From contig CM034137.1 of assembly GCA_019914995.1 (NCBI GenBank), positions 7,839,155 to 7,903,154 of the forward strand: DNA of 64,000 bases. The letters are read 5' to 3'. A program made the translations under genes and the position numbers. This document shows positions 1 to 64,000 of the stretch, in pieces (position 1 is the stretch's first letter; each line of letters starts with the position of its first letter). Source of the stretch: Acanthochlamys bracteata. Lineage: Eukaryota; Streptophyta; Magnoliopsida; Pandanales; Velloziaceae. The notes beneath the pieces are model-generated. The model searched no databases, was not told the DNA's origin, and worked only from the letters and a program-made list of their open reading frames with translations.

Positions 1-814
1 ATTCAGAATAGACTGCTGTGAAATGCCCGCTAGGTCTATATAGGCTTGGCACGTATGAAGTCTCTGAAACCAGAACGTACAGATTATGGGATGCGGGTTC
101 ATGAAACTCCAAATACAACATGGAAAACTTAATTTTGGAATTCAATTCAGTTTGTAGAGAATGGGGAAAAAGCAGCAATATTTACCTGTTCAATGCAAGA
201 GAAAGATTTTTCAGTCTCGGAAACATTGTCTAATGTTTCATCAAGAAGGGTGTTCATCTTATATGTCATTGAACCTATATGATCCACAGTATTTACAAGC
301 GCCTTAATGGCGTAATTCTTTAAGGTGTTGACCACTCTATCCAAGAACAAAACAAGAAATATTATAGAGAAATTCAGAACTGACACTCGATTCAGCTCGA
401 AATCAGCACAAATGTAGAGGAATCTGAGGAAAATTATGCTTACCTTCGCTTTTGATCATCTTGGTTGTAAGATACTTCAAAGTACTCCGCAGCTGAATAC
501 AACTGTGATTGCAAGTTCTTCAAATCCTGATCAACAAAATGAAAACTTTGCAGGTATTACTGAAATCAAAATTTCCAACACCATCCCCAGCGTAGGCTAT
601 TCCAAATTCACATAAGAAAAGGATGGGTTCAGAATTCTAACAGAAGGCGGAAGCATGAAATTATTTGAAGAGTGAATTTTGCAACTACATGTATAATAAC
701 CTTGAGGCTTCCGAGGAAGAGCAAGCTCTGCTGCATGGAAAGCTCTTCATAGGTTGATGGTGTGCCACCATGGTGAACAGAAGAAGAAGAAATAGTCATG
801 CTGGTGGGCTTCAT
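1..814 (-). CDS. ABIL: ABIL (Abl-interactor-like) protein, N-terminal part; gene continues past the left edge
   Basis: Subunit of the plant SCAR/WAVE complex, which activates ARP2/3 actin nucleation. Four coding exons read on the minus strand: 701-814, 444-526, 186-336 and 1-63 (incomplete), all with GT..AG borders and matching phase. Exon 1 has the SMQQSLLFLGSLK stretch typical of ABIL proteins. Exon 2 continues DLKNLQSQLYSAAEYFEVSY, and exon 3 has the hallmark NYAIKALVNTVDHIGSMTYK. Exon 4 continues with the conserved TCQAYIDLAGISQQS. The start at 814 is the only in-frame ATG before this block. About 137 residues are visible; the rest lies outside the window. Confident at family level; which of ABIL1-4 is not decided. 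Confidence 0.88.
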
Positions 815-2549
815 ATGTGATTGGAAGAATGCAGGAAGCTAAATTAACAAAAAGGCTTAGTGTTAAACAGAATCTGCATAGAAACTCATCAGAAGAAAAG
901 AAAAAAGAAACAAACAATGCTGAAGCTGTGTTTATTCCAGTTCTTATGTTTTTATGCTGAAAGAAATTTAGGTTATCTCCTTTGTGCATCTCTATCTGAC
1001 ATAAAGTAGTGGAAGCCCACGACTTTTGTAATGTAATGTAAACATAACAATCAATCAAATATTTTATGAGTAAGCTTTCATGAAAAGAACAAAAAAGAAA
1101 ATATAAACAATGAAAAGAATCAAAAAGAGAATCAGTCAGTGTTGTTAATTTTGATGGAAGTACTCCAACAACCAAGCAACCTTGATTCTTCATTCCTTTT
1201 CCACTTATTCTCTCTTTCATAATTTACCACCGTATTCAAGTTTCAAACTTTATTTACAAACAAAGAATGGCTTTTGTCATAAACATCTAGCTAGTCTAGT
1301 CTAACAAAGAAAGTTAAACTTCTCGTGCTAAAGTTGATTATATAAAAATCAAAGGAGTGGTTGTTTTATTTCCTATCTAGAATCTTTGTTTTTCATAGAG
1401 GAAGACTAGTAACAATCATAGATGTTAGAAACAAGTTCATATAGTCTGATAATTTGCATGGAATGGAAGGGAATTGAAACAAAAATCAATCAAAACGAAG
1501 GGCTTTAGTGGGAAGACACTTTCAATAATAAACTTTGACAGAGTCAATTCATCAAACAACATGCGGGCACGTTTTGTTGTAGTAGTAGAGTAGTAAACTC
1601 TCCTATACTCGAGGGGATAATTATCACGAACAAGGAATGGAACATTGTTGATTATCAATTATAATCAAACTCTACTCAGAATCAATAAAATCCTTCTGCA
1701 GCTTTTCAACTTCAACATATTTCTATTCTTGATTGTATACCATTTAGTTTTCTGCAACAGCAGCAGAAGCTGTGCATTTTCCGTGATTGAGATTATTATT
1801 GGGGACCCCAGCCAAGTCAATGATTTGTCTCCATAATCAAGCAGAATTACCTCAGCTACACATTATTTTGAAAAACTACCAGATTCAAATTGCATCATCC
1901 TTCATCAAGCAACTACTAAATAAAACATTGTGGATAGGTTTTCAATTTCCGTGATTTTTGGTTCTGCTGATGCTGCTGTAGCGGAAGAGGGAAAGGGAAG
2001 GCAGCTGTTAACAGTGGCAATGTGGGGAGCAACAACAGAGTCGTCGTAAAAGTGATCGTCGAAGGACAGAGAGATTAAGGCGTAGGTCGGGGCAGCGGCA
2101 CCAGAGACAGAGAGAGGTCTGCATGGCTGCCGCTGACGACGACGCTGCCACCACCGCAGTCACGAATATCAGAATTATTAATAAGTAATGTGGGATTAAA
2201 ATTTTTTAACATTTTAATTAGTGCTTTTTTAGTATGGGTTGGATTGTTTCCTTGTCACAGGCCCAAGTCCATACAGAAAGCATACGCTTCAATATACAAA
2301 TTTAAATTATTTTTTTAAAATAATAACTCCATCTTCAATACGTACAACTCTTCAAATTCTTTCTACGTAACTGAAGGTAACTGAAACAAACTAATTATAA
2401 CAAAAATTTTAAGCTCTTCACCTTCATATTCCTTCACTGATATATCAGTAATTATCAACCATCAACAATCTTTATTAATCAAGCTATTTAAATACCTAGC
2501 TGCTTCTGCTGCAATACAAAAAAACAAAGCACAGACTCTGAAATCAATC
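815..2549. other. Spacer between the divergent ABIL and EC1 genes
   Basis: No convincing coding exon. On the minus strand, 1,980-2,165 reads as pyrimidine-rich sequence with CTCTCTCTGTCTCTGG-like tracts and could be a leader exon of the ABIL gene, with 840-1,980 as a leader intron. That is inference only. A 157-codon minus-strand ORF at 747-1,220 is Phe/Leu/Cys-rich low-complexity translation and is not a gene. Confidence 0.4.
2484..2494 (+). promoter_or_regulatory. Possible TATA box of the EC1 gene
   Basis: CTATTTAAATA lies about 55-65 bases before the EC1 start codon, a plausible distance for a TATA element with a short leader. There is no independent support. Confidence 0.4.
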
Positions 2550-2966
2550 ATGGCGCATATCTTCAAGCTGCAGCTATCTGTGTTCTTCATCTTCATCGTC
2601 GCTTCTTCGGCACGACAACTTCTGTCGAATCCAAAGTCTGTGGCTCCTCTCCAATCACGTCTAGCTGCTGCCAGAAACAACGGAGGTGTAACTCAGTGCT
2701 GGGACTCTTTGCTTGATCTGAAATCATGCAGCAACGAGATGGTCCTCTTCTTCATCAACGGCGACTCGTATCTTAGCGTCGACTGCTGCAGAGCTATTGT
2801 CACTATAACTCAACGATGCTGGTGGACTTCGATGCTTTCAGCATTAGGATTTACCACTTCTGAGATCGACGTGCTTCGCGGCTACTGCGGCAACGGCAGC
2901 AGCAGTGATATTAGTCTTCCTCCTCCTCCGGCGATCGCAAACGCGCCAGCGAGTTCTACCAACTGA
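2550..2966 (+). CDS. EC1: Egg-cell-secreted EC1-like protein (prolamin-like, six cysteines)
   Basis: Intronless, 138 aa. Residues 1-21 form a hydrophobic secretion signal ending SSA, followed by an Arg-rich linker. The domain has six cysteines (C50, C60, C79, C80, C90, C113) in the EC1/DUF1278 order, with CWDSLLDLKSC, a CC pair and GYCGN near the end. In Arabidopsis, EC1 peptides are released by the egg cell on sperm arrival and help activate sperm for gamete fusion. The C-terminal tail is Ser/Pro-rich and looks disordered. The gene converges on the DUF247 gene, with 225 bases between stops. Confident at family level; egg-cell expression is inferred from the family. Confidence 0.9.
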   Translation: MAHIFKLQLSVFFIFIVASSARQLLSNPKSVAPLQSRLAAARNNGGVTQCWDSLLDLKSCSNEMVLFFINGDSYLSVDCCRAIVTITQRCWWTSMLSALGFTTSEIDVLRGYCGNGSSSDISLPPPPAIANAPASSTN

Positions 2967-3191
2967 TCAACTATCTATACGTGTGTCTGTTTGTTATGTT
3001 CCTGTTCTTAGTGGTTTAAAATGTTTGATTCGTGATTGAATTCGTGTCGTGTAACTAAAGCACTTAGCTAATTAATCAAATATATTTGTTTATTAATTAA
3101 CAATTATATCTTTAACTTTGTCGATTTTGAAATAGACGATCGATCACATTAACATCTAATATTTGCTCGATAAAAGAATCTCAACTTCTTC

Positions 3192-4607
3192 TCACTCCGC
3201 CGGCGACCGCATTCTTCGATTTCCTCGTCGCCTGAAAATTAGCGCGGCTACAAGTACCACTGACGCAGCCGCTGCTGCGATCGAAAAAGTCCCCTGCCGC
3301 CTCCTCACAAACGTCAATCTGTTCGCATTCTCGCCGTAAAACTTCACCACCTTCTCCATCTCGACGTCGATCGCCGGATAAACCCAAGCGTGCAACGGAA
3401 ACCCGTCGATCGACTTCACCATCTCCACTACCTCCTCAGACCTCTTCCACTTCCCTATCAATACTCCTTGCTTCTTCATTACCGCCACATCGCGGGAATC
3501 CGCAACCAACTCTTTCATCAACAGCAAGTACCTCGTTACAGGCTTGTCGACGAATCCCAACTCCATTGCTAACAGATTCCTCGCGACAGTTTTCATCTTG
3601 AAGTCGTAGACCAGAGCAGGCATGGTGAGTACCGGAGCGATGAACTGGAGCTGAACAAATCCGTTATTGTCTGGCTTGAATTGAACGCCGGAGTTTAAAA
3701 GTTCCGTTGCCGTCGGCGATTTCTGATGTATCATTACTCCGTCGGCTAACGGTGACGATGAATTAATAATGACTCCCACGTTGGTGCTGCTTGCTATAAT
3801 GCAAGAGCGCAAGCAGTCTAACAAATTCTTCTTGTTCTTCAGGTAGAGTTCATCGCGAAGATTTAACCGTTTCATGTAAAATGGCGATTAATAACAGTTG
3901 AACATTTGCACGACTTCATGAAACGTCTCCGTACTAAACTCAAGCTCGAACAACTCGATCGATATCAACAACGGATCGTCGTCGGCAACGGCGCCCTTCT
4001 CCTTCAATAACAACTCCTTGCAGCTTCTAACTGCTTGTTCGACGTGCCCGCTAACGGAAATTATCAGGTTTAACGGAATCTGGTTGTCGATCTTGATTAT
4101 GTCTGCGACTATTTGCTTCTCTCCGGTAGAGATAGCAAGCTCGTCGATCTGTCCCGATGAGTATTGAAGTTTAAGCTCCCGGAGAAACCCTACTACCATG
4201 TAAATTCCGTCGACGGCGTCCATTAATGGCTTACTCATTGACCCCTGAAGCCTTCCTTCCGTATCTGTGTAATGATTAATTGATCGTTTGATGAAAATTT
4301 TTAAGATGATAACGTATGTAAAAATTTTTGACGACGCACCTATGAAAGGCGAACTTGTTGCTGGTGCTGTATTAGTAGCAAGAGAGAGGTACTTGAGTGC
4401 TACAGCAAGTAGTAGCTTAGAAGCTTTGATTTTCGAGGTTTGGTTGTCGGTGAGTTTTCCGGTGATAGCGGAGTATACGGCAGAGGCTTTCAAAGAGAAG
4501 CAGCTCTTCCATTGATCGCCGGAACCGGCGCCGCAGAAGAACATGAGACTTGGTTCGAACTGGTCCCGGTTCGCGGCGCGCATTCGAGCTAGGGTTATTG
4601 AACTCAT
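3192..4607 (-). CDS. DUF247 family protein interrupted by one in-frame stop (likely pseudogene or null allele)
   Basis: Two open stretches in one frame, 4607-3888 and 3875-3192, are separated by a single TAA at 3888-3890. The downstream ATG is only five codons after that stop. A 75-base in-frame intron is likely at 4265-4339 (donor GTGCG, acceptor ACACAG). The first part has DIIKIDNQIPLNLI, the DUF247 LENQIP-like motif. The second has ATELLNSGVQF and RNLLAMELGF, both DUF247 landmarks, and a C-terminal hydrophobic anchor (AAAAASVVLVAALIF) followed by Arg residues. The first 90 residues do not resemble a canonical DUF247 start. The stop could be a real nonsense mutation or a base error; no intron could remove it. 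Biochemical function is unknown; some grass DUF247 proteins are self-incompatibility determinants. Confidence 0.65.
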
Positions 4608-4690
4608 CGTGCATGAAAATCAAGAATTAAGCTTTCTTTTTGAGAAAAGAGTTCAAGAATTAATCGAATGTCTGTGAAATTAAAGTGAGA

Positions 4691-4700
4691 ATTTATAAAA
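4691..4700 (-). promoter_or_regulatory. Possible TATA box of the DUF247 gene
   Basis: On the minus strand TTTTATAAAT lies about 85 bases before the ATG at 4607. The position and sequence fit a TATA element; nothing else supports it. Confidence 0.4.
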
Positions 4701-4854
4701 GGTATGAAGAATGTAGGTGTCGTGTCTCGTGTGTGTATACTTTGCTTGAGTTTGTGAATGGAGGAAAAAGAAAGCTTTCAATCGGAATAAGCAAGGAAAG
4801 TATAATGCCCTCATTGGCAGTGCTTGTTTAGGAATTTCAAGCTCGAAATAAGCG

Positions 4855-5062
4855 CGTTGGGATGTTTGAATGTGTTTATTAAAATAAAAAAAAAATTTAA
4901 TTTTAAAAAATAAAATTATTTTTTTATTTTAAAATAAATAATAAAAAAATTATTACTTACAATTTTTTATATTATTAAAATTTTAAAAAATTTATAAATA
5001 TTTAAAATTTTATTAAAAAAATATAACATAAAATAATTGAAAAGAAAAGCTTTCCAAATATA
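4855..5062. repeat. AT-rich MITE-like element
   Basis: A block made almost only of A and T, bounded by GGGATGTTTGAATGTG on the left and by the reverse of GGCTATATTTGGAAAGC on the right. The ends are weakly inverted and resemble the TGTTTGGAAT-type ends of other AT-rich blocks in this window. No ORF. Confidence 0.4.
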
Positions 5063-5099
5063 GCCGTGTGCGAGAAATGCTTTAAACCGCTTTTACCGC

Positions 5100-5866
5100 T
5101 TTGAACAGGAGAAAAAGAAGTATCTCATTTTCGTGCTTTCTTTTAAAAGTCGCGCGGCGGCTTTTATTCCGAGAACTACAAATAACGGTTTTGCCCATCG
5201 TAATATACTCCTTACCCACTCGCAGCTGAGCTCTCCCTCGTTCCCTCATTTCTCTCCATTCTCTCGCTCTCACCTGTTCACCGAAGCTCTCCCGCGGCCG
5301 CCGTTCCTTCTCTCTCATGCGCGATTTGCTTCCCCGAAGCCGATATTTCCTCTTTTATTCCTCCTGTTTGTTCAGCCAACTGCGATCTTCTCACTAGTTT
5401 TTCCCCGACACCGAATCTGCTCACTGTCTGAACCCTAATTTTTTCTCCCTACTCAATCAATCGACTCCTATCAATCTGAACTATATTCTCGCTCACCGAT
5501 GCTCCTCCCGCCGCCCGCCGTCGTCGATTCTTCTCGATGTAATTTGAATTACTTGATTGATTCGTATAATTGGTGATTGATGGAATTTCGGTCGAAAGTT
5601 GTTTGATGTCTTTTCTCGTGTTGGCTATGGTTTTGGTGAGGCATTGGGATCGATTTGAGTTGGATTTTGGTCAATGCTGGAAGTTTGAGGATCGATTTGA
5701 GTTGAGTTTCGGAATCGGAATAATTGATTTTTTCAGAGCCGATTAACAAATCTTCCTCCCTTCTTCTTCTCCCGCCGCTGTGCCGGAACGCGTTCGAACT
5801 CGATTTGAAATCGAAACAGAAGCACGCTCATGGGCAGGTCCGAGAATAGTAGAACACCGCCGTGAC
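5100..5866 (+). other. Pyrimidine-rich leader-like region
   Basis: GC-richer than its surroundings, with long CT-rich stretches (CTCTCCCTCGTTCCCTC and similar) typical of plant transcription starts and 5' leaders. It lies before the small three-exon candidate at 5,867 and, on the other side, 0.5 kb upstream of the divergent DUF247 gene. No long ORF has protein-like composition. Confidence 0.4.
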
Positions 5867-7361
5867 ATGGCTGCAGGTTCACAGCACTGTTCGGTTAGTC
5901 TATATTCATCTCTAGCTCTTCCTTTTCGAGATCATCTTTTTTCTTGATTTAATTTTTTTTCAATATTTTTGAATATCTTCATATTTGCTACAGTTGGAGG
6001 CATACCGTGTGATGGAAGAGCAGTTGATTCAAATCTGTCAGGAAGTTGGAACTGTTGTTTCTTTCCGGTGAGTTTTCTTGGAGTTTTTTTCTTTTTTTAT
6101 TTTTGTTTGAATAAAAATATTAAGTGATCTTGGTGAATTTTTTGGTTTAATCAATGAAAAAGTATGGTCCTTTTACTTACATTTTAGTATGTTTGCTAAT
6201 TCTTTGTCAAAAACTTTTTTGTTACATGTTAAAACTTGAACCTTTTTCTATTAGGAAAACTGCTCCATCACTTTGTTATCCAATCTCAGTTCCTGGTGTC
6301 TTAGTTGCACCTGAAAGTTGTCAAATATTGGTAATTTAGTCCAGTTATGTTGAGCTGCAAAGTATTTGAGGTGGTTGTCAGCATTGATGGATTAAAACTA
6401 TAGTTGAAGTCAAATAATATAGATCTAATCCAGAGGTCTTTGTTTGAGTTGAATTTGGGATTAGTTATGATTAATGAAGTCCTATTCAGCATGCATATAA
6501 GGATAAGTAAATGCTATGTACTAGCTGGATATTTAATATTCCAGAGTTGGTTGAAGGATATATTGTAGTCGGAAAATTTTCAGTGTGCTGCAGCAGTTCT
6601 ATTCTTTTGTGATACCGGTCATAGACTTGTAAGCAATAGTGGTTATCCTAGTGTTTACTGAGCCATTTTGGTGTTTGTAATATAAGGCATTGTCTTGTGA
6701 GTAGCCAAATTTCCTAGGTTGCACCTACCTGCTGCGATGATCTTTAAATGACTATATTTGTGTTGGTCGTGTGACATCTCCTAATGCACCAAATATTGAG
6801 GTCTATACAAGACCTGCAAGAAATGTTTCTTTACTTTCTGTGAATTTCGATAAAATTGCGGTTGTGATAATTAGATAGTATTATTGTGTTGTTTTGATTG
6901 GCTTGGGGAGTATCAATAGTATTCTAGGGGATGTCGTGTATTCCTTGTGTGGATGCATCGACTAATGAGTACTATTGTGCTTGAAGATCGAGGAATGCAT
7001 ATTTGAGGGTTCTTGAAATTGTTGTTTGGAATATTGATTAGTAGAATAGGGATGTGTAGGTGTCTAAGTGCATTGCTTATTGAGTCTGAGTTATAGCACA
7101 AAATAATACAGTGTAGGTGTCTAAGTGCCTGATGGCTGCAGTGTGTTGGCTAGTAGATCTTTTCTGATGATTAAGAATTTTTTGTTTTCATAAGGTTGAG
7201 AGAATACTACAGACTTGACTAATTGATATGCTTTTCTTATATGTAATGTCTGATTGCATTGAGGCTGCAAGACAATGACTTGTTGCCCATGCAGGAATGC
7301 TTTCCAGAGCTCGTGCCCCAGCAGTAGCAAGGCATCCAGCACTCTCATCCCCCAGGCTTAA
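5867..7361 (+). CDS. Candidate three-exon gene for a 55-aa protein of unknown function
   Basis: Exons 5867-5893, 5994-6067 and 7295-7361 have GT..AG borders and consistent phase, giving a 55-codon frame ending in TAA. It starts MAAGSQHCS and contains EAYRVMEEQLIQICQEVG, which reads like a short amphipathic helix. The splice sites are good (TTCCG|GTGAG, CATGCAG|G). I do not recognise the family. Beyond the stop, another frame reads protein-like for about 25 codons, so the last exon may be wrong or the gene may be a truncated remnant of something longer. The CT-rich leader upstream supports transcription. A transcript match is needed. Confidence 0.3.
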
Positions 7362-9091
7362 AAGCAAATGCATTTGCCTTCAACATACCTCCGCCAATGC
7401 CAGCAGAGCGTACATACTACCCATCAATGGACCCTTAGAGAATGGGAGCTGTTGTTCAAACTCAGGATGCTAGTGATAGTAAGTCTGGATCCACCAATGC
7501 TAGCAGTCGTTTTCCTGTTGTTTCTCTGTGTCCTTGTATTTGCTTCTACTTGGAAGAAACATTTCGCCGTAATTCCTTTGAATCTCAACCTTCTCTTCTC
7601 TTGAGGGTGAAGTTCAGAAGAGTTAATTGTACAGTATCTTTTGGTTATGGACTTATCCAATTGGTCATCTACAGTATATTGTCTAATTATAATTACTTGT
7701 GGTCTTTGACATTTTTTAATGCATGGAAGTGAACTAACAGTTTCTTTTTGAAGTTAATTGTGTTCCATTTTTAGATTCTTTCCTTTCTATGTTTTACTTA
7801 GCGTCTCAATTTAGGCTTTGACCGAACGTTAGTACACACGTATGGTTTATATAAACATACAGCAAATTTTTGAAAAAATTAGGTAACAGTAAATTTTTAC
7901 AACCGTCACGCTTAAACGAAATTAACTTGCAAGAGTTATTCAAAATTAAATTATTTTTCTAATTAATTATATATATTAACATAAAATAATTTTAATAATT
8001 TTATTATGTTAAAGAAATATTAGATTAAAAATTAAATAATATATGAAATTGAAGTAATAAATTTATTATATTATATATTTAAAAGTATTGTAGTTATTAT
8101 ATTTTTAAAAATAAGCATAAATTTAAATATCTTCTTCGGCTTTAAAGTTTAAACATTAAATAGTATGATAAAAATTTATGCAAATAGTTTTTAGCATAAA
8201 ATTATTTTTTCAATAAAAAGCTCAATATTTTCAGTAGGGTCAAACGGGACAGCAGAACTCTTAGTTAAAACATTAGTTTTAATTCCAGCACCCATCCAGA
8301 CATCTCTTCTCTTCTAAGAAATAAATAAATTAATTAATTAACATAACATGAGACACTAACAAAAAATAACTAAATATATAATTAAAATTAAAATTAAGGG
8401 TGCTTTATTTTAAAAATTGAATTTTTTAGAAGTGAAAATTTTAAAATAAATTATAAAAATATTGTTATCGAAAGTGATGTATTTTTATATTAAAAAAAAA
8501 TTGAAAGTAACTTTTTATATATTCTTTATAATAAAATATAAATTAAAAATATTTTTTAGTAGAAGAACAGAGTAACAAGTTTAATGGTGTATTCTTTTAG
8601 GATGAAAGTGACTAGTTAAAAGATGAATTATTATGATTTGAGTTATTATAAATACTATTATTTATAGTGATTTAAAATTTTAATTTAAAAACAATAAATT
8701 GAAAGTGATTTTTCTTTTTAAACTAAACTTTTTTTAAAAATGAAATTATAAGTAAAGAACACACCCTAAATGCCTACTTGTTTCTAAAACGAATTTGTTC
8801 CGAATTTTGTAAGAACAAGCTCCAATAATCTCTGTACACAAATTTGGTCTACTTAATGAGAATTTTTCATCAACTAACAATCAAATAAGAAAAGCCAATA
8901 TCGTAAAATTTTATACATTTTAGACATACACACACAATCATTAATAATAAACCTAAAAAAGGAAATGGTGTAAACTCTTTAAGTATTCTTATGTATGTAT
9001 TCTAGTGAACCTTTATTGCAAAAATCTTTATCATTCGGAATGAAATCGTCCTTAGAAATTCGGAACAACTAATTAAGACCTCTCTCGTCTC
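7362..9091. other. Intergenic AT-rich DNA
   Basis: 7,362-7,800 may be 3' untranslated sequence of the small candidate gene. From about 7,900 the DNA is very AT-rich with no protein-like ORF, and it includes MITE-like blocks near 8,397 and at 8,583-8,767. Confidence 0.5.
8583..8767. repeat. Short MITE-like element with inverted ends
   Basis: Left end GGTGTATTCTTTTAGGA; the right end read in reverse is GGGTGTGTTCTTTACTT. The two share GGTGT.TTCTTT. The interior is AT-rich with no ORF, and length is about 185 bases. This is a non-autonomous DNA transposon remnant by structure; superfamily not assigned. Confidence 0.5.
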
Positions 9092-9975
9092 TTGTTCGTC
9101 CCTCTCAGAAGCGGCACTGATAAGAAAGAGAAACACGATCGATCCTCCTCCTCCTCCTCCTTCTTCGTCTTCTTGTTTCAATCTCTCTATCTATCGAAGT
9201 ACAAGAAACAAAGAAGAGTAGAACAACAAGAAGGAACAGGTTTCCGGCGACAAACCAGAAGCTCTCTTTATATCTCTCTGTGTGACTCGAGATTCGTGCT
9301 GCTTCTTTCTGTTGATGTATTCTGTTGGATCCCGACGTTGTCTTCCCTGTGATGATTGATTTCTAAAGAGAGAGAGAGAGGGAGAGAGAAAGAAAGGGAG
9401 AGGTTTTGTTTGCTTGCGATGAGTTGGAGAATCATATTATTTATTCAGGGCGTTTCTTTGTTTGATTGATTGACTGATTGATTGAGTTGTTACTTCTTTT
9501 GAGTTTCTGGGGACTGGGGGTTGTGGAACTCAGAAGGATTCAAGCTTGGAACAAGATTGTAGATTTTGATTGGAAAGTTTATTCTCGTCGGTTGGAACAG
9601 ATCAAAGGTGCAATCTTTTTGGGTTGGCTCAAGCTACTGGATGTTGGAATTTTTAGACTGGATTGTGGCTTGGTAAGGATAAGCTCGTTGACTCTGAAGC
9701 TGATTTGATTTTTAATTATTTACGTTGGGTTGCTGAATGTGTTCGAATTGGTGCTGCACAGTTTTTCTGATTGAAATCGATATGATCTTTAAAAAGGAAA
9801 TTGGGTAAGCGCGATATGGAAACCGGTTACTGTCTGAAATTTGAGCTGCTGAAGAAGGAAGTGGTTTAAGCTATTTCATTTTATGGTTATTGTTGTTATA
9901 TAGTTGGAGATCGATTAATTCCTTCGAAATTTCTTGGGAAGTTAAAGGGGCTTGATTTAACCGGGTTAAATCTTC
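9092..9975 (+). other. Probable 5' leader of the DA2-like gene
   Basis: Rich in CTCCTCCTC and GAGAGAGAGAG tracts, as in many plant leaders. A possible leader intron runs from the GTAAGGA near 9,674 to a CACAG near 9,762. Open frames here (for example from 9,092) are low-complexity Ser/Phe/Leu and are not credible proteins. Confidence 0.45.
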
Positions 9976-12900
9976 ATGGGAAACAAGATTGGAAGGAGGA
10001 GACAGGTGGTTGACGAACGGTACACTCGACCTCAGGGGCTGTACCAGCACAAGGATGTGGATCATAAGAAGCTGCGAAAGCTTATCCTCGACTCCAAGCT
10101 AGCTCCTTGCTACCCTGGTGATGATGAAGCCACATTCGACCTTGAGGAGTGCCCAATCTGCTTCTTGGTATGATACTCGTCTCTCCTACTGTTTAGATTA
10201 TTGATTACTGTTTAAATTATTTTCTTCTTGTTCATTGGAATTGTTGGTCCTTGTAGTTTAATGGAGGTTGTGGAGAATCAATTATGTCAGGATTGCATAT
10301 CTACCTTCTGCATATAAACTGTTTGTCTAGACCATATATACTGTTAGGGTATATACATAACTTAAACTGTAAAAAACTCATTGCAACCATACTTTCTTTG
10401 GTCTTTTATGTCTCTCGATGTAAGGAACTTGTGTTCTCTGTGACTTAGTATGCATTAATATAATTTTAGTCTCTCTCTCTCTCTCCCTCTCTCTCTCCTT
10501 CTTTTTAAAAATCCATTGTGTGTTTGCTTTTGATCTGATATTGAAGGATTAAAACTTCCCTGGTGTCACATCTCACTTTGAGATTGTTCAGAATTCTAAA
10601 AGGTTGCCTGCTATACTGATCTGAGGTACAATGAAGGGAGATGTGAATGTTCCAGACAAATGTCTCATTTGCTCTGGAAAGTAGGGCGTGAGTGGTACAG
10701 ATAATATTGCACCATATAGTAACTAGAATAAGCATTGATTCAGTTTGTTGTTCATGATGCGTTGTATATTTTCAGCTATGCTTCTTACACCATCTAGTTT
10801 TTCAGTTTGTCATGGAAGACAAAAGTGCAATCAACAGCTTTTGAATCTTGTTTGTTAGTTTTAAAAATATTGTAGGCCAACTCAGAAGTTGCAAATCCTT
10901 TTTTTCCTTTCGAATAAGGATATTGTAAAATATGATAAACAGATTTATGCTTTCTCTTTACATATTTGGGAGTCTTTGGAGTCTGTCAAGTTGGGAATAA
11001 TTTTTGACTGCTCTGTGGATTTACCTTGACTACATTGCACTTGCTGCTTATATTTGATAGGCCTTGTTTATTTTGTTATCCTACAGTATTATCCAAGCCT
11101 CAACCGTTCGAGATGTTGCATGAAAGGCATATGTACAGGTGAATTTATTATCTTCCCTCAACGTAAGTATTTGACCTTTGGTCTATGGTTTTTTATTCTA
11201 CTGATGTGATTGTCATGCTGCTATACAGAGTGCTTTCTTCAGATGAAGCCCCCTCATTCTACAAGACCTACACAGTATCCTTGTTAAAATTTGGAGTCTA
11301 AGGAATTTTGGGAATGGTCCTTACTAGGTTAGTGTACCTTATGTAGGATAATGAGGCCAGCTTGTTACTTAACTATTTCTAAGATGCCCTTTCTGCAAGA
11401 CTTCAAACTACGCTGTGGAGTATCGTGGTGTGAGGTCGAAGGAAGAGAAGGGATTCGAACAACTTGTAAGCTTTTTGATGGAATTTGCATGCTCCTTTTT
11501 TATTTTTTTGTTTGTTTTTTCCCGAACCTACCATTGTCAACTTCTTTCTTTCCTATAGTTAATTCTCTCCATGTTAAAGTACTCGAAATTTACAGGAAGA
11601 GCAGAGGGTCATAGAAGCACAGATACGGATAAGGCAGCAGGAGCTCAAGGAAGAAGAGCAAAAGATGCAGAAGAGACATATTGTCAGTACAGCTAGTGGA
11701 GCTATAACTCCAGCTGAGGTTGAGTATCAAGATGTAGCAACCAGCTCTGTGTCAGGTGCTCTTATGTTAAATATTTGTATCTTAATAATGGCCACCAAGC
11801 AACAGTATCTGGATTCTATTATTATTTATCCTATACTTTAGTACAATACCTTAAAAAATGTTTTTTGTACAGTTCCCTCATTCAGATGCCAAGCACCAGT
11901 AAATGAGATTGATGCTTCTCTGAGCTCTTGCAGTTTGCTACCAAGTAGTAGAGCTTTGCTTGCCAGGCAGAACAGGTATCTCTGATGTATCTACCTCTGG
12001 TCTTTGTTTAGCGACCTGCTTTAAACGAGTATTGTTACAATGATTGACTGAAATTAGCAACTGCAAGATATTTTGGCCCCTTTGGAAGAGCATCTTTCCC
12101 TTTGGCCATATACTTTTTCTCTTCTGTTTATATACATTTTTTCAAAAATGAAATGTTTGCATAGTATTGCTGAATTTCTCATTCTTTGCTCCCTTAAAAG
12201 ATCGTTGCCTGATTTGAGTGTAATCTTGGTAGTTGATCACGCCTTTCTGTGTTAAGTAGCATTTTTTTCAAAAAGGAATTAATTTTGAAATATAACGTTA
12301 TAGCACTGAACAAGATGATCCTAGTAATATGAGACAGATTTTAGTTTGATGCAACCTTCTTAACAAACAAACTTTCAATCTCCTAGTTGTAGTATCACAC
12401 TTATTTAGCCTCATCATGTTTTGTTGCACCCTTGCAGCCGTTAATGCCAGTCTCCTACCAAAAGGCTTGAAGTTGCTTTATTTTCAGTAATTTACAAAAC
12501 TTTATTTTATAATTGGAGATAGTTAGACAACTGTGTTTCATTTAATTTTAGCATCTAGGATAATTGCATCATTTGTGAAGGTTACTGTGTTTCACTTAAT
12601 TTTAGCATCTAGGATAATTGCATCAGATAATCGCTATGCATCTTATTTCTTCTTTCTTGAGCATTTTTATAGTTTGTCCTTGTTTTTTGTGGAATTACTT
12701 TCCCAGTTTTGTTTTTGTTTGCGTTTGATATGAGACAGCTCTGGTGATGCCAACATAGTTCTGTTGATTAGCTTTTTTTTTCTGGTTTTTGTTCTTAATG
12801 TATCTATTGCTTAGAGGAACACATGGACATTGGTTGATTTGGAGTCTCTTACTGTGAAATCAGGGAAGATAATTTTGATTTGGACCTCGAGGACATCATG

Positions 12901-14062
12901 GTCATGGAAGCAATCTGGCTCTCAATTCAGGTACACGTGTGTTTTCTTATAGTGAGATTTGTCATGAGGGTTTTATTTTAGCTAATATTGTCCAATTGGT
13001 TAATAACGTACAGTGGAATATTCTTAGAACAATTTGCTTCTTAAGTTCACTTTTCAGTACTGCTTAAAAATATCTGTCCCTGTAGAGAAATTGGTTTCAA
13101 GGACTACCTAAAATGTAAAGCTATAGCTTGTGGTTGTTACCGTTCTCGGGCTTTGGATTGGAAGTTGCTATAAAACAAACTGGATAACTTTGCAAGTAGT
13201 CATCTTAACTTGATTGGGTACTATGTTGCAGAAGCTTTTCTTTCAGTCCTCTGAGAAAAAAGAAATGTATGGCAGAGAGATGTGTAGACAGTTTCTTGCA
13301 GATATATTATCTTTCTAGCGTTCCATCTATTCTTAGCCTCTATTTTTCTAAGCATCAGTCTCCTTTTTGTCCTTTTTGACAAATTGATAATGTATACGCT
13401 GTTATTGTTGAACTCGGGGTCAGTCCCTGGTTGCTATGTCTTCTTCTTCCTGTTATTTGTAAGTCTATCTTATTTTCGTTTGTCAATGACAGGAGCATGG
13501 TACTCACAGAACTCCAATTTGTAGTAGTAGTAGAGGATCATCTTCGGAGGAATCCTCCTGTTCGCATGGGATGGCCCCATCAGAAGCATCTCCTTCTGAG
13601 GGGCTTGCCTGTGCAGTCGTGGCCTTGGCAGAATGCCAAAACACAAACATCTCGGACTCTATCAGTGTATCCGGTAGCAGCATGCAACCCTTTGACTCGT
13701 TGCAGACTAATTACACTGCTGGAGGAAACCGAATCATGAACTATCAGAATTTCTCACAAGGAGATTGGATCGAGATGTCACCCGACATGGTGAATGCAGT
13801 GGTTCCTAGAGAGGAGGGGGCGTGGACCATGATGGATCAGAGATCAGACATGGCAGAAGTAGGGACCAGTTATGCAAGCTCTGATGTAGCGGTGGACTCG
13901 ATGTCTGCTGCATCTCCACCACTTCAGGAAGTCCCTCATGTCCCTCCTGGCCATATTCAGGTTGTACCTGAAAGCTTTGAGGAGCAGATGATGTTGGCAA
14001 TGGCAGTTTCTCTTGCGGAGGCTCGTGCCAGGTCAAGCTCTCAAAGCCTTACATGGATGTAA
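9976..14062 (+). CDS. DA2: DA2-like RING-type E3 ubiquitin ligase
   Basis: Eight coding exons: 9976-10167, 11087-11138, 11229-11274, 11384-11465, 11596-11755, 11873-11975, 12864-12930 and 13493-14062. The phases close to one 423-aa frame (Arabidopsis DA2 is about 400). It begins [20 protein letters not shown], a strongly conserved start. The RING begins CPIC at residues 59-62 and continues through [12 protein letters not shown] to CPFC. A charged helix ([15 protein letters not shown]) follows, then [16 protein letters not shown] and a C-terminal [16 protein letters not shown] motif, as in DA2. In Arabidopsis, DA2 ubiquitinates and activates DA1 to restrict cell proliferation in seeds and organs. 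DA2 versus its paralogue DA2L is not resolved. Confidence 0.93.
10471..10498 (+). repeat. (CT)n microsatellite in DA2-like intron 1
   Basis: An uninterrupted CT run with one CCCT break, inside the first intron of the DA2-like gene. Likely length-polymorphic. Confidence 0.8.
12530..12625 (+). repeat. Two-copy direct repeat, 54-base period, in DA2-like intron 6
   Basis: A 42-base unit at 12530-12571 recurs at 12584-12625 with one T/C difference (TTTCATTTAATT versus TTTCACTTAATT). Both copies carry TTTTAGCATCTAGGATAATT. This is a recent tandem duplication inside an intron, with no coding role visible. Confidence 0.85.
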
Positions 14063-14561
14063 TGTAACGTTTTGGCTTCCCATTCGAGTCTGAAATTCAC
14101 CACTTAAGTCGAGGGATTCCTTCTGGTTCCATTGTTTCATTTCTTTTTCGTTGTTTGATCTATTTTATAGGTTGTACAAAAATGAAAATGCAAGGGGTAA
14201 ACAAAGTTGAAAGTCCATGGTGATGCACATTGGTTCTGAATGTAGTAAGAATTCTTGCAGCTTATAGTGAGTGATAAATAGAAGGGAGAAATGTTAGATA
14301 GATATTACTTGTGCTCCATGATTCTGTTATATAATGGTGCATTTCTGGCAATGCAAAACTTCTCTTATACTTATAGTGTTTGGTATTTCCTGTTTATCAT
14401 ATAGGCAAGAGTTTTGTGAACAAAAACTATCGAAATCAACTTCTGCTTACAAACTCCAAATGATAAATCCAAAGACATTAAAATTTTTTTTTTTTGTGGG
14501 GTGATTCGATCGTGTTGCTCCAAAATACAACAATGGAATAGGTAGTCCTGGGGAATCAAAT
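14063..14561. other. 3' region of the DA2-like gene up to the CAT pseudogene
   Basis: AT-rich 3' untranslated and spacer sequence with a T-homopolymer near 14,485. No gene seen. Confidence 0.5.
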
Positions 14562-15540
14562 GGCAATAGCGCCTTTTGGCATAAAAGGCATGTTTCAGGC
14601 AGCAGCTGTTGTCTACTGGGCGAACACTGGGTTCGATATTGTCGCGACCATGGCGGAAGAAAGTAAGAATCAGGCGATAGACATACCACTTGGCCTCGTA
14701 GGCTCCATGTCAGTTGTCACAGTCGTCTACTGTGCAATGGGGCTGGCGCTATGAGCAGCCGTACACAATGATCGAACCCGACAGCGTTCTCCGTGGCATC
14801 CGCAAAGATCGGCATGCGCTGGGCGAAATACATCGTGACATTCCGAGCACTCAAGCAGATGAACACTGGATTGCGCGACACTAGGACAAGCATGTACACT
14901 ACACAGATTGCCCAACATAAATCATCCCGCCATACCTCGTATTGGTTCACCCAACGGCAGGTAATCCAGTATACGCCATGAAACCAGTTACAGGCGTCAC
15001 GTGCATCATCGGTTTGTTCTCTGAGTCTTGACGTGTTAGCAAGCATCAGCATGCTGTTCATTTTCAGGCTCATGGCGCTTGCGTTCCTTGTCGGATGATA
15101 CTATGCAGGCCAAGTCGCGACACGAAGTCTGACTTGCTGAAGCTTGTCAAATAGTTAACGGTTGTCATTGGATCATCCATAGGGATGGCATTACTGGGCC
15201 ACCACTTTGCCCCAAAAATGGATCGGTCACTGTTACAGTGCCTCCTTGGTTTGTAGGAACACATGGGCTGCAAAATGTTTGCGAAGCAGAAGAACTCGCC
15301 AGAGGTTTGAGGCATGCCGCTAGTACCCTGGTTGGCATCACTGTCCATGGCAATCAATGTATTTCTTATGGGATCGCACGGCGGGGCAGCTTTTCATGGG
15401 GTCCAGAATTTGCACTGAGGTAATGCTGTTAGATTGGCTGCTGTTCGGAGTTCACGCGACATTCCAGCCGCAACAGAATGATTTTGGAGCTGGAAACATG
15501 GATGGTAACAGAAAGCAAGCAGAGGTTAGACAGCAGTAAC
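14562..15540 (+). pseudogene. Decayed cationic amino acid transporter (CAT) copy, C-terminal half
   Basis: A fragment related to the two intact CAT genes at 20.1 and 23.9 kb. The first 65 codons align well: AVVYWANTGFDIVATMAEES matches AIVYFAYGGFDNIATMAEET of the intact copies. After that the match jumps between frames: SAKIGMRWAKYIVTFRALK, then a LVHP..GNPVYA stretch, then GMPLVPWLASLSMAINVFLM, then LLFGVHATFQ. I count several frameshifts and stops. The N-terminal half, including the first membrane helices, is absent. The end is followed by CAGCAACAGCAACAG repeats. This is older than the other two copies, judging by its divergence, and is clearly non-functional. Confidence 0.88.
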
Positions 15541-16286
15541 AGCAACAGCAACAGCAACAACACTAGTTCATTCAGAAACTTCAGTTTAGTTTGTAGTTGC
15601 TAATTTTCTGTAACATTGTTCTTTTCAAGTCCAGGGTTAGCATTCTTGCAAGTGTATTTAAATCATGAGTGTTTTTGTTATGGTTAAACATTTCTTTTCA
15701 GATAACTAACAGTAAAAAGTTGAGTTTTCAACTACCTGTCAATCACAAATTCCTGAATGTTTTCTTGCTATGGATGTCGAAGTTGCGGAGGATGCAGTTG
15801 GTTGCAAACTTTTGCATTTAAGGTGCAGCAGAAATAACAATTGCAGGATATATATGAAGCAGCAAAACCTAGTAATACTGAAATGATAACTTTCATAAAA
15901 CACAACTGTTGCTACCCCTGCACTGAGCTTCTGATTATCTTCTAAAGAGATAAGTTCCTGCTACACTTGAAGTTTATCTGCAAATTTAGCCCCAGAAGAA
16001 TATGATTTTATAAGAAAGATTCCATTTAATACTACAAAAAGAGAAAAGAAATATAAATAGTCAAAATGAAACATTAACATAACATAAATACCATTAGGCT
16101 TGCAGTCAACCACTTTACGACCTTTACGCTTGTCGACAAGTGTTAGTTGTATTTGCTGCAATTACAATGAGTACAAAGGCAAGGAACCTGTTCTCCGTGC
16201 TTGGTGCTGATTCAGATATAATGAACTAGAACCTCAGGATTTCAACTATAGTACGCATCAGAAGGGTCCTTTCTCCAGCATGTTTC
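15541..16286. other. Spacer between CAT pseudogene and PPR gene, with the PPR 3' flank
   Basis: Starts with a short CAACAG repeat. From about 16,085 onward it matches 21,885-22,110 downstream of the first intact CAT gene (see the duplicated block). Nothing else recognisable. Confidence 0.5.
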
Positions 16287-16320
16287 CTACCTATGAAGAT
16301 ATGCGGCAAGCGTGCTGTGT
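16085..16320 (-). repeat. Duplicated block, copy 1: end of the PPR gene and its 3' flank
   Basis: Closely matches 21,885-22,110; for example GAACTAGAACCTCAGGA and TACGCATCAGAAGGGTCCT occur in both. It holds a 64-base exon-like stretch at 16092-16155 on the minus strand, between TTGCAG and GTATTTA, reading VDKRKGRKVVDCKPN. Both copies keep the splice-like borders, so it may be a spliced 3' untranslated exon of the PPR gene. That reading is inference. Confidence 0.75.
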
Positions 16321-18392
16321 AAGATTTCATCAGGTTGAAGACCATCAGCTAACATCCTATTGTACAGTGATCTTGCCTCATGCAGTCTTCCAACTTCACA
16401 ACATCCACGAATTAATATATCATACACCACAAGATCTGGTAAAAGCCCACTGGTTGTGGCAGTCTGGAAAGTCGATAAAGCATCATCAAGCCGATCTGCA
16501 TTGCAGAGGCCATGAATGAGAATACTGTAACTAATAATATTTGGGGAGACACGATTGTTCAGCATTTTTTCATGTAAGGCAACAGCATTTTTCGTATCAC
16601 AAGCTTTAAATTGGCCATCTACAAAGCAGCTATATGTTACAACAGTAGGCCTCATACCATTTTCAAGCATCTTAACAAGAAAGGCCATCGCTTCGTCAAT
16701 TCTTCCTTCCTTACAGTAAGCATCAATGAATAATGTAAATGTGACAACATTTGGTTTAGTATGTTCTTGATTCATCATCTCTTGAAAAAGCCGAAGAGCT
16801 TCATTGAACAATTTGCAAGAGCAGTACCCACTGATCATTGTGTTGTAAGTCACTGTATCAGGCTCAACTTTGTGTTCCCTTAACCTATCAAAGAGTTCAG
16901 ATGCTTCTTTCATGTTCCCCAGCTTTACAAAAGCATTTATGACAACGTTATAGACAAAAGTATCAGGCGAGACACCATTCTGAACCATCATCCTGTAAAG
17001 TGCCAGTGCAGCCATTAGGTTGTTATGCTTACTCAATTCATCCATCAAACTGCAGTAGCATACCACGTCTGGGTTTATGCCTCTTTTCAGAAATTGAAAG
17101 AAAAGCATAAGTGCCTCCTTCAACCTCCCTGTACTTGCCAACACCTTGATAAATGATGTAAATGTAACCAAATCCGGAACCAAGCCATCAAGCAAAAGTT
17201 GCTTGTAAGTCTTTACAGCATCCGTCAAGCTTCTTAAACAGCAGCAACCATCAAGTATGGCATTGTAGATAATAATATTTGGTTCTACTTTCGACTTTAG
17301 GAGCAATCTTTGAGCATCACTCACATATCCCATCTTAGAAAGACCCTTCACTAATACACCAATAACTACCATATCAGGAACCAAACCAGTCTCAATCATG
17401 TGCCCATGAAAATCCAATGCTTCTTGCAAATTTCCATTCTTGCAAAGAGCATCGATAAGGCTGCTATAAGTAAACACATTTGGCTCAAGTCCTTGCTTTA
17501 CCATCCTACAAAAAACTCCACAAGTCTCAGTGGTTTTGCCAACCTGACTCAACCCATTCATCAATATGCTATAAGTAACAACATTAGGCACCATACCTTC
17601 CTCCATCATTCTTCTATACAACTCAAAGGATTTATTTACATCTCCTGATCTCACATACCCGTCCAAAAGTGAACTAAGAATCACTATGTCCGGCTTCAAG
17701 CCATGCACTAACGCATCACAAAGAATAGCATGGCCTTCCTGAATTCTTCTTTCCTTGCAGAACCCATCAATCAGGATAGTATAAACAATTAAATCGCGTG
17801 ATATACCCTTCTCTACCATAACCTTGTAAATTCTCATTGCAGCATTCATTCGACCTTCTGTACAAAATCCTTGAATCACCGTACTGTAAGTCACCACACT
17901 TGGCACAGGACCTACTTCCAACATTAAATTAAACAATTCAAAAGCAATGCCGGGCTTATCCCCCTTGCACAAACTGTTCAGAAACTTATTGCAATCTTGA
18001 ATCCTCAAAAGAATACCCTTTGCAACAACTGCATTGTGAAAATCCAAAACCTTACTGGTGCTTCCCGTTTCCATCAACATATGCATAACTCTGCTGTACC
18101 CATTAAGCAATCCACTATAAATATACAACATTTTATCTATTAAATCATGTTTAGCAGAAGAATTCAAAGTACCCATCTGTCTTCTTAATGCAATGTGAAA
18201 TCCAACAGAGATCATAAGCTTCCAATTCCAATTGAGGCATTCTGACGAACAGTTTACGTGCACTAGCTTTGTAGTGTGAAAGGAACTTCCTTTCACGAAA
18301 GCTTTGTTGGAGTGAATCGATTGAAGTTGCCGCTTGTAAGAATCGAAGAAAAGCAAGAGCCGATGCTTGTAAGGGGTGGAATTGAAGAGCAT
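16287..18392 (-). CDS. P-class pentatricopeptide repeat (PPR) protein
   Basis: Intronless, 701 aa. From about residue 105 to the end there are roughly 17 tandem 35-residue motifs of the P type, such as NVVTYSILMNGLSQVGKTTE and DTVTYNTMISGYCSCKLFNE. PPR proteins bind organellar RNA, each repeat reading one base, and act in editing, splicing or stability. There is no E, DYW or SMR domain. The region before the repeats has little PPR character. A second open frame at 18,151-18,432 overlaps it and starts farther upstream, so the N-terminus, and with it the organelle-targeting signal, may be misread or damaged by a frameshift. The 3' end lies inside a duplicated block. Confidence 0.9.
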   Translation of the reverse strand: MLFNSTPYKHRLLLFFDSYKRQLQSIHSNKAFVKGSSFHTTKLVHVNCSSECLNWNWKLMISVGFHIALRRQMGTLNSSAKHDLIDKMLYIYSGLLNGYSRVMHMLMETGSTSKVLDFHNAVVAKGILLRIQDCNKFLNSLCKGDKPGIAFELFNLMLEVGPVPSVVTYSTVIQGFCTEGRMNAAMRIYKVMVEKGISRDLIVYTILIDGFCKERRIQEGHAILCDALVHGLKPDIVILSSLLDGYVRSGDVNKSFELYRRMMEEGMVPNVVTYSILMNGLSQVGKTTETCGVFCRMVKQGLEPNVFTYSSLIDALCKNGNLQEALDFHGHMIETGLVPDMVVIGVLVKGLSKMGYVSDAQRLLLKSKVEPNIIIYNAILDGCCCLRSLTDAVKTYKQLLLDGLVPDLVTFTSFIKVLASTGRLKEALMLFFQFLKRGINPDVVCYCSLMDELSKHNNLMAALALYRMMVQNGVSPDTFVYNVVINAFVKLGNMKEASELFDRLREHKVEPDTVTYNTMISGYCSCKLFNEALRLFQEMMNQEHTKPNVVTFTLFIDAYCKEGRIDEAMAFLVKMLENGMRPTVVTYSCFVDGQFKACDTKNAVALHEKMLNNRVSPNIISYSILIHGLCNADRLDDALSTFQTATTSGLLPDLVVYDILIRGCCEVGRLHEARSLYNRMLADGLQPDEILHSTLAAYLHR

Positions 18393-19600
18393 CAGAAAAA
18401 GAGTTGGATTCTTTTCTGGAATTCTGATTCAAACAAAGAATTTGAATGTTTGAAATTTAAACAAGGATCAGACATGGATCACACTACGCACATATGGGCA
18501 TACAATAAAACAGACCCAATTTGTCGAGCCTAATCAGGAAAATCTATGTAAACCAATTATAGGCTAAGGATAGTTTAGAAAAACGTCCGAGTGTGCTTAT
18601 TGAAAAAAATTTAGTAAGAAATATTTTATATATTTTTTTGAAAAATAACTTAATTTTATATTTAAAATTTTTTTAATATTATAAAAATTTTATTAAAAAA
18701 TATAAAAATAAAAGTTGGAATCAAAATTCCAAAGTTAGCTTTGTAGAATTTACAACTTAGAAATTGAGAAAATGGCTTGTTGTAGACACATTTTCACAAG
18801 TGATGAAGTGCTGGTATATATTATTTCATAGTGTTCTTCCTTGTATTAACTTTTTATTTGGTCTTGCTTTCTTTTCAGAAGGCATTCTTTGGTGAAACCT
18901 TGAGCAAATTCAGCCGGTATATAGAGTCTGTACATTACTTCTGTGACAAGGGTATATTGATTTTGTTGGAACCTAATCTTGTCCTCAAAGGTTCTATATC
19001 TCGAAAGTTTCATGTAAATTTTGTTAGATTAGAAATAAATAAATTAGTTTTATATTGAATAAAATAAAAATAAAAATTAATATATAAAAGAATTTTATAA
19101 TTTATTAATTTAAATATTTTGGTTGAATTTAAACTTTCTTATATATAGATTGAATCCTTAAAATATTTTATTTTGGTTAACTTTTTTAGTGTTATATTTT
19201 TTCAACAGATTTTGCCGGCATTTTTTTTTTGGGTGCGTTTGGAATTACTTATAAAATAGAATTTTTTTAAAATAAAATATATTTTTATTTTTTTTAAAAA
19301 TAAGTTTTATTTTTTTTACTTTTAAAAAAATAATAAAAATATATAATAAAAAAATTTTATTATATAAAATTTTTCTACACTATCTAAATTTTTAAATAAA
19401 TTTTTTAAATATTAATAAAAAATATATTAAAAAATATGAAATAAAAAAATGTTGAAAAATAGTTTTTAAAACCTGACGTCAAAGGCGCTCTTTATTGTTT
19501 TGTAAAACGACGTACTGGTGCTGCTGGAGTACACAAAGCCTGATTAACCAAAATGGTTTCATCCGGATTCTGCCTGTGGTCTTTTGATGTTGCTGAACGA
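18393..19600. other. AT-rich spacer between PPR and first intact CAT gene
   Basis: No protein-like ORF. AT-rich blocks occupy about 18,600-18,730 and 19,020-19,490; the second includes a MITE-like element. A segment at 19,518-19,560 (GGAGTACACAAAGCCTGA) recurs at 22,485 before the second CAT copy. Confidence 0.55.
19230..19495. repeat. AT-rich MITE-like element upstream of CAT copy A
   Basis: Left end GGGTGCGTTTGGAATTACTT; the right end in reverse begins GAGCGCCTTTGACGTC. The interior is nearly pure A/T and similar along most of its length to 23,137-23,390. No ORF. Confidence 0.55.
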
Positions 19601-20061
19601 CTAATATTTCTTTTGGCTATAGCTGCAATTTGTGAATACGAATATAGATAGAAAATTGATGATTGATATTAGTTGAGTTGTTACATTCAGATTCAAAAAT
19701 GAACAGTTTATTTGTCTCGCGCGATACCTTTTGTCATAAAAAACGACAACCAGAATCTTAGAATTATTCCGCAAGTGACTAATTTTCCTTTGGCATTCTT
19801 TGTGTTTGAACTGTACACTTTGAATCTTACGCACACAAGGAACCTATGGTACATGTAAACGATGTTGATATCTTTCTGTGCTTGATTAGATAGTTTCTGA
19901 AAATAATTATGAACATCATTGAGAATGGGCTACTCATGAGTGGCAGTTTTCCATGGCATATAGTTAGTGTACAGGTCTTCCTTATTCAATAGTAGTGCAT
20001 AATGTGTGGACTACTTTAAAGCAGCTTGCAGGTTACCATTTGGTCTCATTGCCCAAAGCAA
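19601..20061 (+). promoter_or_regulatory. Promoter and leader of CAT copy A, duplicated before copy B
   Basis: Aligns with 23,530-23,949 almost base for base over the first 230 bases (shared GCAAGTGACTAATTTTCC and GAACTGTACACTTTGAATC). The last 200 bases differ more. The tandem duplication therefore carried its own promoter, and both genes probably began with similar expression. Confidence 0.65.
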
Positions 20062-21837
20062 ATGGATACCAACAATGGTGATAACCTGAAGCAGCAGCAG
20101 CCAACAAGTAGTTATTGGAGATTTAGCTGGGAAGATTTCTACCCTGAAGACTCATTCCGGAGCTGGACTGCGTATTGGTTGGCACTCTCTAAAACCCCTC
20201 GCCGTCTCAGGGACCGTATTTTTGGACGATCGACGGATGCTGAGGAGCTTGGTGAACTCCGTAGCCGGAGCGAGAACGATATGAAGCGTTGCCTCACTTG
20301 GTGGGACTTGATATGGTTTGGTTTCGGCTCCCATCTCGGTGCTGGTATTTTCGTGCTTACTGGTCAGGAGGCGCATGGAAATGCCGGTCCTGCTATTTTT
20401 CTCTCTTATCTAGCTTCTGGGTTGTCTGCAATGCTATCTGTCTTCTGCTACACTGAGTTCGCCGTTGAGATTCCGGTCGCCGGCGGATCTTTTGCGTACC
20501 TTAGAGTTGAGCTGGGCGACTTTGCAGCGTTCATTGCAGCGGCAAATCTAATACTTGAGAGCATTTTGGGTACCGCAGCGGTCGCGAGGGCGTGGACGTC
20601 GTACCTCGCTACGCTTTTAAACCGTTCCCCGAACTCCCTCCGAATTCATACGAACCTCGCCGACGAGTACAACATGCTCGACCCAATCGCCGTTGTCGTC
20701 CTCCTCGCGACATCAACAATCGCCATGCTCAGCACAAAGAAGAGTTCCCACTTCAACTGGATTGCCTCCGCCGTCCACATCGTCGTCATTGCGCTCATCA
20801 TCGTCGCCGGTTTCCTTCACGCGAAACCCAGCAACTTAAAACCATTCCTTCCTTTCGGCGTGCAAGGCGTTTTCCGGGCAGCAGCGATCGTCTACTTCGC
20901 CTACGGTGGCTTCGACAACATCGCGACGATGGCCGAAGAAACGCGAAACCCGTCGAGGGACATTCCGTTAGGCCTCATCGGTTCCATGTCTATCATCACG
21001 GCTATCTACTGCTTGATGGCAATGTCCTTAAGCATGATGCAGAACTACAAAGACATTGATCCGAACGCTGCCTATTCCGTTGCGTTTCGCGCCGTCGGCA
21101 TGAAATGGGCGCAGTACGTCGTTGCGTTTGGAGCACTTAAAGGCATGACAACGGTACTCCTCGTCTGTGCTATCGGGCAAGCGCGGTACACTACGCATAT
21201 AGCGAGAAGCCACATAATACCTCCCATCTTCGCCCTCGTACACCCGAAAACCGGCACGCCGATTTACGCCACGATGTTGATCGCCTTCTGTAGCTCTGTC
21301 GTCGCATTGTTCTCGAGTCTCGATGTTCTTTCCAGCCTACTGTCAGTCAGCACGCTGTTCATCTTCATGATGATGGCAACGGCGTTGCTAGTGAGACGGT
21401 ACTACGTCCCCGGCGTTGCGACGAAGCCCGATCAGATCAAATTATTAGCTTTCATACTACTTATCATCGCGTCATCGATGATGACTGCAGCGTACTGGGG
21501 ACTGCGTCCGGGAGGATGGATCGGATTCGTTGTGACCATCCCGATGTGGTTTGCAGCGACGTTGGGTTTGCAGGTGTGCGTTCCACAGCAAAGGAGGGCG
21601 AAGGCGTGGGGAGTGCCGATGGTGCCCTGGTTGCCGTCATTGTCGATCGCGACGAACTTGTTCTTGATGGGATCACTGGGCGCTAAAGCATTTGTTAGGT
21701 TTGGGATATGCACTGGTATCATGATCATTTACTACCTGTTCTTTGGGTTGCATGCTACTTATGATATGGCAAAGTTGGCAGCACCAGCAAAACGGTTAGT
21801 TGTTAATTTGGAAGAGGAGAAGAATGGGAAGGTATAG
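20062..21837 (+). CDS. Cationic amino acid transporter, CAT1/CAT8-like (copy A)
   Basis: Intronless, 591 aa, APC-superfamily permease expected to carry basic amino acids across a membrane. The ATG at 20062 (MDTNNGDN) is preferred because the open frame extends upstream only with non-ATG codons. Landmarks include FCYTEFAVEIPVAGGSFAYL, GFDNIATMAEETRNPSRDIP, FGALKGMTTVLL and a C-terminal FGLHATYD. The sequence is very close to copy B. Two differences stand out: the first-helix substrate motif reads SHLGAG (residues 90-95) where copy B has the normal SVIGAG, and the C-terminus ends NGKV because about 135 bases present in copy B are deleted. Transport competence is therefore uncertain. CAT8 is suggested by probable synteny only. 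Confidence 0.92.
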   Translation: MDTNNGDNLKQQQPTSSYWRFSWEDFYPEDSFRSWTAYWLALSKTPRRLRDRIFGRSTDAEELGELRSRSENDMKRCLTWWDLIWFGFGSHLGAGIFVLTGQEAHGNAGPAIFLSYLASGLSAMLSVFCYTEFAVEIPVAGGSFAYLRVELGDFAAFIAAANLILESILGTAAVARAWTSYLATLLNRSPNSLRIHTNLADEYNMLDPIAVVVLLATSTIAMLSTKKSSHFNWIASAVHIVVIALIIVAGFLHAKPSNLKPFLPFGVQGVFRAAAIVYFAYGGFDNIATMAEETRNPSRDIPLGLIGSMSIITAIYCLMAMSLSMMQNYKDIDPNAAYSVAFRAVGMKWAQYVVAFGALKGMTTVLLVCAIGQARYTTHIARSHIIPPIFALVHPKTGTPIYATMLIAFCSSVVALFSSLDVLSSLLSVSTLFIFMMMATALLVRRYYVPGVATKPDQIKLLAFILLIIASSMMTAAYWGLRPGGWIGFVVTIPMWFAATLGLQVCVPQQRRAKAWGVPMVPWLPSLSIATNLFLMGSLGAKAFVRFGICTGIMIIYYLFFGLHATYDMAKLAAPAKRLVVNLEEEKNGKV

Positions 21838-21884
21838 GCATCAATTGAGTTGAAATATTTCAAGAAAGATTTTGAAATAGATAC

Positions 21885-22110
21885 CATTAAGCTTGCAGTC
21901 TACAAGTTTACGGCCTTTACGCTTGTCAGCAAGTGAGATAGTTGTATTTGCTGCAAATTTACAAAGGCAAGAAAACCTGTTCTGTGTGTTCGACTCTGAT
22001 TGAGATATCACGAACTAGAACCTCAGGACTTCAACTATGGTACGCATCAGAAGGGTCCTCTCTCCAGAATGTTACCTACCTATGAAGATATACAGCAAGG
22101 GTGCTTTATA
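21885..22110 (-). pseudogene. Duplicated block, copy 2: fragment of the PPR 3' end
   Basis: Counterpart of 16,085-16,320. It keeps the 3' flank and only about 30 bases of PPR coding sequence (CCTATGAAGATATACAGCAA), then stops matching. Its exon-like stretch reads ADKRKGRKLVDCKLN, two bases longer than in copy 1. With no start, no repeats and no further coding part, it is a leftover of the segmental duplication. Confidence 0.75.
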
Positions 22111-23136
22111 TTTTTGAGAGATGGCCAAGAAATATCTACAATCAAGTAAAGAAATGAGACTATGCAGTTTGATGCTTTAATTTGTGATAGAAAAAATAGT
22201 ACTGCTTCATAAATTGTGGTATGCAGTTTTGAGAAGCTCAGTAATTATAGATTATCTAAAGAGTAACAGCTCATTCTTGGCTGGCACTTTTGGTTTGGGT
22301 GTCTATATTTTTAAGCCTGTGCTCTAATCTTTAGCTGTCCTCTTGTCTCTTTATTTCTTTTTTAACCCAATTTTTTTATCCTTTTCAATTTTAAAAAATA
22401 TTTATAAAATATTATAGAAAAAAGGTGCCCAAGAAGTGTTATAGCGGATGATTGTGAAGAAGGACAGGTCACGACACATGCAGCTGGAGTATACAAAGCC
22501 TGAGTAACCAAAACGGTTTTATATAGAGATGGATATATGACACGATTCGAAAATTTAATTCTAGACTGATTAATTTAATTTAGATTAGAATAGAGAATTT
22601 TGATCCGTATAATATATGTGTTAGATTAAAATTTAATGAATTTAATCTGATTATTAAATAAGTCGATCTAGATCGATATAAAATTGACTTACTAATTCGA
22701 ATGGTTATTTTTGAAGGAGCAATTTTTTTTACCGTATAATAAAATTTTGATAATAAAAAAATTAATTTATAAATTTAAATTATATTATAATTATAATTAA
22801 TTATTTATTTTTATATTTTAGTAAAATAGTACAAAATAAAAATTATAATATTATAAAATTATTATTATGTAGATTTTTTTAATGATGAATTTAAATTTTG
22901 TAGAAAAATTTTATCAAAATATTGCTACATATTTATAATCATAAAATTTTAACTATCATTATATACTTTCAAAAATAAAAATAAAAACACTAATAAATAC
23001 ATATTTTGACAAACACTTATTATATATTTTTATAAAAGATATCATATATAATTTATTTTAATTGATTTTATAATTTAATTCAAATTTAAAAATTTGACAT
23101 AGGAGCATATACTTGTGTACAGATTGACAACTAAGC

Positions 23137-23390
23137 GGGTGTTTGAGATTGTTTATGAAATAGAATTTTTTTAAAATGAAAAATATTTTTATCTTTTTTA
23201 AAAAATAAGCTCTATTTTTTTACTTCTAAAAAAATAATAAAAATATGCAATAAAAAAATCTCACTCTGTAAAATTTTTCTACACTTTCTAAATTTTTAAA
23301 TAAAGTTTTTATATACTTATAAATATATATTAAAAAATATAAAATTAAAAATTAAAAAATTAGATTAGGAGAAAGCAATTCCAAACACCC
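23137..23390. repeat. MITE-like element with clear terminal inverted repeats
   Basis: Left end GGGTGTTTGAGATTGTTTA; the right end in reverse is GGGTGTTTGGAATTGCTTT. About 254 bases, AT-rich interior, no ORF. This is the clearest member of the TGTTTGGAAT-ended family in the window. No exact target-site duplication is certain, though CTAA flanks both sides. Confidence 0.65.
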
Positions 23391-23949
23391 CCTAACTCAC
23401 ATATGTACAACGCTACACCCGAAGGAACGTAAGGTAGTAATGCCCTCTTAGACTCTTAAGAGACTAATCTAGGGTTGCAGGTACAGAAATTTGGTCAATG
23501 CGGGGCTCTGTTTTTTGTTTTTCTTTCTTATGTTTTGGCTATATCTGCAATTTGTGAATACGAATATAGATAGAAAATTGATGATTGATATTAGTTGAGC
23601 TGTTACATTCGGATTCAAAAATGAACAGTTTATTTGTCTCACGCGATACCTTTTGTCATAGAAAACGACAACCAGAATCTTAGAATTATTCCGCAAGTGA
23701 CTAATTTTCCTTTGGCATTTTTTGTGTTTGAACTGTACACTTTGAATCTTACACACACAAGGTGCGTTTGAAGGGTGTTGATACCTTTCTGAAAATAATT
23801 GTGGATAACATTCAGCATGGGCAACTAGCGAGGGGCAATTTTCCATGGCATACAGTGTTCGGGTTCTATTATTCAATACTACATACTGTGTGTGTGGACT
23901 ACTTTAAAGCAGCTTGAAGGTTGCCATTTATTCTCATTGCCAAAAAGCA

Positions 23950-25767
23950 ATGGATACCAACAATGGTGATGACCTGAAGCAGCAGCAGCAGCCAACAAGT
24001 AGTTACTGGAGATTGAGCAGGGAAGATTTCTATCCTGAAGATTCATTCCGAAGCTGGACTGCATATTGGTCGGCGCTCTCGGAAACCCCTCGCCGTCTCA
24101 GGGACCGTATTTTTTCCCGATCAACAGATGCTGCGGAGCTTGGTGAACTCCGTAGCCGGAGCGAGAACGATATGAAGCGTTGCCTCACTTGGTGGGACTT
24201 GACTTGGTTTGGTTTTGGCTCTGTTATCGGCGCTGGTATCTTCGTGCTTACTGGTCAGGAGGCGCATGGAAATGCCGGTCCTGCTATTGTTCTCTCGTAT
24301 GTAGCTTCTGGGTTGTCCGCAATGCTATCTGTCTTCTGCTACACTGAGTTCGCCGTTGAGATTCCGGTCGCCGGCGGATCTTTTGCGTACCTTAGAGTTG
24401 AGCTGGGCGACTTTGCAGCGTTCATTGCAGCGGCAAATCTAATACTTGAGAGCATTTTGGGTACCGCAGCGGTCGCGAGGGCGTGGACGTCGTACCTCGC
24501 TACGCTTCTAAACCGTTCCCCAAACTCCCTCCGAATTCATACGAACCTCGCCGACGAGTACAACATGCTCGACCCAATCGCCGTTGTCGTCCTCCTCGCG
24601 ACATCAACAATCGCCATGCTCAGCACAAAGAAGACTTCCCACTTCAACTGGATCGCTTCCGCCGTCCACACCGTCGTGATCGCGTTTGTCATCGTCGCCG
24701 GCTTCCTTCACGCTAAACCCAGCAACTTAAAACCATTCCTTCCGTTCGGCGTACAAGGCGTTTTCCGGGCAGCAGCGATCGTCTACTTCGCCTACGGTGG
24801 CTTCGACAACATCGCGACGATGGCCGAAGAAACGCGAAACCCGTCGAGGGACATTCCGTTAGGCCTCATTGGTTCCATGTCTATCATCACGGCTATCTAC
24901 TGCTTGATGGCAATGTCCTTAAGCATGATGCAGAACTACAAAGACATTGATCCGAACGCTGCCTATTCCGTTGCGTTTCGCGCCGTCGGCATGAAATGGG
25001 CGCAGTACGTCGTTGCGTTTGGAGCACTTAAAGGCATGACAACGGTACTCCTCGTCGGCGCTCTCGGGCAAGCGCGGTACACTACGCATATAGCGAGAAG
25101 CCACATAATACCTCCCATCTTCGCCCTCGTACACCCGAAAACCGGCACGCCAATTTACGCCACGATGTTGATCGCCTTCTGTAGCTCTGTCATCGCATTG
25201 TTCTCGAGCCTCGATGTTCTTTCCAGCCTACTGTCCGTCAGCACGCTATTCATTTTCATGATGATGGCAACGGCGTTGCTAGTGAGACGGTACTACGTCC
25301 CCGGCATTACGACGAAGCCTGATCAGATCAAATTATCAGCTTTCATATTACTTATCATTGCGTCGTCAATGATGACTGCAGCGTACTGGGGACTGCGTCC
25401 GGGAGGATGGATCGGGTTTGTTGTGACTGTCCCAATGTGGTTTGCAGCGACGTTGGGTTTGCAGGTGTGCGTTCCGCAGCAAAGGAAGGCGAAGGTGTGG
25501 GAAGTGCCGATGGTGCCCTGGTTGCCGTCTTTGTCGATCGCGATGAACTTGTTCTTGATGGGATCACTGGGAGCTAAAGCATTTATTAGGTTTGGGATAT
25601 GCACTGGTATCATGATCATTTACTACCTGTTCTTTGGGTTGCATGCTACTTTTGACATGGCAAAGTTGGCGGCACCAGCAAAACGTTTAGCTGTTGATTT
25701 GGAAGATGAGAAGAATGGGAAGATACCAGCAGCAACTCCTGCAGGTGTTCATCAAGAACAAGAATAG
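23950..25767 (+). CDS. Cationic amino acid transporter, CAT1/CAT8-like (copy B)
   Basis: Intronless, 605 aa, with the ATG at 23950 chosen as in copy A. It has a full set of CAT landmarks: SVIGAGIFVLTGQEAHGN in the first helix (from residue 91), the FAVEIPVAGGSFAYLRVELG block, LLVGALGQARYTTHIARSH, and a complete C-terminal tail ending in HQEQE. It looks like the better-preserved functional copy. Expected role is proton-coupled uptake or redistribution of basic amino acids at plasma or vacuolar membrane; localisation is not shown by the sequence. Near-identity with copy A over long stretches suggests recent duplication or gene conversion. Confidence 0.94.
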   Translation: MDTNNGDDLKQQQQPTSSYWRLSREDFYPEDSFRSWTAYWSALSETPRRLRDRIFSRSTDAAELGELRSRSENDMKRCLTWWDLTWFGFGSVIGAGIFVLTGQEAHGNAGPAIVLSYVASGLSAMLSVFCYTEFAVEIPVAGGSFAYLRVELGDFAAFIAAANLILESILGTAAVARAWTSYLATLLNRSPNSLRIHTNLADEYNMLDPIAVVVLLATSTIAMLSTKKTSHFNWIASAVHTVVIAFVIVAGFLHAKPSNLKPFLPFGVQGVFRAAAIVYFAYGGFDNIATMAEETRNPSRDIPLGLIGSMSIITAIYCLMAMSLSMMQNYKDIDPNAAYSVAFRAVGMKWAQYVVAFGALKGMTTVLLVGALGQARYTTHIARSHIIPPIFALVHPKTGTPIYATMLIAFCSSVIALFSSLDVLSSLLSVSTLFIFMMMATALLVRRYYVPGITTKPDQIKLSAFILLIIASSMMTAAYWGLRPGGWIGFVVTVPMWFAATLGLQVCVPQQRKAKVWEVPMVPWLPSLSIAMNLFLMGSLGAKAFIRFGICTGIMIIYYLFFGLHATFDMAKLAAPAKRLAVDLEDEKNGKIPAATPAGVHQEQE

Positions 25768-26258
25768 CCTTGAAATTTTCATGTAGTTGTCAATCATGCA
25801 AACAAACATGTATCCTTTTGAGTTTTGCAATATAGTTGTCAATCATCGATTACATAATACATAGGCATCAATTGTGTTGAAATATTTCAAGAAAATTTTT
25901 GAATTGCTGCTAACATCAATCCAAGCAAACTCCCTGCAGAAGAACTGGGAGCAAATCTTCTGCAAGCTTTATGCATAACACCATTCACAAGATCATATAC
26001 AATAGAGACATGCTTGCCGGAGGCATGCCTTCAACTAGTAATACCTGCACAAATTGGTAGAGATGGTTTTCCTCTGAGACGTCTGAGCAGGAGGATTGGT
26101 TCCAATCGAGAAACCAGTCCCTTTTCTAAGTAACTTATGTGCTTATTACTAATATTATTTACCTACTTTTTTTCGTTAATGTTTTGAGAGACCGCAAAAT
26201 GAATGCATAAGTTTTGATTTATTATTCCAACAATTCGATCGAACCTAAAGCAATCACT
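25768..26258. other. CAT copy B 3' region, with an unassigned coding-like stretch
   Basis: 25,768-25,905 is CAT 3' sequence, with GTTGTCAATCAT present twice. On the minus strand, about 26,026-25,905 reads open with natural-looking composition (ASGKHVSIVYDLVNG, then RRFAPSSSAGSLLGLMLAAI). I do not recognise it; it may be a fragment of a lost gene. Confidence 0.4.
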
Positions 26259-27662
26259 TCATTGTGAGATGGCTTCCAAGAACTCAGGGTCCTTCAATAG
26301 CTTCTCCATAGCCTCCGGAACAAGGCACACCTCAAGGTCCATGCAGCCACCGGCTTCTCTGCACGGGTACGTCGTCAACCTGCCGCAGAACTTATGCGCC
26401 GCGCCGCTGCGCACCGCAATCGCTTTCCCAAACCCGAACTCGCATTCGTACATCTCGAACCTCGGCGAACTCCCAACGGATAAGTCTCGCCAGTTGAACA
26501 TGTTCTGTAACTTGTTAATCACCGGATTCTCTATCCAGCTTTTCGCTGATTCTCTTATCTTCTTGTTGTCGTGCTCTGAAATACCTCGCCGGAAATTGTC
26601 TGCTGCCCACCCTAAACTGTTACTCATTAGCTCTGAAACCGTTGTTGTTGCCCGTATAGAATCGATTGAGTTGCCGAAGTAGGTACTCGGTAGCTTTGGT
26701 TGTAGCCGGAGACGGTTGTCGATAGCCATCCGGCAACTAGTGGTCTCTTCCGGCGGTAAACCGCGTGCACGTGTAACACATCGCCACATCAACGCAGATA
26801 GAGACTGCAACGACGATATTGGTCGTGTTAGATTCCCGCTTTCCTGATTGCTCGAGCTCTCTCTGTTTGCTCTCGCCTTCAACTTTGCGAGCGAGTGTTT
26901 GGAGAAAAAGAATATCCGCTCCCGGATCACCGGCAAAGGAAATCGTTCGATGAGCTCGTCACCAGCCTTGAATGGCAAGACCAACGGCGGTGATGCATCA
27001 CCGAACCAGCGTTCAAGCACCGGTGGCCGAGAGAGTTGAACACTCGCGATGTCTTCAGAATTGGCAGAACAACGGCAAATCTCGGCCCAGGAATTGAAGA
27101 AATGCCAGTATGACGAACCGTCTCCGACGGCATGGTTAAAGGACAGACCGAGAAAGTACCCATCGGCGAGCTCCGTTACTTGGACAGCAACCAACGGCAA
27201 CGATTCCCCGTCCAAATTGACCACTCCATCGAACGGAAAAAACTGGCGTAAGTAAACAGGAACGTCGGTGTTGATAGCGAGCAAATCGGATACCGTAAAG
27301 CCTTTCGCCTCCGCATGAATAAAGTCAACGCCTTTGTCGTTGCAATCGATGGCGATGAACATGCCATCATTGCTGCTGGGATGCTGTCCTGTTACTAGCC
27401 GGCCGGCGAGAGGGTAGAAGTGGCGGAGAGCGACGGCGAGAGAAGATTTCAGCTGGTGGACGACGATCGGTGAAATGGCAGAAGACAGACTTGAGAAGAG
27501 TAGACCTTTTTGGATGTAGTGGAATTGTAGAAGCCTTAGGTCCCAGTGTGCTAAATGGCACAGCTTCTTTTCTTCATCTTGTAACATTTCTGGTGTTCTC
27601 GGAAAGGGCTCGAGCAACGTTTTGGAGATGTGTCGGAGTGCTACCGGAGTTGTTGGATCCAT
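26259..27662 (-). CDS. BAHD acyltransferase, At3g50280/EPS1-like clade (tandem copy 1)
   Basis: Intronless, 467 aa, typical BAHD length. It transfers an acyl group from CoA to an alcohol or amine acceptor in the cytosol. The catalytic HAVGD (HxxxD) is at residues 177-181, within FNHAVGDGSSYWHFF. The second signature, normally DFGWG, is EFGFG at 408-412. The N-terminal LAHWDLRLLQFHYIQKGLLF and the RHFYPLAGRLV segment place it in the clade with At3g50280 and EPS1. The neighbour at 28.1 kb is its tandem paralogue in the same orientation. Substrate cannot be told from sequence. Confidence 0.93.
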   Translation of the reverse strand: MDPTTPVALRHISKTLLEPFPRTPEMLQDEEKKLCHLAHWDLRLLQFHYIQKGLLFSSLSSAISPIVVHQLKSSLAVALRHFYPLAGRLVTGQHPSSNDGMFIAIDCNDKGVDFIHAEAKGFTVSDLLAINTDVPVYLRQFFPFDGVVNLDGESLPLVAVQVTELADGYFLGLSFNHAVGDGSSYWHFFNSWAEICRCSANSEDIASVQLSRPPVLERWFGDASPPLVLPFKAGDELIERFPLPVIRERIFFFSKHSLAKLKARANRESSSNQESGNLTRPISSLQSLSALMWRCVTRARGLPPEETTSCRMAIDNRLRLQPKLPSTYFGNSIDSIRATTTVSELMSNSLGWAADNFRRGISEHDNKKIRESAKSWIENPVINKLQNMFNWRDLSVGSSPRFEMYECEFGFGKAIAVRSGAAHKFCGRLTTYPCREAGGCMDLEVCLVPEAMEKLLKDPEFLEAISQ

Positions 27663-28059
27663 TGCGTTAGTTTATTGTCAGTGGTTCCCTTCTGTTTCGT
27701 TTGTTTAGTTGTTCAACTCTTACGATAAGAGTTAGTTAAAAAATTAAAAATTTGTTTTATTTAACTAAATCAAACAGCATCTGAGGGTTTTTCCTGGATG
27801 CTTCAATTTGGGTGGATCTATTACTTTGACTTCGACAAGAATAGTTAATACGTTACATTAACTATTGTTAATTTTCAAGTAGACTTGTCTTCCCTAGTTA
27901 AAAACTTAAAAAATACATTTTACAAAAAACAGTACTAACCTCCGGCGAGGCGATTAAGTATTAAACACGTATAAAAAAGAAATGAACGATCTTCCCAATA
28001 TAAGAGTTTTATTCAAATTCAAGGATCAAATTTCGAAAACTTTAATAAATAAGTCAGTT
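27663..28059. other. Spacer between the tandem BAHD genes
   Basis: AT-rich promoter of copy 1 and 3' region of copy 2. No gene seen. Confidence 0.5.
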
Positions 28060-29472
28060 TTAAGTTGACGTTACTACGTTCAAGAACTCCGGGTCTTCCA
28101 AGAGCTTCTCCATCACCTCCGGCGACAAACAAACTTCGAGGTCCGTACTCCCTCCCCCTTCTCTTCCCGGGTACATCGTAATTTTACCGCAGAATTTGTG
28201 CGCTCTCCCGCTTCGCAGCGCTACCCCTCTCCCCCACCCGAACTCGCACTCGTACATCTCGAACCTCGGCGAACTCCCCACCATTACGCTCAACGGATCG
28301 AACAGCTGGCTCTGCTGGTATACCACCGGATTCTCCAACCACTTTTCTACCAGTTCTCGTATTTTCTTGTCGTCGTGCTCTGCTACCGATCGCTTCAGCA
28401 TCGACGCAGCCCAGCCGAGACTGTTATTCAACAGTTCTCCGGTTGTCGTCGTTGATCTGATTGCGTAGATCGTGTTGCCGAAGTAGTTGCTGTGAAGCTG
28501 GGGCCGGAGACGAGACCGGTTCTCGATGGCTAATCTGCATCCGGTACTCTGCTTTGCTGGAAAACCTCTGGCGCGTATAATGCATCGCCACATTAAAGCT
28601 GACACTGACTGCAGCGACGATATTATTCCGACGTAGCCGTCGCCGCCTTCCGTCTCTTCTTCGTGCTCTTTGTTTGCTTTTGATTTCAGCTTCGCGAGCG
28701 TTTCGGCGGAGAAATGAAAGATCCGTTCTCGGAGAACCGGCGGAGAGAATCTCTCGATGAATTCCTCGTGAGAAAGGTACGGAAGCTTCAACGGCGGCGT
28801 TCGATCGCCGAACCAACGCTCAAGGACGGGCGACCGAGAAATTTCAACGCTTGCAATGTCGCCGGCGGTGGAACGGCAAATCTCTGCCCATGCGTTGAAA
28901 AAATGCCAGTAAGACGTGCCATCCCCGACCGCATGGTTGAATGAAAGGCCAAGGAAAAGACCGTTGGCGAGCTCCGTTAACTGAACGGCTACCAACGGTA
29001 CTGAGTGACCGTCACAGGTGACGGTTCCATCTAACGGAAAGAACTCTGCTACGAACTCCGGCACGTCGGAATTAGAAGCGAGGACATCGGACACGGTGAT
29101 CGTTTCAGCAACAGCGTGGATGAACTCTGCGCCGTTGTCATTGCATTGAATAGCAACAAACATTCCATCGATATTTCCGTCTTCGTCGTACGCATGCTGA
29201 GTTACAAACCTGCCAGCGAGTGGATAGAAATGTCGCAGAGCGACTGCGAGAGACAACTTCAGGCGATCGATGATCGACGGAATATCGTAAGGACCGTCAG
29301 CTGAGGAGTTGGAGAAGAGTAGGCCTTTCTGAATGTAGTTTACGGTGAGCATGGCGAGATCCCACGGCGAGAAATGAATCAATTCTTCGCGCGAAATCAA
29401 CGGCGACGGCGGCGATGGTTTCACTACTGTTTTGGAGATGTGTTTGATCGTTGGAATTTTAGGTTGACCCAT
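28060..29472 (-). CDS. BAHD acyltransferase, At3g50280/EPS1-like clade (tandem copy 2)
   Basis: Intronless, 470 aa. HAVGD is at residues 180-184 (FNHAVGDGTSYWHFF) and EFGWG at 410-414, closer to the usual DFGWG than copy 1. It shares HISKTVVKPS, LSLAVALRHFYPLAGRFV and YECEFG..RSG..HKFCG with copy 1 along its whole length. The two genes are head-to-tail, 0.4 kb apart, with moderate divergence, so the duplication is old enough for functional separation. Both carry Glu in place of the Asp of DFGWG, so that change predates the duplication or is common to the clade. Acceptor and acyl donor are unknown. Confidence 0.94.
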   Translation of the reverse strand: MGQPKIPTIKHISKTVVKPSPPSPLISREELIHFSPWDLAMLTVNYIQKGLLFSNSSADGPYDIPSIIDRLKLSLAVALRHFYPLAGRFVTQHAYDEDGNIDGMFVAIQCNDNGAEFIHAVAETITVSDVLASNSDVPEFVAEFFPLDGTVTCDGHSVPLVAVQLTELANGLFLGLSFNHAVGDGTSYWHFFNAWAEICRSTAGDIASVEISRSPVLERWFGDRTPPLKLPYLSHEEFIERFSPPVLRERIFHFSAETLAKLKSKANKEHEEETEGGDGYVGIISSLQSVSALMWRCIIRARGFPAKQSTGCRLAIENRSRLRPQLHSNYFGNTIYAIRSTTTTGELLNNSLGWAASMLKRSVAEHDDKKIRELVEKWLENPVVYQQSQLFDPLSVMVGSSPRFEMYECEFGWGRGVALRSGRAHKFCGKITMYPGREGGGSTDLEVCLSPEVMEKLLEDPEFLNVVTST

Positions 29473-29530
29473 TTTTTTGTATCTTTCCTTCTCTTTTAGT
29501 TTCTCTGCTTCTTTTGTTTACGTTGAGCGA

Positions 29531-29540
29531 GTTTATATAG
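29531..29540 (-). promoter_or_regulatory. Possible TATA box of BAHD copy 2
   Basis: The minus strand reads CTATATAAAC about 60 bases before the ATG at 29472, a near-consensus plant TATA box at a plausible distance. Confidence 0.55.
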
Positions 29541-29804
29541 AGAAAGCTGGTAGGTGAAATTGAAAAAGAACTAATATATATGTTTCTTTAATTAGGCAGA
29601 GACTTGGTAAACTGTGCGGAATCTTCCTGGATGTTTCATGCTTAGGAAGACTTGTCAAACAGGAGTAATTAAGTTGATTGTTCACCTTATTATTATACAC
29701 TGGACAGTCGATCCTTCGTCGTCGTAATCATGCACGTTCCGTTACTAGACGCCCCGCAGCGATCAGATAGAAGAGACTATAAAGAAAGACTTTTTTCATG
29801 TTGT

Positions 29805-30700
29805 TTATTAATAATTTTAAAATAATATTAATAAAAATTTGACTCACTTTTTTCAATCAATTAATTTTGAAAGAAATACAAAGTTCAGTCACATGATCTG
29901 ACCCGAATCAGTTTAAAATATAAACTAAATTTAATTTTATATCTATATTATTCAAAATTTTATAATTTATTATACGTTAAAATAATTTATTTTATTTCAG
30001 AATAGCTAGTTATTTTTATTCAAGTACAGTTGTTAGTTATATTTTAGAAAAAGTTTACTTCAAATATTACTTATCAATGATTTTGAAATGATATTCATAA
30101 ATATTTAGACTCATTTTATTTATTGCCAATTAGTTTTGAAAAAAATTTTAAATTTGTCAAATATCTCTTTTCATTCAAGAACAGTGATTCGTTATATTTT
30201 AAGGCAATTAGTCTATTTTATTTTAGGGCAAACTTTATCTTTCATCTAAATTTATTACGTGGCAAGCTAATTAGTGTTGAAAAAAATTTTAAATTCATCA
30301 CATAATATCAGAGTGAGCTAGCCGGATCGGTTTAAAATATGAGTTAAATCTAATTTTATTATCTATATGATTCATGACTTTTATGATCCATTTTATTTTA
30401 AAACAAATAGTCCGCTTTATTTTAGGATATGTAGCTTCTATTATTCAAAGACAATTGTCCATTATATTTTAGAATAAATAGTTCGTTTCATTTCAGAGTA
30501 CGTAGTTCACTTCATCCTTAATCTAAATTTATTACATGCAAGTAATTCGTATCAGTTCAATAAAAATAAAAAAAATTTCGCTGAAACAGAATGTTAAAAA
30601 AGATTTAATTTTATATTATTTATCAATAATTTTAATATAATATTTATAAAAATTTGAATTCACTTGTTAATTGGTTTTGAAAGAAATTCAAAATTCGTCG
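29805..30700. repeat. Degenerate internally repetitive region, origin unknown
   Basis: A motif of the form TTTTGAAA.AAATT..AAATT followed by a short GC-richer stretch and TTTAAAATATGA.TTAAAT recurs at about 29,870, 30,130, 30,270 and 30,670. Spacing is irregular and the copies are diverged. It could be a decayed transposable element; I see no ends and no coding parts that would name a family. Confidence 0.4.
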
Positions 30701-31926
30701 CAGAGATGATTTCCGGCAATCGATAAATCACCGACTCCTCGCAAGTGATTTGCCAGCAATACATTAGTTATGTCTCGTTCTGGCTATCCTTAATTAGAGA
30801 GATGCGCCATTTCTTTCCGAGCACAATTCTGTACAAATTGAGAGCTGAACTTGAGAGCTTAGCTCTCTTGAATTTCATTTGAGTCAAATATTTCTTCAAG
30901 AATCGTGTTTAGTACTCGAAGAAACTAAGTGTTAATCATCTCAAATTTTGAGGTACTCGTCCGACCTTGAGCCGATCGTGTTTCTCTATACCACAAATTT
31001 TATCTTTTTAAATTTATTTTTAATATAAAATAAATAAATATATTTTATCAATTATTTTATAAAAAGTTATTTTAAAATTACTGTTAAAATTACTTTAAAA
31101 ATTATTTTTTATTAAATATTTTTAATAATAATTTAATTTTTTAAATTTCTGTTTTAAAACTCAAAATTTATTCCAAATTAAACACACCCAAAGTGTTACT
31201 GCTGCATTTCGGCGGAGTCCCGTCTTTATCTACTGAACTTTGACGGCATTAAACTGCCGTTGCTTGCCGTCCAGCATTAAACTTTGTCGGCATTAAACGG
31301 TATTTAAGAATATAGTTAAATTATAGATCATAAAATTATTATAAATATATATTTGTAAAATTAAAGAAACTCATTTTCTAAAAAGTTCAACTAAAAACTT
31401 TTTTCATCAAAATAACTTTTTATAAGCAATCCAAATGACCCCATAATGTTACCAACATCCAGTGGAATGAACCACTGTGACAATTACATTTTAAATATAG
31501 AGTCTATGTTACTTCATTCCCTAAAAAAAAATTATTTTAGAATGACTTAAAATATTTTTTCTATATTTATTTTAATAAATATTTGTCACAATTTATTCTA
31601 AATATATTTTTTAATAACTCATTTTATATGAATTTATTTTTTTAGAATTTATTTTAGGGGCTGCTCCTCCTGTGATATTTACTACCAAATAATTAAAAAA
31701 AGAAATTATAAAGAAAAAAATTGCCAATGATTGATATATACCATTGGACAAATTTAACAGTCTGTTATAAAAAGTACCGCACTGCACCAGACAGAACCTT
31801 CTGTTCCCATTTCCCAACCAAAATCAAAATGCCTCCATTATTATAACGAACCCAACTCACTCACACGCACGCAAACAAAAACCAGAAAAAAAAAAGTTTC
31901 TTTCTTCTGTTATCGATCATCGATCG

Positions 31927-33798
31927 ATGGCGAAGCCATTGATTTTCCATTCAAAGCTTCTCTGCCTCTCCTTCCTCTACCTATCAACAACTCTTCCTTT
32001 CTCCATCTACTTATCTTTATCCGGCGCAAAACCAGGTTGCCTTTTCCAATCATCCTTGCCGGAGATTCTCTCCGTCTCTCGTCCTCCCTTGTTCTCTTAC
32101 CCTTCGTCTTACGGCGAGCACAAGTACGCCCTACCCGCCGCGCAAGCTACATGTTCTTCCCCCTTGCTTTTCTCTGGTAGAGTATCCAATTTGTCTTTTG
32201 CGAATCATTTCATATGTTTAATTTTGATCGAAGGATTTCATTCATTCATTTCTTTTTTTTATGAATTTAGATTATGGAGCTGCGGTGGAGGAGATCGATA
32301 AGCTCTCCAGGGGCGAATCAAATTCACCTCCTGTTGTATTGAAGTACATGAACAGAAAAAGGGAAACTTTCGCTGGAAGCTTATCGACTACGCAAAGGTT
32401 ATCTTTCTTCAATCACAGCAATGAAAGTATGGAAATTTCTTGCGGATTCTTCAAGCAATTCCCTATTACAGATTCAGGTCTGTTTTCTAATTGTCGTCAT
32501 TTATTAGATCTCTTGATCTATGGCGACGCATACCAGCCAGTGAATTCATTCATCATTTTTTATGGCATAGTTTGTGAAATTATCTCGTATGTAGACAGAT
32601 TGGCAATGGAGAAATGCCATGGAGTTGTTGTAGTTTCTGCAATCTTCGGCGACCATGACAAAATCCGGCAGCCGAAAGGATTGGGAACGAAGACACTAGA
32701 GTCAGCTTGTTTTTTCATGTTCATCGACGAATTAACGCTCAAAGGCCTTCACGCTCACAACATTCTTATAGGCAGTGGCGGCAGCGAAGCAAGTAAACAA
32801 CCACCGCCGACGATAGGAGTTTGGAAGATTGTTAGGTTGCTTAGTAGCGACATGCCGTACAAGAATCCGGCAATGAACGGAGTCATACCGAAGCATTTGG
32901 TGCACAGGATCTTCCCCAACGCGAAATTCAGTATCTGGATCGACGCGAAGCTGCAGCTGACTGTCGATCCTCTGCTTCTGGTACACTCGCTGGTCGTTTC
33001 CAAGAACGCGGAAATGGCAATATCGAAGCATCCGTTTAATAAACACACGATGGAAGAGGCGATGGCGACCGCGAGGTGGAAGAAGTGGCCGGACGTCGAG
33101 TCGTTGAGGGTTCAGATGGAAACTTATTGCCAGAATGGATTGCAACCGTGGTCTCCTAGCAAGTTGCCCTATACTACAGGTAAACTTGCCCCCTGTTTCT
33201 TTTCATATTAATTCGCTAACTCTATTAACAAATCTATTAAAAAAAAAGTGGTAATGTACTTAAATCGGCATCCCTAAGTTGTCTATGGTCCCTTTACAAC
33301 AACTTAAACAAACATGTGCATTCCATTAAAGCAACCACTTTGCATTCCTTCCTTGCACTTTTACACATGTGAATGTCTTTGAAGTAGTATAGTATTTTAG
33401 GGGAACATACCCGTTCTATATGTTCTGACTGTGTCTTTTATTTCACCGCAGATGTACCGGATACGGCGTTGATAATCCGGCGGCATGGATTAGGAAGCAA
33501 CCTGTTTTCATGCCTCTTGTTCAATGAACTAGAGGCATTCAATCCAAGGGACCAGCTGCCATTTGCCTATGTTAGAGACCTTATGTTCCCTCGCTTAAAG
33601 ATGCATATGTTTGATGTTGAAGTTTTTGAGCACATCGCCGTTGAGTACCGTCACAACCTCAGGCGTGTTGAGCCTGACCAAGAGGACCAAAGTAACGGTA
33701 CAACGCGCGCACCTGCCGTCCGTATGGCCTTGTTGCAGGACGTTGAGGGCAGCAGTTGTCGGCGGTACTTGTTGAAGATGTGGGGAGAAGAAGTTTGA
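31927..33798 (+). CDS. TOD1: TOD1-like DUF616 protein
   Basis: Four coding exons, 31927-32176, 32271-32477, 32595-33179 and 33452-33798, join in phase to 462 aa. Residues 10-32 form a signal-anchor-like hydrophobic stretch. The DUF616 domain starts near residue 160 with GVVVVSAIFGDHDKIRQP. It continues with AMNGVIPKHLVHRIFPNAKF, SIWIDAKLQLTVDPLLLVHS and DVPDTALIIRRHG, and ends near EYRHNLRR. The exon 2-3 junction restores the DRLAMEKCHG sequence expected in TOD1. Arabidopsis TOD1 was reported as a Golgi alkaline ceramidase controlling turgor in pollen tubes and guard cells; the related MUCI70 is a putative glycosyltransferase, so the activity of DUF616 deserves caution. Confidence 0.92.
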
Positions 33799-34585
33799 TA
33801 TATATACATACGTACGACACGATTCTTTTGCATATACGGATTTCGTTTACAGGCCTGAAGATATTGAGATTCGTATGCTTTTCGGATTTTTGTATATTGA
33901 GATAGACATAGCAGCTCTTTGATTGAGTGATTGAGATAGGGAGATTCATGTTGAACAGATTGTGTTTTGGTTGAGTTGATATATAGTGAGTGAGGAATTT
34001 TGAGTGAAGAATAACTCGTATTTCATGAGATTATGTCAGAGACATACAAGTATAAATGTACATATAATAAGCTCTATGTACTGTATTGTTGTTGTATGGG
34101 CTTATTGGGTACTGTCAATTGAAGCCCAACTACCAAAGCTCTTTCTTAAGAATTAAAAATATAAATGTACTATAATTGTATGTTAATTGTATTATAATAT
34201 AAATGTACATATTATAATGAATATTTATTAAAAAATACAAATTAAAAATTAGAAATAAACGCCCCTGCGAACGCCCCTATAAGCCCGTTAACAAATGGCT
34301 AACTAATGAAAATTTGAAGGAGGCATCAACTAGTAAGAACAAAGAACAGGGGCAGGTTGCAAAAACACTTAATAGGATCTTATTCAATAGAAAAATAAAA
34401 TAAATATTCATTATAATTTTGGATACTTGTTGATATAGTGGCTCGAAATGTTGTTGTATTTCAAATAAATAAAGCCAGATAGGGAAAAAGGTTTGAGTAA
34501 AAAGTTTGTCTTGGAATTATGATAATGTTTTGCGGACAGATTAATAACTTGTATAGAATTTCGTAACGCATTAGCATAAATTAAG

Positions 34586-34780
34586 GGAATGTTTGATAAT
34601 ATTTATTAAAAATAAAGTTTTCTAAAAAATATTTATGTATAAATTTTACATATAATTATTTTATAATTTATATTTATCTGTATTTTTCAAATTTGAAAAA
34701 AATTAAAAATTATGCATATTTTTTAAAAATTAAAAAAAAAAAATTGATATTGATAAACAATTTCAGACATGCTTTGAATT
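34586..34780. repeat. AT-rich MITE-like element
   Basis: Left end GGGAATGTTTGATAATATTT; the right end in reverse is AGCATGTCTGAAATTGTTTA. Partial inverted ends, AT-rich core, no ORF. Same general family as 23,137-23,390. Confidence 0.45.
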
Positions 34781-35263
34781 TAATCTCTTTCAATTAATTG
34801 TCTCTTTAAATGCTACACGGCATAAACTTCATCACGTCTAACGCACTCTTTTCACCGCCCTCTATTTTGGTCGGCATGGGAGCAATTGACAAATTTACCC
34901 ATTAATATCAATACATATTTAACATCCATATAATATTCGGACTATACAAATATGTCTTTTTATGAATGTCAGATAATTATCCTACATATTTAACGATCAC
35001 AATATATAAGATTACAAAAATTGATTAAGGAAAACAATTTCAAAACAAACTTTAGGGATAGTTTTGGAGTTGTTATAAAATTCTTGTTTTAAAAACAAAA
35101 TAAATTTATTGTGATTTTTGAAACAATAAATATTTTTAACTAAAATATAATTTATTATGTACAATTTAATTATATTTTTTAGTTGAAAATTTTAAATAAT
35201 CATAAAACATTTAGTGACAAATAATAAGTCAAGCATTGCAAACTGTAACACCATACATTTTGG

Positions 35264-36017
35264 AGCAGTGTTGTTAAAACCAACTCGGTAGTTGATCCGA
35301 AATATTATCGGGTCACCGGGTTACCGATTAAATCACCGGATTATCGAATTGACCTACTGGGTCAAATCGAATTTATTAAATAAATATTAATATTATAAAT
35401 ATAGTATATATATTATATAATATTTACCGTATCAGCTATTTAATTTTTTTTTAAAATATGATTATATACAATAAATATTAAATATATTTTTTGTAGTTAT
35501 ATCTTTCATTTTTTAAAAAATAATTTTCAAGAATTAAGACAATAACCAAAAAGTCCAAAATATAAAAGAATCTCAATATTTTAAACATTACAAATTAGCT
35601 ATATTATATGTAATTATGTATAACTACTTGTCGCTTTATATATATAGTAAAGATCAGCAGAGTAGAGATGGTTCGACGACGATCAATAGAGCGTGGTAGC
35701 AGTAGCAATGATCAGCGCCGAGAACGATAGCCAAAAAATGGATTAACCGGTTAGAGAGACGGAGGGTTAAAAATTTAACAAAAATAATTCGAAGTAGCAA
35801 AATAACTCAAAGAGCGATCATATTTTATTTTTTTATTTTTTTAATAATCATACCGGGTCAATCCGTTGTACTGGGTCACCGGATTATTCAAAAATCGGTC
35901 GGGTCGATCGGGTTTGTTGCATACCAAGTTATGCTACTCACCCAATTCAGAATCGTGCCGGATTGCCGAGTTTCGGATCGACCCGGCCGGATCGGGTTGG
36001 GTTTTAAATCACTGGCT
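35264..36017. mobile_element. Non-autonomous DNA transposon with CCGG-rich subterminal arms
   Basis: Left end AGCAGTGTTGTTAAAACCAA; the right end in reverse is AGCCAGTGATTTAAAACCCA. Both arms continue with GGGTCACCGG, GGGTCGATCGGG and similar words, while the 450-base core is AT-rich without ORF. TTGGAG flanks both ends and may be the target duplication. The arms resemble common plant elements containing runs of ACCGGG/CCGGTT. Superfamily (hAT or Mutator-like) not settled. Confidence 0.6.
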
Positions 36018-36432
36018 TGGAGATTGTTCGAAAGTATTTATAAAAAATATTTTTTAAAATAAAAAGTAAGTATTTTTATGTTTTTAGAAACTAAATTTTA
36101 TTTTCTTTAATCAAAAAATAAAAATAAATAATAATAAGATTTTATGATATAGATTTTTTTATATGTTCTAAATTTTAAAATAAATTTTAGAAAATAGAGT
36201 ATAAAAAAATAAAAAAAATATATATAGGATGAAGTTTTTCTAATAAGAAAATTATTTTAAAAATAAGTTTTATTTTTGTCTAAAACATAATAATAATAGT
36301 AGTAAGTTTTTATAATATATAATTTTTTATATTTTTTAAAATTTATATAATTTTATAAAATATTATAAATTTATTGATAAATATAAAATAAAAAAGAATA
36401 AGAAGTTCTAAATATAGTGTCAAACGGTGCCT
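36018..36432. repeat. AT-rich MITE-like block next to the transposon
   Basis: Begins GGAGATTGTTCGAAAGTATT and ends with a reverse of GGCACCGTTTGACACTAT. About 415 bases, possibly two copies head to tail, since TTTTATAATATATAATTTTT appears midway. No ORF. Confidence 0.4.
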
Positions 36433-38450
36433 TACTCTGGAGCAAGAGTCAATAGGAAATACACGAAAGCGCATGCTATTTATTTAAAGACTTAAAAATA
36501 AATAGATTAACTCAAGTAGGTGAGATCTTTATTGTTTTATTAAAAAGTTTTGTGCTAACTTACCTTAATTGAATAAGTTAAATGCTATACACTATTAGCT
36601 CACTTGTCTATTTTTTATACATAAAAACATGCATACTTTTTAACATCTCTATCAGAGATAGACTATGAAACTTATTGCATTCATGAAATGGTTAATAAAG
36701 TTAAAGCGTATAAAATTAAGTGGCAAATGCACAGGATCCATTTACATTGCAGTGAACAAATGAAATTGATGGTAAGGATAGGTTATTGTAGAAACTTTGC
36801 TCATTTACTATATTTTTCAAGTGTATTTTTTATACATTTAAGCGTCGTACATAAAATTAAAAAAATTTAAATAAAATTTTTTGAAAAATAAGTTTAATAT
36901 CTTTACAAAATAAAATATATGGAAGAAATATTTTACAATATATAATTTCTTAAAAAATTTTAAAATTATTGTATATTTTATCAAAGAACGTAAATATTTA
37001 AATAAAATAAAATTGTGCGAAATATATTATTAAATAGCATTGCTCATGGAAGTGAATAATTAAAAAATAAATTTATAATATATTAGTAAAATAAATATAA
37101 ATAATCATTTTCAAATCACTCAAGTTTTTACGGAATTAACTATTTTTTGTGTTTTTTTTTTTTTTGGGGGTTATCTATCCTCCAAAGAAAAGTTCATAAA
37201 CAAGAAAGGGTAACAAAAACATGGACACTCTCCCTCCTGAATCCCAAGGAATCACACTTAAGTTACCCACAGAAAACACTGTTTACTTGATTCCTTTGGT
37301 TCCCTTCTCGTTAGCTATCATCTATCACCAGCTTTCTTTGGTTTTTTAAACTCCCTAATTTACCCTTTCTGTTTTTATATACAAGTTAAGAATCTGATAT
37401 TAGATTACAAATATATAACTAGCCTTAAGACAATATAGGAAGAAATTATCTCAATTTAAGATAAAAATAATATTAACGTTTGAAAGTGATTATAAAAAAA
37501 TATTTTTGTAAATACTTTATTTTATAAATATTTAAAATCAAAATTATACATATAATTATTCTATAATTTATAATTTATTTATATATTTCAATTTTTAATA
37601 TTTTTTAAAAAATTGTGTATTCTGAAGTTGAATAAAAACTTCTGATAATTTTATATGATAATTTCTTACCAATGAACACTCAATATCTTTCCAAGTTGAT
37701 TTTGCACATCATGATACATATCATTTAAATCATCATATCATATGAAATTCCCAACAAAAAAAAAAGAAAAAGAATTTCTCTCTTTTTATGGTCCCAACAA
37801 ACGCTCAAAAAGATGTATCACATGAAAAAAAAAATTTCATCAAATGACTCCAAATAATTCTATTTGTCTATAAAAAATTGAGACATAATATCAATATCCC
37901 TGAAAACAACAACTTTGTTACTAAAATATGAAATACTTGTTTTCATATTGCTATATTCATATATTTCTCATAAATTTCACGTCAAATGAAATTAACAATT
38001 TCTTTGTTGAATTTATTTATTCGCATTAATTTCTATACATCCGAAACTCAAAAATAAATATGAATAAAATTTAAGATATATTTTTTAATTACTATTATTG
38101 TTTAGCTATTTTTTAACATAAAATTACTATTAACAGCCAAATTGACGTACATCTGACAGCTTTGTGTTCAAGGGTAAAAATGGAATTTATGTTAAACAAA
38201 AATTTAACTAAAATTTTCTGCAAAAGTTCCTAAGGAAGAATGGAAGGTCTACGTAGTCTTTCTGTTTAAGGAATTTTACAATACATGGCCACTAATAACT
38301 TCTTTAATATATGATTGGCTTTTCGCATTATTGAGTCCAATCACAAAGGAAAAAAAAGGAATTTTAGTCACTATGAAACTAAAAGTTTAATGTAGGGATC
38401 TGGTTTTGCGAAATTGTCGTTAGTGGACTAGTAATACAAAATATTGTTAT

Positions 38451-40331
38451 TATGTGGTTAATTAATTGCTTAATTAAGAAAAGTGTTAACTGGTCAAGTG
38501 TGCTGTTGACTGCTTTCTTTTGTTTCTCTCTCTCCCTCTCAGCCTTTATCTCAATAAGCAGAAGGAAAAAGAAAAATAGAACATTCCTTCTTAAGAAGAA
38601 AAAAAAAAAAAACTCTTCTTTCTTCTCCGATCACCGAGTTGGAAGAATCAACAACTATTATCTTATCTTCCTCTACTACAAATAGTCGAAGTTGGGAGCT
38701 TTAGATCAGTTTGCAGCTTTGTTTTTGATCTGGGTTCTTTGTTTTCAGAGATTCAAGAAAGAGGTAAGAATGACTTGAAAGAACCAAACCTGCTCACTGT
38801 TTCTGCTTTTTCTTGAACTTGAGAAACGTTTCCCAGCTAAGCTTTGTGATTTAATATTTAAAAGTTTGATTCTTTTGGTGGGAAATAGAGCAATGGTCGG
38901 TGTTTTCCCATTTTGTGAAGAGTGAGGCTTAACCCACTTCTCACTAGTTGGAACTTGATGAGTTCGTCTTCAAAGGAAATGACTTAGTTTTGGTCGGGAG
39001 TAGGATTGTGGGAATTGGGGAGTTCTTATCTCTGAACAAATTCCCTTGTCCATTCTTCGTTTTTTCACTAAGAATAGCTTGGCAATTGGATCTCTATCGA
39101 AGTTAACTTCTAATTGAAAGAATGAAGAATGGTGGGAGATATATTCTTTGTTGATGTGCATTTGAAGAAGATCCCTGACGATGGCCGATTATATTGTGTT
39201 AACAAAAACAAAGGAAGATTTGTGGTGGGGGTCCTAGGCAAGGTTCATGTTGATGGGCATGTCACATACGTTATATATGCCCTAATCACTGTTCAGATTT
39301 TTGTGTGGTCACTTCTTAATGGATTTCTAGGGAAAAGAGGATTCTTGGTCATTGAGGGTGCACGGGAGAGACAAGAATGGGCTCTTTCTCTGGTTTCTTT
39401 TCCTTATAAATGAGTTCCATATCAAGAAAGTAATCCTCTCTTTGGATATGTGCTAAATACTTTCATCTGTGTAAGAAGGATGAGCAAGAACTTTGTGTAG
39501 TGGTATTTTATTCCTGAGTTTGGTAATCAATTGGTTTCGGTGATTCTTTAAAAACGGTTCTTGTTGATGGTCAGTACCCTGTCTGCGAATGGTTTGAGAT
39601 GAATGTTCCACTTGCTTTTTGACTAGAAGTGGTTCACCTGCTGTGTTGAATCTTGAAAGAAACAAAATTTTGGAGGTCGTGATATGTTGTTGGTTAATGG
39701 TTACATCCTGTTTTCGCATGGGGGTGAGAATGACCCACACAATCGGACTTGTCTCAGGTGTAAGTTTTTTATTGGTTAAACGTAGGATAGGAAGTTTCTG
39801 TGCGTTTGGGAAGGCTATGCATGTAGGGAGACTTGAATTCTACTGTTTAATTATTTTGTTTCTGCATTTCTTGCTAGTGTGAGCTTGATAAATTTGAGAT
39901 TCTAATTGATTAATTTGGTATAATGACTGTGTTTTGATGGACCTCTTGATCGCTTACAGAAACAAATGCGTGATTTCTTGAACTTCATCGCATAAATAAT
40001 GATTTAACTACGAGCTCTTTGGATGTGACATAAGATATTATTGGTGGTATTTGTTTGCTGTCACTAACAAGAACCTGCATGCTTAGTAGTGACTTCAGCT
40101 TAAGTTATTCGATGCATTCTTTGTTGTTACTAATATATCTTATTGCATGTTGTAACCTGATTTCTCCACTTCTGTTGCAGAAATAATGTCTAAGGAGCTT
40201 ACCAAATATTGAGAAGAGTTTTCTCAAAGATAGAACTCCCATCTAGATTCCTTTTGATTTTCTGACTACTTTCAATGAGTACTTATTATCTTTGACTTAT
40301 TTATACTAGTCTTTTACCTTGCCATTTCAGA
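38451..40331 (+). other. Likely 5' leader exon and long leader intron of the UBP15-like gene
   Basis: A CT-rich start-like region at 38,515-38,545 leads to a possible donor at AAGAAAGAG|GTAAGA (38,764). A good acceptor, GCCATTTCAG, lies at 40,330 just before the upstream ORFs. The interval between would be a leader intron of about 1.57 kb. A 94-codon ORF at 39,129 has no recognisable features. Confidence 0.5.
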
Positions 40332-40438
40332 ATGACAAATCGAGTTCGTCATTCTGGTCTGACTGCGGCTTGGAATTTATTGGGTGTGAACTGGACATGA
40401 CTATTTTGTGGTGTCATGCTCCAACTAAGGGAAGCTGA
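40332..40438 (+). promoter_or_regulatory. Two overlapping upstream ORFs before the UBP15-like start
   Basis: uORF1 (40332-40400) encodes 22 residues starting MTNRVRHSG and ends at TGA. uORF2 (40397-40438, 13 residues, [13 protein letters not shown]) begins within an ATGA overlap with the end of uORF1 and runs past the main ATG at 40416 in another frame. If the leader is as read, ribosomes meet two AUGs before the main one, which would be expected to lower translation. Conservation is unknown. Confidence 0.5.
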
Positions 40439-43400
40439 TATACCTGCCCTTTTCCTCATCCTGGTTGTCCTTCCTCTTATAACATACTTCATACTTGGGA
40501 TATGGAATGAAGCTGCAAAAAAGAAGGCCAGAATAAGTATGCTTGCTCAAATTGCCACTGAAGAAACTATTGGAGTGGAAGCCACAGCATCTGCTGAGAT
40601 TGTTCCTACTGTTCCTTCTCCTAAGATTGGCCCTCATTTGTGTGCCCAATGCTTTGCTCCTGCTAAAACAAGATGTGCTAGATGCAAATCAATCAGATAC
40701 TGGTACGTCATTTTTCTTCACTCTGAGGTTCTTTTTCATGTGACGTGTCCAACTTTTTGCTTTTCAATAATTTTTCTTCGTTGGTATTTGTTAATGTTTC
40801 TTGCGTGAATGAAAATTACAAAATCTTTAGTTGATTGGCTAATCAAATTCTTGTAATGATAGGAGAATGCACCCTTTATTAACTTTCCTGGAACCAATTA
40901 CTTTGTGAAAGCAATTTATCATTACACATTCTTCCTTGATCTATGGTCATTGGGGGCCTCCTAAAAGGATCTACTAAATTCATCGAGTTGTTCCAAAGAA
41001 TCAAAACGGCCAGTAATTAATGGAATCCGTTTTAACATGACTAGGCTGCTGCTTTTAGTTTCAGTACCAATCAAAGGAAAGAGAAAACAGAGAAAAGATA
41101 GGTGTACCTTATGCAAGTAGGAGAAAAATATTCTGAGCTCTTCTTATATTACAGCTCAGGGAGGTGTCAAATAATGCACTGGAGGCTTGGGCACAAGGAT
41201 GAATGTCAACAGCAGGGTCATGGTAGCTGGACTACGTCAGCTATTTCTTCAGCTTCACAATCTATCGAGCATATGGATCATACGGGGGGTCTGTATACTA
41301 ACAATTCTTCGATTATGTTAAATAACCCAGATCTAACTTATGAAACCACTAATAATGTGGTAGGTGACGCATATAATGTTCCAATACCTGGTACTGGGTT
41401 ATCAAACAATCATCCTGAAGATTTTGGATCTTATTCAGATGAGACTGCTGCTTCTAATTTATCTTATCCCTGTTTTGATGCACTCGCTTCTCGACCTAAG
41501 GTTGGTTTTGTTGCTCTTTATCTTTCTCTAACTAAAGTGATATTCCAGCTTTTGGTTGTTGGTATATCTTGTTCCTTCCAATGGTTGCAGCCAGGAATGT
41601 ATGATCTCTCTGCTTCACCTTCCAACAGCCAGTATACCAGTAATCCAATTTCTTCCGAACAAAGCTCTGTATTGAATAATTCAGTCCACTACCCTCATAA
41701 ATCAACAGGGAAAATGAGGAAAGTTCTTAGACAAAGCCACTTACCTGATTCATCAAGTTTGGGACCTATTGATGGAAAAATGATGACTAATCCTGGAAGC
41801 AGCTCAGAGTTTCTGGAGAAAGACGATTCTCAGGAGTGTGAAGTATCTTCAATTAGTGATTCATCAGCGCCAAGTATGCAAGCAGCAAGTAGTTCTAGTC
41901 AAGAAAGCACGAAGTATAAGAAACCACCCTACACTTTATCACCGTCAAATCAATCATCAAGAAAATCTGATAAAAGTGTATCTGGTAAATACTCTGTTCA
42001 TTGCATCAAGACTAAACACTTGGAATTATGATTTAAAATACAGATAATAAGTGACTATTTACATTTCACGTGTTTAAATCATTTTGTCTATGACTCTTAC
42101 AAATTAGTCCAAATGTTTCCATAGGAAATTCTAATCAGATTTGTGGTGAATTTTCAGGGATGGGAGACTCGGAATTGACTGGTCCAGGAAAATTGCCTAA
42201 GGCTCCTAAAAGGAATCTTATGGAATTTATAAATTATCAGAAGAAAAAGAAGGTATTTGTCATTCTTCTTTAATAAGAAAGATTTTCTCATGTTTATTGC
42301 ATAATAATGCATTAAACTTTTGCATTTTACATTTTTCTGCATATGTAGGTGCTCTTTCCTTATGAAGATCTAGTGAAACTGTTCCAATGTGAGATCTGGG
42401 AAATCTCACCTAGAGGGCTTCTTAATTGCGGTAACAGGTACCTTCTTATAACTCCTAATTACTTAGCTCGCTATCTGACAGGTTATGTGCATCGTTCATT
42501 TAATTGTTTGTTATCTGCTAGCCTCTCAACTTCAACTACAGTGAGGCAGGTGGTTAAGTCTCAGAGGCACAAGACAGGTCTTGCACATATGGTTTTGTTT
42601 TTCTTGCTTGCTTGTGTTTGGTTTAAATGAGATAAAAAGGAGAATGAAACGGAGTTCTCTGGCTTGAGTATATCCAATTCCTTTTAACAACTATGGGTTC
42701 CCAGGATACCCGAAGACATTATTTTGCATATACATCGTTTAACTGTATAACAAATGCACCCTTTAACCATTTGAACAGTAGAATCTTACGTTACTCTTTT
42801 CAGCCTCAGCGTGAACCATCTTTGCTAATAGTCTTTCTTTCTTTCTTTCTCTCTTTCTGGCTTCGATGTGCTCAAACAGTAGGCACCAAAGCGTTGCTTA
42901 CTTAGGCTGATTGGATATTGCAAACACTGGGCACATCTTAAAGTTAACTAAATATGGTAATTATTTAATGAATTGTTGATAATTATCTCTAACAAGTATT
43001 ACTATCATTTTACTTTAAGAATAAACTATATCATACCTCTAGTATCATATTGGAAATAAAATATGTAAATCAGCCTAAACAGAATATTAATAAGTTTAGA
43101 AAAAGGTTCCCATGCCCTAACTAAGAATCCAAATCTCCAACATGGTAGAGCGGCCAAGTAAGATAGGTTTCATAAGTCTCTCTAGTATTCAATCATTGTA
43201 ACATCAAAGTAGTTGCACATAAGCTGAATATATTTGACTATAGGGAAGCAATTGAAAAAGAAATTATACCATTTGTCCTGATATATTTTAAAATATAAGA
43301 TGTACTGTAGCATAATTTGATTCTAGCTGATACTAAGGAACCTAGAAAAAAGATATGTTCCCTGATATATTTTGTAGATGAACCTACAGTGAGATCTTAG

Positions 43401-46255
43401 GCTACTTAGGAACAAGTTACGTTGTTTATGGAGGGATTCTTTGATTAAAGTTGCTTTCCTTTTTGTTCGTGTTGATGAAGTTGTCATTATCTACCTTTTT
43501 TGAGCTATATTTAGTATCTATTTTAAAGTTTTAACTAGATATGCTGAATTTGGTGTTCACCCCGAAAGAACCCACTGTGCATATTTTGGATTTCATTAAA
43601 GGCTGACAAAATGGACTATACATTCGGTTGTCTGATTTATGATTATGCTTGTCTGCCAGAACTTATGAAAACTACCCGCATAAGATCTCTCTTAGATGAC
43701 ACAAAAGAAATGAACTGTTATGTCACTTGGGTTTTCTATATTGTTAGTTCATTTTTGTAAAACTTATTGTTCTACCTACTCACACGTTTTCTTTTTAGTG
43801 ACTATTAGCACTATTATTTACTGTCCATGGTGTCTATGCAGTTGTTATGCGAATGCTGTCTTGCAGTGTTTGACTTGCACCAAGCCTCTCATGATATACC
43901 TGCTTCAGAGACTACATTCAAAAACATGTAATTTCTGCACCTAATAAATTCCTCATGTAACTGATTAATGCTTAACCGTGTAACTCTTCAATCTTCCACA
44001 TTTAGGCTGGGTTAGAAATTGGTGCCTCATGTGTGAACTTGAGCGGCACGTCTCACACCTAAGAGATGGTAGGGAACCATTGTCCCCTGATAGGCTCCTT
44101 TCAAACATGAAAAACATTGGATGGAGAATGGGTGGTGGAAAGCAAGAAGATGCTCATGAATTTCTAAGGTATAAAAGTTCATCATTTTCATGTTAGCTGA
44201 AGCCATTTGAATATTTTGAGCATTGATGTGACAACATGCAAAGCTACTAATTTCTTTAAGCAGACAATTATTTTCCATGTTGGTCGCTAGCATTACTCAC
44301 TGCCTATTTCTGAAAAATCTCATCAGGCTTCTAGTCATGTCAATGCAATCTATATGTCTCAAAGGATTTGGTGGCGAAAAGAAAGTTGATCCTATTCTGC
44401 AAGAGACGACTCTGATAGAGCAGCTCTTTGGTGGTCGCCTTAGATCGAAGGTCATTATTTCCTTTTATTTTTCACATGGCTGATTTATGCTAACTTGTTT
44501 CTCTAAGATCATGCATTTTCACTTGTAAATTTATTCCATCCAACTGAACCAGGTGAAATGTCTAAGATGCCATCTTGAATCTGAGCAATATGACAACATC
44601 ATGGATCTCACATTGGAGATACATGGCTGGGTTGAATCTTTGGAGGATGCGCTCACACAATTCACTGCTCCTGAGGATTTAGATGGAGAAAATATGTATA
44701 GATGTGGAAGGTATGGCAGTTATACTAGCTTTTGTCAAAAGTTGAAGGCTTTATCTGTAGTCTGTGTTTAACTCTACAAGATTGCTTATTAGGTGTGCTG
44801 GATATGTTAAAGCAAGAAAGCAGTTAAGTGTTCATGAAGTTCCAAACATATTGACAGTTGTCCTCAAAAGATTTCAGGTAATACTATATGAAATGGAGTT
44901 AAAGTGGTATTCCGTCTATGCATAGTGGAAGTGTGTTAATTTAAGTCGAACATTAGTTACGCTAGTCTCAAGTCTTCATCTATCGTAATTGGGTACTTTG
45001 CAAGGAAAAAAAAATGCAATATTGCTGCTGAACTTGTTAAGTCGCAGGAGCTACTAGCAATGTACATGGAGTGTTGGTGTAACATTGCATGCCCAACACA
45101 ATTAGCTTGACATTCTGTTCTGTTATTCTTCATGAGTCCCTCTAAGGAGCATCCAATCTTTTCTAACATGTTAATTATGATTGTTTACAGACTGGTGAAT
45201 ATGGAAAAATTAACAAATGTGTCACTTTTCCTGACATACTGGACATGATACCGTTTGTGACCGGAACCGGTGATACTCCTCCACTGTACATGCTGTATGC
45301 AGTTGTTGTGCATTTGGATAACCTGAATGCCTCCTTCTCTGGGCACTATGTGTCTTATGTTAAAGATCTCCGTGGAAAATGGTTCAGAATCGATGACTCT
45401 CAGGTATCACTTATTACAAAATTCTATGTTTGATCATCTTGGCATTTGTGTAAGTTGTACATTGTATATCAGTGGGATTCCGTACCAAGTGTCAACATAT
45501 TTCTTTCTTGTCAATCAGGTACAAGAAGTTACATGGAGTCAGGTGATGTCTGAGGGTGCATATATGTTGTTCTACTCAAGGTATGGCATATGCATGAGAA
45601 TTGTCTCATTAATTTGTCCTTCATTCTTAATACTGGTGATTCTGCTGCGTATCTTGATAAGATCAAACTCATCTCGTACAGATCTTTTCCGCGTGCTCCA
45701 TCATTTTATTTGGAGAAGATACATTTACAAGCCCAAAGTCAAACAAAGGAAACCAGTTGCAAGACGTCAAAACTGTCAAAGCTTGGAGCTCATATACAAA
45801 ACAGAAAAGGGCCTGTTTATGAGGATACAACACAAGTGCAAGGAAATTATAATCCAGAATTCAGGGAGAGTTCGGAAAATTTCACCACCCAGAGAAGCAT
45901 TAGTGGCAACATATGTCTACCCAGGGGAATCCCCAGAGATTCACTTACCATGGACTTCTCAGATGCATCAAGTGATTGGTCTCTTTTTACGAGCTCATCA
46001 GACGAAGCATCGTTCACAACTGATAGTTCCAGAAATTCATTCAGCACTGTTGATTATGGAGAGACTGTAGGCATTGACACCCTTTCGTCAATATTCTATC
46101 CGTATGTGCCAGAGTACAACAAAGTCATATCTTGTACAAGGACAGCACATTGTAAGCCAGAGACGAGGTTCTTCTTGGAAAGCAAAGGATTTGTTGCGGG
46201 TTCTTTGGCACAGACACAACAAGCAACCAGTGTAGATAAAGAAAGGAATTGGTAG
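40416..46255 (+). CDS. UBP15: UBP15-like ubiquitin-specific protease (MYND finger, C19 peptidase)
   Basis: Thirteen coding exons: 40416-40702, 41155-41500, 41591-41984, 42158-42252, 42349-42437, 43842-43927, 44006-44168, 44327-44450, 44553-44710, 44793-44877, 45191-45403, 45519-45580 and 45682-46255. Phases close to 891 aa (UBP15 is about 920). Residues 10-30 form a membrane segment ([20 protein letters not shown]). A MYND finger spans C76-C113. The catalytic Cys box [18 protein letters not shown] has C405, and the His box [11 protein letters not shown] has H661. The family removes ubiquitin from substrates; Arabidopsis UBP15 promotes organ and seed growth and is cleaved by DA1. Intron 5 (1.4 kb) splits the Cys box. 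UBP15-19 members share this layout; the start [10 protein letters not shown] favours UBP15. Confidence 0.92.
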
Positions 46256-47354
46256 AAATCCGAACATAGCGTACTTCAGACATGTAGATGCATCTCATTG
46301 TAGGTTTATAGATTCTTTGGCCTTAGGTATTTATGCTGTAGTTCTAATGTCATTGACACTTGAGGACTGGTGTGCACGCCTCATGGGTTTTTAATGTATG
46401 TGAGGTGTGTTCTGTCAGTTCTTTTTTTCTATTAATTTAAATGAAAAGAACAGTTTATCATCAGCTTTTTGTTGTCCCTGTAGAGTTGTTTTGGGAAGTT
46501 GTTCACCCAGTTAAGTAAGGTTGTTCTCCATTTAATGCGGAAGTACATGCAGTTGTTTGTTCTTCATCGAAAAACAAAAAAAATGGCGTTGCAGCGGTTA
46601 TACTTGGCATTGCTGCTCAGGTACTTTGGATGAAATGTAGAATGTATGTACATGTTCCTGCATACAAGTTTCACCTTTTCTCTAATATCTGAAGATCAAT
46701 GCTTTCAGCAGGTTTGCTTTTATTGTGCTTGTTGAAATACTAGCAAGTTTGCTGAATTCAGGGAAAAAATTTTTACATGGACATTCAAGAGTCACATGTT
46801 TAAATGTTGTACTGATGCTTGACAATCATTCCACCTCTCAAATGTAGTTTTTATGAAAAACATGATCAATGAATAGAGTCATTGCAGCTAACATATTTAA
46901 CAGGTACCATGACTCTTTTAGAGCAATTAAATGCTTTCTGAAAGAAGTCTCGCTTGCAGGTTTACATCTCCCCGTTTTAACTTGCTTCTTACCGCCATAC
47001 ATTATTGATAGACTTTCTCCAATATACTGAGCAGTTTGAAAGACATGAGATGCGATTTGGCAAGCCATCAGAAAGAGTAGGCTTCACATCAAGCAACCTC
47101 ATCATGCATTAAGAACTTGGAGGCAAAACCCAAGCAAGAGACGTTTTTAAGCTGAATGATTGTTAAGTGCCTCATATGAATTGCAAATCTCTGATCCAAG
47201 TTCCGCACTGATCAGTGAAATGCCAAAGAGAGCAAATTCACCTGCAGGTGTTATAGTTCCCAGGATGTAAGTAAGCAATCTGACAACTCCCTGATATGAA
47301 TTTTGTAATAAAAAAGAAATATAGTACCACCTAGAATACAGCTCCGGAGATTAA
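46256..47354. other. Convergent 3' regions of the UBP15-like and FSD3-like genes
   Basis: 46,256-46,470 is the likely 3' untranslated region of the UBP15-like gene. A minus-strand 76-codon ORF at 46,838-47,068 has no recognised motif and is probably in the FSD3 3' region. No further gene seen. Confidence 0.5.
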
Positions 47355-49606
47355 TCATGCTACTGGGATCTTAGGTTCTCCCAGATTCACAAACGCCTCC
47401 GCACGAAGCATCCGCGCAGTCACTGCATGCCAGGAGACGAGATGGTCCATGAAATTGTGAATATACTTTCTTCTGTCATCCTGTTCATCAAAGCATTCAG
47501 TGGCTTCAATGGAGGTCTCCTGATACACTATATACTCAGAAATAAAACCTGTCCCAATAGTCTATATGCGGTTCCAGCGCAACAACTTTTTGTCCTAAGG
47601 AGTATTCTTTAAACAACATGGAAAGCATCGAGCATACCTTGTAATCCAGATAGTAAGCATGCTGCCAAAAGGAGACGATGAGCGAATGTCAGTAGCATGG
47701 CGATCGAGGATTGTGATGCAAGAAAATAAAGGCAAGACTTGTTAGGACAATCCCATATCCATGTATGAAGTATGTAAGCTAACAGAAACAACCCTGATGT
47801 TGAATTGAAAAAAGCCATGCTTGTTAAACTGTAGGTATTCCTGTTATATAGCTACCAGAACCCCGATAGTGAAATAAAAATGATTTGTGCTTAGCATGGT
47901 TTAAGCACCCATTCCAGCATCCTCAAGCTCAGCAGACAGCATCGCTGATCTTCACTCTCAACTTGCAAAAATAAGTTTAATACCTCCACCACTACTTTTT
48001 TCTTAAAACCAAAAAAATAAAGGTTAAAAAGGCCGGTACTCACCTCCCACATGTCCAGACAAATTATTGGCTGCAAGAAATAAAGGAAAATCCTAGTAAG
48101 ACCATGACTGAGGTAAATAGCAAAAGAAGCAAAAAGAATTTAGCATACAATGTCGTCCCACACGAGCGGGTTGACAGCATTAGATGTTTTGACTATTGAA
48201 AGTTTTGTTTCCCATCTTTTCACTGCAAAAGAAAAATGCATGCATGCTACAAGTTAAAATAAACTTACAAAGCAACTAGCACTATCTAAATAGATATAAT
48301 GCTTCTTCATAGTTCATATATCCGTTCAGTAATCATCTTTAATTGTCATATTTGAAGGATTCTTTTTTTCTATTCTAAATTCTTGCTTTAAATAGGTAAT
48401 AATGGAGGAAACTCACAAACAAGCCAAACCCAACCAGACCCAAGCAGAGAGGTAGCAGCATCTATAAACTCATCTTTGAACTTAGCAAATGAACCAAAAT
48501 CCTTTTCAATTTGCTCAAGGACGCCTCCTGAAGGCAAATTTCCACCACCAGGTTGCATTGATTCCCAAAAGAAATCATGGTTCCAAACCTAAGCACCAGT
48601 TAGGACCATCAACAAAGAGTCAAAGCTTTACCGGCAACTTATGCAAATATATTGAGAAGCACAAAAACAGAACCACCTAGAAGTGTAAACTAGTATACAT
48701 TATGTTTCATAAACACAAGAGACAAAAACCTGAGATACCTCCGCAGCGTCGTTGAACTCTGGCATCGGGTTCCCATTGTTGTAACTCGCTTTGATTAATT
48801 CCTCCATTGTTTGGCCATATAAGGGGCTATTAGCAAGATGCTTATTCAAAGACTCAACATAATCATGATGATGTTTCCCCCAGTGTAACTCAACTGTTCG
48901 CTTACTCATGTATGGCTCTAGAGCATCCTACAAAAGTCTACATCACATATTTTCCTATGTAAAAACTAGCATATATAATACAAAAGCAATTGCTTTACCT
49001 AAATAATGGATAGTTACAATCTGAATTTACAGAAGAAGGGAACTAACCAATCTAAAGATCATGACATGACAATGTGAATCCACTTACTAGTTTATAAGGA
49101 GGCGTAGTCAGACCATAGTAAGAGAGAACTTTAGAAGGTATTTTATACCTAGGTAATACTCTTTTCATCTGCAGCAAATGAAAATGAGAAAGATTAATAT
49201 TCTAGAAGCAAATTACAAATCAGAAATGCCAGGCATCAATATAGCAGCTTTTGCCAAATATTCAGCTCATGAACTTGAAAGAAACAATTGATCGCTTGAA
49301 ATTGACTAAATACTGCTTCTTTAAATAATTCTACACTCGTGAAACTAGAATTTGAAACAGTAAGAAACTAGCATTCCAATCAAGAAAATTAACAAACTGA
49401 AATCACTAAAGGCAGCTCCTTTCGAATAAATTCCTACTCATGAAAAAGGATTATGAGTATAAAACACATAAAAGATTGCTTATTTACAGTAATTTTAGTT
49501 CCTAATCATTAAAATTTCTGAAAATTAACTAAAATTACAAGAAAAACTTTACCGAGAAAGAGGAGCCGCAGCTGGGTAGAAGAGCAGGAACAAGCTGTAA
49601 AGCCAT
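47355..49606 (-). CDS. FSD3: Iron superoxide dismutase, chloroplast FSD3-like
   Basis: Eight coding exons on the minus strand, 49553-49606, 49088-49168, 48739-48927, 48417-48588, 48149-48222, 48044-48070, 47638-47661 and 47355-47480, all in phase, giving 248 aa. Exons 6 and 7 are only 27 and 24 bases. It converts superoxide to hydrogen peroxide and oxygen. Iron ligands: H60 (VELHWGKHH), H112 (VWNHDFFW), D196 and H200 (LDMWEHAYYLDY). The C-terminus [15 protein letters not shown] matches FSD3, which acts in chloroplast nucleoids with FSD2. Residues 1-40 are a plausible short transit peptide. Exon 2 opens exactly with ATG, allowing a shorter alternative start. The gene converges on the UBP15-like gene. 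Confidence 0.93.
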
Positions 49607-50155
49607 TTCCAAGTAAGATTTAGAATTGGAAATCGAGGAAACGGAGAGAGAGAAAGAAAGAAAGTTAAAGACGAGATTTCTATTCAAAAATAATTCACCT
49701 GAGAAGAAGAAGAGCGAGCTCCCCGGAAATAGAATCTTTGGGCCTAGAGGGTTTTAGATAAGTTTACAAAATCAGTCTCTTTAAGTTTTATATGCATAAT
49801 CATGGTCCTTCATTTGTTAATTTGGTAAAAGTGAGTACCTGCAGTTATTTGAACATTTGAAGGAAACAAAGTGATTCAAGTGGATATATAGATTAAGCTA
49901 AATAAACATTTCATGTCAGCAGTAAATACTACGCATCCCACTTTAGCATCTCATGCTATCAATATGTACATAGCTCAGTGTTACAGAAAATAAAAATACA
50001 TTCCTCTCATGAGAAAGCATGTTACAGAAAAACTCTCTCCATTTATTCTGCAAAGCTCGATCTTACTGGAAACTAAGCAGTCACAAGAAGACCTTATTCT
50101 ATTGAGTAGCTTACAGAATACATGCTTTCCAGATTTTACGTTACAAGTCTAAATT
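49607..50155. other. FSD3-like promoter and 3' region of the SOUL gene
   Basis: Short GA-rich leader-like sequence at 49,640-49,680, then AT-rich spacer. No gene seen. Confidence 0.5.
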
Positions 50156-51347
50156 TTACATCGCAGATATACTGTTCTTGATGTCGAGCATCATCCATAT
50201 CTCATTTACCCTTCCGCTGAACTCGAACGGCGAATTGTACTGGGCCACGGTGTAGACTGATGCATTGTCTGCGCCTTTCTGAATCACATCTGCCCATTTC
50301 GTGCCCGCAAGGATGTTGTAGAGTTTTGCAGCTTCTTGACCAACTTCTGCATCAGAAACAAACCCTCCGAATTGCCTCACAGCGATGTACCTAAATCCCC
50401 ATGTTTGCAGGTGAAGGTCCTTTGCAGGAGGCGGGTTTGCCTGGTTTTTCTCAGGAACGTAGAAGCTCACCACGAAAGATGAGGCACAGAATGGTCCATC
50501 GCTTGGGGACACCTCTGTGATGACCGGAGCTGTCATTTCTATCTTCTCGTTGTACTCGTTCTCTCCTTGGATGTAGTTGAAGAGTCTGCAAGGCGTCGAT
50601 CAAAGGTTTGTTTTAGTTTGTGAAATTTCTTAAAAAGTGCCACTAATGCGAAGTGAAGTCATAAGATAATAAAACATTCAAATTGCCACAAAGGGCTCGT
50701 ACTAACATATTGAATTCACACAACCTTATTCTTCAAAAAAAAAATCAAGTCATATAATTTATTCGGTAACAACAAACCTCTTTCATGCATGTTGATAAAC
50801 GGTAAACACATATGAAAATTTCAATTATGTTCAGTTCATGAACACTGGACAAAGGAAGCTCTTTCTGTTGTCAAAATAGGCACACCATATGTATGATAAA
50901 ATGTCATGCACATAAAACTCATCTAATTCAGTAAGTAATAAACAAGTCTTAATTTTGAAAACATAGTCATAGATTCCCTCTATGATGAATACATCAAATC
51001 AATCTTAGCCATCTCTATAGAGTTTGCAAGAAGAAGCAAGAACCGAATTAAAGAGAGAGAGAGAGATGTAGATAGAAGAGTGTTTCTCACTTAAGGAACC
51101 CGGTGCGGGTAGCGCCGACGAGCGAGATATCCTCGATGGCTGCCGTCGACATCCACATGCTCGTATTGTACCGGCGGATCTCGTACCCATTATCCTTAGA
51201 CACAACCTCGAATTTGGGGCATTCTATGAGATCGCACGTCGGCGGAAACAATCCTATAGCGTTAATACGCGCCGCCGAAACTCTCAACGGCGACGCAACG
51301 GCAAGAACAACAAATAAAGTAACTAGTGAGAAGAGATTAGAAGCCAT
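50156..51347 (-). CDS. SOUL haem-binding family protein (HBP1/HBP2-like) with signal peptide
   Basis: Two exons, 51091-51347 and 50156-50585, give 228 aa (Arabidopsis HBP1 is about 230). Residues 1-25 form a secretion signal (LFSLVTLFVVLAVASPL). The SOUL domain includes CPKFEVVSKDNGYEIRRYN, a GFLKLFNYIQGEN segment restored by the splice, KIEMTAPVI, and WGFRYIAVRQFGGFVSDAEV. SOUL/HBP proteins bind porphyrins and haem; Arabidopsis relatives are proposed tetrapyrrole carriers or scavengers. From memory HBP1 (At1g17100) is next to UBP15 in Arabidopsis, matching the order here. The signal peptide points to the endomembrane system. Confidence 0.92.
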
Positions 51348-51934
51348 TGGTGCGAAACCAAACAGCGCGAAACTGAAATGAAATTGAACTGCCAGACCAC
51401 CGGCGTGAAAGACGGTTAAATTCTGTTAATTTTGTTGGACGAAAATAGGTCTACTGTTTGTATAGAGATTACGAAAATGGCAGACAGTTGATAGTCACCA
51501 GGTAATGTGAGTTAATGCTAAATTTGTAAATTATTTTGAAGTTAGAGGATAAAAAGAAAGCTACTGTAAGGAGTTGAAAAGCTAACACGTATACATTTCC
51601 TTATCCAACAAATATCATGCTTGTGGTGATGTTTGAGCGAGTGGTCTCAAAACTTTTAAGAAAAATCAAAGCAGAAATTACAGGTTTTAATTTAATTTTA
51701 TATACTTGGTGCTATTCAAAATGATATTAAAGTAAACGCAAACAAATTATTGGATTAGCTAAGAATGTGTTTTAGTTTGTATAAAATAAATAGAATTAAT
51801 TAACTAATTACTGTAAGAGCTATGTTTAATTTGTGGAATCAACTACGTACGTAGTAGAATTTAAGATGCGCTATGAAATAATGCAGAATAATTAATTAAC
51901 TAATGTAAGAAACTTGCGCTTCTTACTATTTAAT
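51348..51934. other. Spacer between SOUL gene and BAHD gene 3
   Basis: AT-rich promoter of the SOUL gene and 3' region of the BAHD gene. No ORF of note. Confidence 0.5.
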
Positions 51935-53327
51935 TTATTTCAACTGCATACATGCTGTAATAAGCTGCTGTTGGAATTCCTCCGAGTGCTCCTTCTTAAC
52001 ACAGTAAGTTATCAACCTTGTTCCACGCTCAACTTTTGGAGACTCAACTTGAAAGCACAGTGCAATATCTTCTCCGATTCTTAACGGACCGTTAGAAACC
52101 GGCGTTCCCCACCCGTAATCGACGTCGGAGACTCCGACGGCTTTCCAATCCCTAACTATCATCGTTCCGTAGTACGATAAGAGATTCATTGGGTCTTGTT
52201 GGCCCTTGAAGTATTCGTTCCATGCCTTCTGTTTAGCTTCATTGATCAAATTCACCAGTTCATGTACTGCTGCATCTAGAACTGTCTCTGTCGGCGCGGA
52301 CACTACGATCGCGTAGTTCAAATTTCCGTAGTAGTTGCCTTGCGTAGGAAAGGTTTCTTCCACGTTGATGTAAGGTCTCATGTCTAACGGGAACAACAGG
52401 TGCACCTCAGGACCGATCTCTTCTTTTATAACTCTTGTTCTGCACTGCCAGAGCTTAGCAGTCAATACTTCAAATGTTGTGAAAATTTCCGATGATTCGA
52501 CTTTGTTGATGTTCTCTGTACTTATGTCGATTATCGCGAGCACTGGTTGGAAAGATTTTTCGTGATGAAAATTTTGGCGATGGATAATTGGTAGTTCCGA
52601 AGGCTGCGATGAGTTGACAAACTTTGGAAGCATGTTTCTGTACCAAATCGGTTCGGGTTCGGTCGGAGGTTCAACGCGTCTAGCTGCCTCTGCAACGGCC
52701 CTCAAAAACTGGCCTGTCCCGACGCCGTCCATCATTATATGGTTCATGATCACACCTACCGCGAATCCGCCACAAGCGAAGCTTGTCACCTATTTATACA
52801 AAGAAGTATTACTCGATTCAAAATGAGCCTAAATATTTATGAATATAATAAAAAAATTATTGATAATTAAATATGAAACTAAAATTTTTTAAGGTGAATG
52901 TTGGTACCTGTATCAAAAGAGGTGTATCCAGAGAATCATTTGTGGCGTTAGAAGGAGAAGGAAGCAGTAGGTCATCAGGTACCATGAGAGGGTAGTCAAG
53001 ATAACCAACATCTCGAAGGCTACAACTCGCAGACGCCTCAACAAACCACACCCCTTGCGCGTTGCAAGCAACAATCAGCTCTCCATTCTTATCAGTACTC
53101 TCCACAATCCGGCCGGCAAGAGGATAGTACTTAACCAATGCTTTTGATACTGCATTTTGAATAACTTCTGCAGGGTTGTCGCCGTGAAGGTAGACGCTCA
53201 GCAGTGCCATCGTCCGGCGGTTGCCTATATGCTTGTCGAGCCATGAGAGAGGGAGTTCGCCGGAAGGCGTCGGTGAAGAGGGAACAATGAGCTTGTGCTG
53301 CAGCTTGGTGATTGTAGCTTTGTTCAT
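51935..53327 (-). CDS. BAHD acyltransferase, clade V-like (third BAHD gene)
   Basis: Two exons, 52908-53327 and 51935-52789, with a 118-base intron, giving 424 aa. The catalytic HIMMD is at residues 157-161 (NHIMMDGVGTGQFL). The structural motif is DYGWG at 364-368, a Tyr-for-Phe variant of DFGWG. The start LIVPSSPTPSGELPLSWLD and the AEVIQNAVSKALVKYYPLAG segment resemble the clade holding alcohol acyltransferases, taxoid acetyltransferase-like and omega-hydroxyacid feruloyl transferases. It is not a tandem copy of the pair at 26-29 kb: it has an intron and low similarity. Intron position just before VTSFACGG is typical of this clade. Substrate unknown. Confidence 0.92.
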
Positions 53328-53738
53328 TGCTGTATGCGTATGATTATAGAAACTAAATGGTGAAATTGTAGGTGATCATATTATATATATATGATATATA
53401 TAGGATTTTAGAAGTTATAGCTTGTTGCGCAGGTTAGTTTAGTTTGATGATATTAATTCATTAGCCAATGAAGTTTGTATAATAGACAGACTTGTTGAAG
53501 AAATTTGATTTGATGTTGATGCTCAACAAAAGCCAGCTAGTCAATACTCTTGAGCAGCAAGTTTTTATCTATTCAGAAATTTTCAATCTGTAAGTTGCGT
53601 GTGTTGTAGGTTATAAAAGTATGCAGATTCAATATTAATAATAATATATAACCTGTTATTATATCTATCGAAGGTTATACTTTTTATTATAACAAAAATT
53701 AAAAAAAAAGATTACAAATTGTTGAAACAAAAACAAAA

Positions 53739-53758
53739 TATATATATATATATATATA
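53739..53758. repeat. (TA)n microsatellite
   Basis: An uninterrupted alternating TA run, directly followed by a MITE-like AT-rich block. TA-rich insertion sites are common for such elements. Confidence 0.8.
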
Positions 53759-53759
53759 A

Positions 53760-53960
53760 CTGTTTGAAAGTTATTATAAAATAAATTTTTTTAAAATAAA
53801 AAATATTTTTATTCTATCTTGATAAACAAACTATACTATTTTAATTATTATAATTTTTTTAATATTTTTTAAAATTTAATAAATTTAAAAATAATAAAAA
53901 TATAAAATAAATTAATAAAAAATTTTATAGAATGAAATATTAAAGAGCACCTATATTATC
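53760..53960. repeat. AT-rich MITE-like block
   Basis: Begins CTGTTTGAAAGTTATTATAA and ends with ATCTCCGTTTGGATGCGC. Same flavour as the other AT-rich elements; ends only loosely inverted. No ORF. Confidence 0.35.
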
Positions 53961-54514
53961 TCCGTTTGGATGCGCTCCGGGACGTATCGCGAATAATTCC
54001 TTCGGGAAACACAAGACGAAACTCGTTCGAGCCACAGTCTCGTCAAACTACTTCAACACATGATGAATTTATTACCAGGACCGAAAAGGATCCGGCATTT
54101 ATAGAGAGTAATCTACCCAACTGTTCAATCCAGAAACGGTCACCATGTGCACTCTAGTTTATAAGGCACCACTGTTCAATCAAATGTTTGCCAACTTTTG
54201 AGTAAATGCCATTTATATCACAGAGCAATCCCACCAAAACGAGTGCAAGGGACTGAAAGTCAACAAGTTCAACTTCAGAAAAACAAGGCCATAACACATT
54301 CTGGACTTGAGCCGTTCTCCCGCAAATCAACACGAAAGGCATGTCTTCAAGTTCATAAATAATAAGTTAGAAAGCATCACTTAAAAGATATATTTTGGAT
54401 AGAACACAAATACCCTAGCACCACATAGATGATAACAGCATGAGAGTAAACTCAGTACTTTCTTCATTGGATAGTATTCCATTTTCGTGAAAACCAGTCT
54501 GTTTCCTTCTTTGA

Positions 54515-55936
54515 TTAGTTGGCTGGTTCCTCTTCCTCGAATGCAGAGACAGGGAAGGAGCGCCCAATGCCAGCAACCGATTTGAAGGTGATCTTGTTAG
54601 ATGCAGGGTCATCAATGTACATGTCAGCGAGAGCTATCCAGATGAAGAGCTCCTTGCTCTTGACACCAGAGATCCTCTTCATGCGGCGCTCCTCGACATA
54701 TGCAGTCACCTCCTCAGCATAGGACACCGTCTTTCCAACCTTCTTGAAAAAGTGGGTAGACGCTTTCTTCTGCTTCATCCACACATATCCTGTTGTTGGA
54801 TTATACCCAACCTACAGAGCACGCAAGTCATCAATTAGATCGCGTTTTCAAAACTCCCAAGCAAGCTTCTCACTGGAATTTAAATTGCAAATCCATTCAT
54901 TCAGCTAGAAGCAGATAAAGAGACTATATTGATGAGTCATGCGAAATTCTACTCCCACATCTGAGACCTCTTTAAAAATTTTGCAACCTCCTTACAGAAG
55001 CAGTAGGAATCAAGTAGTAAATCTTTAGAATTGGGAAACTAAAAAGGTGAAACATGAGTTTGGTCACTTACTTGGAATCTACAACTTTCAAGCAGTAGCC
55101 TGATGGCAGCAGCACGGCAAGATTTCCAACAAGATAAAATCAAGAATGTAACTTTAACAAACCAGGCATGGTAACGATGATTTTTCCTTTTACTGTTATT
55201 ATCTATCTAATAATATTTGGGGTTTTGGGGATCCATTATCTCCGAATGTTAATTTGTTTTGCTCGTGTATATAAACAAATAGCAATGTCGCTTCTTCAAA
55301 CTTCAATCTAAGACATAACTCTTTCCAAATTTAGAGATTTTTTCTTTAAATATTCTCAACTGTTGCTTCATGAGTCCCACTAACTACAATTTATTTGTCC
55401 TCCTCTTTTCCAAGCAAGTGCACAAGCTGTTCACGACGGCTCACCGACATATCAGAACACAAAAACAAAAAAACGGCCTTTTCTTTTTTCCATAAGCAAT
55501 CTGCCCTAAGATTTCAAAATTCACTTTAAGAAGATGTTAATTGCTTACCAACACAACTTCAATCAGTTCAAATTTAACAGAATACCAACCAAACAGCAAC
55601 TTATAATATCTTTTCTCAAACAAGAAGCAGTTTTTAATCTGTTTTCATCAAAAAAGAAGCAACTTTTAATCCCACTCCTCAAAAAATAATCAACTTTTTC
55701 AGCCTCCAAAAAAAAAAAGGACTAAATGAAATCAGACAGGCCCAACAAGGAAAAACAAACAATCAGTTCGAAATAGAAACTAATTTTACCTCAACAAGAT
55801 CTTGAAGAGGAAGAATTCCTTTGGGGAGATGAAGCTTCTCTAGCATCTCTTTCGATTTCTTCATGCACTCATCATGTCCTGTGTAAATCTCAGCACCCTC
55901 TCTCTGGCTGTGCACTGTTGTTGCCTGCGCCGCCAT
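54515..55936 (-). CDS. DUF538 family protein
   Basis: Two exons, 55790-55936 and 54515-54811, in phase, 147 aa, the normal DUF538 size. Exon 1 starts MAAQATTVHSQREGAEIYTG and has LPKGILPLQDLVE. Exon 2 opens VGYNPTTGYVWMKQKKASTH and continues through the conserved RRMKRISGVKSKELFIW and GRSFPVSAFE. No signal peptide, unlike many DUF538 members. The best-known relative, SVB, affects trichome size in Arabidopsis, and the fold is related to lipid-binding BPI domains. The biochemical role is unknown. A single 978-base intron separates the exons. Confidence 0.92.
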
Positions 55937-57147
55937 TAATCAGCTCTCAACTTATAGATTATTAGCTTTTCTTATTCAGCTTCTTTCTTGAGCTTTGTTT
56001 TGGTTGCTTTGGAAAACGATGTAAGTAAAGGGCGAGGGAGGGTTGATCTATTATAGGAGCAGAAATTCTTTTTTTTATATAAATCTTTTATGTGTTTTTC
56101 GGGATTTGAGTTGGTTGATTGATTGATTGATATTCCTAATAGAAATCGAATTGTTGGTGCTCTTAATAAAGAGAAGAGTTTTCATCAAAATGAGAAAAAC
56201 AATTTAGTGTTGGGAAAACATCACTCAATTAAATAAAAGATGTGTTTCAATTATTCCTGAATCACTTAAAAATATAATTAAATATAAAATTTAGACTTCT
56301 GTTTCAAATGTAAATGAACAGTTAAAAAGAGTGTTGCTCAATTACAATTGAAGAAAGACTGTTATTCTATTATTATCTAACACACTAATTTTACTAACAG
56401 AATTTTTTCTTTCCTATTAGTGTACCATAGATGTATGTTACAAAAGCTGCCTCAATCTGTTGATATTATTAATGATTTTAAAAATCTAAAATAAAAACTT
56501 TATTATTTAATATTTTTAAATGTCCCCTAATAGACATATTCAAAATCAGACATTTTCTTGTACATCAATATTAAATTCAGATACACAAAAATAAAAATAC
56601 TTCAAACAGAAAAGACTAAAAGAAGAAACAACGCAACATGATCATTTATTGATTACCACATGCTAATGTTTTTTTCTTTTTTTTGGAACGGGAAGAAAAT
56701 AAATATCAGTAGCAGCTTTTCAGACCACCCACTAACGTGTTTCACTGTTTCCTCCTGCTGTGAGTTTTTGGATTTAATTTGAAAAAGATTGCTTTCAAAT
56801 TTTTGTTCTTTTTAAATACTATTAAGGGAAAAGAACTCATTTTGAGCTTAAAGGCCCACTCACGCTTAGTAAAGCCCATTGGAAATTATCACCAGGCTTT
56901 GATCTAATATTGGGCTCTAAGCCCAACTAGACAGTATTCAGTTTTGTCCTGGAGATTTCACGGTTGACTCAGATTCAACGTACGAACCATCAGTTGTTTC
57001 ATTTTTTTTCCCAACAGTTTCTTCTTCGTCTTCGTCTCGTCGACTAAATAAAATTTTCGAATCAAGAAAGAAAGAAAGAAATGTTGAGGAGAGATTGATT
57101 GAATTCGATTCGGTTCCATTCAATTTCAATCAAGATTTGAGAGAGAG
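55937..57147. other. Divergent promoter region between DUF538 and MNS3-like genes
   Basis: AT-rich, with GATTGATTGATTGA repeats near 56,115. A short leader-like GA-rich stretch (AAGAAAGAAAGAAAG) lies at 57,065-57,080 before the MNS3-like start. No coding exon. Confidence 0.5.
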
Positions 57148-60100
57148 ATGGTGTGGTGGAGAACGAAGCCCCTGCCGTACTCAACGAGAGATCTTCACTA
57201 CGATAACGCCAAGTTCAGACACCGATCTGCCTTCAAGGTTTAACTAACTCAACTTCCATACATCTTTTTGTTTCTTTTTTGGGGGGGTTTTGATCACCTA
57301 CAATCAAACGCTTTCGTCTAATCATTCAGTCAGATATGTAGCTTTATTTGATCAATTTTCGTTAATTTTATCTTTTTCGCGAATAAGCTAGTTTTATCAG
57401 CCTTAAGCTGTTAGGATCAGAAGCAAACGACGGAAAAAAGAGTTCTTTTGTTAAGTGGATTGATGCCTGTCTCCAAATTTTGCACTTTCTTGGTTAGGAG
57501 TAATCAAGAATTCAAGCAGCTGCAAAATGAACCATATTAACTTTGTTATCTCGCATTAAGAACAAACAAACAATAATAATAATAAAAATAAATTAATTAA
57601 TGAAGCATAATGCATGATTGCTTTCTGTATATGTTCTAGAATAAGTCAAGCTGAACGATTTGGTTTTGAGCTCTCTACAGGTGATAACTCAAGCATTAGC
57701 TAGCGGGAACATTCGTAATCTTTATGGTGGATGCAGTACCGGGAAGGTTCTTATGCTGTTAATGCTAGGTGGGTTGATGTACTTGGTGCTTACCCATCAA
57801 AGTACTACACGGTCTTCATCTGTTGGAGCGTTTGAAGGTATCTCAACAGAAAAACACCATGCACAAGGGGGTGGCAGTAAATTGAATCGGTTTCTGAGAA
57901 GAGCTCCACGGCTTCCTCCGCGTCTTTCCCCTGATGAGATTCTTAATATCGATAACATGAAGTGGAGTTCTAGGCAACAGAAAGTCAAAGAAGCATTTGT
58001 TCATGCTTGGTCGGGTTATAAAAGTTTTGCAATGGGTTATGATGAGCTTATGCCTTTGAGCAAAAGAGGTATTGATGGTCTGGGAGGTTTAGGAGCCACT
58101 ATAATGGACTCCTTGGACACAGCAATGATAATGGGCATTGACGAAATTGTCATAGAAGCAGGAAACTGGATCGAAGACAAATTTGTAGAAAGATTAAACA
58201 GCAAGGGACAAGTTAACTTATTTGAGACTACAATTCGTGTTTTAGGAGGCCTGCTTAGTGCGTATCATTTAAGCTCACACAAGCATAATTTAACACCTGA
58301 TCCTGGCCTACCTGTTGTAACGGAAGGAGTAGAACCTGAAGTATTTCTAGGAGCAGCGAAGAAGTTAGCAGATCGTCTGTTAACTGCTTTTACTTCAAGT
58401 CCAACTCCTATTCCTTTCAGTGATGTTATTCTTCGTGAAAATTCAGCTCATCCTGCTCCTGACGGCTTAAGTAGCACCTCAGAAGTTTCAACCGTGCAGC
58501 TCGAGTTTAACTACCTTAGTGCAGTATCAGGTGATCCGCGGTATGCATCAGAGGCTATGAAGGTGCTTGAACATATGAGGACACTTCCCAAGACCGAAGG
58601 ACTAGTGCCAATATACATCAGGTTTTGTAGCTATCCTACTCTTGATTTATGTAGGTTTCTATATATTAATGTGCCTTCAGTTCTTTCCTTTGGCAGAGGC
58701 CATATTAGTTATTATGTTGTTATTACGTTCTTGTAGCACAATTGTCATTTAAAGACATCTTAAATGAAGTGTGTATGCTGTAAAGTTGTTTTACAAGCAA
58801 TAACTGATTGCCATCTTCTTAGAAAATAATCAATTGTTTCATACTGTTTATGTAGACTGCCATATAATTTTTTTGTAGTAACTGGAGCAATTTCCTTCTA
58901 AGGTTACTACCGTTTGGGCCTTCTAGGTGTGGATTGTACATGATTTGTTGAGTTTGGCTCATAATAAGTAGCTTTTGCTATTTCATTTGTTTCTGTAAGA
59001 TTTTCTAAATATTTGCTGAGTATTTGCATCCCTTTTTTCCTTTTTTAAAGATCAAGTTTACTTCAGCATATCAGTTATTGGCATTTATAGGTTGATCTAT
59101 CAACCATTTTTCTTTTAAATTATCCAGCCCCCACTCTGGTCAATTTAGCGGCGAGAACATTCGGCTTGGATCTCGTGGTGACAGCTATTATGAATACTTA
59201 CTTAAAGTTTGGCTTCACCAAAAGAACGGCCGTGATGACAAACTCAAATACTTACATGAAATGTATGAAGAAGCGATGATAGGAGTGAAACATTTACTTG
59301 TTCGGAAATCTATTCCTAAAGGACTGGTTTTTGTTGGGGAGCTGCCTTATGGACCCAAAGGTGATTTTAGTCCCAAAATGGATCATCTGGTAAGTATTTA
59401 ATTTCACTTGCCAACATTCCTTTGAGTATGATAATATGCGAGAGAGAAATTGGTTAGAATCAGCTATGAGTATGTCATGAATATATTATGTACATATTAA
59501 CAAGTCTCTTCTTTATGAATATATTAGGTAAGAAATGTCCAACAGTGACCTGGGATGATAGCGATACCATTCATCCTCTTCATCATCTCATGTAACTCGC
59601 AATAGGCATCTTCACCCAAATTGTGTGGTTAGGAGTCCCTCTATATATGCATGGATTTTACTACAACTTTGTGTTTCTTCAGAATGCTACTTCTTTATCT
59701 GATTCTACAGTTGCCTTCTTCATGAGAATCTGTTATTAGGGTATAGGAGTTAATATGCTTTGGAGAATAGTTAGCATCTGAATGATGAAATTGTATCTCG
59801 CGAAGCAAGTTTCATGGTATCACTTTCCCATCTCACCAAACAGTTTTGTGGTGCCTACAAACATGGACGGATGGATGGTGAGATGAGGGAGTGACACTAT
59901 GAAATGGTTTCTTAGAATACTTGGTCCTGCATGGTTCTGCGTTTTGAATGTCACGAATGGTTACGAACTGTATCATGTACCTGCAGATGCATTCTTACTC
60001 AAGCTTAGAGGAACTGTGTTTTGAATTAGCAAGTGTACTGAAAAGTCCTTCAAGTATTGCACTCCAAGAGCCGGCTAGGTTTGACCTAAAACACGTGCAC

Positions 60101-61099
60101 AGAGTTGTGTGACATAATTGCTTATTTCCATCCTTTACTTATCATGTAGTTCTTGTCAAATTGGCATCTTTCTAACATTCTACTACTACTTATTAGTTTC
60201 CAAAACATCTTATGGTTTGATCACCAAATTTACGTCGGCAATCACTTTAGGTGTCTATAGCTACCATTTATTGTCATATTGGTTTAAAGTTGGGTTCTTC
60301 TTTCTCAGGTTTGCTTTCTGTCAGGAAACCTTGCTCTAGGCGCAACTAAAGGTTTCACCAAGAAAGTCGCTGTTGAGAAGAAATTGCTTACCTCGGAAGA
60401 TTTAGACAACTTGAATCTTGCAGAAGATCTTGCAAAAACATGTTTTGAGATGTATTCTGTGACTTCAACTGGTCTTGCTCCTGAAATTGCCTACTTCCAC
60501 ATAGAGGTATGCTGGTGTAAAACCTTTGGGAATAACATAAGGAAGTGCTCATATGCACATTCTGCTGCCAATTGTTCACCTTGATATTAATTGGTGTTTT
60601 TGGCTCCTCCAGGGTGAATATGAAAAGGGATTTGACGGTGGTAATAAGAGTTCAGAATATATAGAAGATATAATCATAAAACCAAATGATCGACACAATC
60701 TTTTACGCCCTGAGACTGTTGAATCCTTGTTTGTGTTGTATCGTATAACAGAAGATCCAAAGTAAGTTCGCCGATCTATATAGGTTACAAAGTATATGTA
60801 GCCTATAACTGCATCACTGTTTCATTCTTCTCTAATGTACTGATGCGTATTTCTTCAGATACCGTGAATGGGGTTGGCAGATCTTTGAAGCTTTTGAAAA
60901 GTACACAAAGGTGGAATCTGGAGGGTATACGTCCCTTGATGATGTGACTTCATTGCCTCCTCGTACAAGAGATAAGATGGAGACATTCTTCTTGGGGGAG
61001 ACACTTAAGTACTTATATTTGCTGTTTGCAGACGAGCGTCTTCTTCCTCTTGATAAATTTGTTTTCAACACAGAAGCTCACCCTTTACCTGTCATCTAG
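57148..61099 (+). CDS. MNS3: ER-type alpha-1,2-mannosidase MNS3-like (GH47)
   Basis: Six exons, 57148-57237, 57681-58621, 59128-59389, 60309-60506, 60613-60761 and 60859-61099, in phase, 626 aa (Arabidopsis MNS3 is 624). It trims one mannose from Man9GlcNAc2 early in N-glycan processing. Layout: short cytosolic N-terminus ([19 protein letters not shown]), type II membrane anchor near residues 44-60 ([17 protein letters not shown]), stem, then the GH47 domain. GH47 landmarks are [45 protein letters not shown] at 529-534 (catalytic Glu region), [17 protein letters not shown] and NTEAHP at 617-622, whose Thr binds calcium. The unusual N-terminal tail is shared with MNS3, supporting the assignment over MNS1/2. 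Confidence 0.95.
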
Positions 61100-61968
61100 A
61101 TTTGCAGACTAACTGATTCTGCTGCAATTTTCTTGAGTGTACAGTGCTATACATCAAGCATCGGGACATACTCAGAAACCTCACAGAAAACTTTGCACAT
61201 TGGTCATCAAACGGTGAAGACGAAGGTCTGATGGACCAACTCATATAAACTTTAACACCTATGTTCCAACTGTTATTTACTTATTTATACTCAGAGGTGT
61301 GATGTAACATTCAAATTGTAATGTGTAGCTGCAAACTAACGGCAGTTTTTTTCATTAGACAATTGATTTTCGGTGAAGCTGCTAGACACGCTGAAAGCAT
61401 GCCCCTTGTGCACATGGCCTTCTAGGGGAAAGCTGTATTTGTCTACACGGTAAAGTTTGCAGGAATGTTAGGTATGTTCTTACTGCCGCAAGTAAAGATT
61501 GTTTTCGGTTCTTGAAGTGAAAATCCAGAGATCCTTAGTTTCAAGAAACTAATGGCAATCATTGCAAGACCTATACTATATGTCTGTTATTACAAGTATA
61601 CATCTTCTGGCGTGTATGCCTATGCGTTGTACCTGTGAAGAAGCAGCCGTCATCAATGCAAACTATCCATAACGTTTGATTTTACCTACAACAAAATTTC
61701 AATTCATTTGAAGCAGCAGAGGATGAATGAACTTGAAATTTCCTAATTAAGTGAAAATTAAATAACCAGAGAAACTTATGGGCACCAAAATCTTATGATC
61801 ATATCGACAAACGGTTTTGAATGTCAAGAAGTATTACTATTTTAGTAGTTAACATCAAATATATATGCTGCGTATATTTAACTAGTTATTAAGCTATCTA
61901 TACATGGGGAGTTCTTCATATCTCTCACCTTAATCAATCGATCTTTTGGTTTTTGTCGCTGCCATGCC
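61100..61968. other. MNS3-like 3' region and RING-H2 promoter
   Basis: AT-rich spacer after the mannosidase stop. No coding exon recognised. Confidence 0.5.
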
Positions 61969-62388
61969 ATGGAGAGCGACCGCTGTGGTGTGATGCCCCA
62001 TTGTCACTTGTGCCTTTATATGATAATGCTCGCCCTATTTTGGGGTGTGATTATCACCATCATATTTGTCACTATATTGTTTCTCTATACCGTCGTTATA
62101 GGTATTACATCACGTCTGCGGCGAGACTGCTACCCTACTGTTTCGACGACGACGGCGACACCTGACATTAATGATGTTGAAGTTCCTATTTATTTATACG
62201 TGGGCGGCAGCGAAGTATTAGAGCAGGAAGATGTTTGCTCGATTTGTATGGAAGAGTACAAAGAAGGCGACATCATAAGGAAACTGGTGCAATGCAACCA
62301 CAAGTTTCATAAAGCCTGTATCGATAATTGGCTTATCTATCACTCTCACAAATCGTGCCCTTATTGTGCTACTATTGTTATTGGTTAA
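61969..62388 (+). CDS. Small membrane-anchored RING-H2 protein (ATL-like)
   Basis: Intronless, 139 aa. A long hydrophobic segment at residues 19-45 (MLALFWGVIITIIFVTILFL) is followed by a short linker and a C-terminal RING-H2: C90-x2-C93, C109-x-H111-x2-H114-x2-C117, C130-x2-C133, with W121 where ATL proteins have the conserved Trp. This layout is that of ATL-type E3 ubiquitin ligases, although the GLD motif between membrane segment and RING is not evident and the protein ends six residues after the last Cys. Expected to recruit E2 enzymes at a membrane. An upstream ATG at 61964 is out of frame, so 61969 is preferred. Confidence 0.8.
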   Translation: MESDRCGVMPHCHLCLYMIMLALFWGVIITIIFVTILFLYTVVIGITSRLRRDCYPTVSTTTATPDINDVEVPIYLYVGGSEVLEQEDVCSICMEEYKEGDIIRKLVQCNHKFHKACIDNWLIYHSHKSCPYCATIVIG

Positions 62389-63209
62389 ATTAGGTCAAAA
62401 CTTTTTACTAGGCATTTAATTTTCAGTACTATATTCAATTTTCAGATGTATTCAATCTTTTTGATCTTTGTTTGAGTTTTTTTTAATGGATCTAATCTCT
62501 GATTGGGTTTTTCTTATTCATCTTTGACTCTACTTTTAACCAAGATTCAACCAAAGTGACTCGTGTTTATCTTTGTTTGATTCCACACATATATTTGGCT
62601 AAACTTATTTGAATTTATCAGTTCAAATAAATAAAATTATATAGACAGAGAGATCGAATAGGTGAAGAAGAACACAGGTAGCAGAGTTATTAGTTAGGAT
62701 TGTTTCATACTCATTGATCTCACTAGGTTAATTAATAAGCAAAGGTCTGATAATGGCGAATGTAGTCCTTGTACTTGTTTTAGAACTTGGCTGCAGTGAT
62801 AGCAAAAGTTCCTCTTTTGTTTGGCAGCACATTGTAAAAGTTGAAATTTGTATTCTGCTAAGTACATTACAAATATATATTCAACTCCATTGATAGAACT
62901 GCAAGTTATGGGTTCTAAGTTCACTTTACCCCTCACATACAGCTTCAACAAGAAATTTGAAAATTGTGAGTTTTCTTCATGCCTGAAGAACTTGGCAGTG
63001 TATAAAATGTGACACTTAAGATTCTTCCTTCAAGAAATTATATTCCACAAAATCAAGAACCTGTAGTACTTAGAAGCTCAGAAAATGTAAAACTCAACCA
63101 AAAAATGTAAGAACTAGCAGAAAACGATCATAATGTAAAACTCAACCAAAAATCATAATGTAAGTATTTATTTGTTCTGATATCTAATTGTTATAAAAAA
63201 TAAATAAAA
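62389..63209. other. Spacer after the RING-H2 gene
   Basis: AT-rich. 62,694-63,200 may be 3' untranslated sequence of the minus-strand candidate at 63.2 kb. AAAACTCAACCAAAAA is repeated at 63,090 and 63,136. No other gene. Confidence 0.45.
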
Positions 63210-63419
63210 TCAAACAGTACTATCAACTTGATAGGGTTCTCTTTCAGGCTGGAGCACGGGTTCGCAACAAACAGGGCAGGAGGAAGAAAAGATAAGCAGA
63301 ACATTCATCAATGTTCCGGTAACCGCCGGGGAGAGAAGAGAAGCAATGGCGTTGAAGGAGTTGCAGCAGGAGTTGGAGAACCAAGTTAACGCTCTATCCA
63401 AAACCCAGAAAGGTTCCAT
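63210..63419 (-). CDS. Possible small membrane protein, 69 aa, unknown family
   Basis: An intronless ORF on the minus strand with natural amino-acid composition: MEPFWVLDRALTWFSNSCCN at the start, a hydrophobic stretch ASLLSPAVTGTLMNVLLIFS, then SSCPVCCEP and a charged tail. Cys-rich motifs flank the hydrophobic part. CT-rich sequence does not precede it, but upstream DNA is not repeat. It could also be a single exon of a longer gene; no family recognised. Confidence 0.45.
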   Translation of the reverse strand: MEPFWVLDRALTWFSNSCCNSFNAIASLLSPAVTGTLMNVLLIFSSSCPVCCEPVLQPEREPYQVDSTV

Positions 63420-64000
63420 TTTTTATTCAAAATAATAGCTGGAGGTGTGATCTTTGAAGTTCTTGATTTCTACGATTTCGTTCTTTTTTTCCTTGATTTC
63501 TTGGGTTCTAGGGATTGATTTGGATCAATAGAATCTAAACAAAGGGAAAATATTCGTTTTTTTTTTTAGTTATTGAAATTTTTTTTGCGGTTATTTTGGG
63601 TTTATGATAGTGAGTACACAGAATGCCCTAAAATACTTTCTCAATTCTTTTGCCATTTTTTTGTTAATGCGGGGTTTGTTTGGTCAGGCTAATGTGGCCC
63701 ATTGGAGATTAAATAGTTGAATCTTCATGTTTGTGAAATTTACTGCAAAAGTTTGCTCTTTTTTATGGTTTCCTTGTGTTTATGCCATGGGCAAAGAGAC
63801 ATCAAGAATTGAATTGGTTCAAAATTTGAAGTAGACAAGTTTTACTCTTTGAATGGATTCGTTTATCTGCATTGTTTCAGTTTACTTTATCAATACGTAG
63901 AATGAAGAAAAGGGGAATCATCAGCTATAGAGTAATTCCTTAGCTTATGAGCAGACATAGCAAAGAACCACCAGGTGAGGAAGCAGTACACAATTCAGCT
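63420..64000. other. Right edge, no gene recognised
   Basis: AT-rich, upstream of the 69-aa candidate on the minus strand. A CCACCAG|GTGAGG splice-donor-like site occurs near 63,974 but no exon could be defined before the window ends. Confidence 0.35.

Follow-up and report, generated by a model that had tools for sequence, protein, structure and literature searches.

DA2/GW2 restrains growth and, in Arabidopsis, mono-ubiquitinates and activates the peptidase DA1, through which the growth-promoting deubiquitinase UBP15 is destabilised (PMC7141810). The DA2/GW2 and UBP15 proteins would meet via DA1. In rice, GW2 (LOC_Os02g14720) and LG1/OsUBP15 (LOC_Os02g14730) have been reported to exert opposite effects on grain width, and they bear consecutive locus numbers; LG1 has been placed at chr02:8135122-8143345 and GW2 within an interval of 8.07-8.18 Mb. 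In Arabidopsis, UBP15 (AT1G17110) and DA2L (AT1G17145) are reported within approximately 20 kb of each other; AT1G17100, 17110, 17120, 17130, 17140, and 17145 follow one another on Arabidopsis clones (nucleotides 5843587 to 5866025). AtDA2 itself (AT1G78420) is located elsewhere. The Arabidopsis and rice positions used here were taken from published tables and one legend only. Overexpression of DA2L has been reported to result in small seeds, as does that of DA2, and the identity of the linked E3 ligase as DA2L does not alone place it outside the pathway. The wheat genes TraesCS6A02G189300 (GW2) and TraesCS6A02G192600 (LG1), both on 6A, differ by 33 steps in gene numbering, a looser arrangement than that of the rice pair. 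The two GW2 regions of maize have been described as collinear with their rice counterpart apart from an inversion, in an account that does not name UBP15. The portion of the maize and soybean literature searched provided no locus positions. No remark on the adjacency of GW2/DA2 and UBP15 was found in the literature searched, the scope of which did not extend to the primary LG1, UBP15, and DA2 reports.

The DNA analyzed here (64,000 nucleotides from Acanthochlamys bracteata, hereafter the window) contains a gene of each type. The original prediction, which placed a DA2-type and a UBP15-type gene on the same strand about 26 kb apart, was borne out: intact models were obtained for both genes on the forward strand, and the stop codon of the first (14062) is separated from the start codon of the second (40416) by 26.35 kb. 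The pair spans positions 9976 to 46255, from the start codon of the RING gene to the stop codon of the protease gene. The same genome harbors a duplicated block, C7:9731449-9760433, in which DA2, CAT (cationic amino-acid transporter), and UBP15 genes occur in the order and on the strand found in the window.

The DA2/GW2-type RING E3 ligase gene (9976 to 14062, forward strand) consists of eight exons (9976-10167, 11087-11138, 11229-11274, 11384-11465, 11596-11755, 11873-11975, 12864-12930, and 13493-14062) encoding 423 residues with no internal stop codon. The C7 copy is likewise intact (424 residues). Published comparisons of rice GW2 extended over 424 residues, and the disputed position of the RING is reported to be occupied by His in GW2 and by Asn-91 in AtDA2. 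His is present at residue 91 in both the window protein and its C7 copy, and the window protein thus combines a length of about 424 residues with the variant RING residue. Naming the protein by searches against Pfam, NCBIfam, and the PDB was abandoned as uninformative, since no Pfam or NCBIfam model matched and the PDB yielded nothing beyond marginal hits to the RING (BRCA1, over residues 56-104, with a best E-value of 0.28). The gene names used here are therefore based on protein length, residue 91, domain composition, and gene order rather than on comparison with named plant reference proteins. The likeness of the window proteins to GW2/DA2 and UBP15 served as a lead only. On this basis, the RING gene is likely to be an orthologue of DA2/GW2.

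The UBP15-type MYND ubiquitin-specific protease gene (40416 to 46255, forward strand) admitted two open 12-exon models, in which exon 4 started at 42349 (932 residues) or at 42394 (917 residues). The former start was preferred because the additional residues match the C7 copy and USP36. An intron within exon 2 of the 12-exon model is supported by the C7 copy, which contains an in-frame stop codon at the same place. Among six open placements of this intron (902 to 921 residues), that bordered by 41500 and 41591 was chosen. The preferred model comprises 13 exons encoding 902 residues (40416-40702, 41155-41500, 41591-41984, 42125-42252, 42349-42437, 43842-43927, 44006-44168, 44327-44450, 44553-44710, 44793-44877, 45191-45403, 45519-45580, and 45682-46255), the borders 41500/41591 and 42349 being choices among open alternatives. 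The protein matches zf-MYND (PF01753, 1.8e-9) and UCH (PF00443, 1.7e-52), and its best PDB matches are USP36 chains. The MYND zinc finger is followed by a USP domain with the catalytic Cys, His, and Asp, and the NCGNSCY, GHYVSY, and IDDS boxes are present; the C7 copy has N instead of the first D in IDDS. The gene is a putative UBP15 orthologue: gene order and similarities within its own genome, rather than a tree including named reference proteins, favor the UBP15 branch over UBP16-19.

The interval between the two genes contains tandem CATs, a PPR gene, two BAHD acyltransferases, and a TOD1-type gene. The two CAT-type amino-acid transporter open frames (20020 to 21837 and 23908 to 25767, forward strand) are 94% identical to each other. 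They were rejected as the partners of the single CAT gene of the C7 block, from which copy 2 differs by a dS of 2.19 over 542 codons. A broken CAT remnant with internal stop codons and an AA_permease_2 match (14542 to 15600, forward strand) is closer to the intact C7 gene (77% over 66 residues). In the C7 block, this CAT gene lies between the pair, no BAHD or TOD1 match was detected, and only the final 200 bases or so of the PPR gene have a counterpart. Downstream from UBP15, the window contains a SOUL haem-binding gene (50156 to 51425, reverse strand), for which the PF04832 match (1.7e-39) was obtained by scanning 50159-50599 only; a further exon lies near 51087-51425. No DA1-family match was found in the block containing the pair; the 15 DA1-like matches detected in the genome are on C2, C4, C6, and C14, and none of them is on C12 or C7.

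Comparison of the window and C7 copies led to a dS of 0.37 and a dN/dS of 0.20 for DA2 (419 codons), and to a dS of 0.29 and a dN/dS of 0.38 for UBP15 (907 codons of the 12-exon model, of which about 30 are now considered as intronic). Both duplicate pairs are under coding constraint.

The AT1G17110-AT1G17145 segment of Arabidopsis associates the same two gene types as the window in close linkage, although the E3 ligase is DA2L rather than DA2 and the window has more genes between the pair. AT1G17120, located between UBP15 and DA2L, is presumably the amino-acid transporter CAT8, matching the CAT genes of the window, and we take AT1G17100, which adjoins AtUBP15, to be a SOUL gene as well. We also take AT1G17130 to belong to the Saf4/Yju2 family (PF04502). 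The eight matches to this family in the genome are on C19, C20, C12 (6.2 Mb), and C7 (7.59 Mb), none being in either block, indicating that the AT1G17130-type neighbor is not conserved here. The rice GW2-LG1 locus likewise has the same neighboring gene types. From numbering practice, we assume that the consecutive MSU numbers leave no MSU gene between GW2 and LG1, unlike in the window, where 26 kb and several genes intervene.

The synteny comparison proposed with the original prediction, which was carried out in part, thus revealed linkage after duplication (C7 block) and, from published positions, in more than one lineage (Arabidopsis and rice), and the association is much older than a single species. 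Linkage in these three contexts indicates that it probably predates the monocot-eudicot split, and the pair has probably been linked through most of flowering-plant history. We consider it likely that the pair represents ancestral microsynteny that was passively inherited. The GW2/DA2-type and UBP15-type genes would already have been adjacent in the monocot-eudicot ancestor, and their linkage would since have been retained in both blocks of this genome (the window and C7), in rice, and, with DA2L as the E3 ligase, in Arabidopsis. The C7 block has preserved neighbors other than the pair too, which is what ordinary block conservation would lead one to expect and suggests inertia rather than selection as the cause of the linkage.

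Long-lasting close linkage could nevertheless be a sign of some selection, acting on a shared regulatory domain or favoring matched alleles of an antagonistic E3 ligase and deubiquitinase. The persistence of the pair in both blocks of this genome as well as in Arabidopsis and rice, the opposition of the rice genes on grain width, and a GW2-LG1 relationship of some kind, genetic rather than positional, that PMC8998697 attributes to genetic analysis, are in line with this explanation. We regard it as unlikely, since AtDA2 is not at the linked locus, 33 steps of gene numbering separate the wheat genes, C7 also keeps neighbors devoid of a known pathway role, and several unrelated genes lie within the roughly 26 kb between the window pair.

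The window genes might alternatively be relatives acting outside the DA1 pathway, with a RING gene that is not of the DA2 type and a protease of the UBP16-19 kind, as the comparison involved no named reference sequences and the genome contains two further, more distant DA2-like loci (C14 and C11) in addition to other UBP loci, including C8, C9 (5.3 Mb), C11, and C17. This is very improbable, because the C7 protease matches that of the window at 65-90% along the whole protein, whereas the four UBP loci just named match the window gene at about 38-67% per stretch over the catalytic part and, for some of them, the MYND finger, and because gene order agrees with the AtUBP15 and rice LG1 neighborhoods. 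No UBP or CAT match was detected on C14. On C11, the DA2-like gene (7558279, forward strand) is 43 kb from a MYND-type UBP gene (7601649, reverse strand). This pair was rejected as an even older linkage and attributed to coincidence, since the two genes are on opposite strands and none of the window's other open frames matched pieces 7553000-7589999 and 7598000-7607000, between which 8 kb were left out. Finally, pathway members are numerous enough for some pair to be close in any genome, but recent chance proximity in this lineage is scarcely credible given that the same gene types are close in C7, Arabidopsis, and rice, with a CAT-type sequence between the pair in both blocks here, provided that the published locus orders are right.

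For seed-size genetics, the proposal that alleles of both genes travel as one haplotype, providing a QTL with two causal genes, is sound in principle, the rice neighbors both being named grain-size genes, whereas shared selection or co-regulation was unsupported by the analyses performed. It is decidedly doubtful that GW2/DA2-UBP15 forms a selected angiosperm-wide growth locus, in which matched alleles or shared chromatin would set the equilibrium around DA1, and joint GW2-LG1 haplotypes would underlie some of the grain-size QTL ascribed to GW2 only. The practical point is a real one in rice, where two seed-size genes of opposite effect can scarcely be resolved by mapping. Should such linkage prove ancient and widespread, the effects mapped to GW2/DA2 in crops may include those of the neighboring UBP15, which acts in the opposite direction. 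The pair also lends itself well to testing whether selection or inertia holds antagonistic pathway partners together.

The segment of the window between positions 9976 and 46255, which lies on contig C12 of the assembly (195.5 Mb, 557 contigs) among genes typical of a flowering plant, opens with the start codon of a DA2-type gene and closes with the stop codon of a UBP gene. Both gene models are on the + strand and are separated by 26.35 kb, in agreement with the original prediction of DA2 and UBP15 family genes located about 26 kb apart on one strand. The names DA2/GW2 and UBP15 are supported indirectly, by protein length and residue 91 for the former and by matches within the same genome for the latter. 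The DA2-type gene encodes 423 residues in 8 exons with GT-AG borders, a length similar to that of rice GW2 (the rice comparison covers 424 residues). Residue 91 of the protein (exon 11229-11274) is His, as it is in the duplicated copy located on contig C7 of the same genome and in GW2. In contrast, this conserved His of the RING is replaced by Asn in Arabidopsis DA2 and is absent from dicot DA2 homologues according to passages of a review (PMC4093792).

The UBP gene was assembled in 12 exons, and the reading frame was open in two versions of 932 and 917 residues. The former was preferred because the residues it adds are matched in the C7 copy and in USP36. Exon 2 of the C7 copy is interrupted by an in-frame stop, and an intron was therefore placed at the corresponding position (41500/41591, chosen among six open placements), leading to 13 exons and 902 residues. 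The protein contains MYND and USP domains with the catalytic boxes, and its best PDB match is to USP36 chains (4.3e-70). The box of the third catalytic residue reads RIDDS in the window copy versus RINDS in the C7 copy (about C7:9759346-9759603).

Several unrelated genes are located between and around the pair. A broken remnant of a cationic amino-acid transporter (CAT) gene is present just downstream from DA2 (14542-15600, + strand), followed by a PPR gene (16290-18428, - strand) and two CAT frames that are 94% alike (copy 1, 20020-21837, and copy 2, 23908-25767, both + strand). Two adjoining BAHD acyltransferase frames (PF02458; 26262-27671 and 28063-29517, - strand) and a TOD1/MUCI70-type gene (from 32228) also lie between DA2 and UBP15. 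The third BAHD-type frame of the window (PF02458) is at 51938-52789 (- strand).

Genome searches, in which 18 of 18 DA2 candidates and 49 of 76 UBP candidates were scored, each revealed one close, complete-looking second copy, both on the same strand of C7. The DA2 copy (C7:9731449-9735049) has an intact reading of 424 residues. The UBP15 copy (C7:9752070-9760433) has counterparts, in order, of all 12 window exons and matches the window protein at 65-90% over its entire length. At least four further UBP loci (C8, C9:5.3 Mb, C11, and C17) displayed about 38-67% match per stretch, covering the catalytic part and, in some cases, the MYND finger. A partial copy of UBP15 and its downstream flank was also detected at C9:4.67 Mb (piece L043, about 3815-5783), in two pieces only (window 43620-44043 and 45903-47430, 84-85% DNA identity), the middle exons being missing. 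On C11, a distant DA2-like gene (7558279) lies 43 kb from a MYND-type UBP (7601649) encoded on the other strand; in the regions compared (7553000-7589999 and 7598000-7607000), none of the remaining open frames of the window was matched.

DNA matches within 90 kb of C7 keep the order of the window segments, at 4-1820, 2607-2957, 3182-4613, 9080-14327 (DA2), 14569-16489 (CAT remnant and following sequence, including the last ~200 bases of the PPR frame), 38458-46544 (UBP15), 54359-56131 (DUF538), and 63339-64000. In these 90 kb, co-linear matches were not seen for PPR (except its end), BAHD, TOD1, Fe-SOD, SOUL, GH47, and RING (61882). Off-order matches linked both CAT frames of the window, together with the stretch following copy 1, to the single C7 CAT region; others were scattered matches to window 19231-19449 and 37454-37613 and weak PPR matches (21-24%). 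The intact CAT copy 2 is far from the C7 CAT (dS 2.19, 542 codons), unlike the remnant, which is most similar to this intact C7 gene. Comparison of the window and C7 copies indicated dS of 0.37 and dN/dS of 0.20 for DA2 (419 codons), and dS of 0.29 and dN/dS of 0.38 for UBP15 (907 codons of the 12-exon model, including ~30 codons later read as intron). Both pairs are thus under constraint, and their dS values suggest similar ages, which duplication of the genome or of a segment would produce.

MSU locus numbers that are ten apart denote neighbouring genes. In rice, GW2 and LG1 (ubiquitin-specific protease 15) are listed as LOC_Os02g14720 and LOC_Os02g14730 (tables of PMC10020418 and PMC8313227), and the RAP numbers 0244100 and 0244300 leave space for one RAP locus between them (entries in PMC10706642 and PMC10020418). 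LG1 is placed at chr02:8135122-8143345 (+) (entry in PMC12218392), and GW2 within the marker interval 8069581-8181973 (passage of PMC4694703, the printed S01 of the second marker being taken as a misprint). Os02g14730 is listed as one of four rice UBPs in the MYND group of one study (passage of PMC6249995). Both maize GW2 regions are described as collinear with that of rice, with an inversion, in passages that do not name UBP15 (PMC3017803). In Arabidopsis, UBP15 is AT1G17110, DA2L is AT1G17145, and DA2 is AT1G78420 (passages of PMC4093792); a supporting-information legend reports clones carrying AT1G17110 and AT1G17120 (nt 5846018-5854394) and AT1G17120, 17130, 17140, 17145, and 17147 (nt 5850646-5866025) (PMC3662643). 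Linkage is looser in wheat since GW2 (TraesCS6A02G189300; entry in PMC10706642) and an LG1 homologue (TraesCS6A02G192600; entry in PMC11771687) are on one chromosome but 33 numbering steps apart. Association hits for AT1G17110 and AT1G17145 in Brassica juncea fall on separate chromosomes, B03 and B04 (passage of PMC12227704), which says little for or against linkage in a polyploid. Close linkage is seen in the C7 block and in the Arabidopsis (with DA2L) and rice pairs; the wheat pair is looser, and Arabidopsis DA2 itself is unlinked. No remark on the adjacency of DA2/GW2 and UBP15 genes was found in the passages of papers searched, which is weak evidence that it is new.

In Arabidopsis and rice, the E3 restricts and the deubiquitinase promotes cell proliferation, DA1 joining both (passages of PMC4093792 and the abstract of PMC7141810). 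By analogy, the window pair may have these opposite effects and be connected via DA1. The own-genome search yielded 15 DA1-like matches, on C2, C6, C14, and, as one piece only, C4; C12 and C7 had none of them. Maintenance of the DA2–UBP15 linkage by selection would fit the long time span of the linkage, but the unlinked Arabidopsis DA2, the loose wheat pair, and the retention of unrelated neighbours argue against it. Most likely, function is not needed to explain the linkage: two old neighbours would have been inherited together, and duplication would then have copied the pair.
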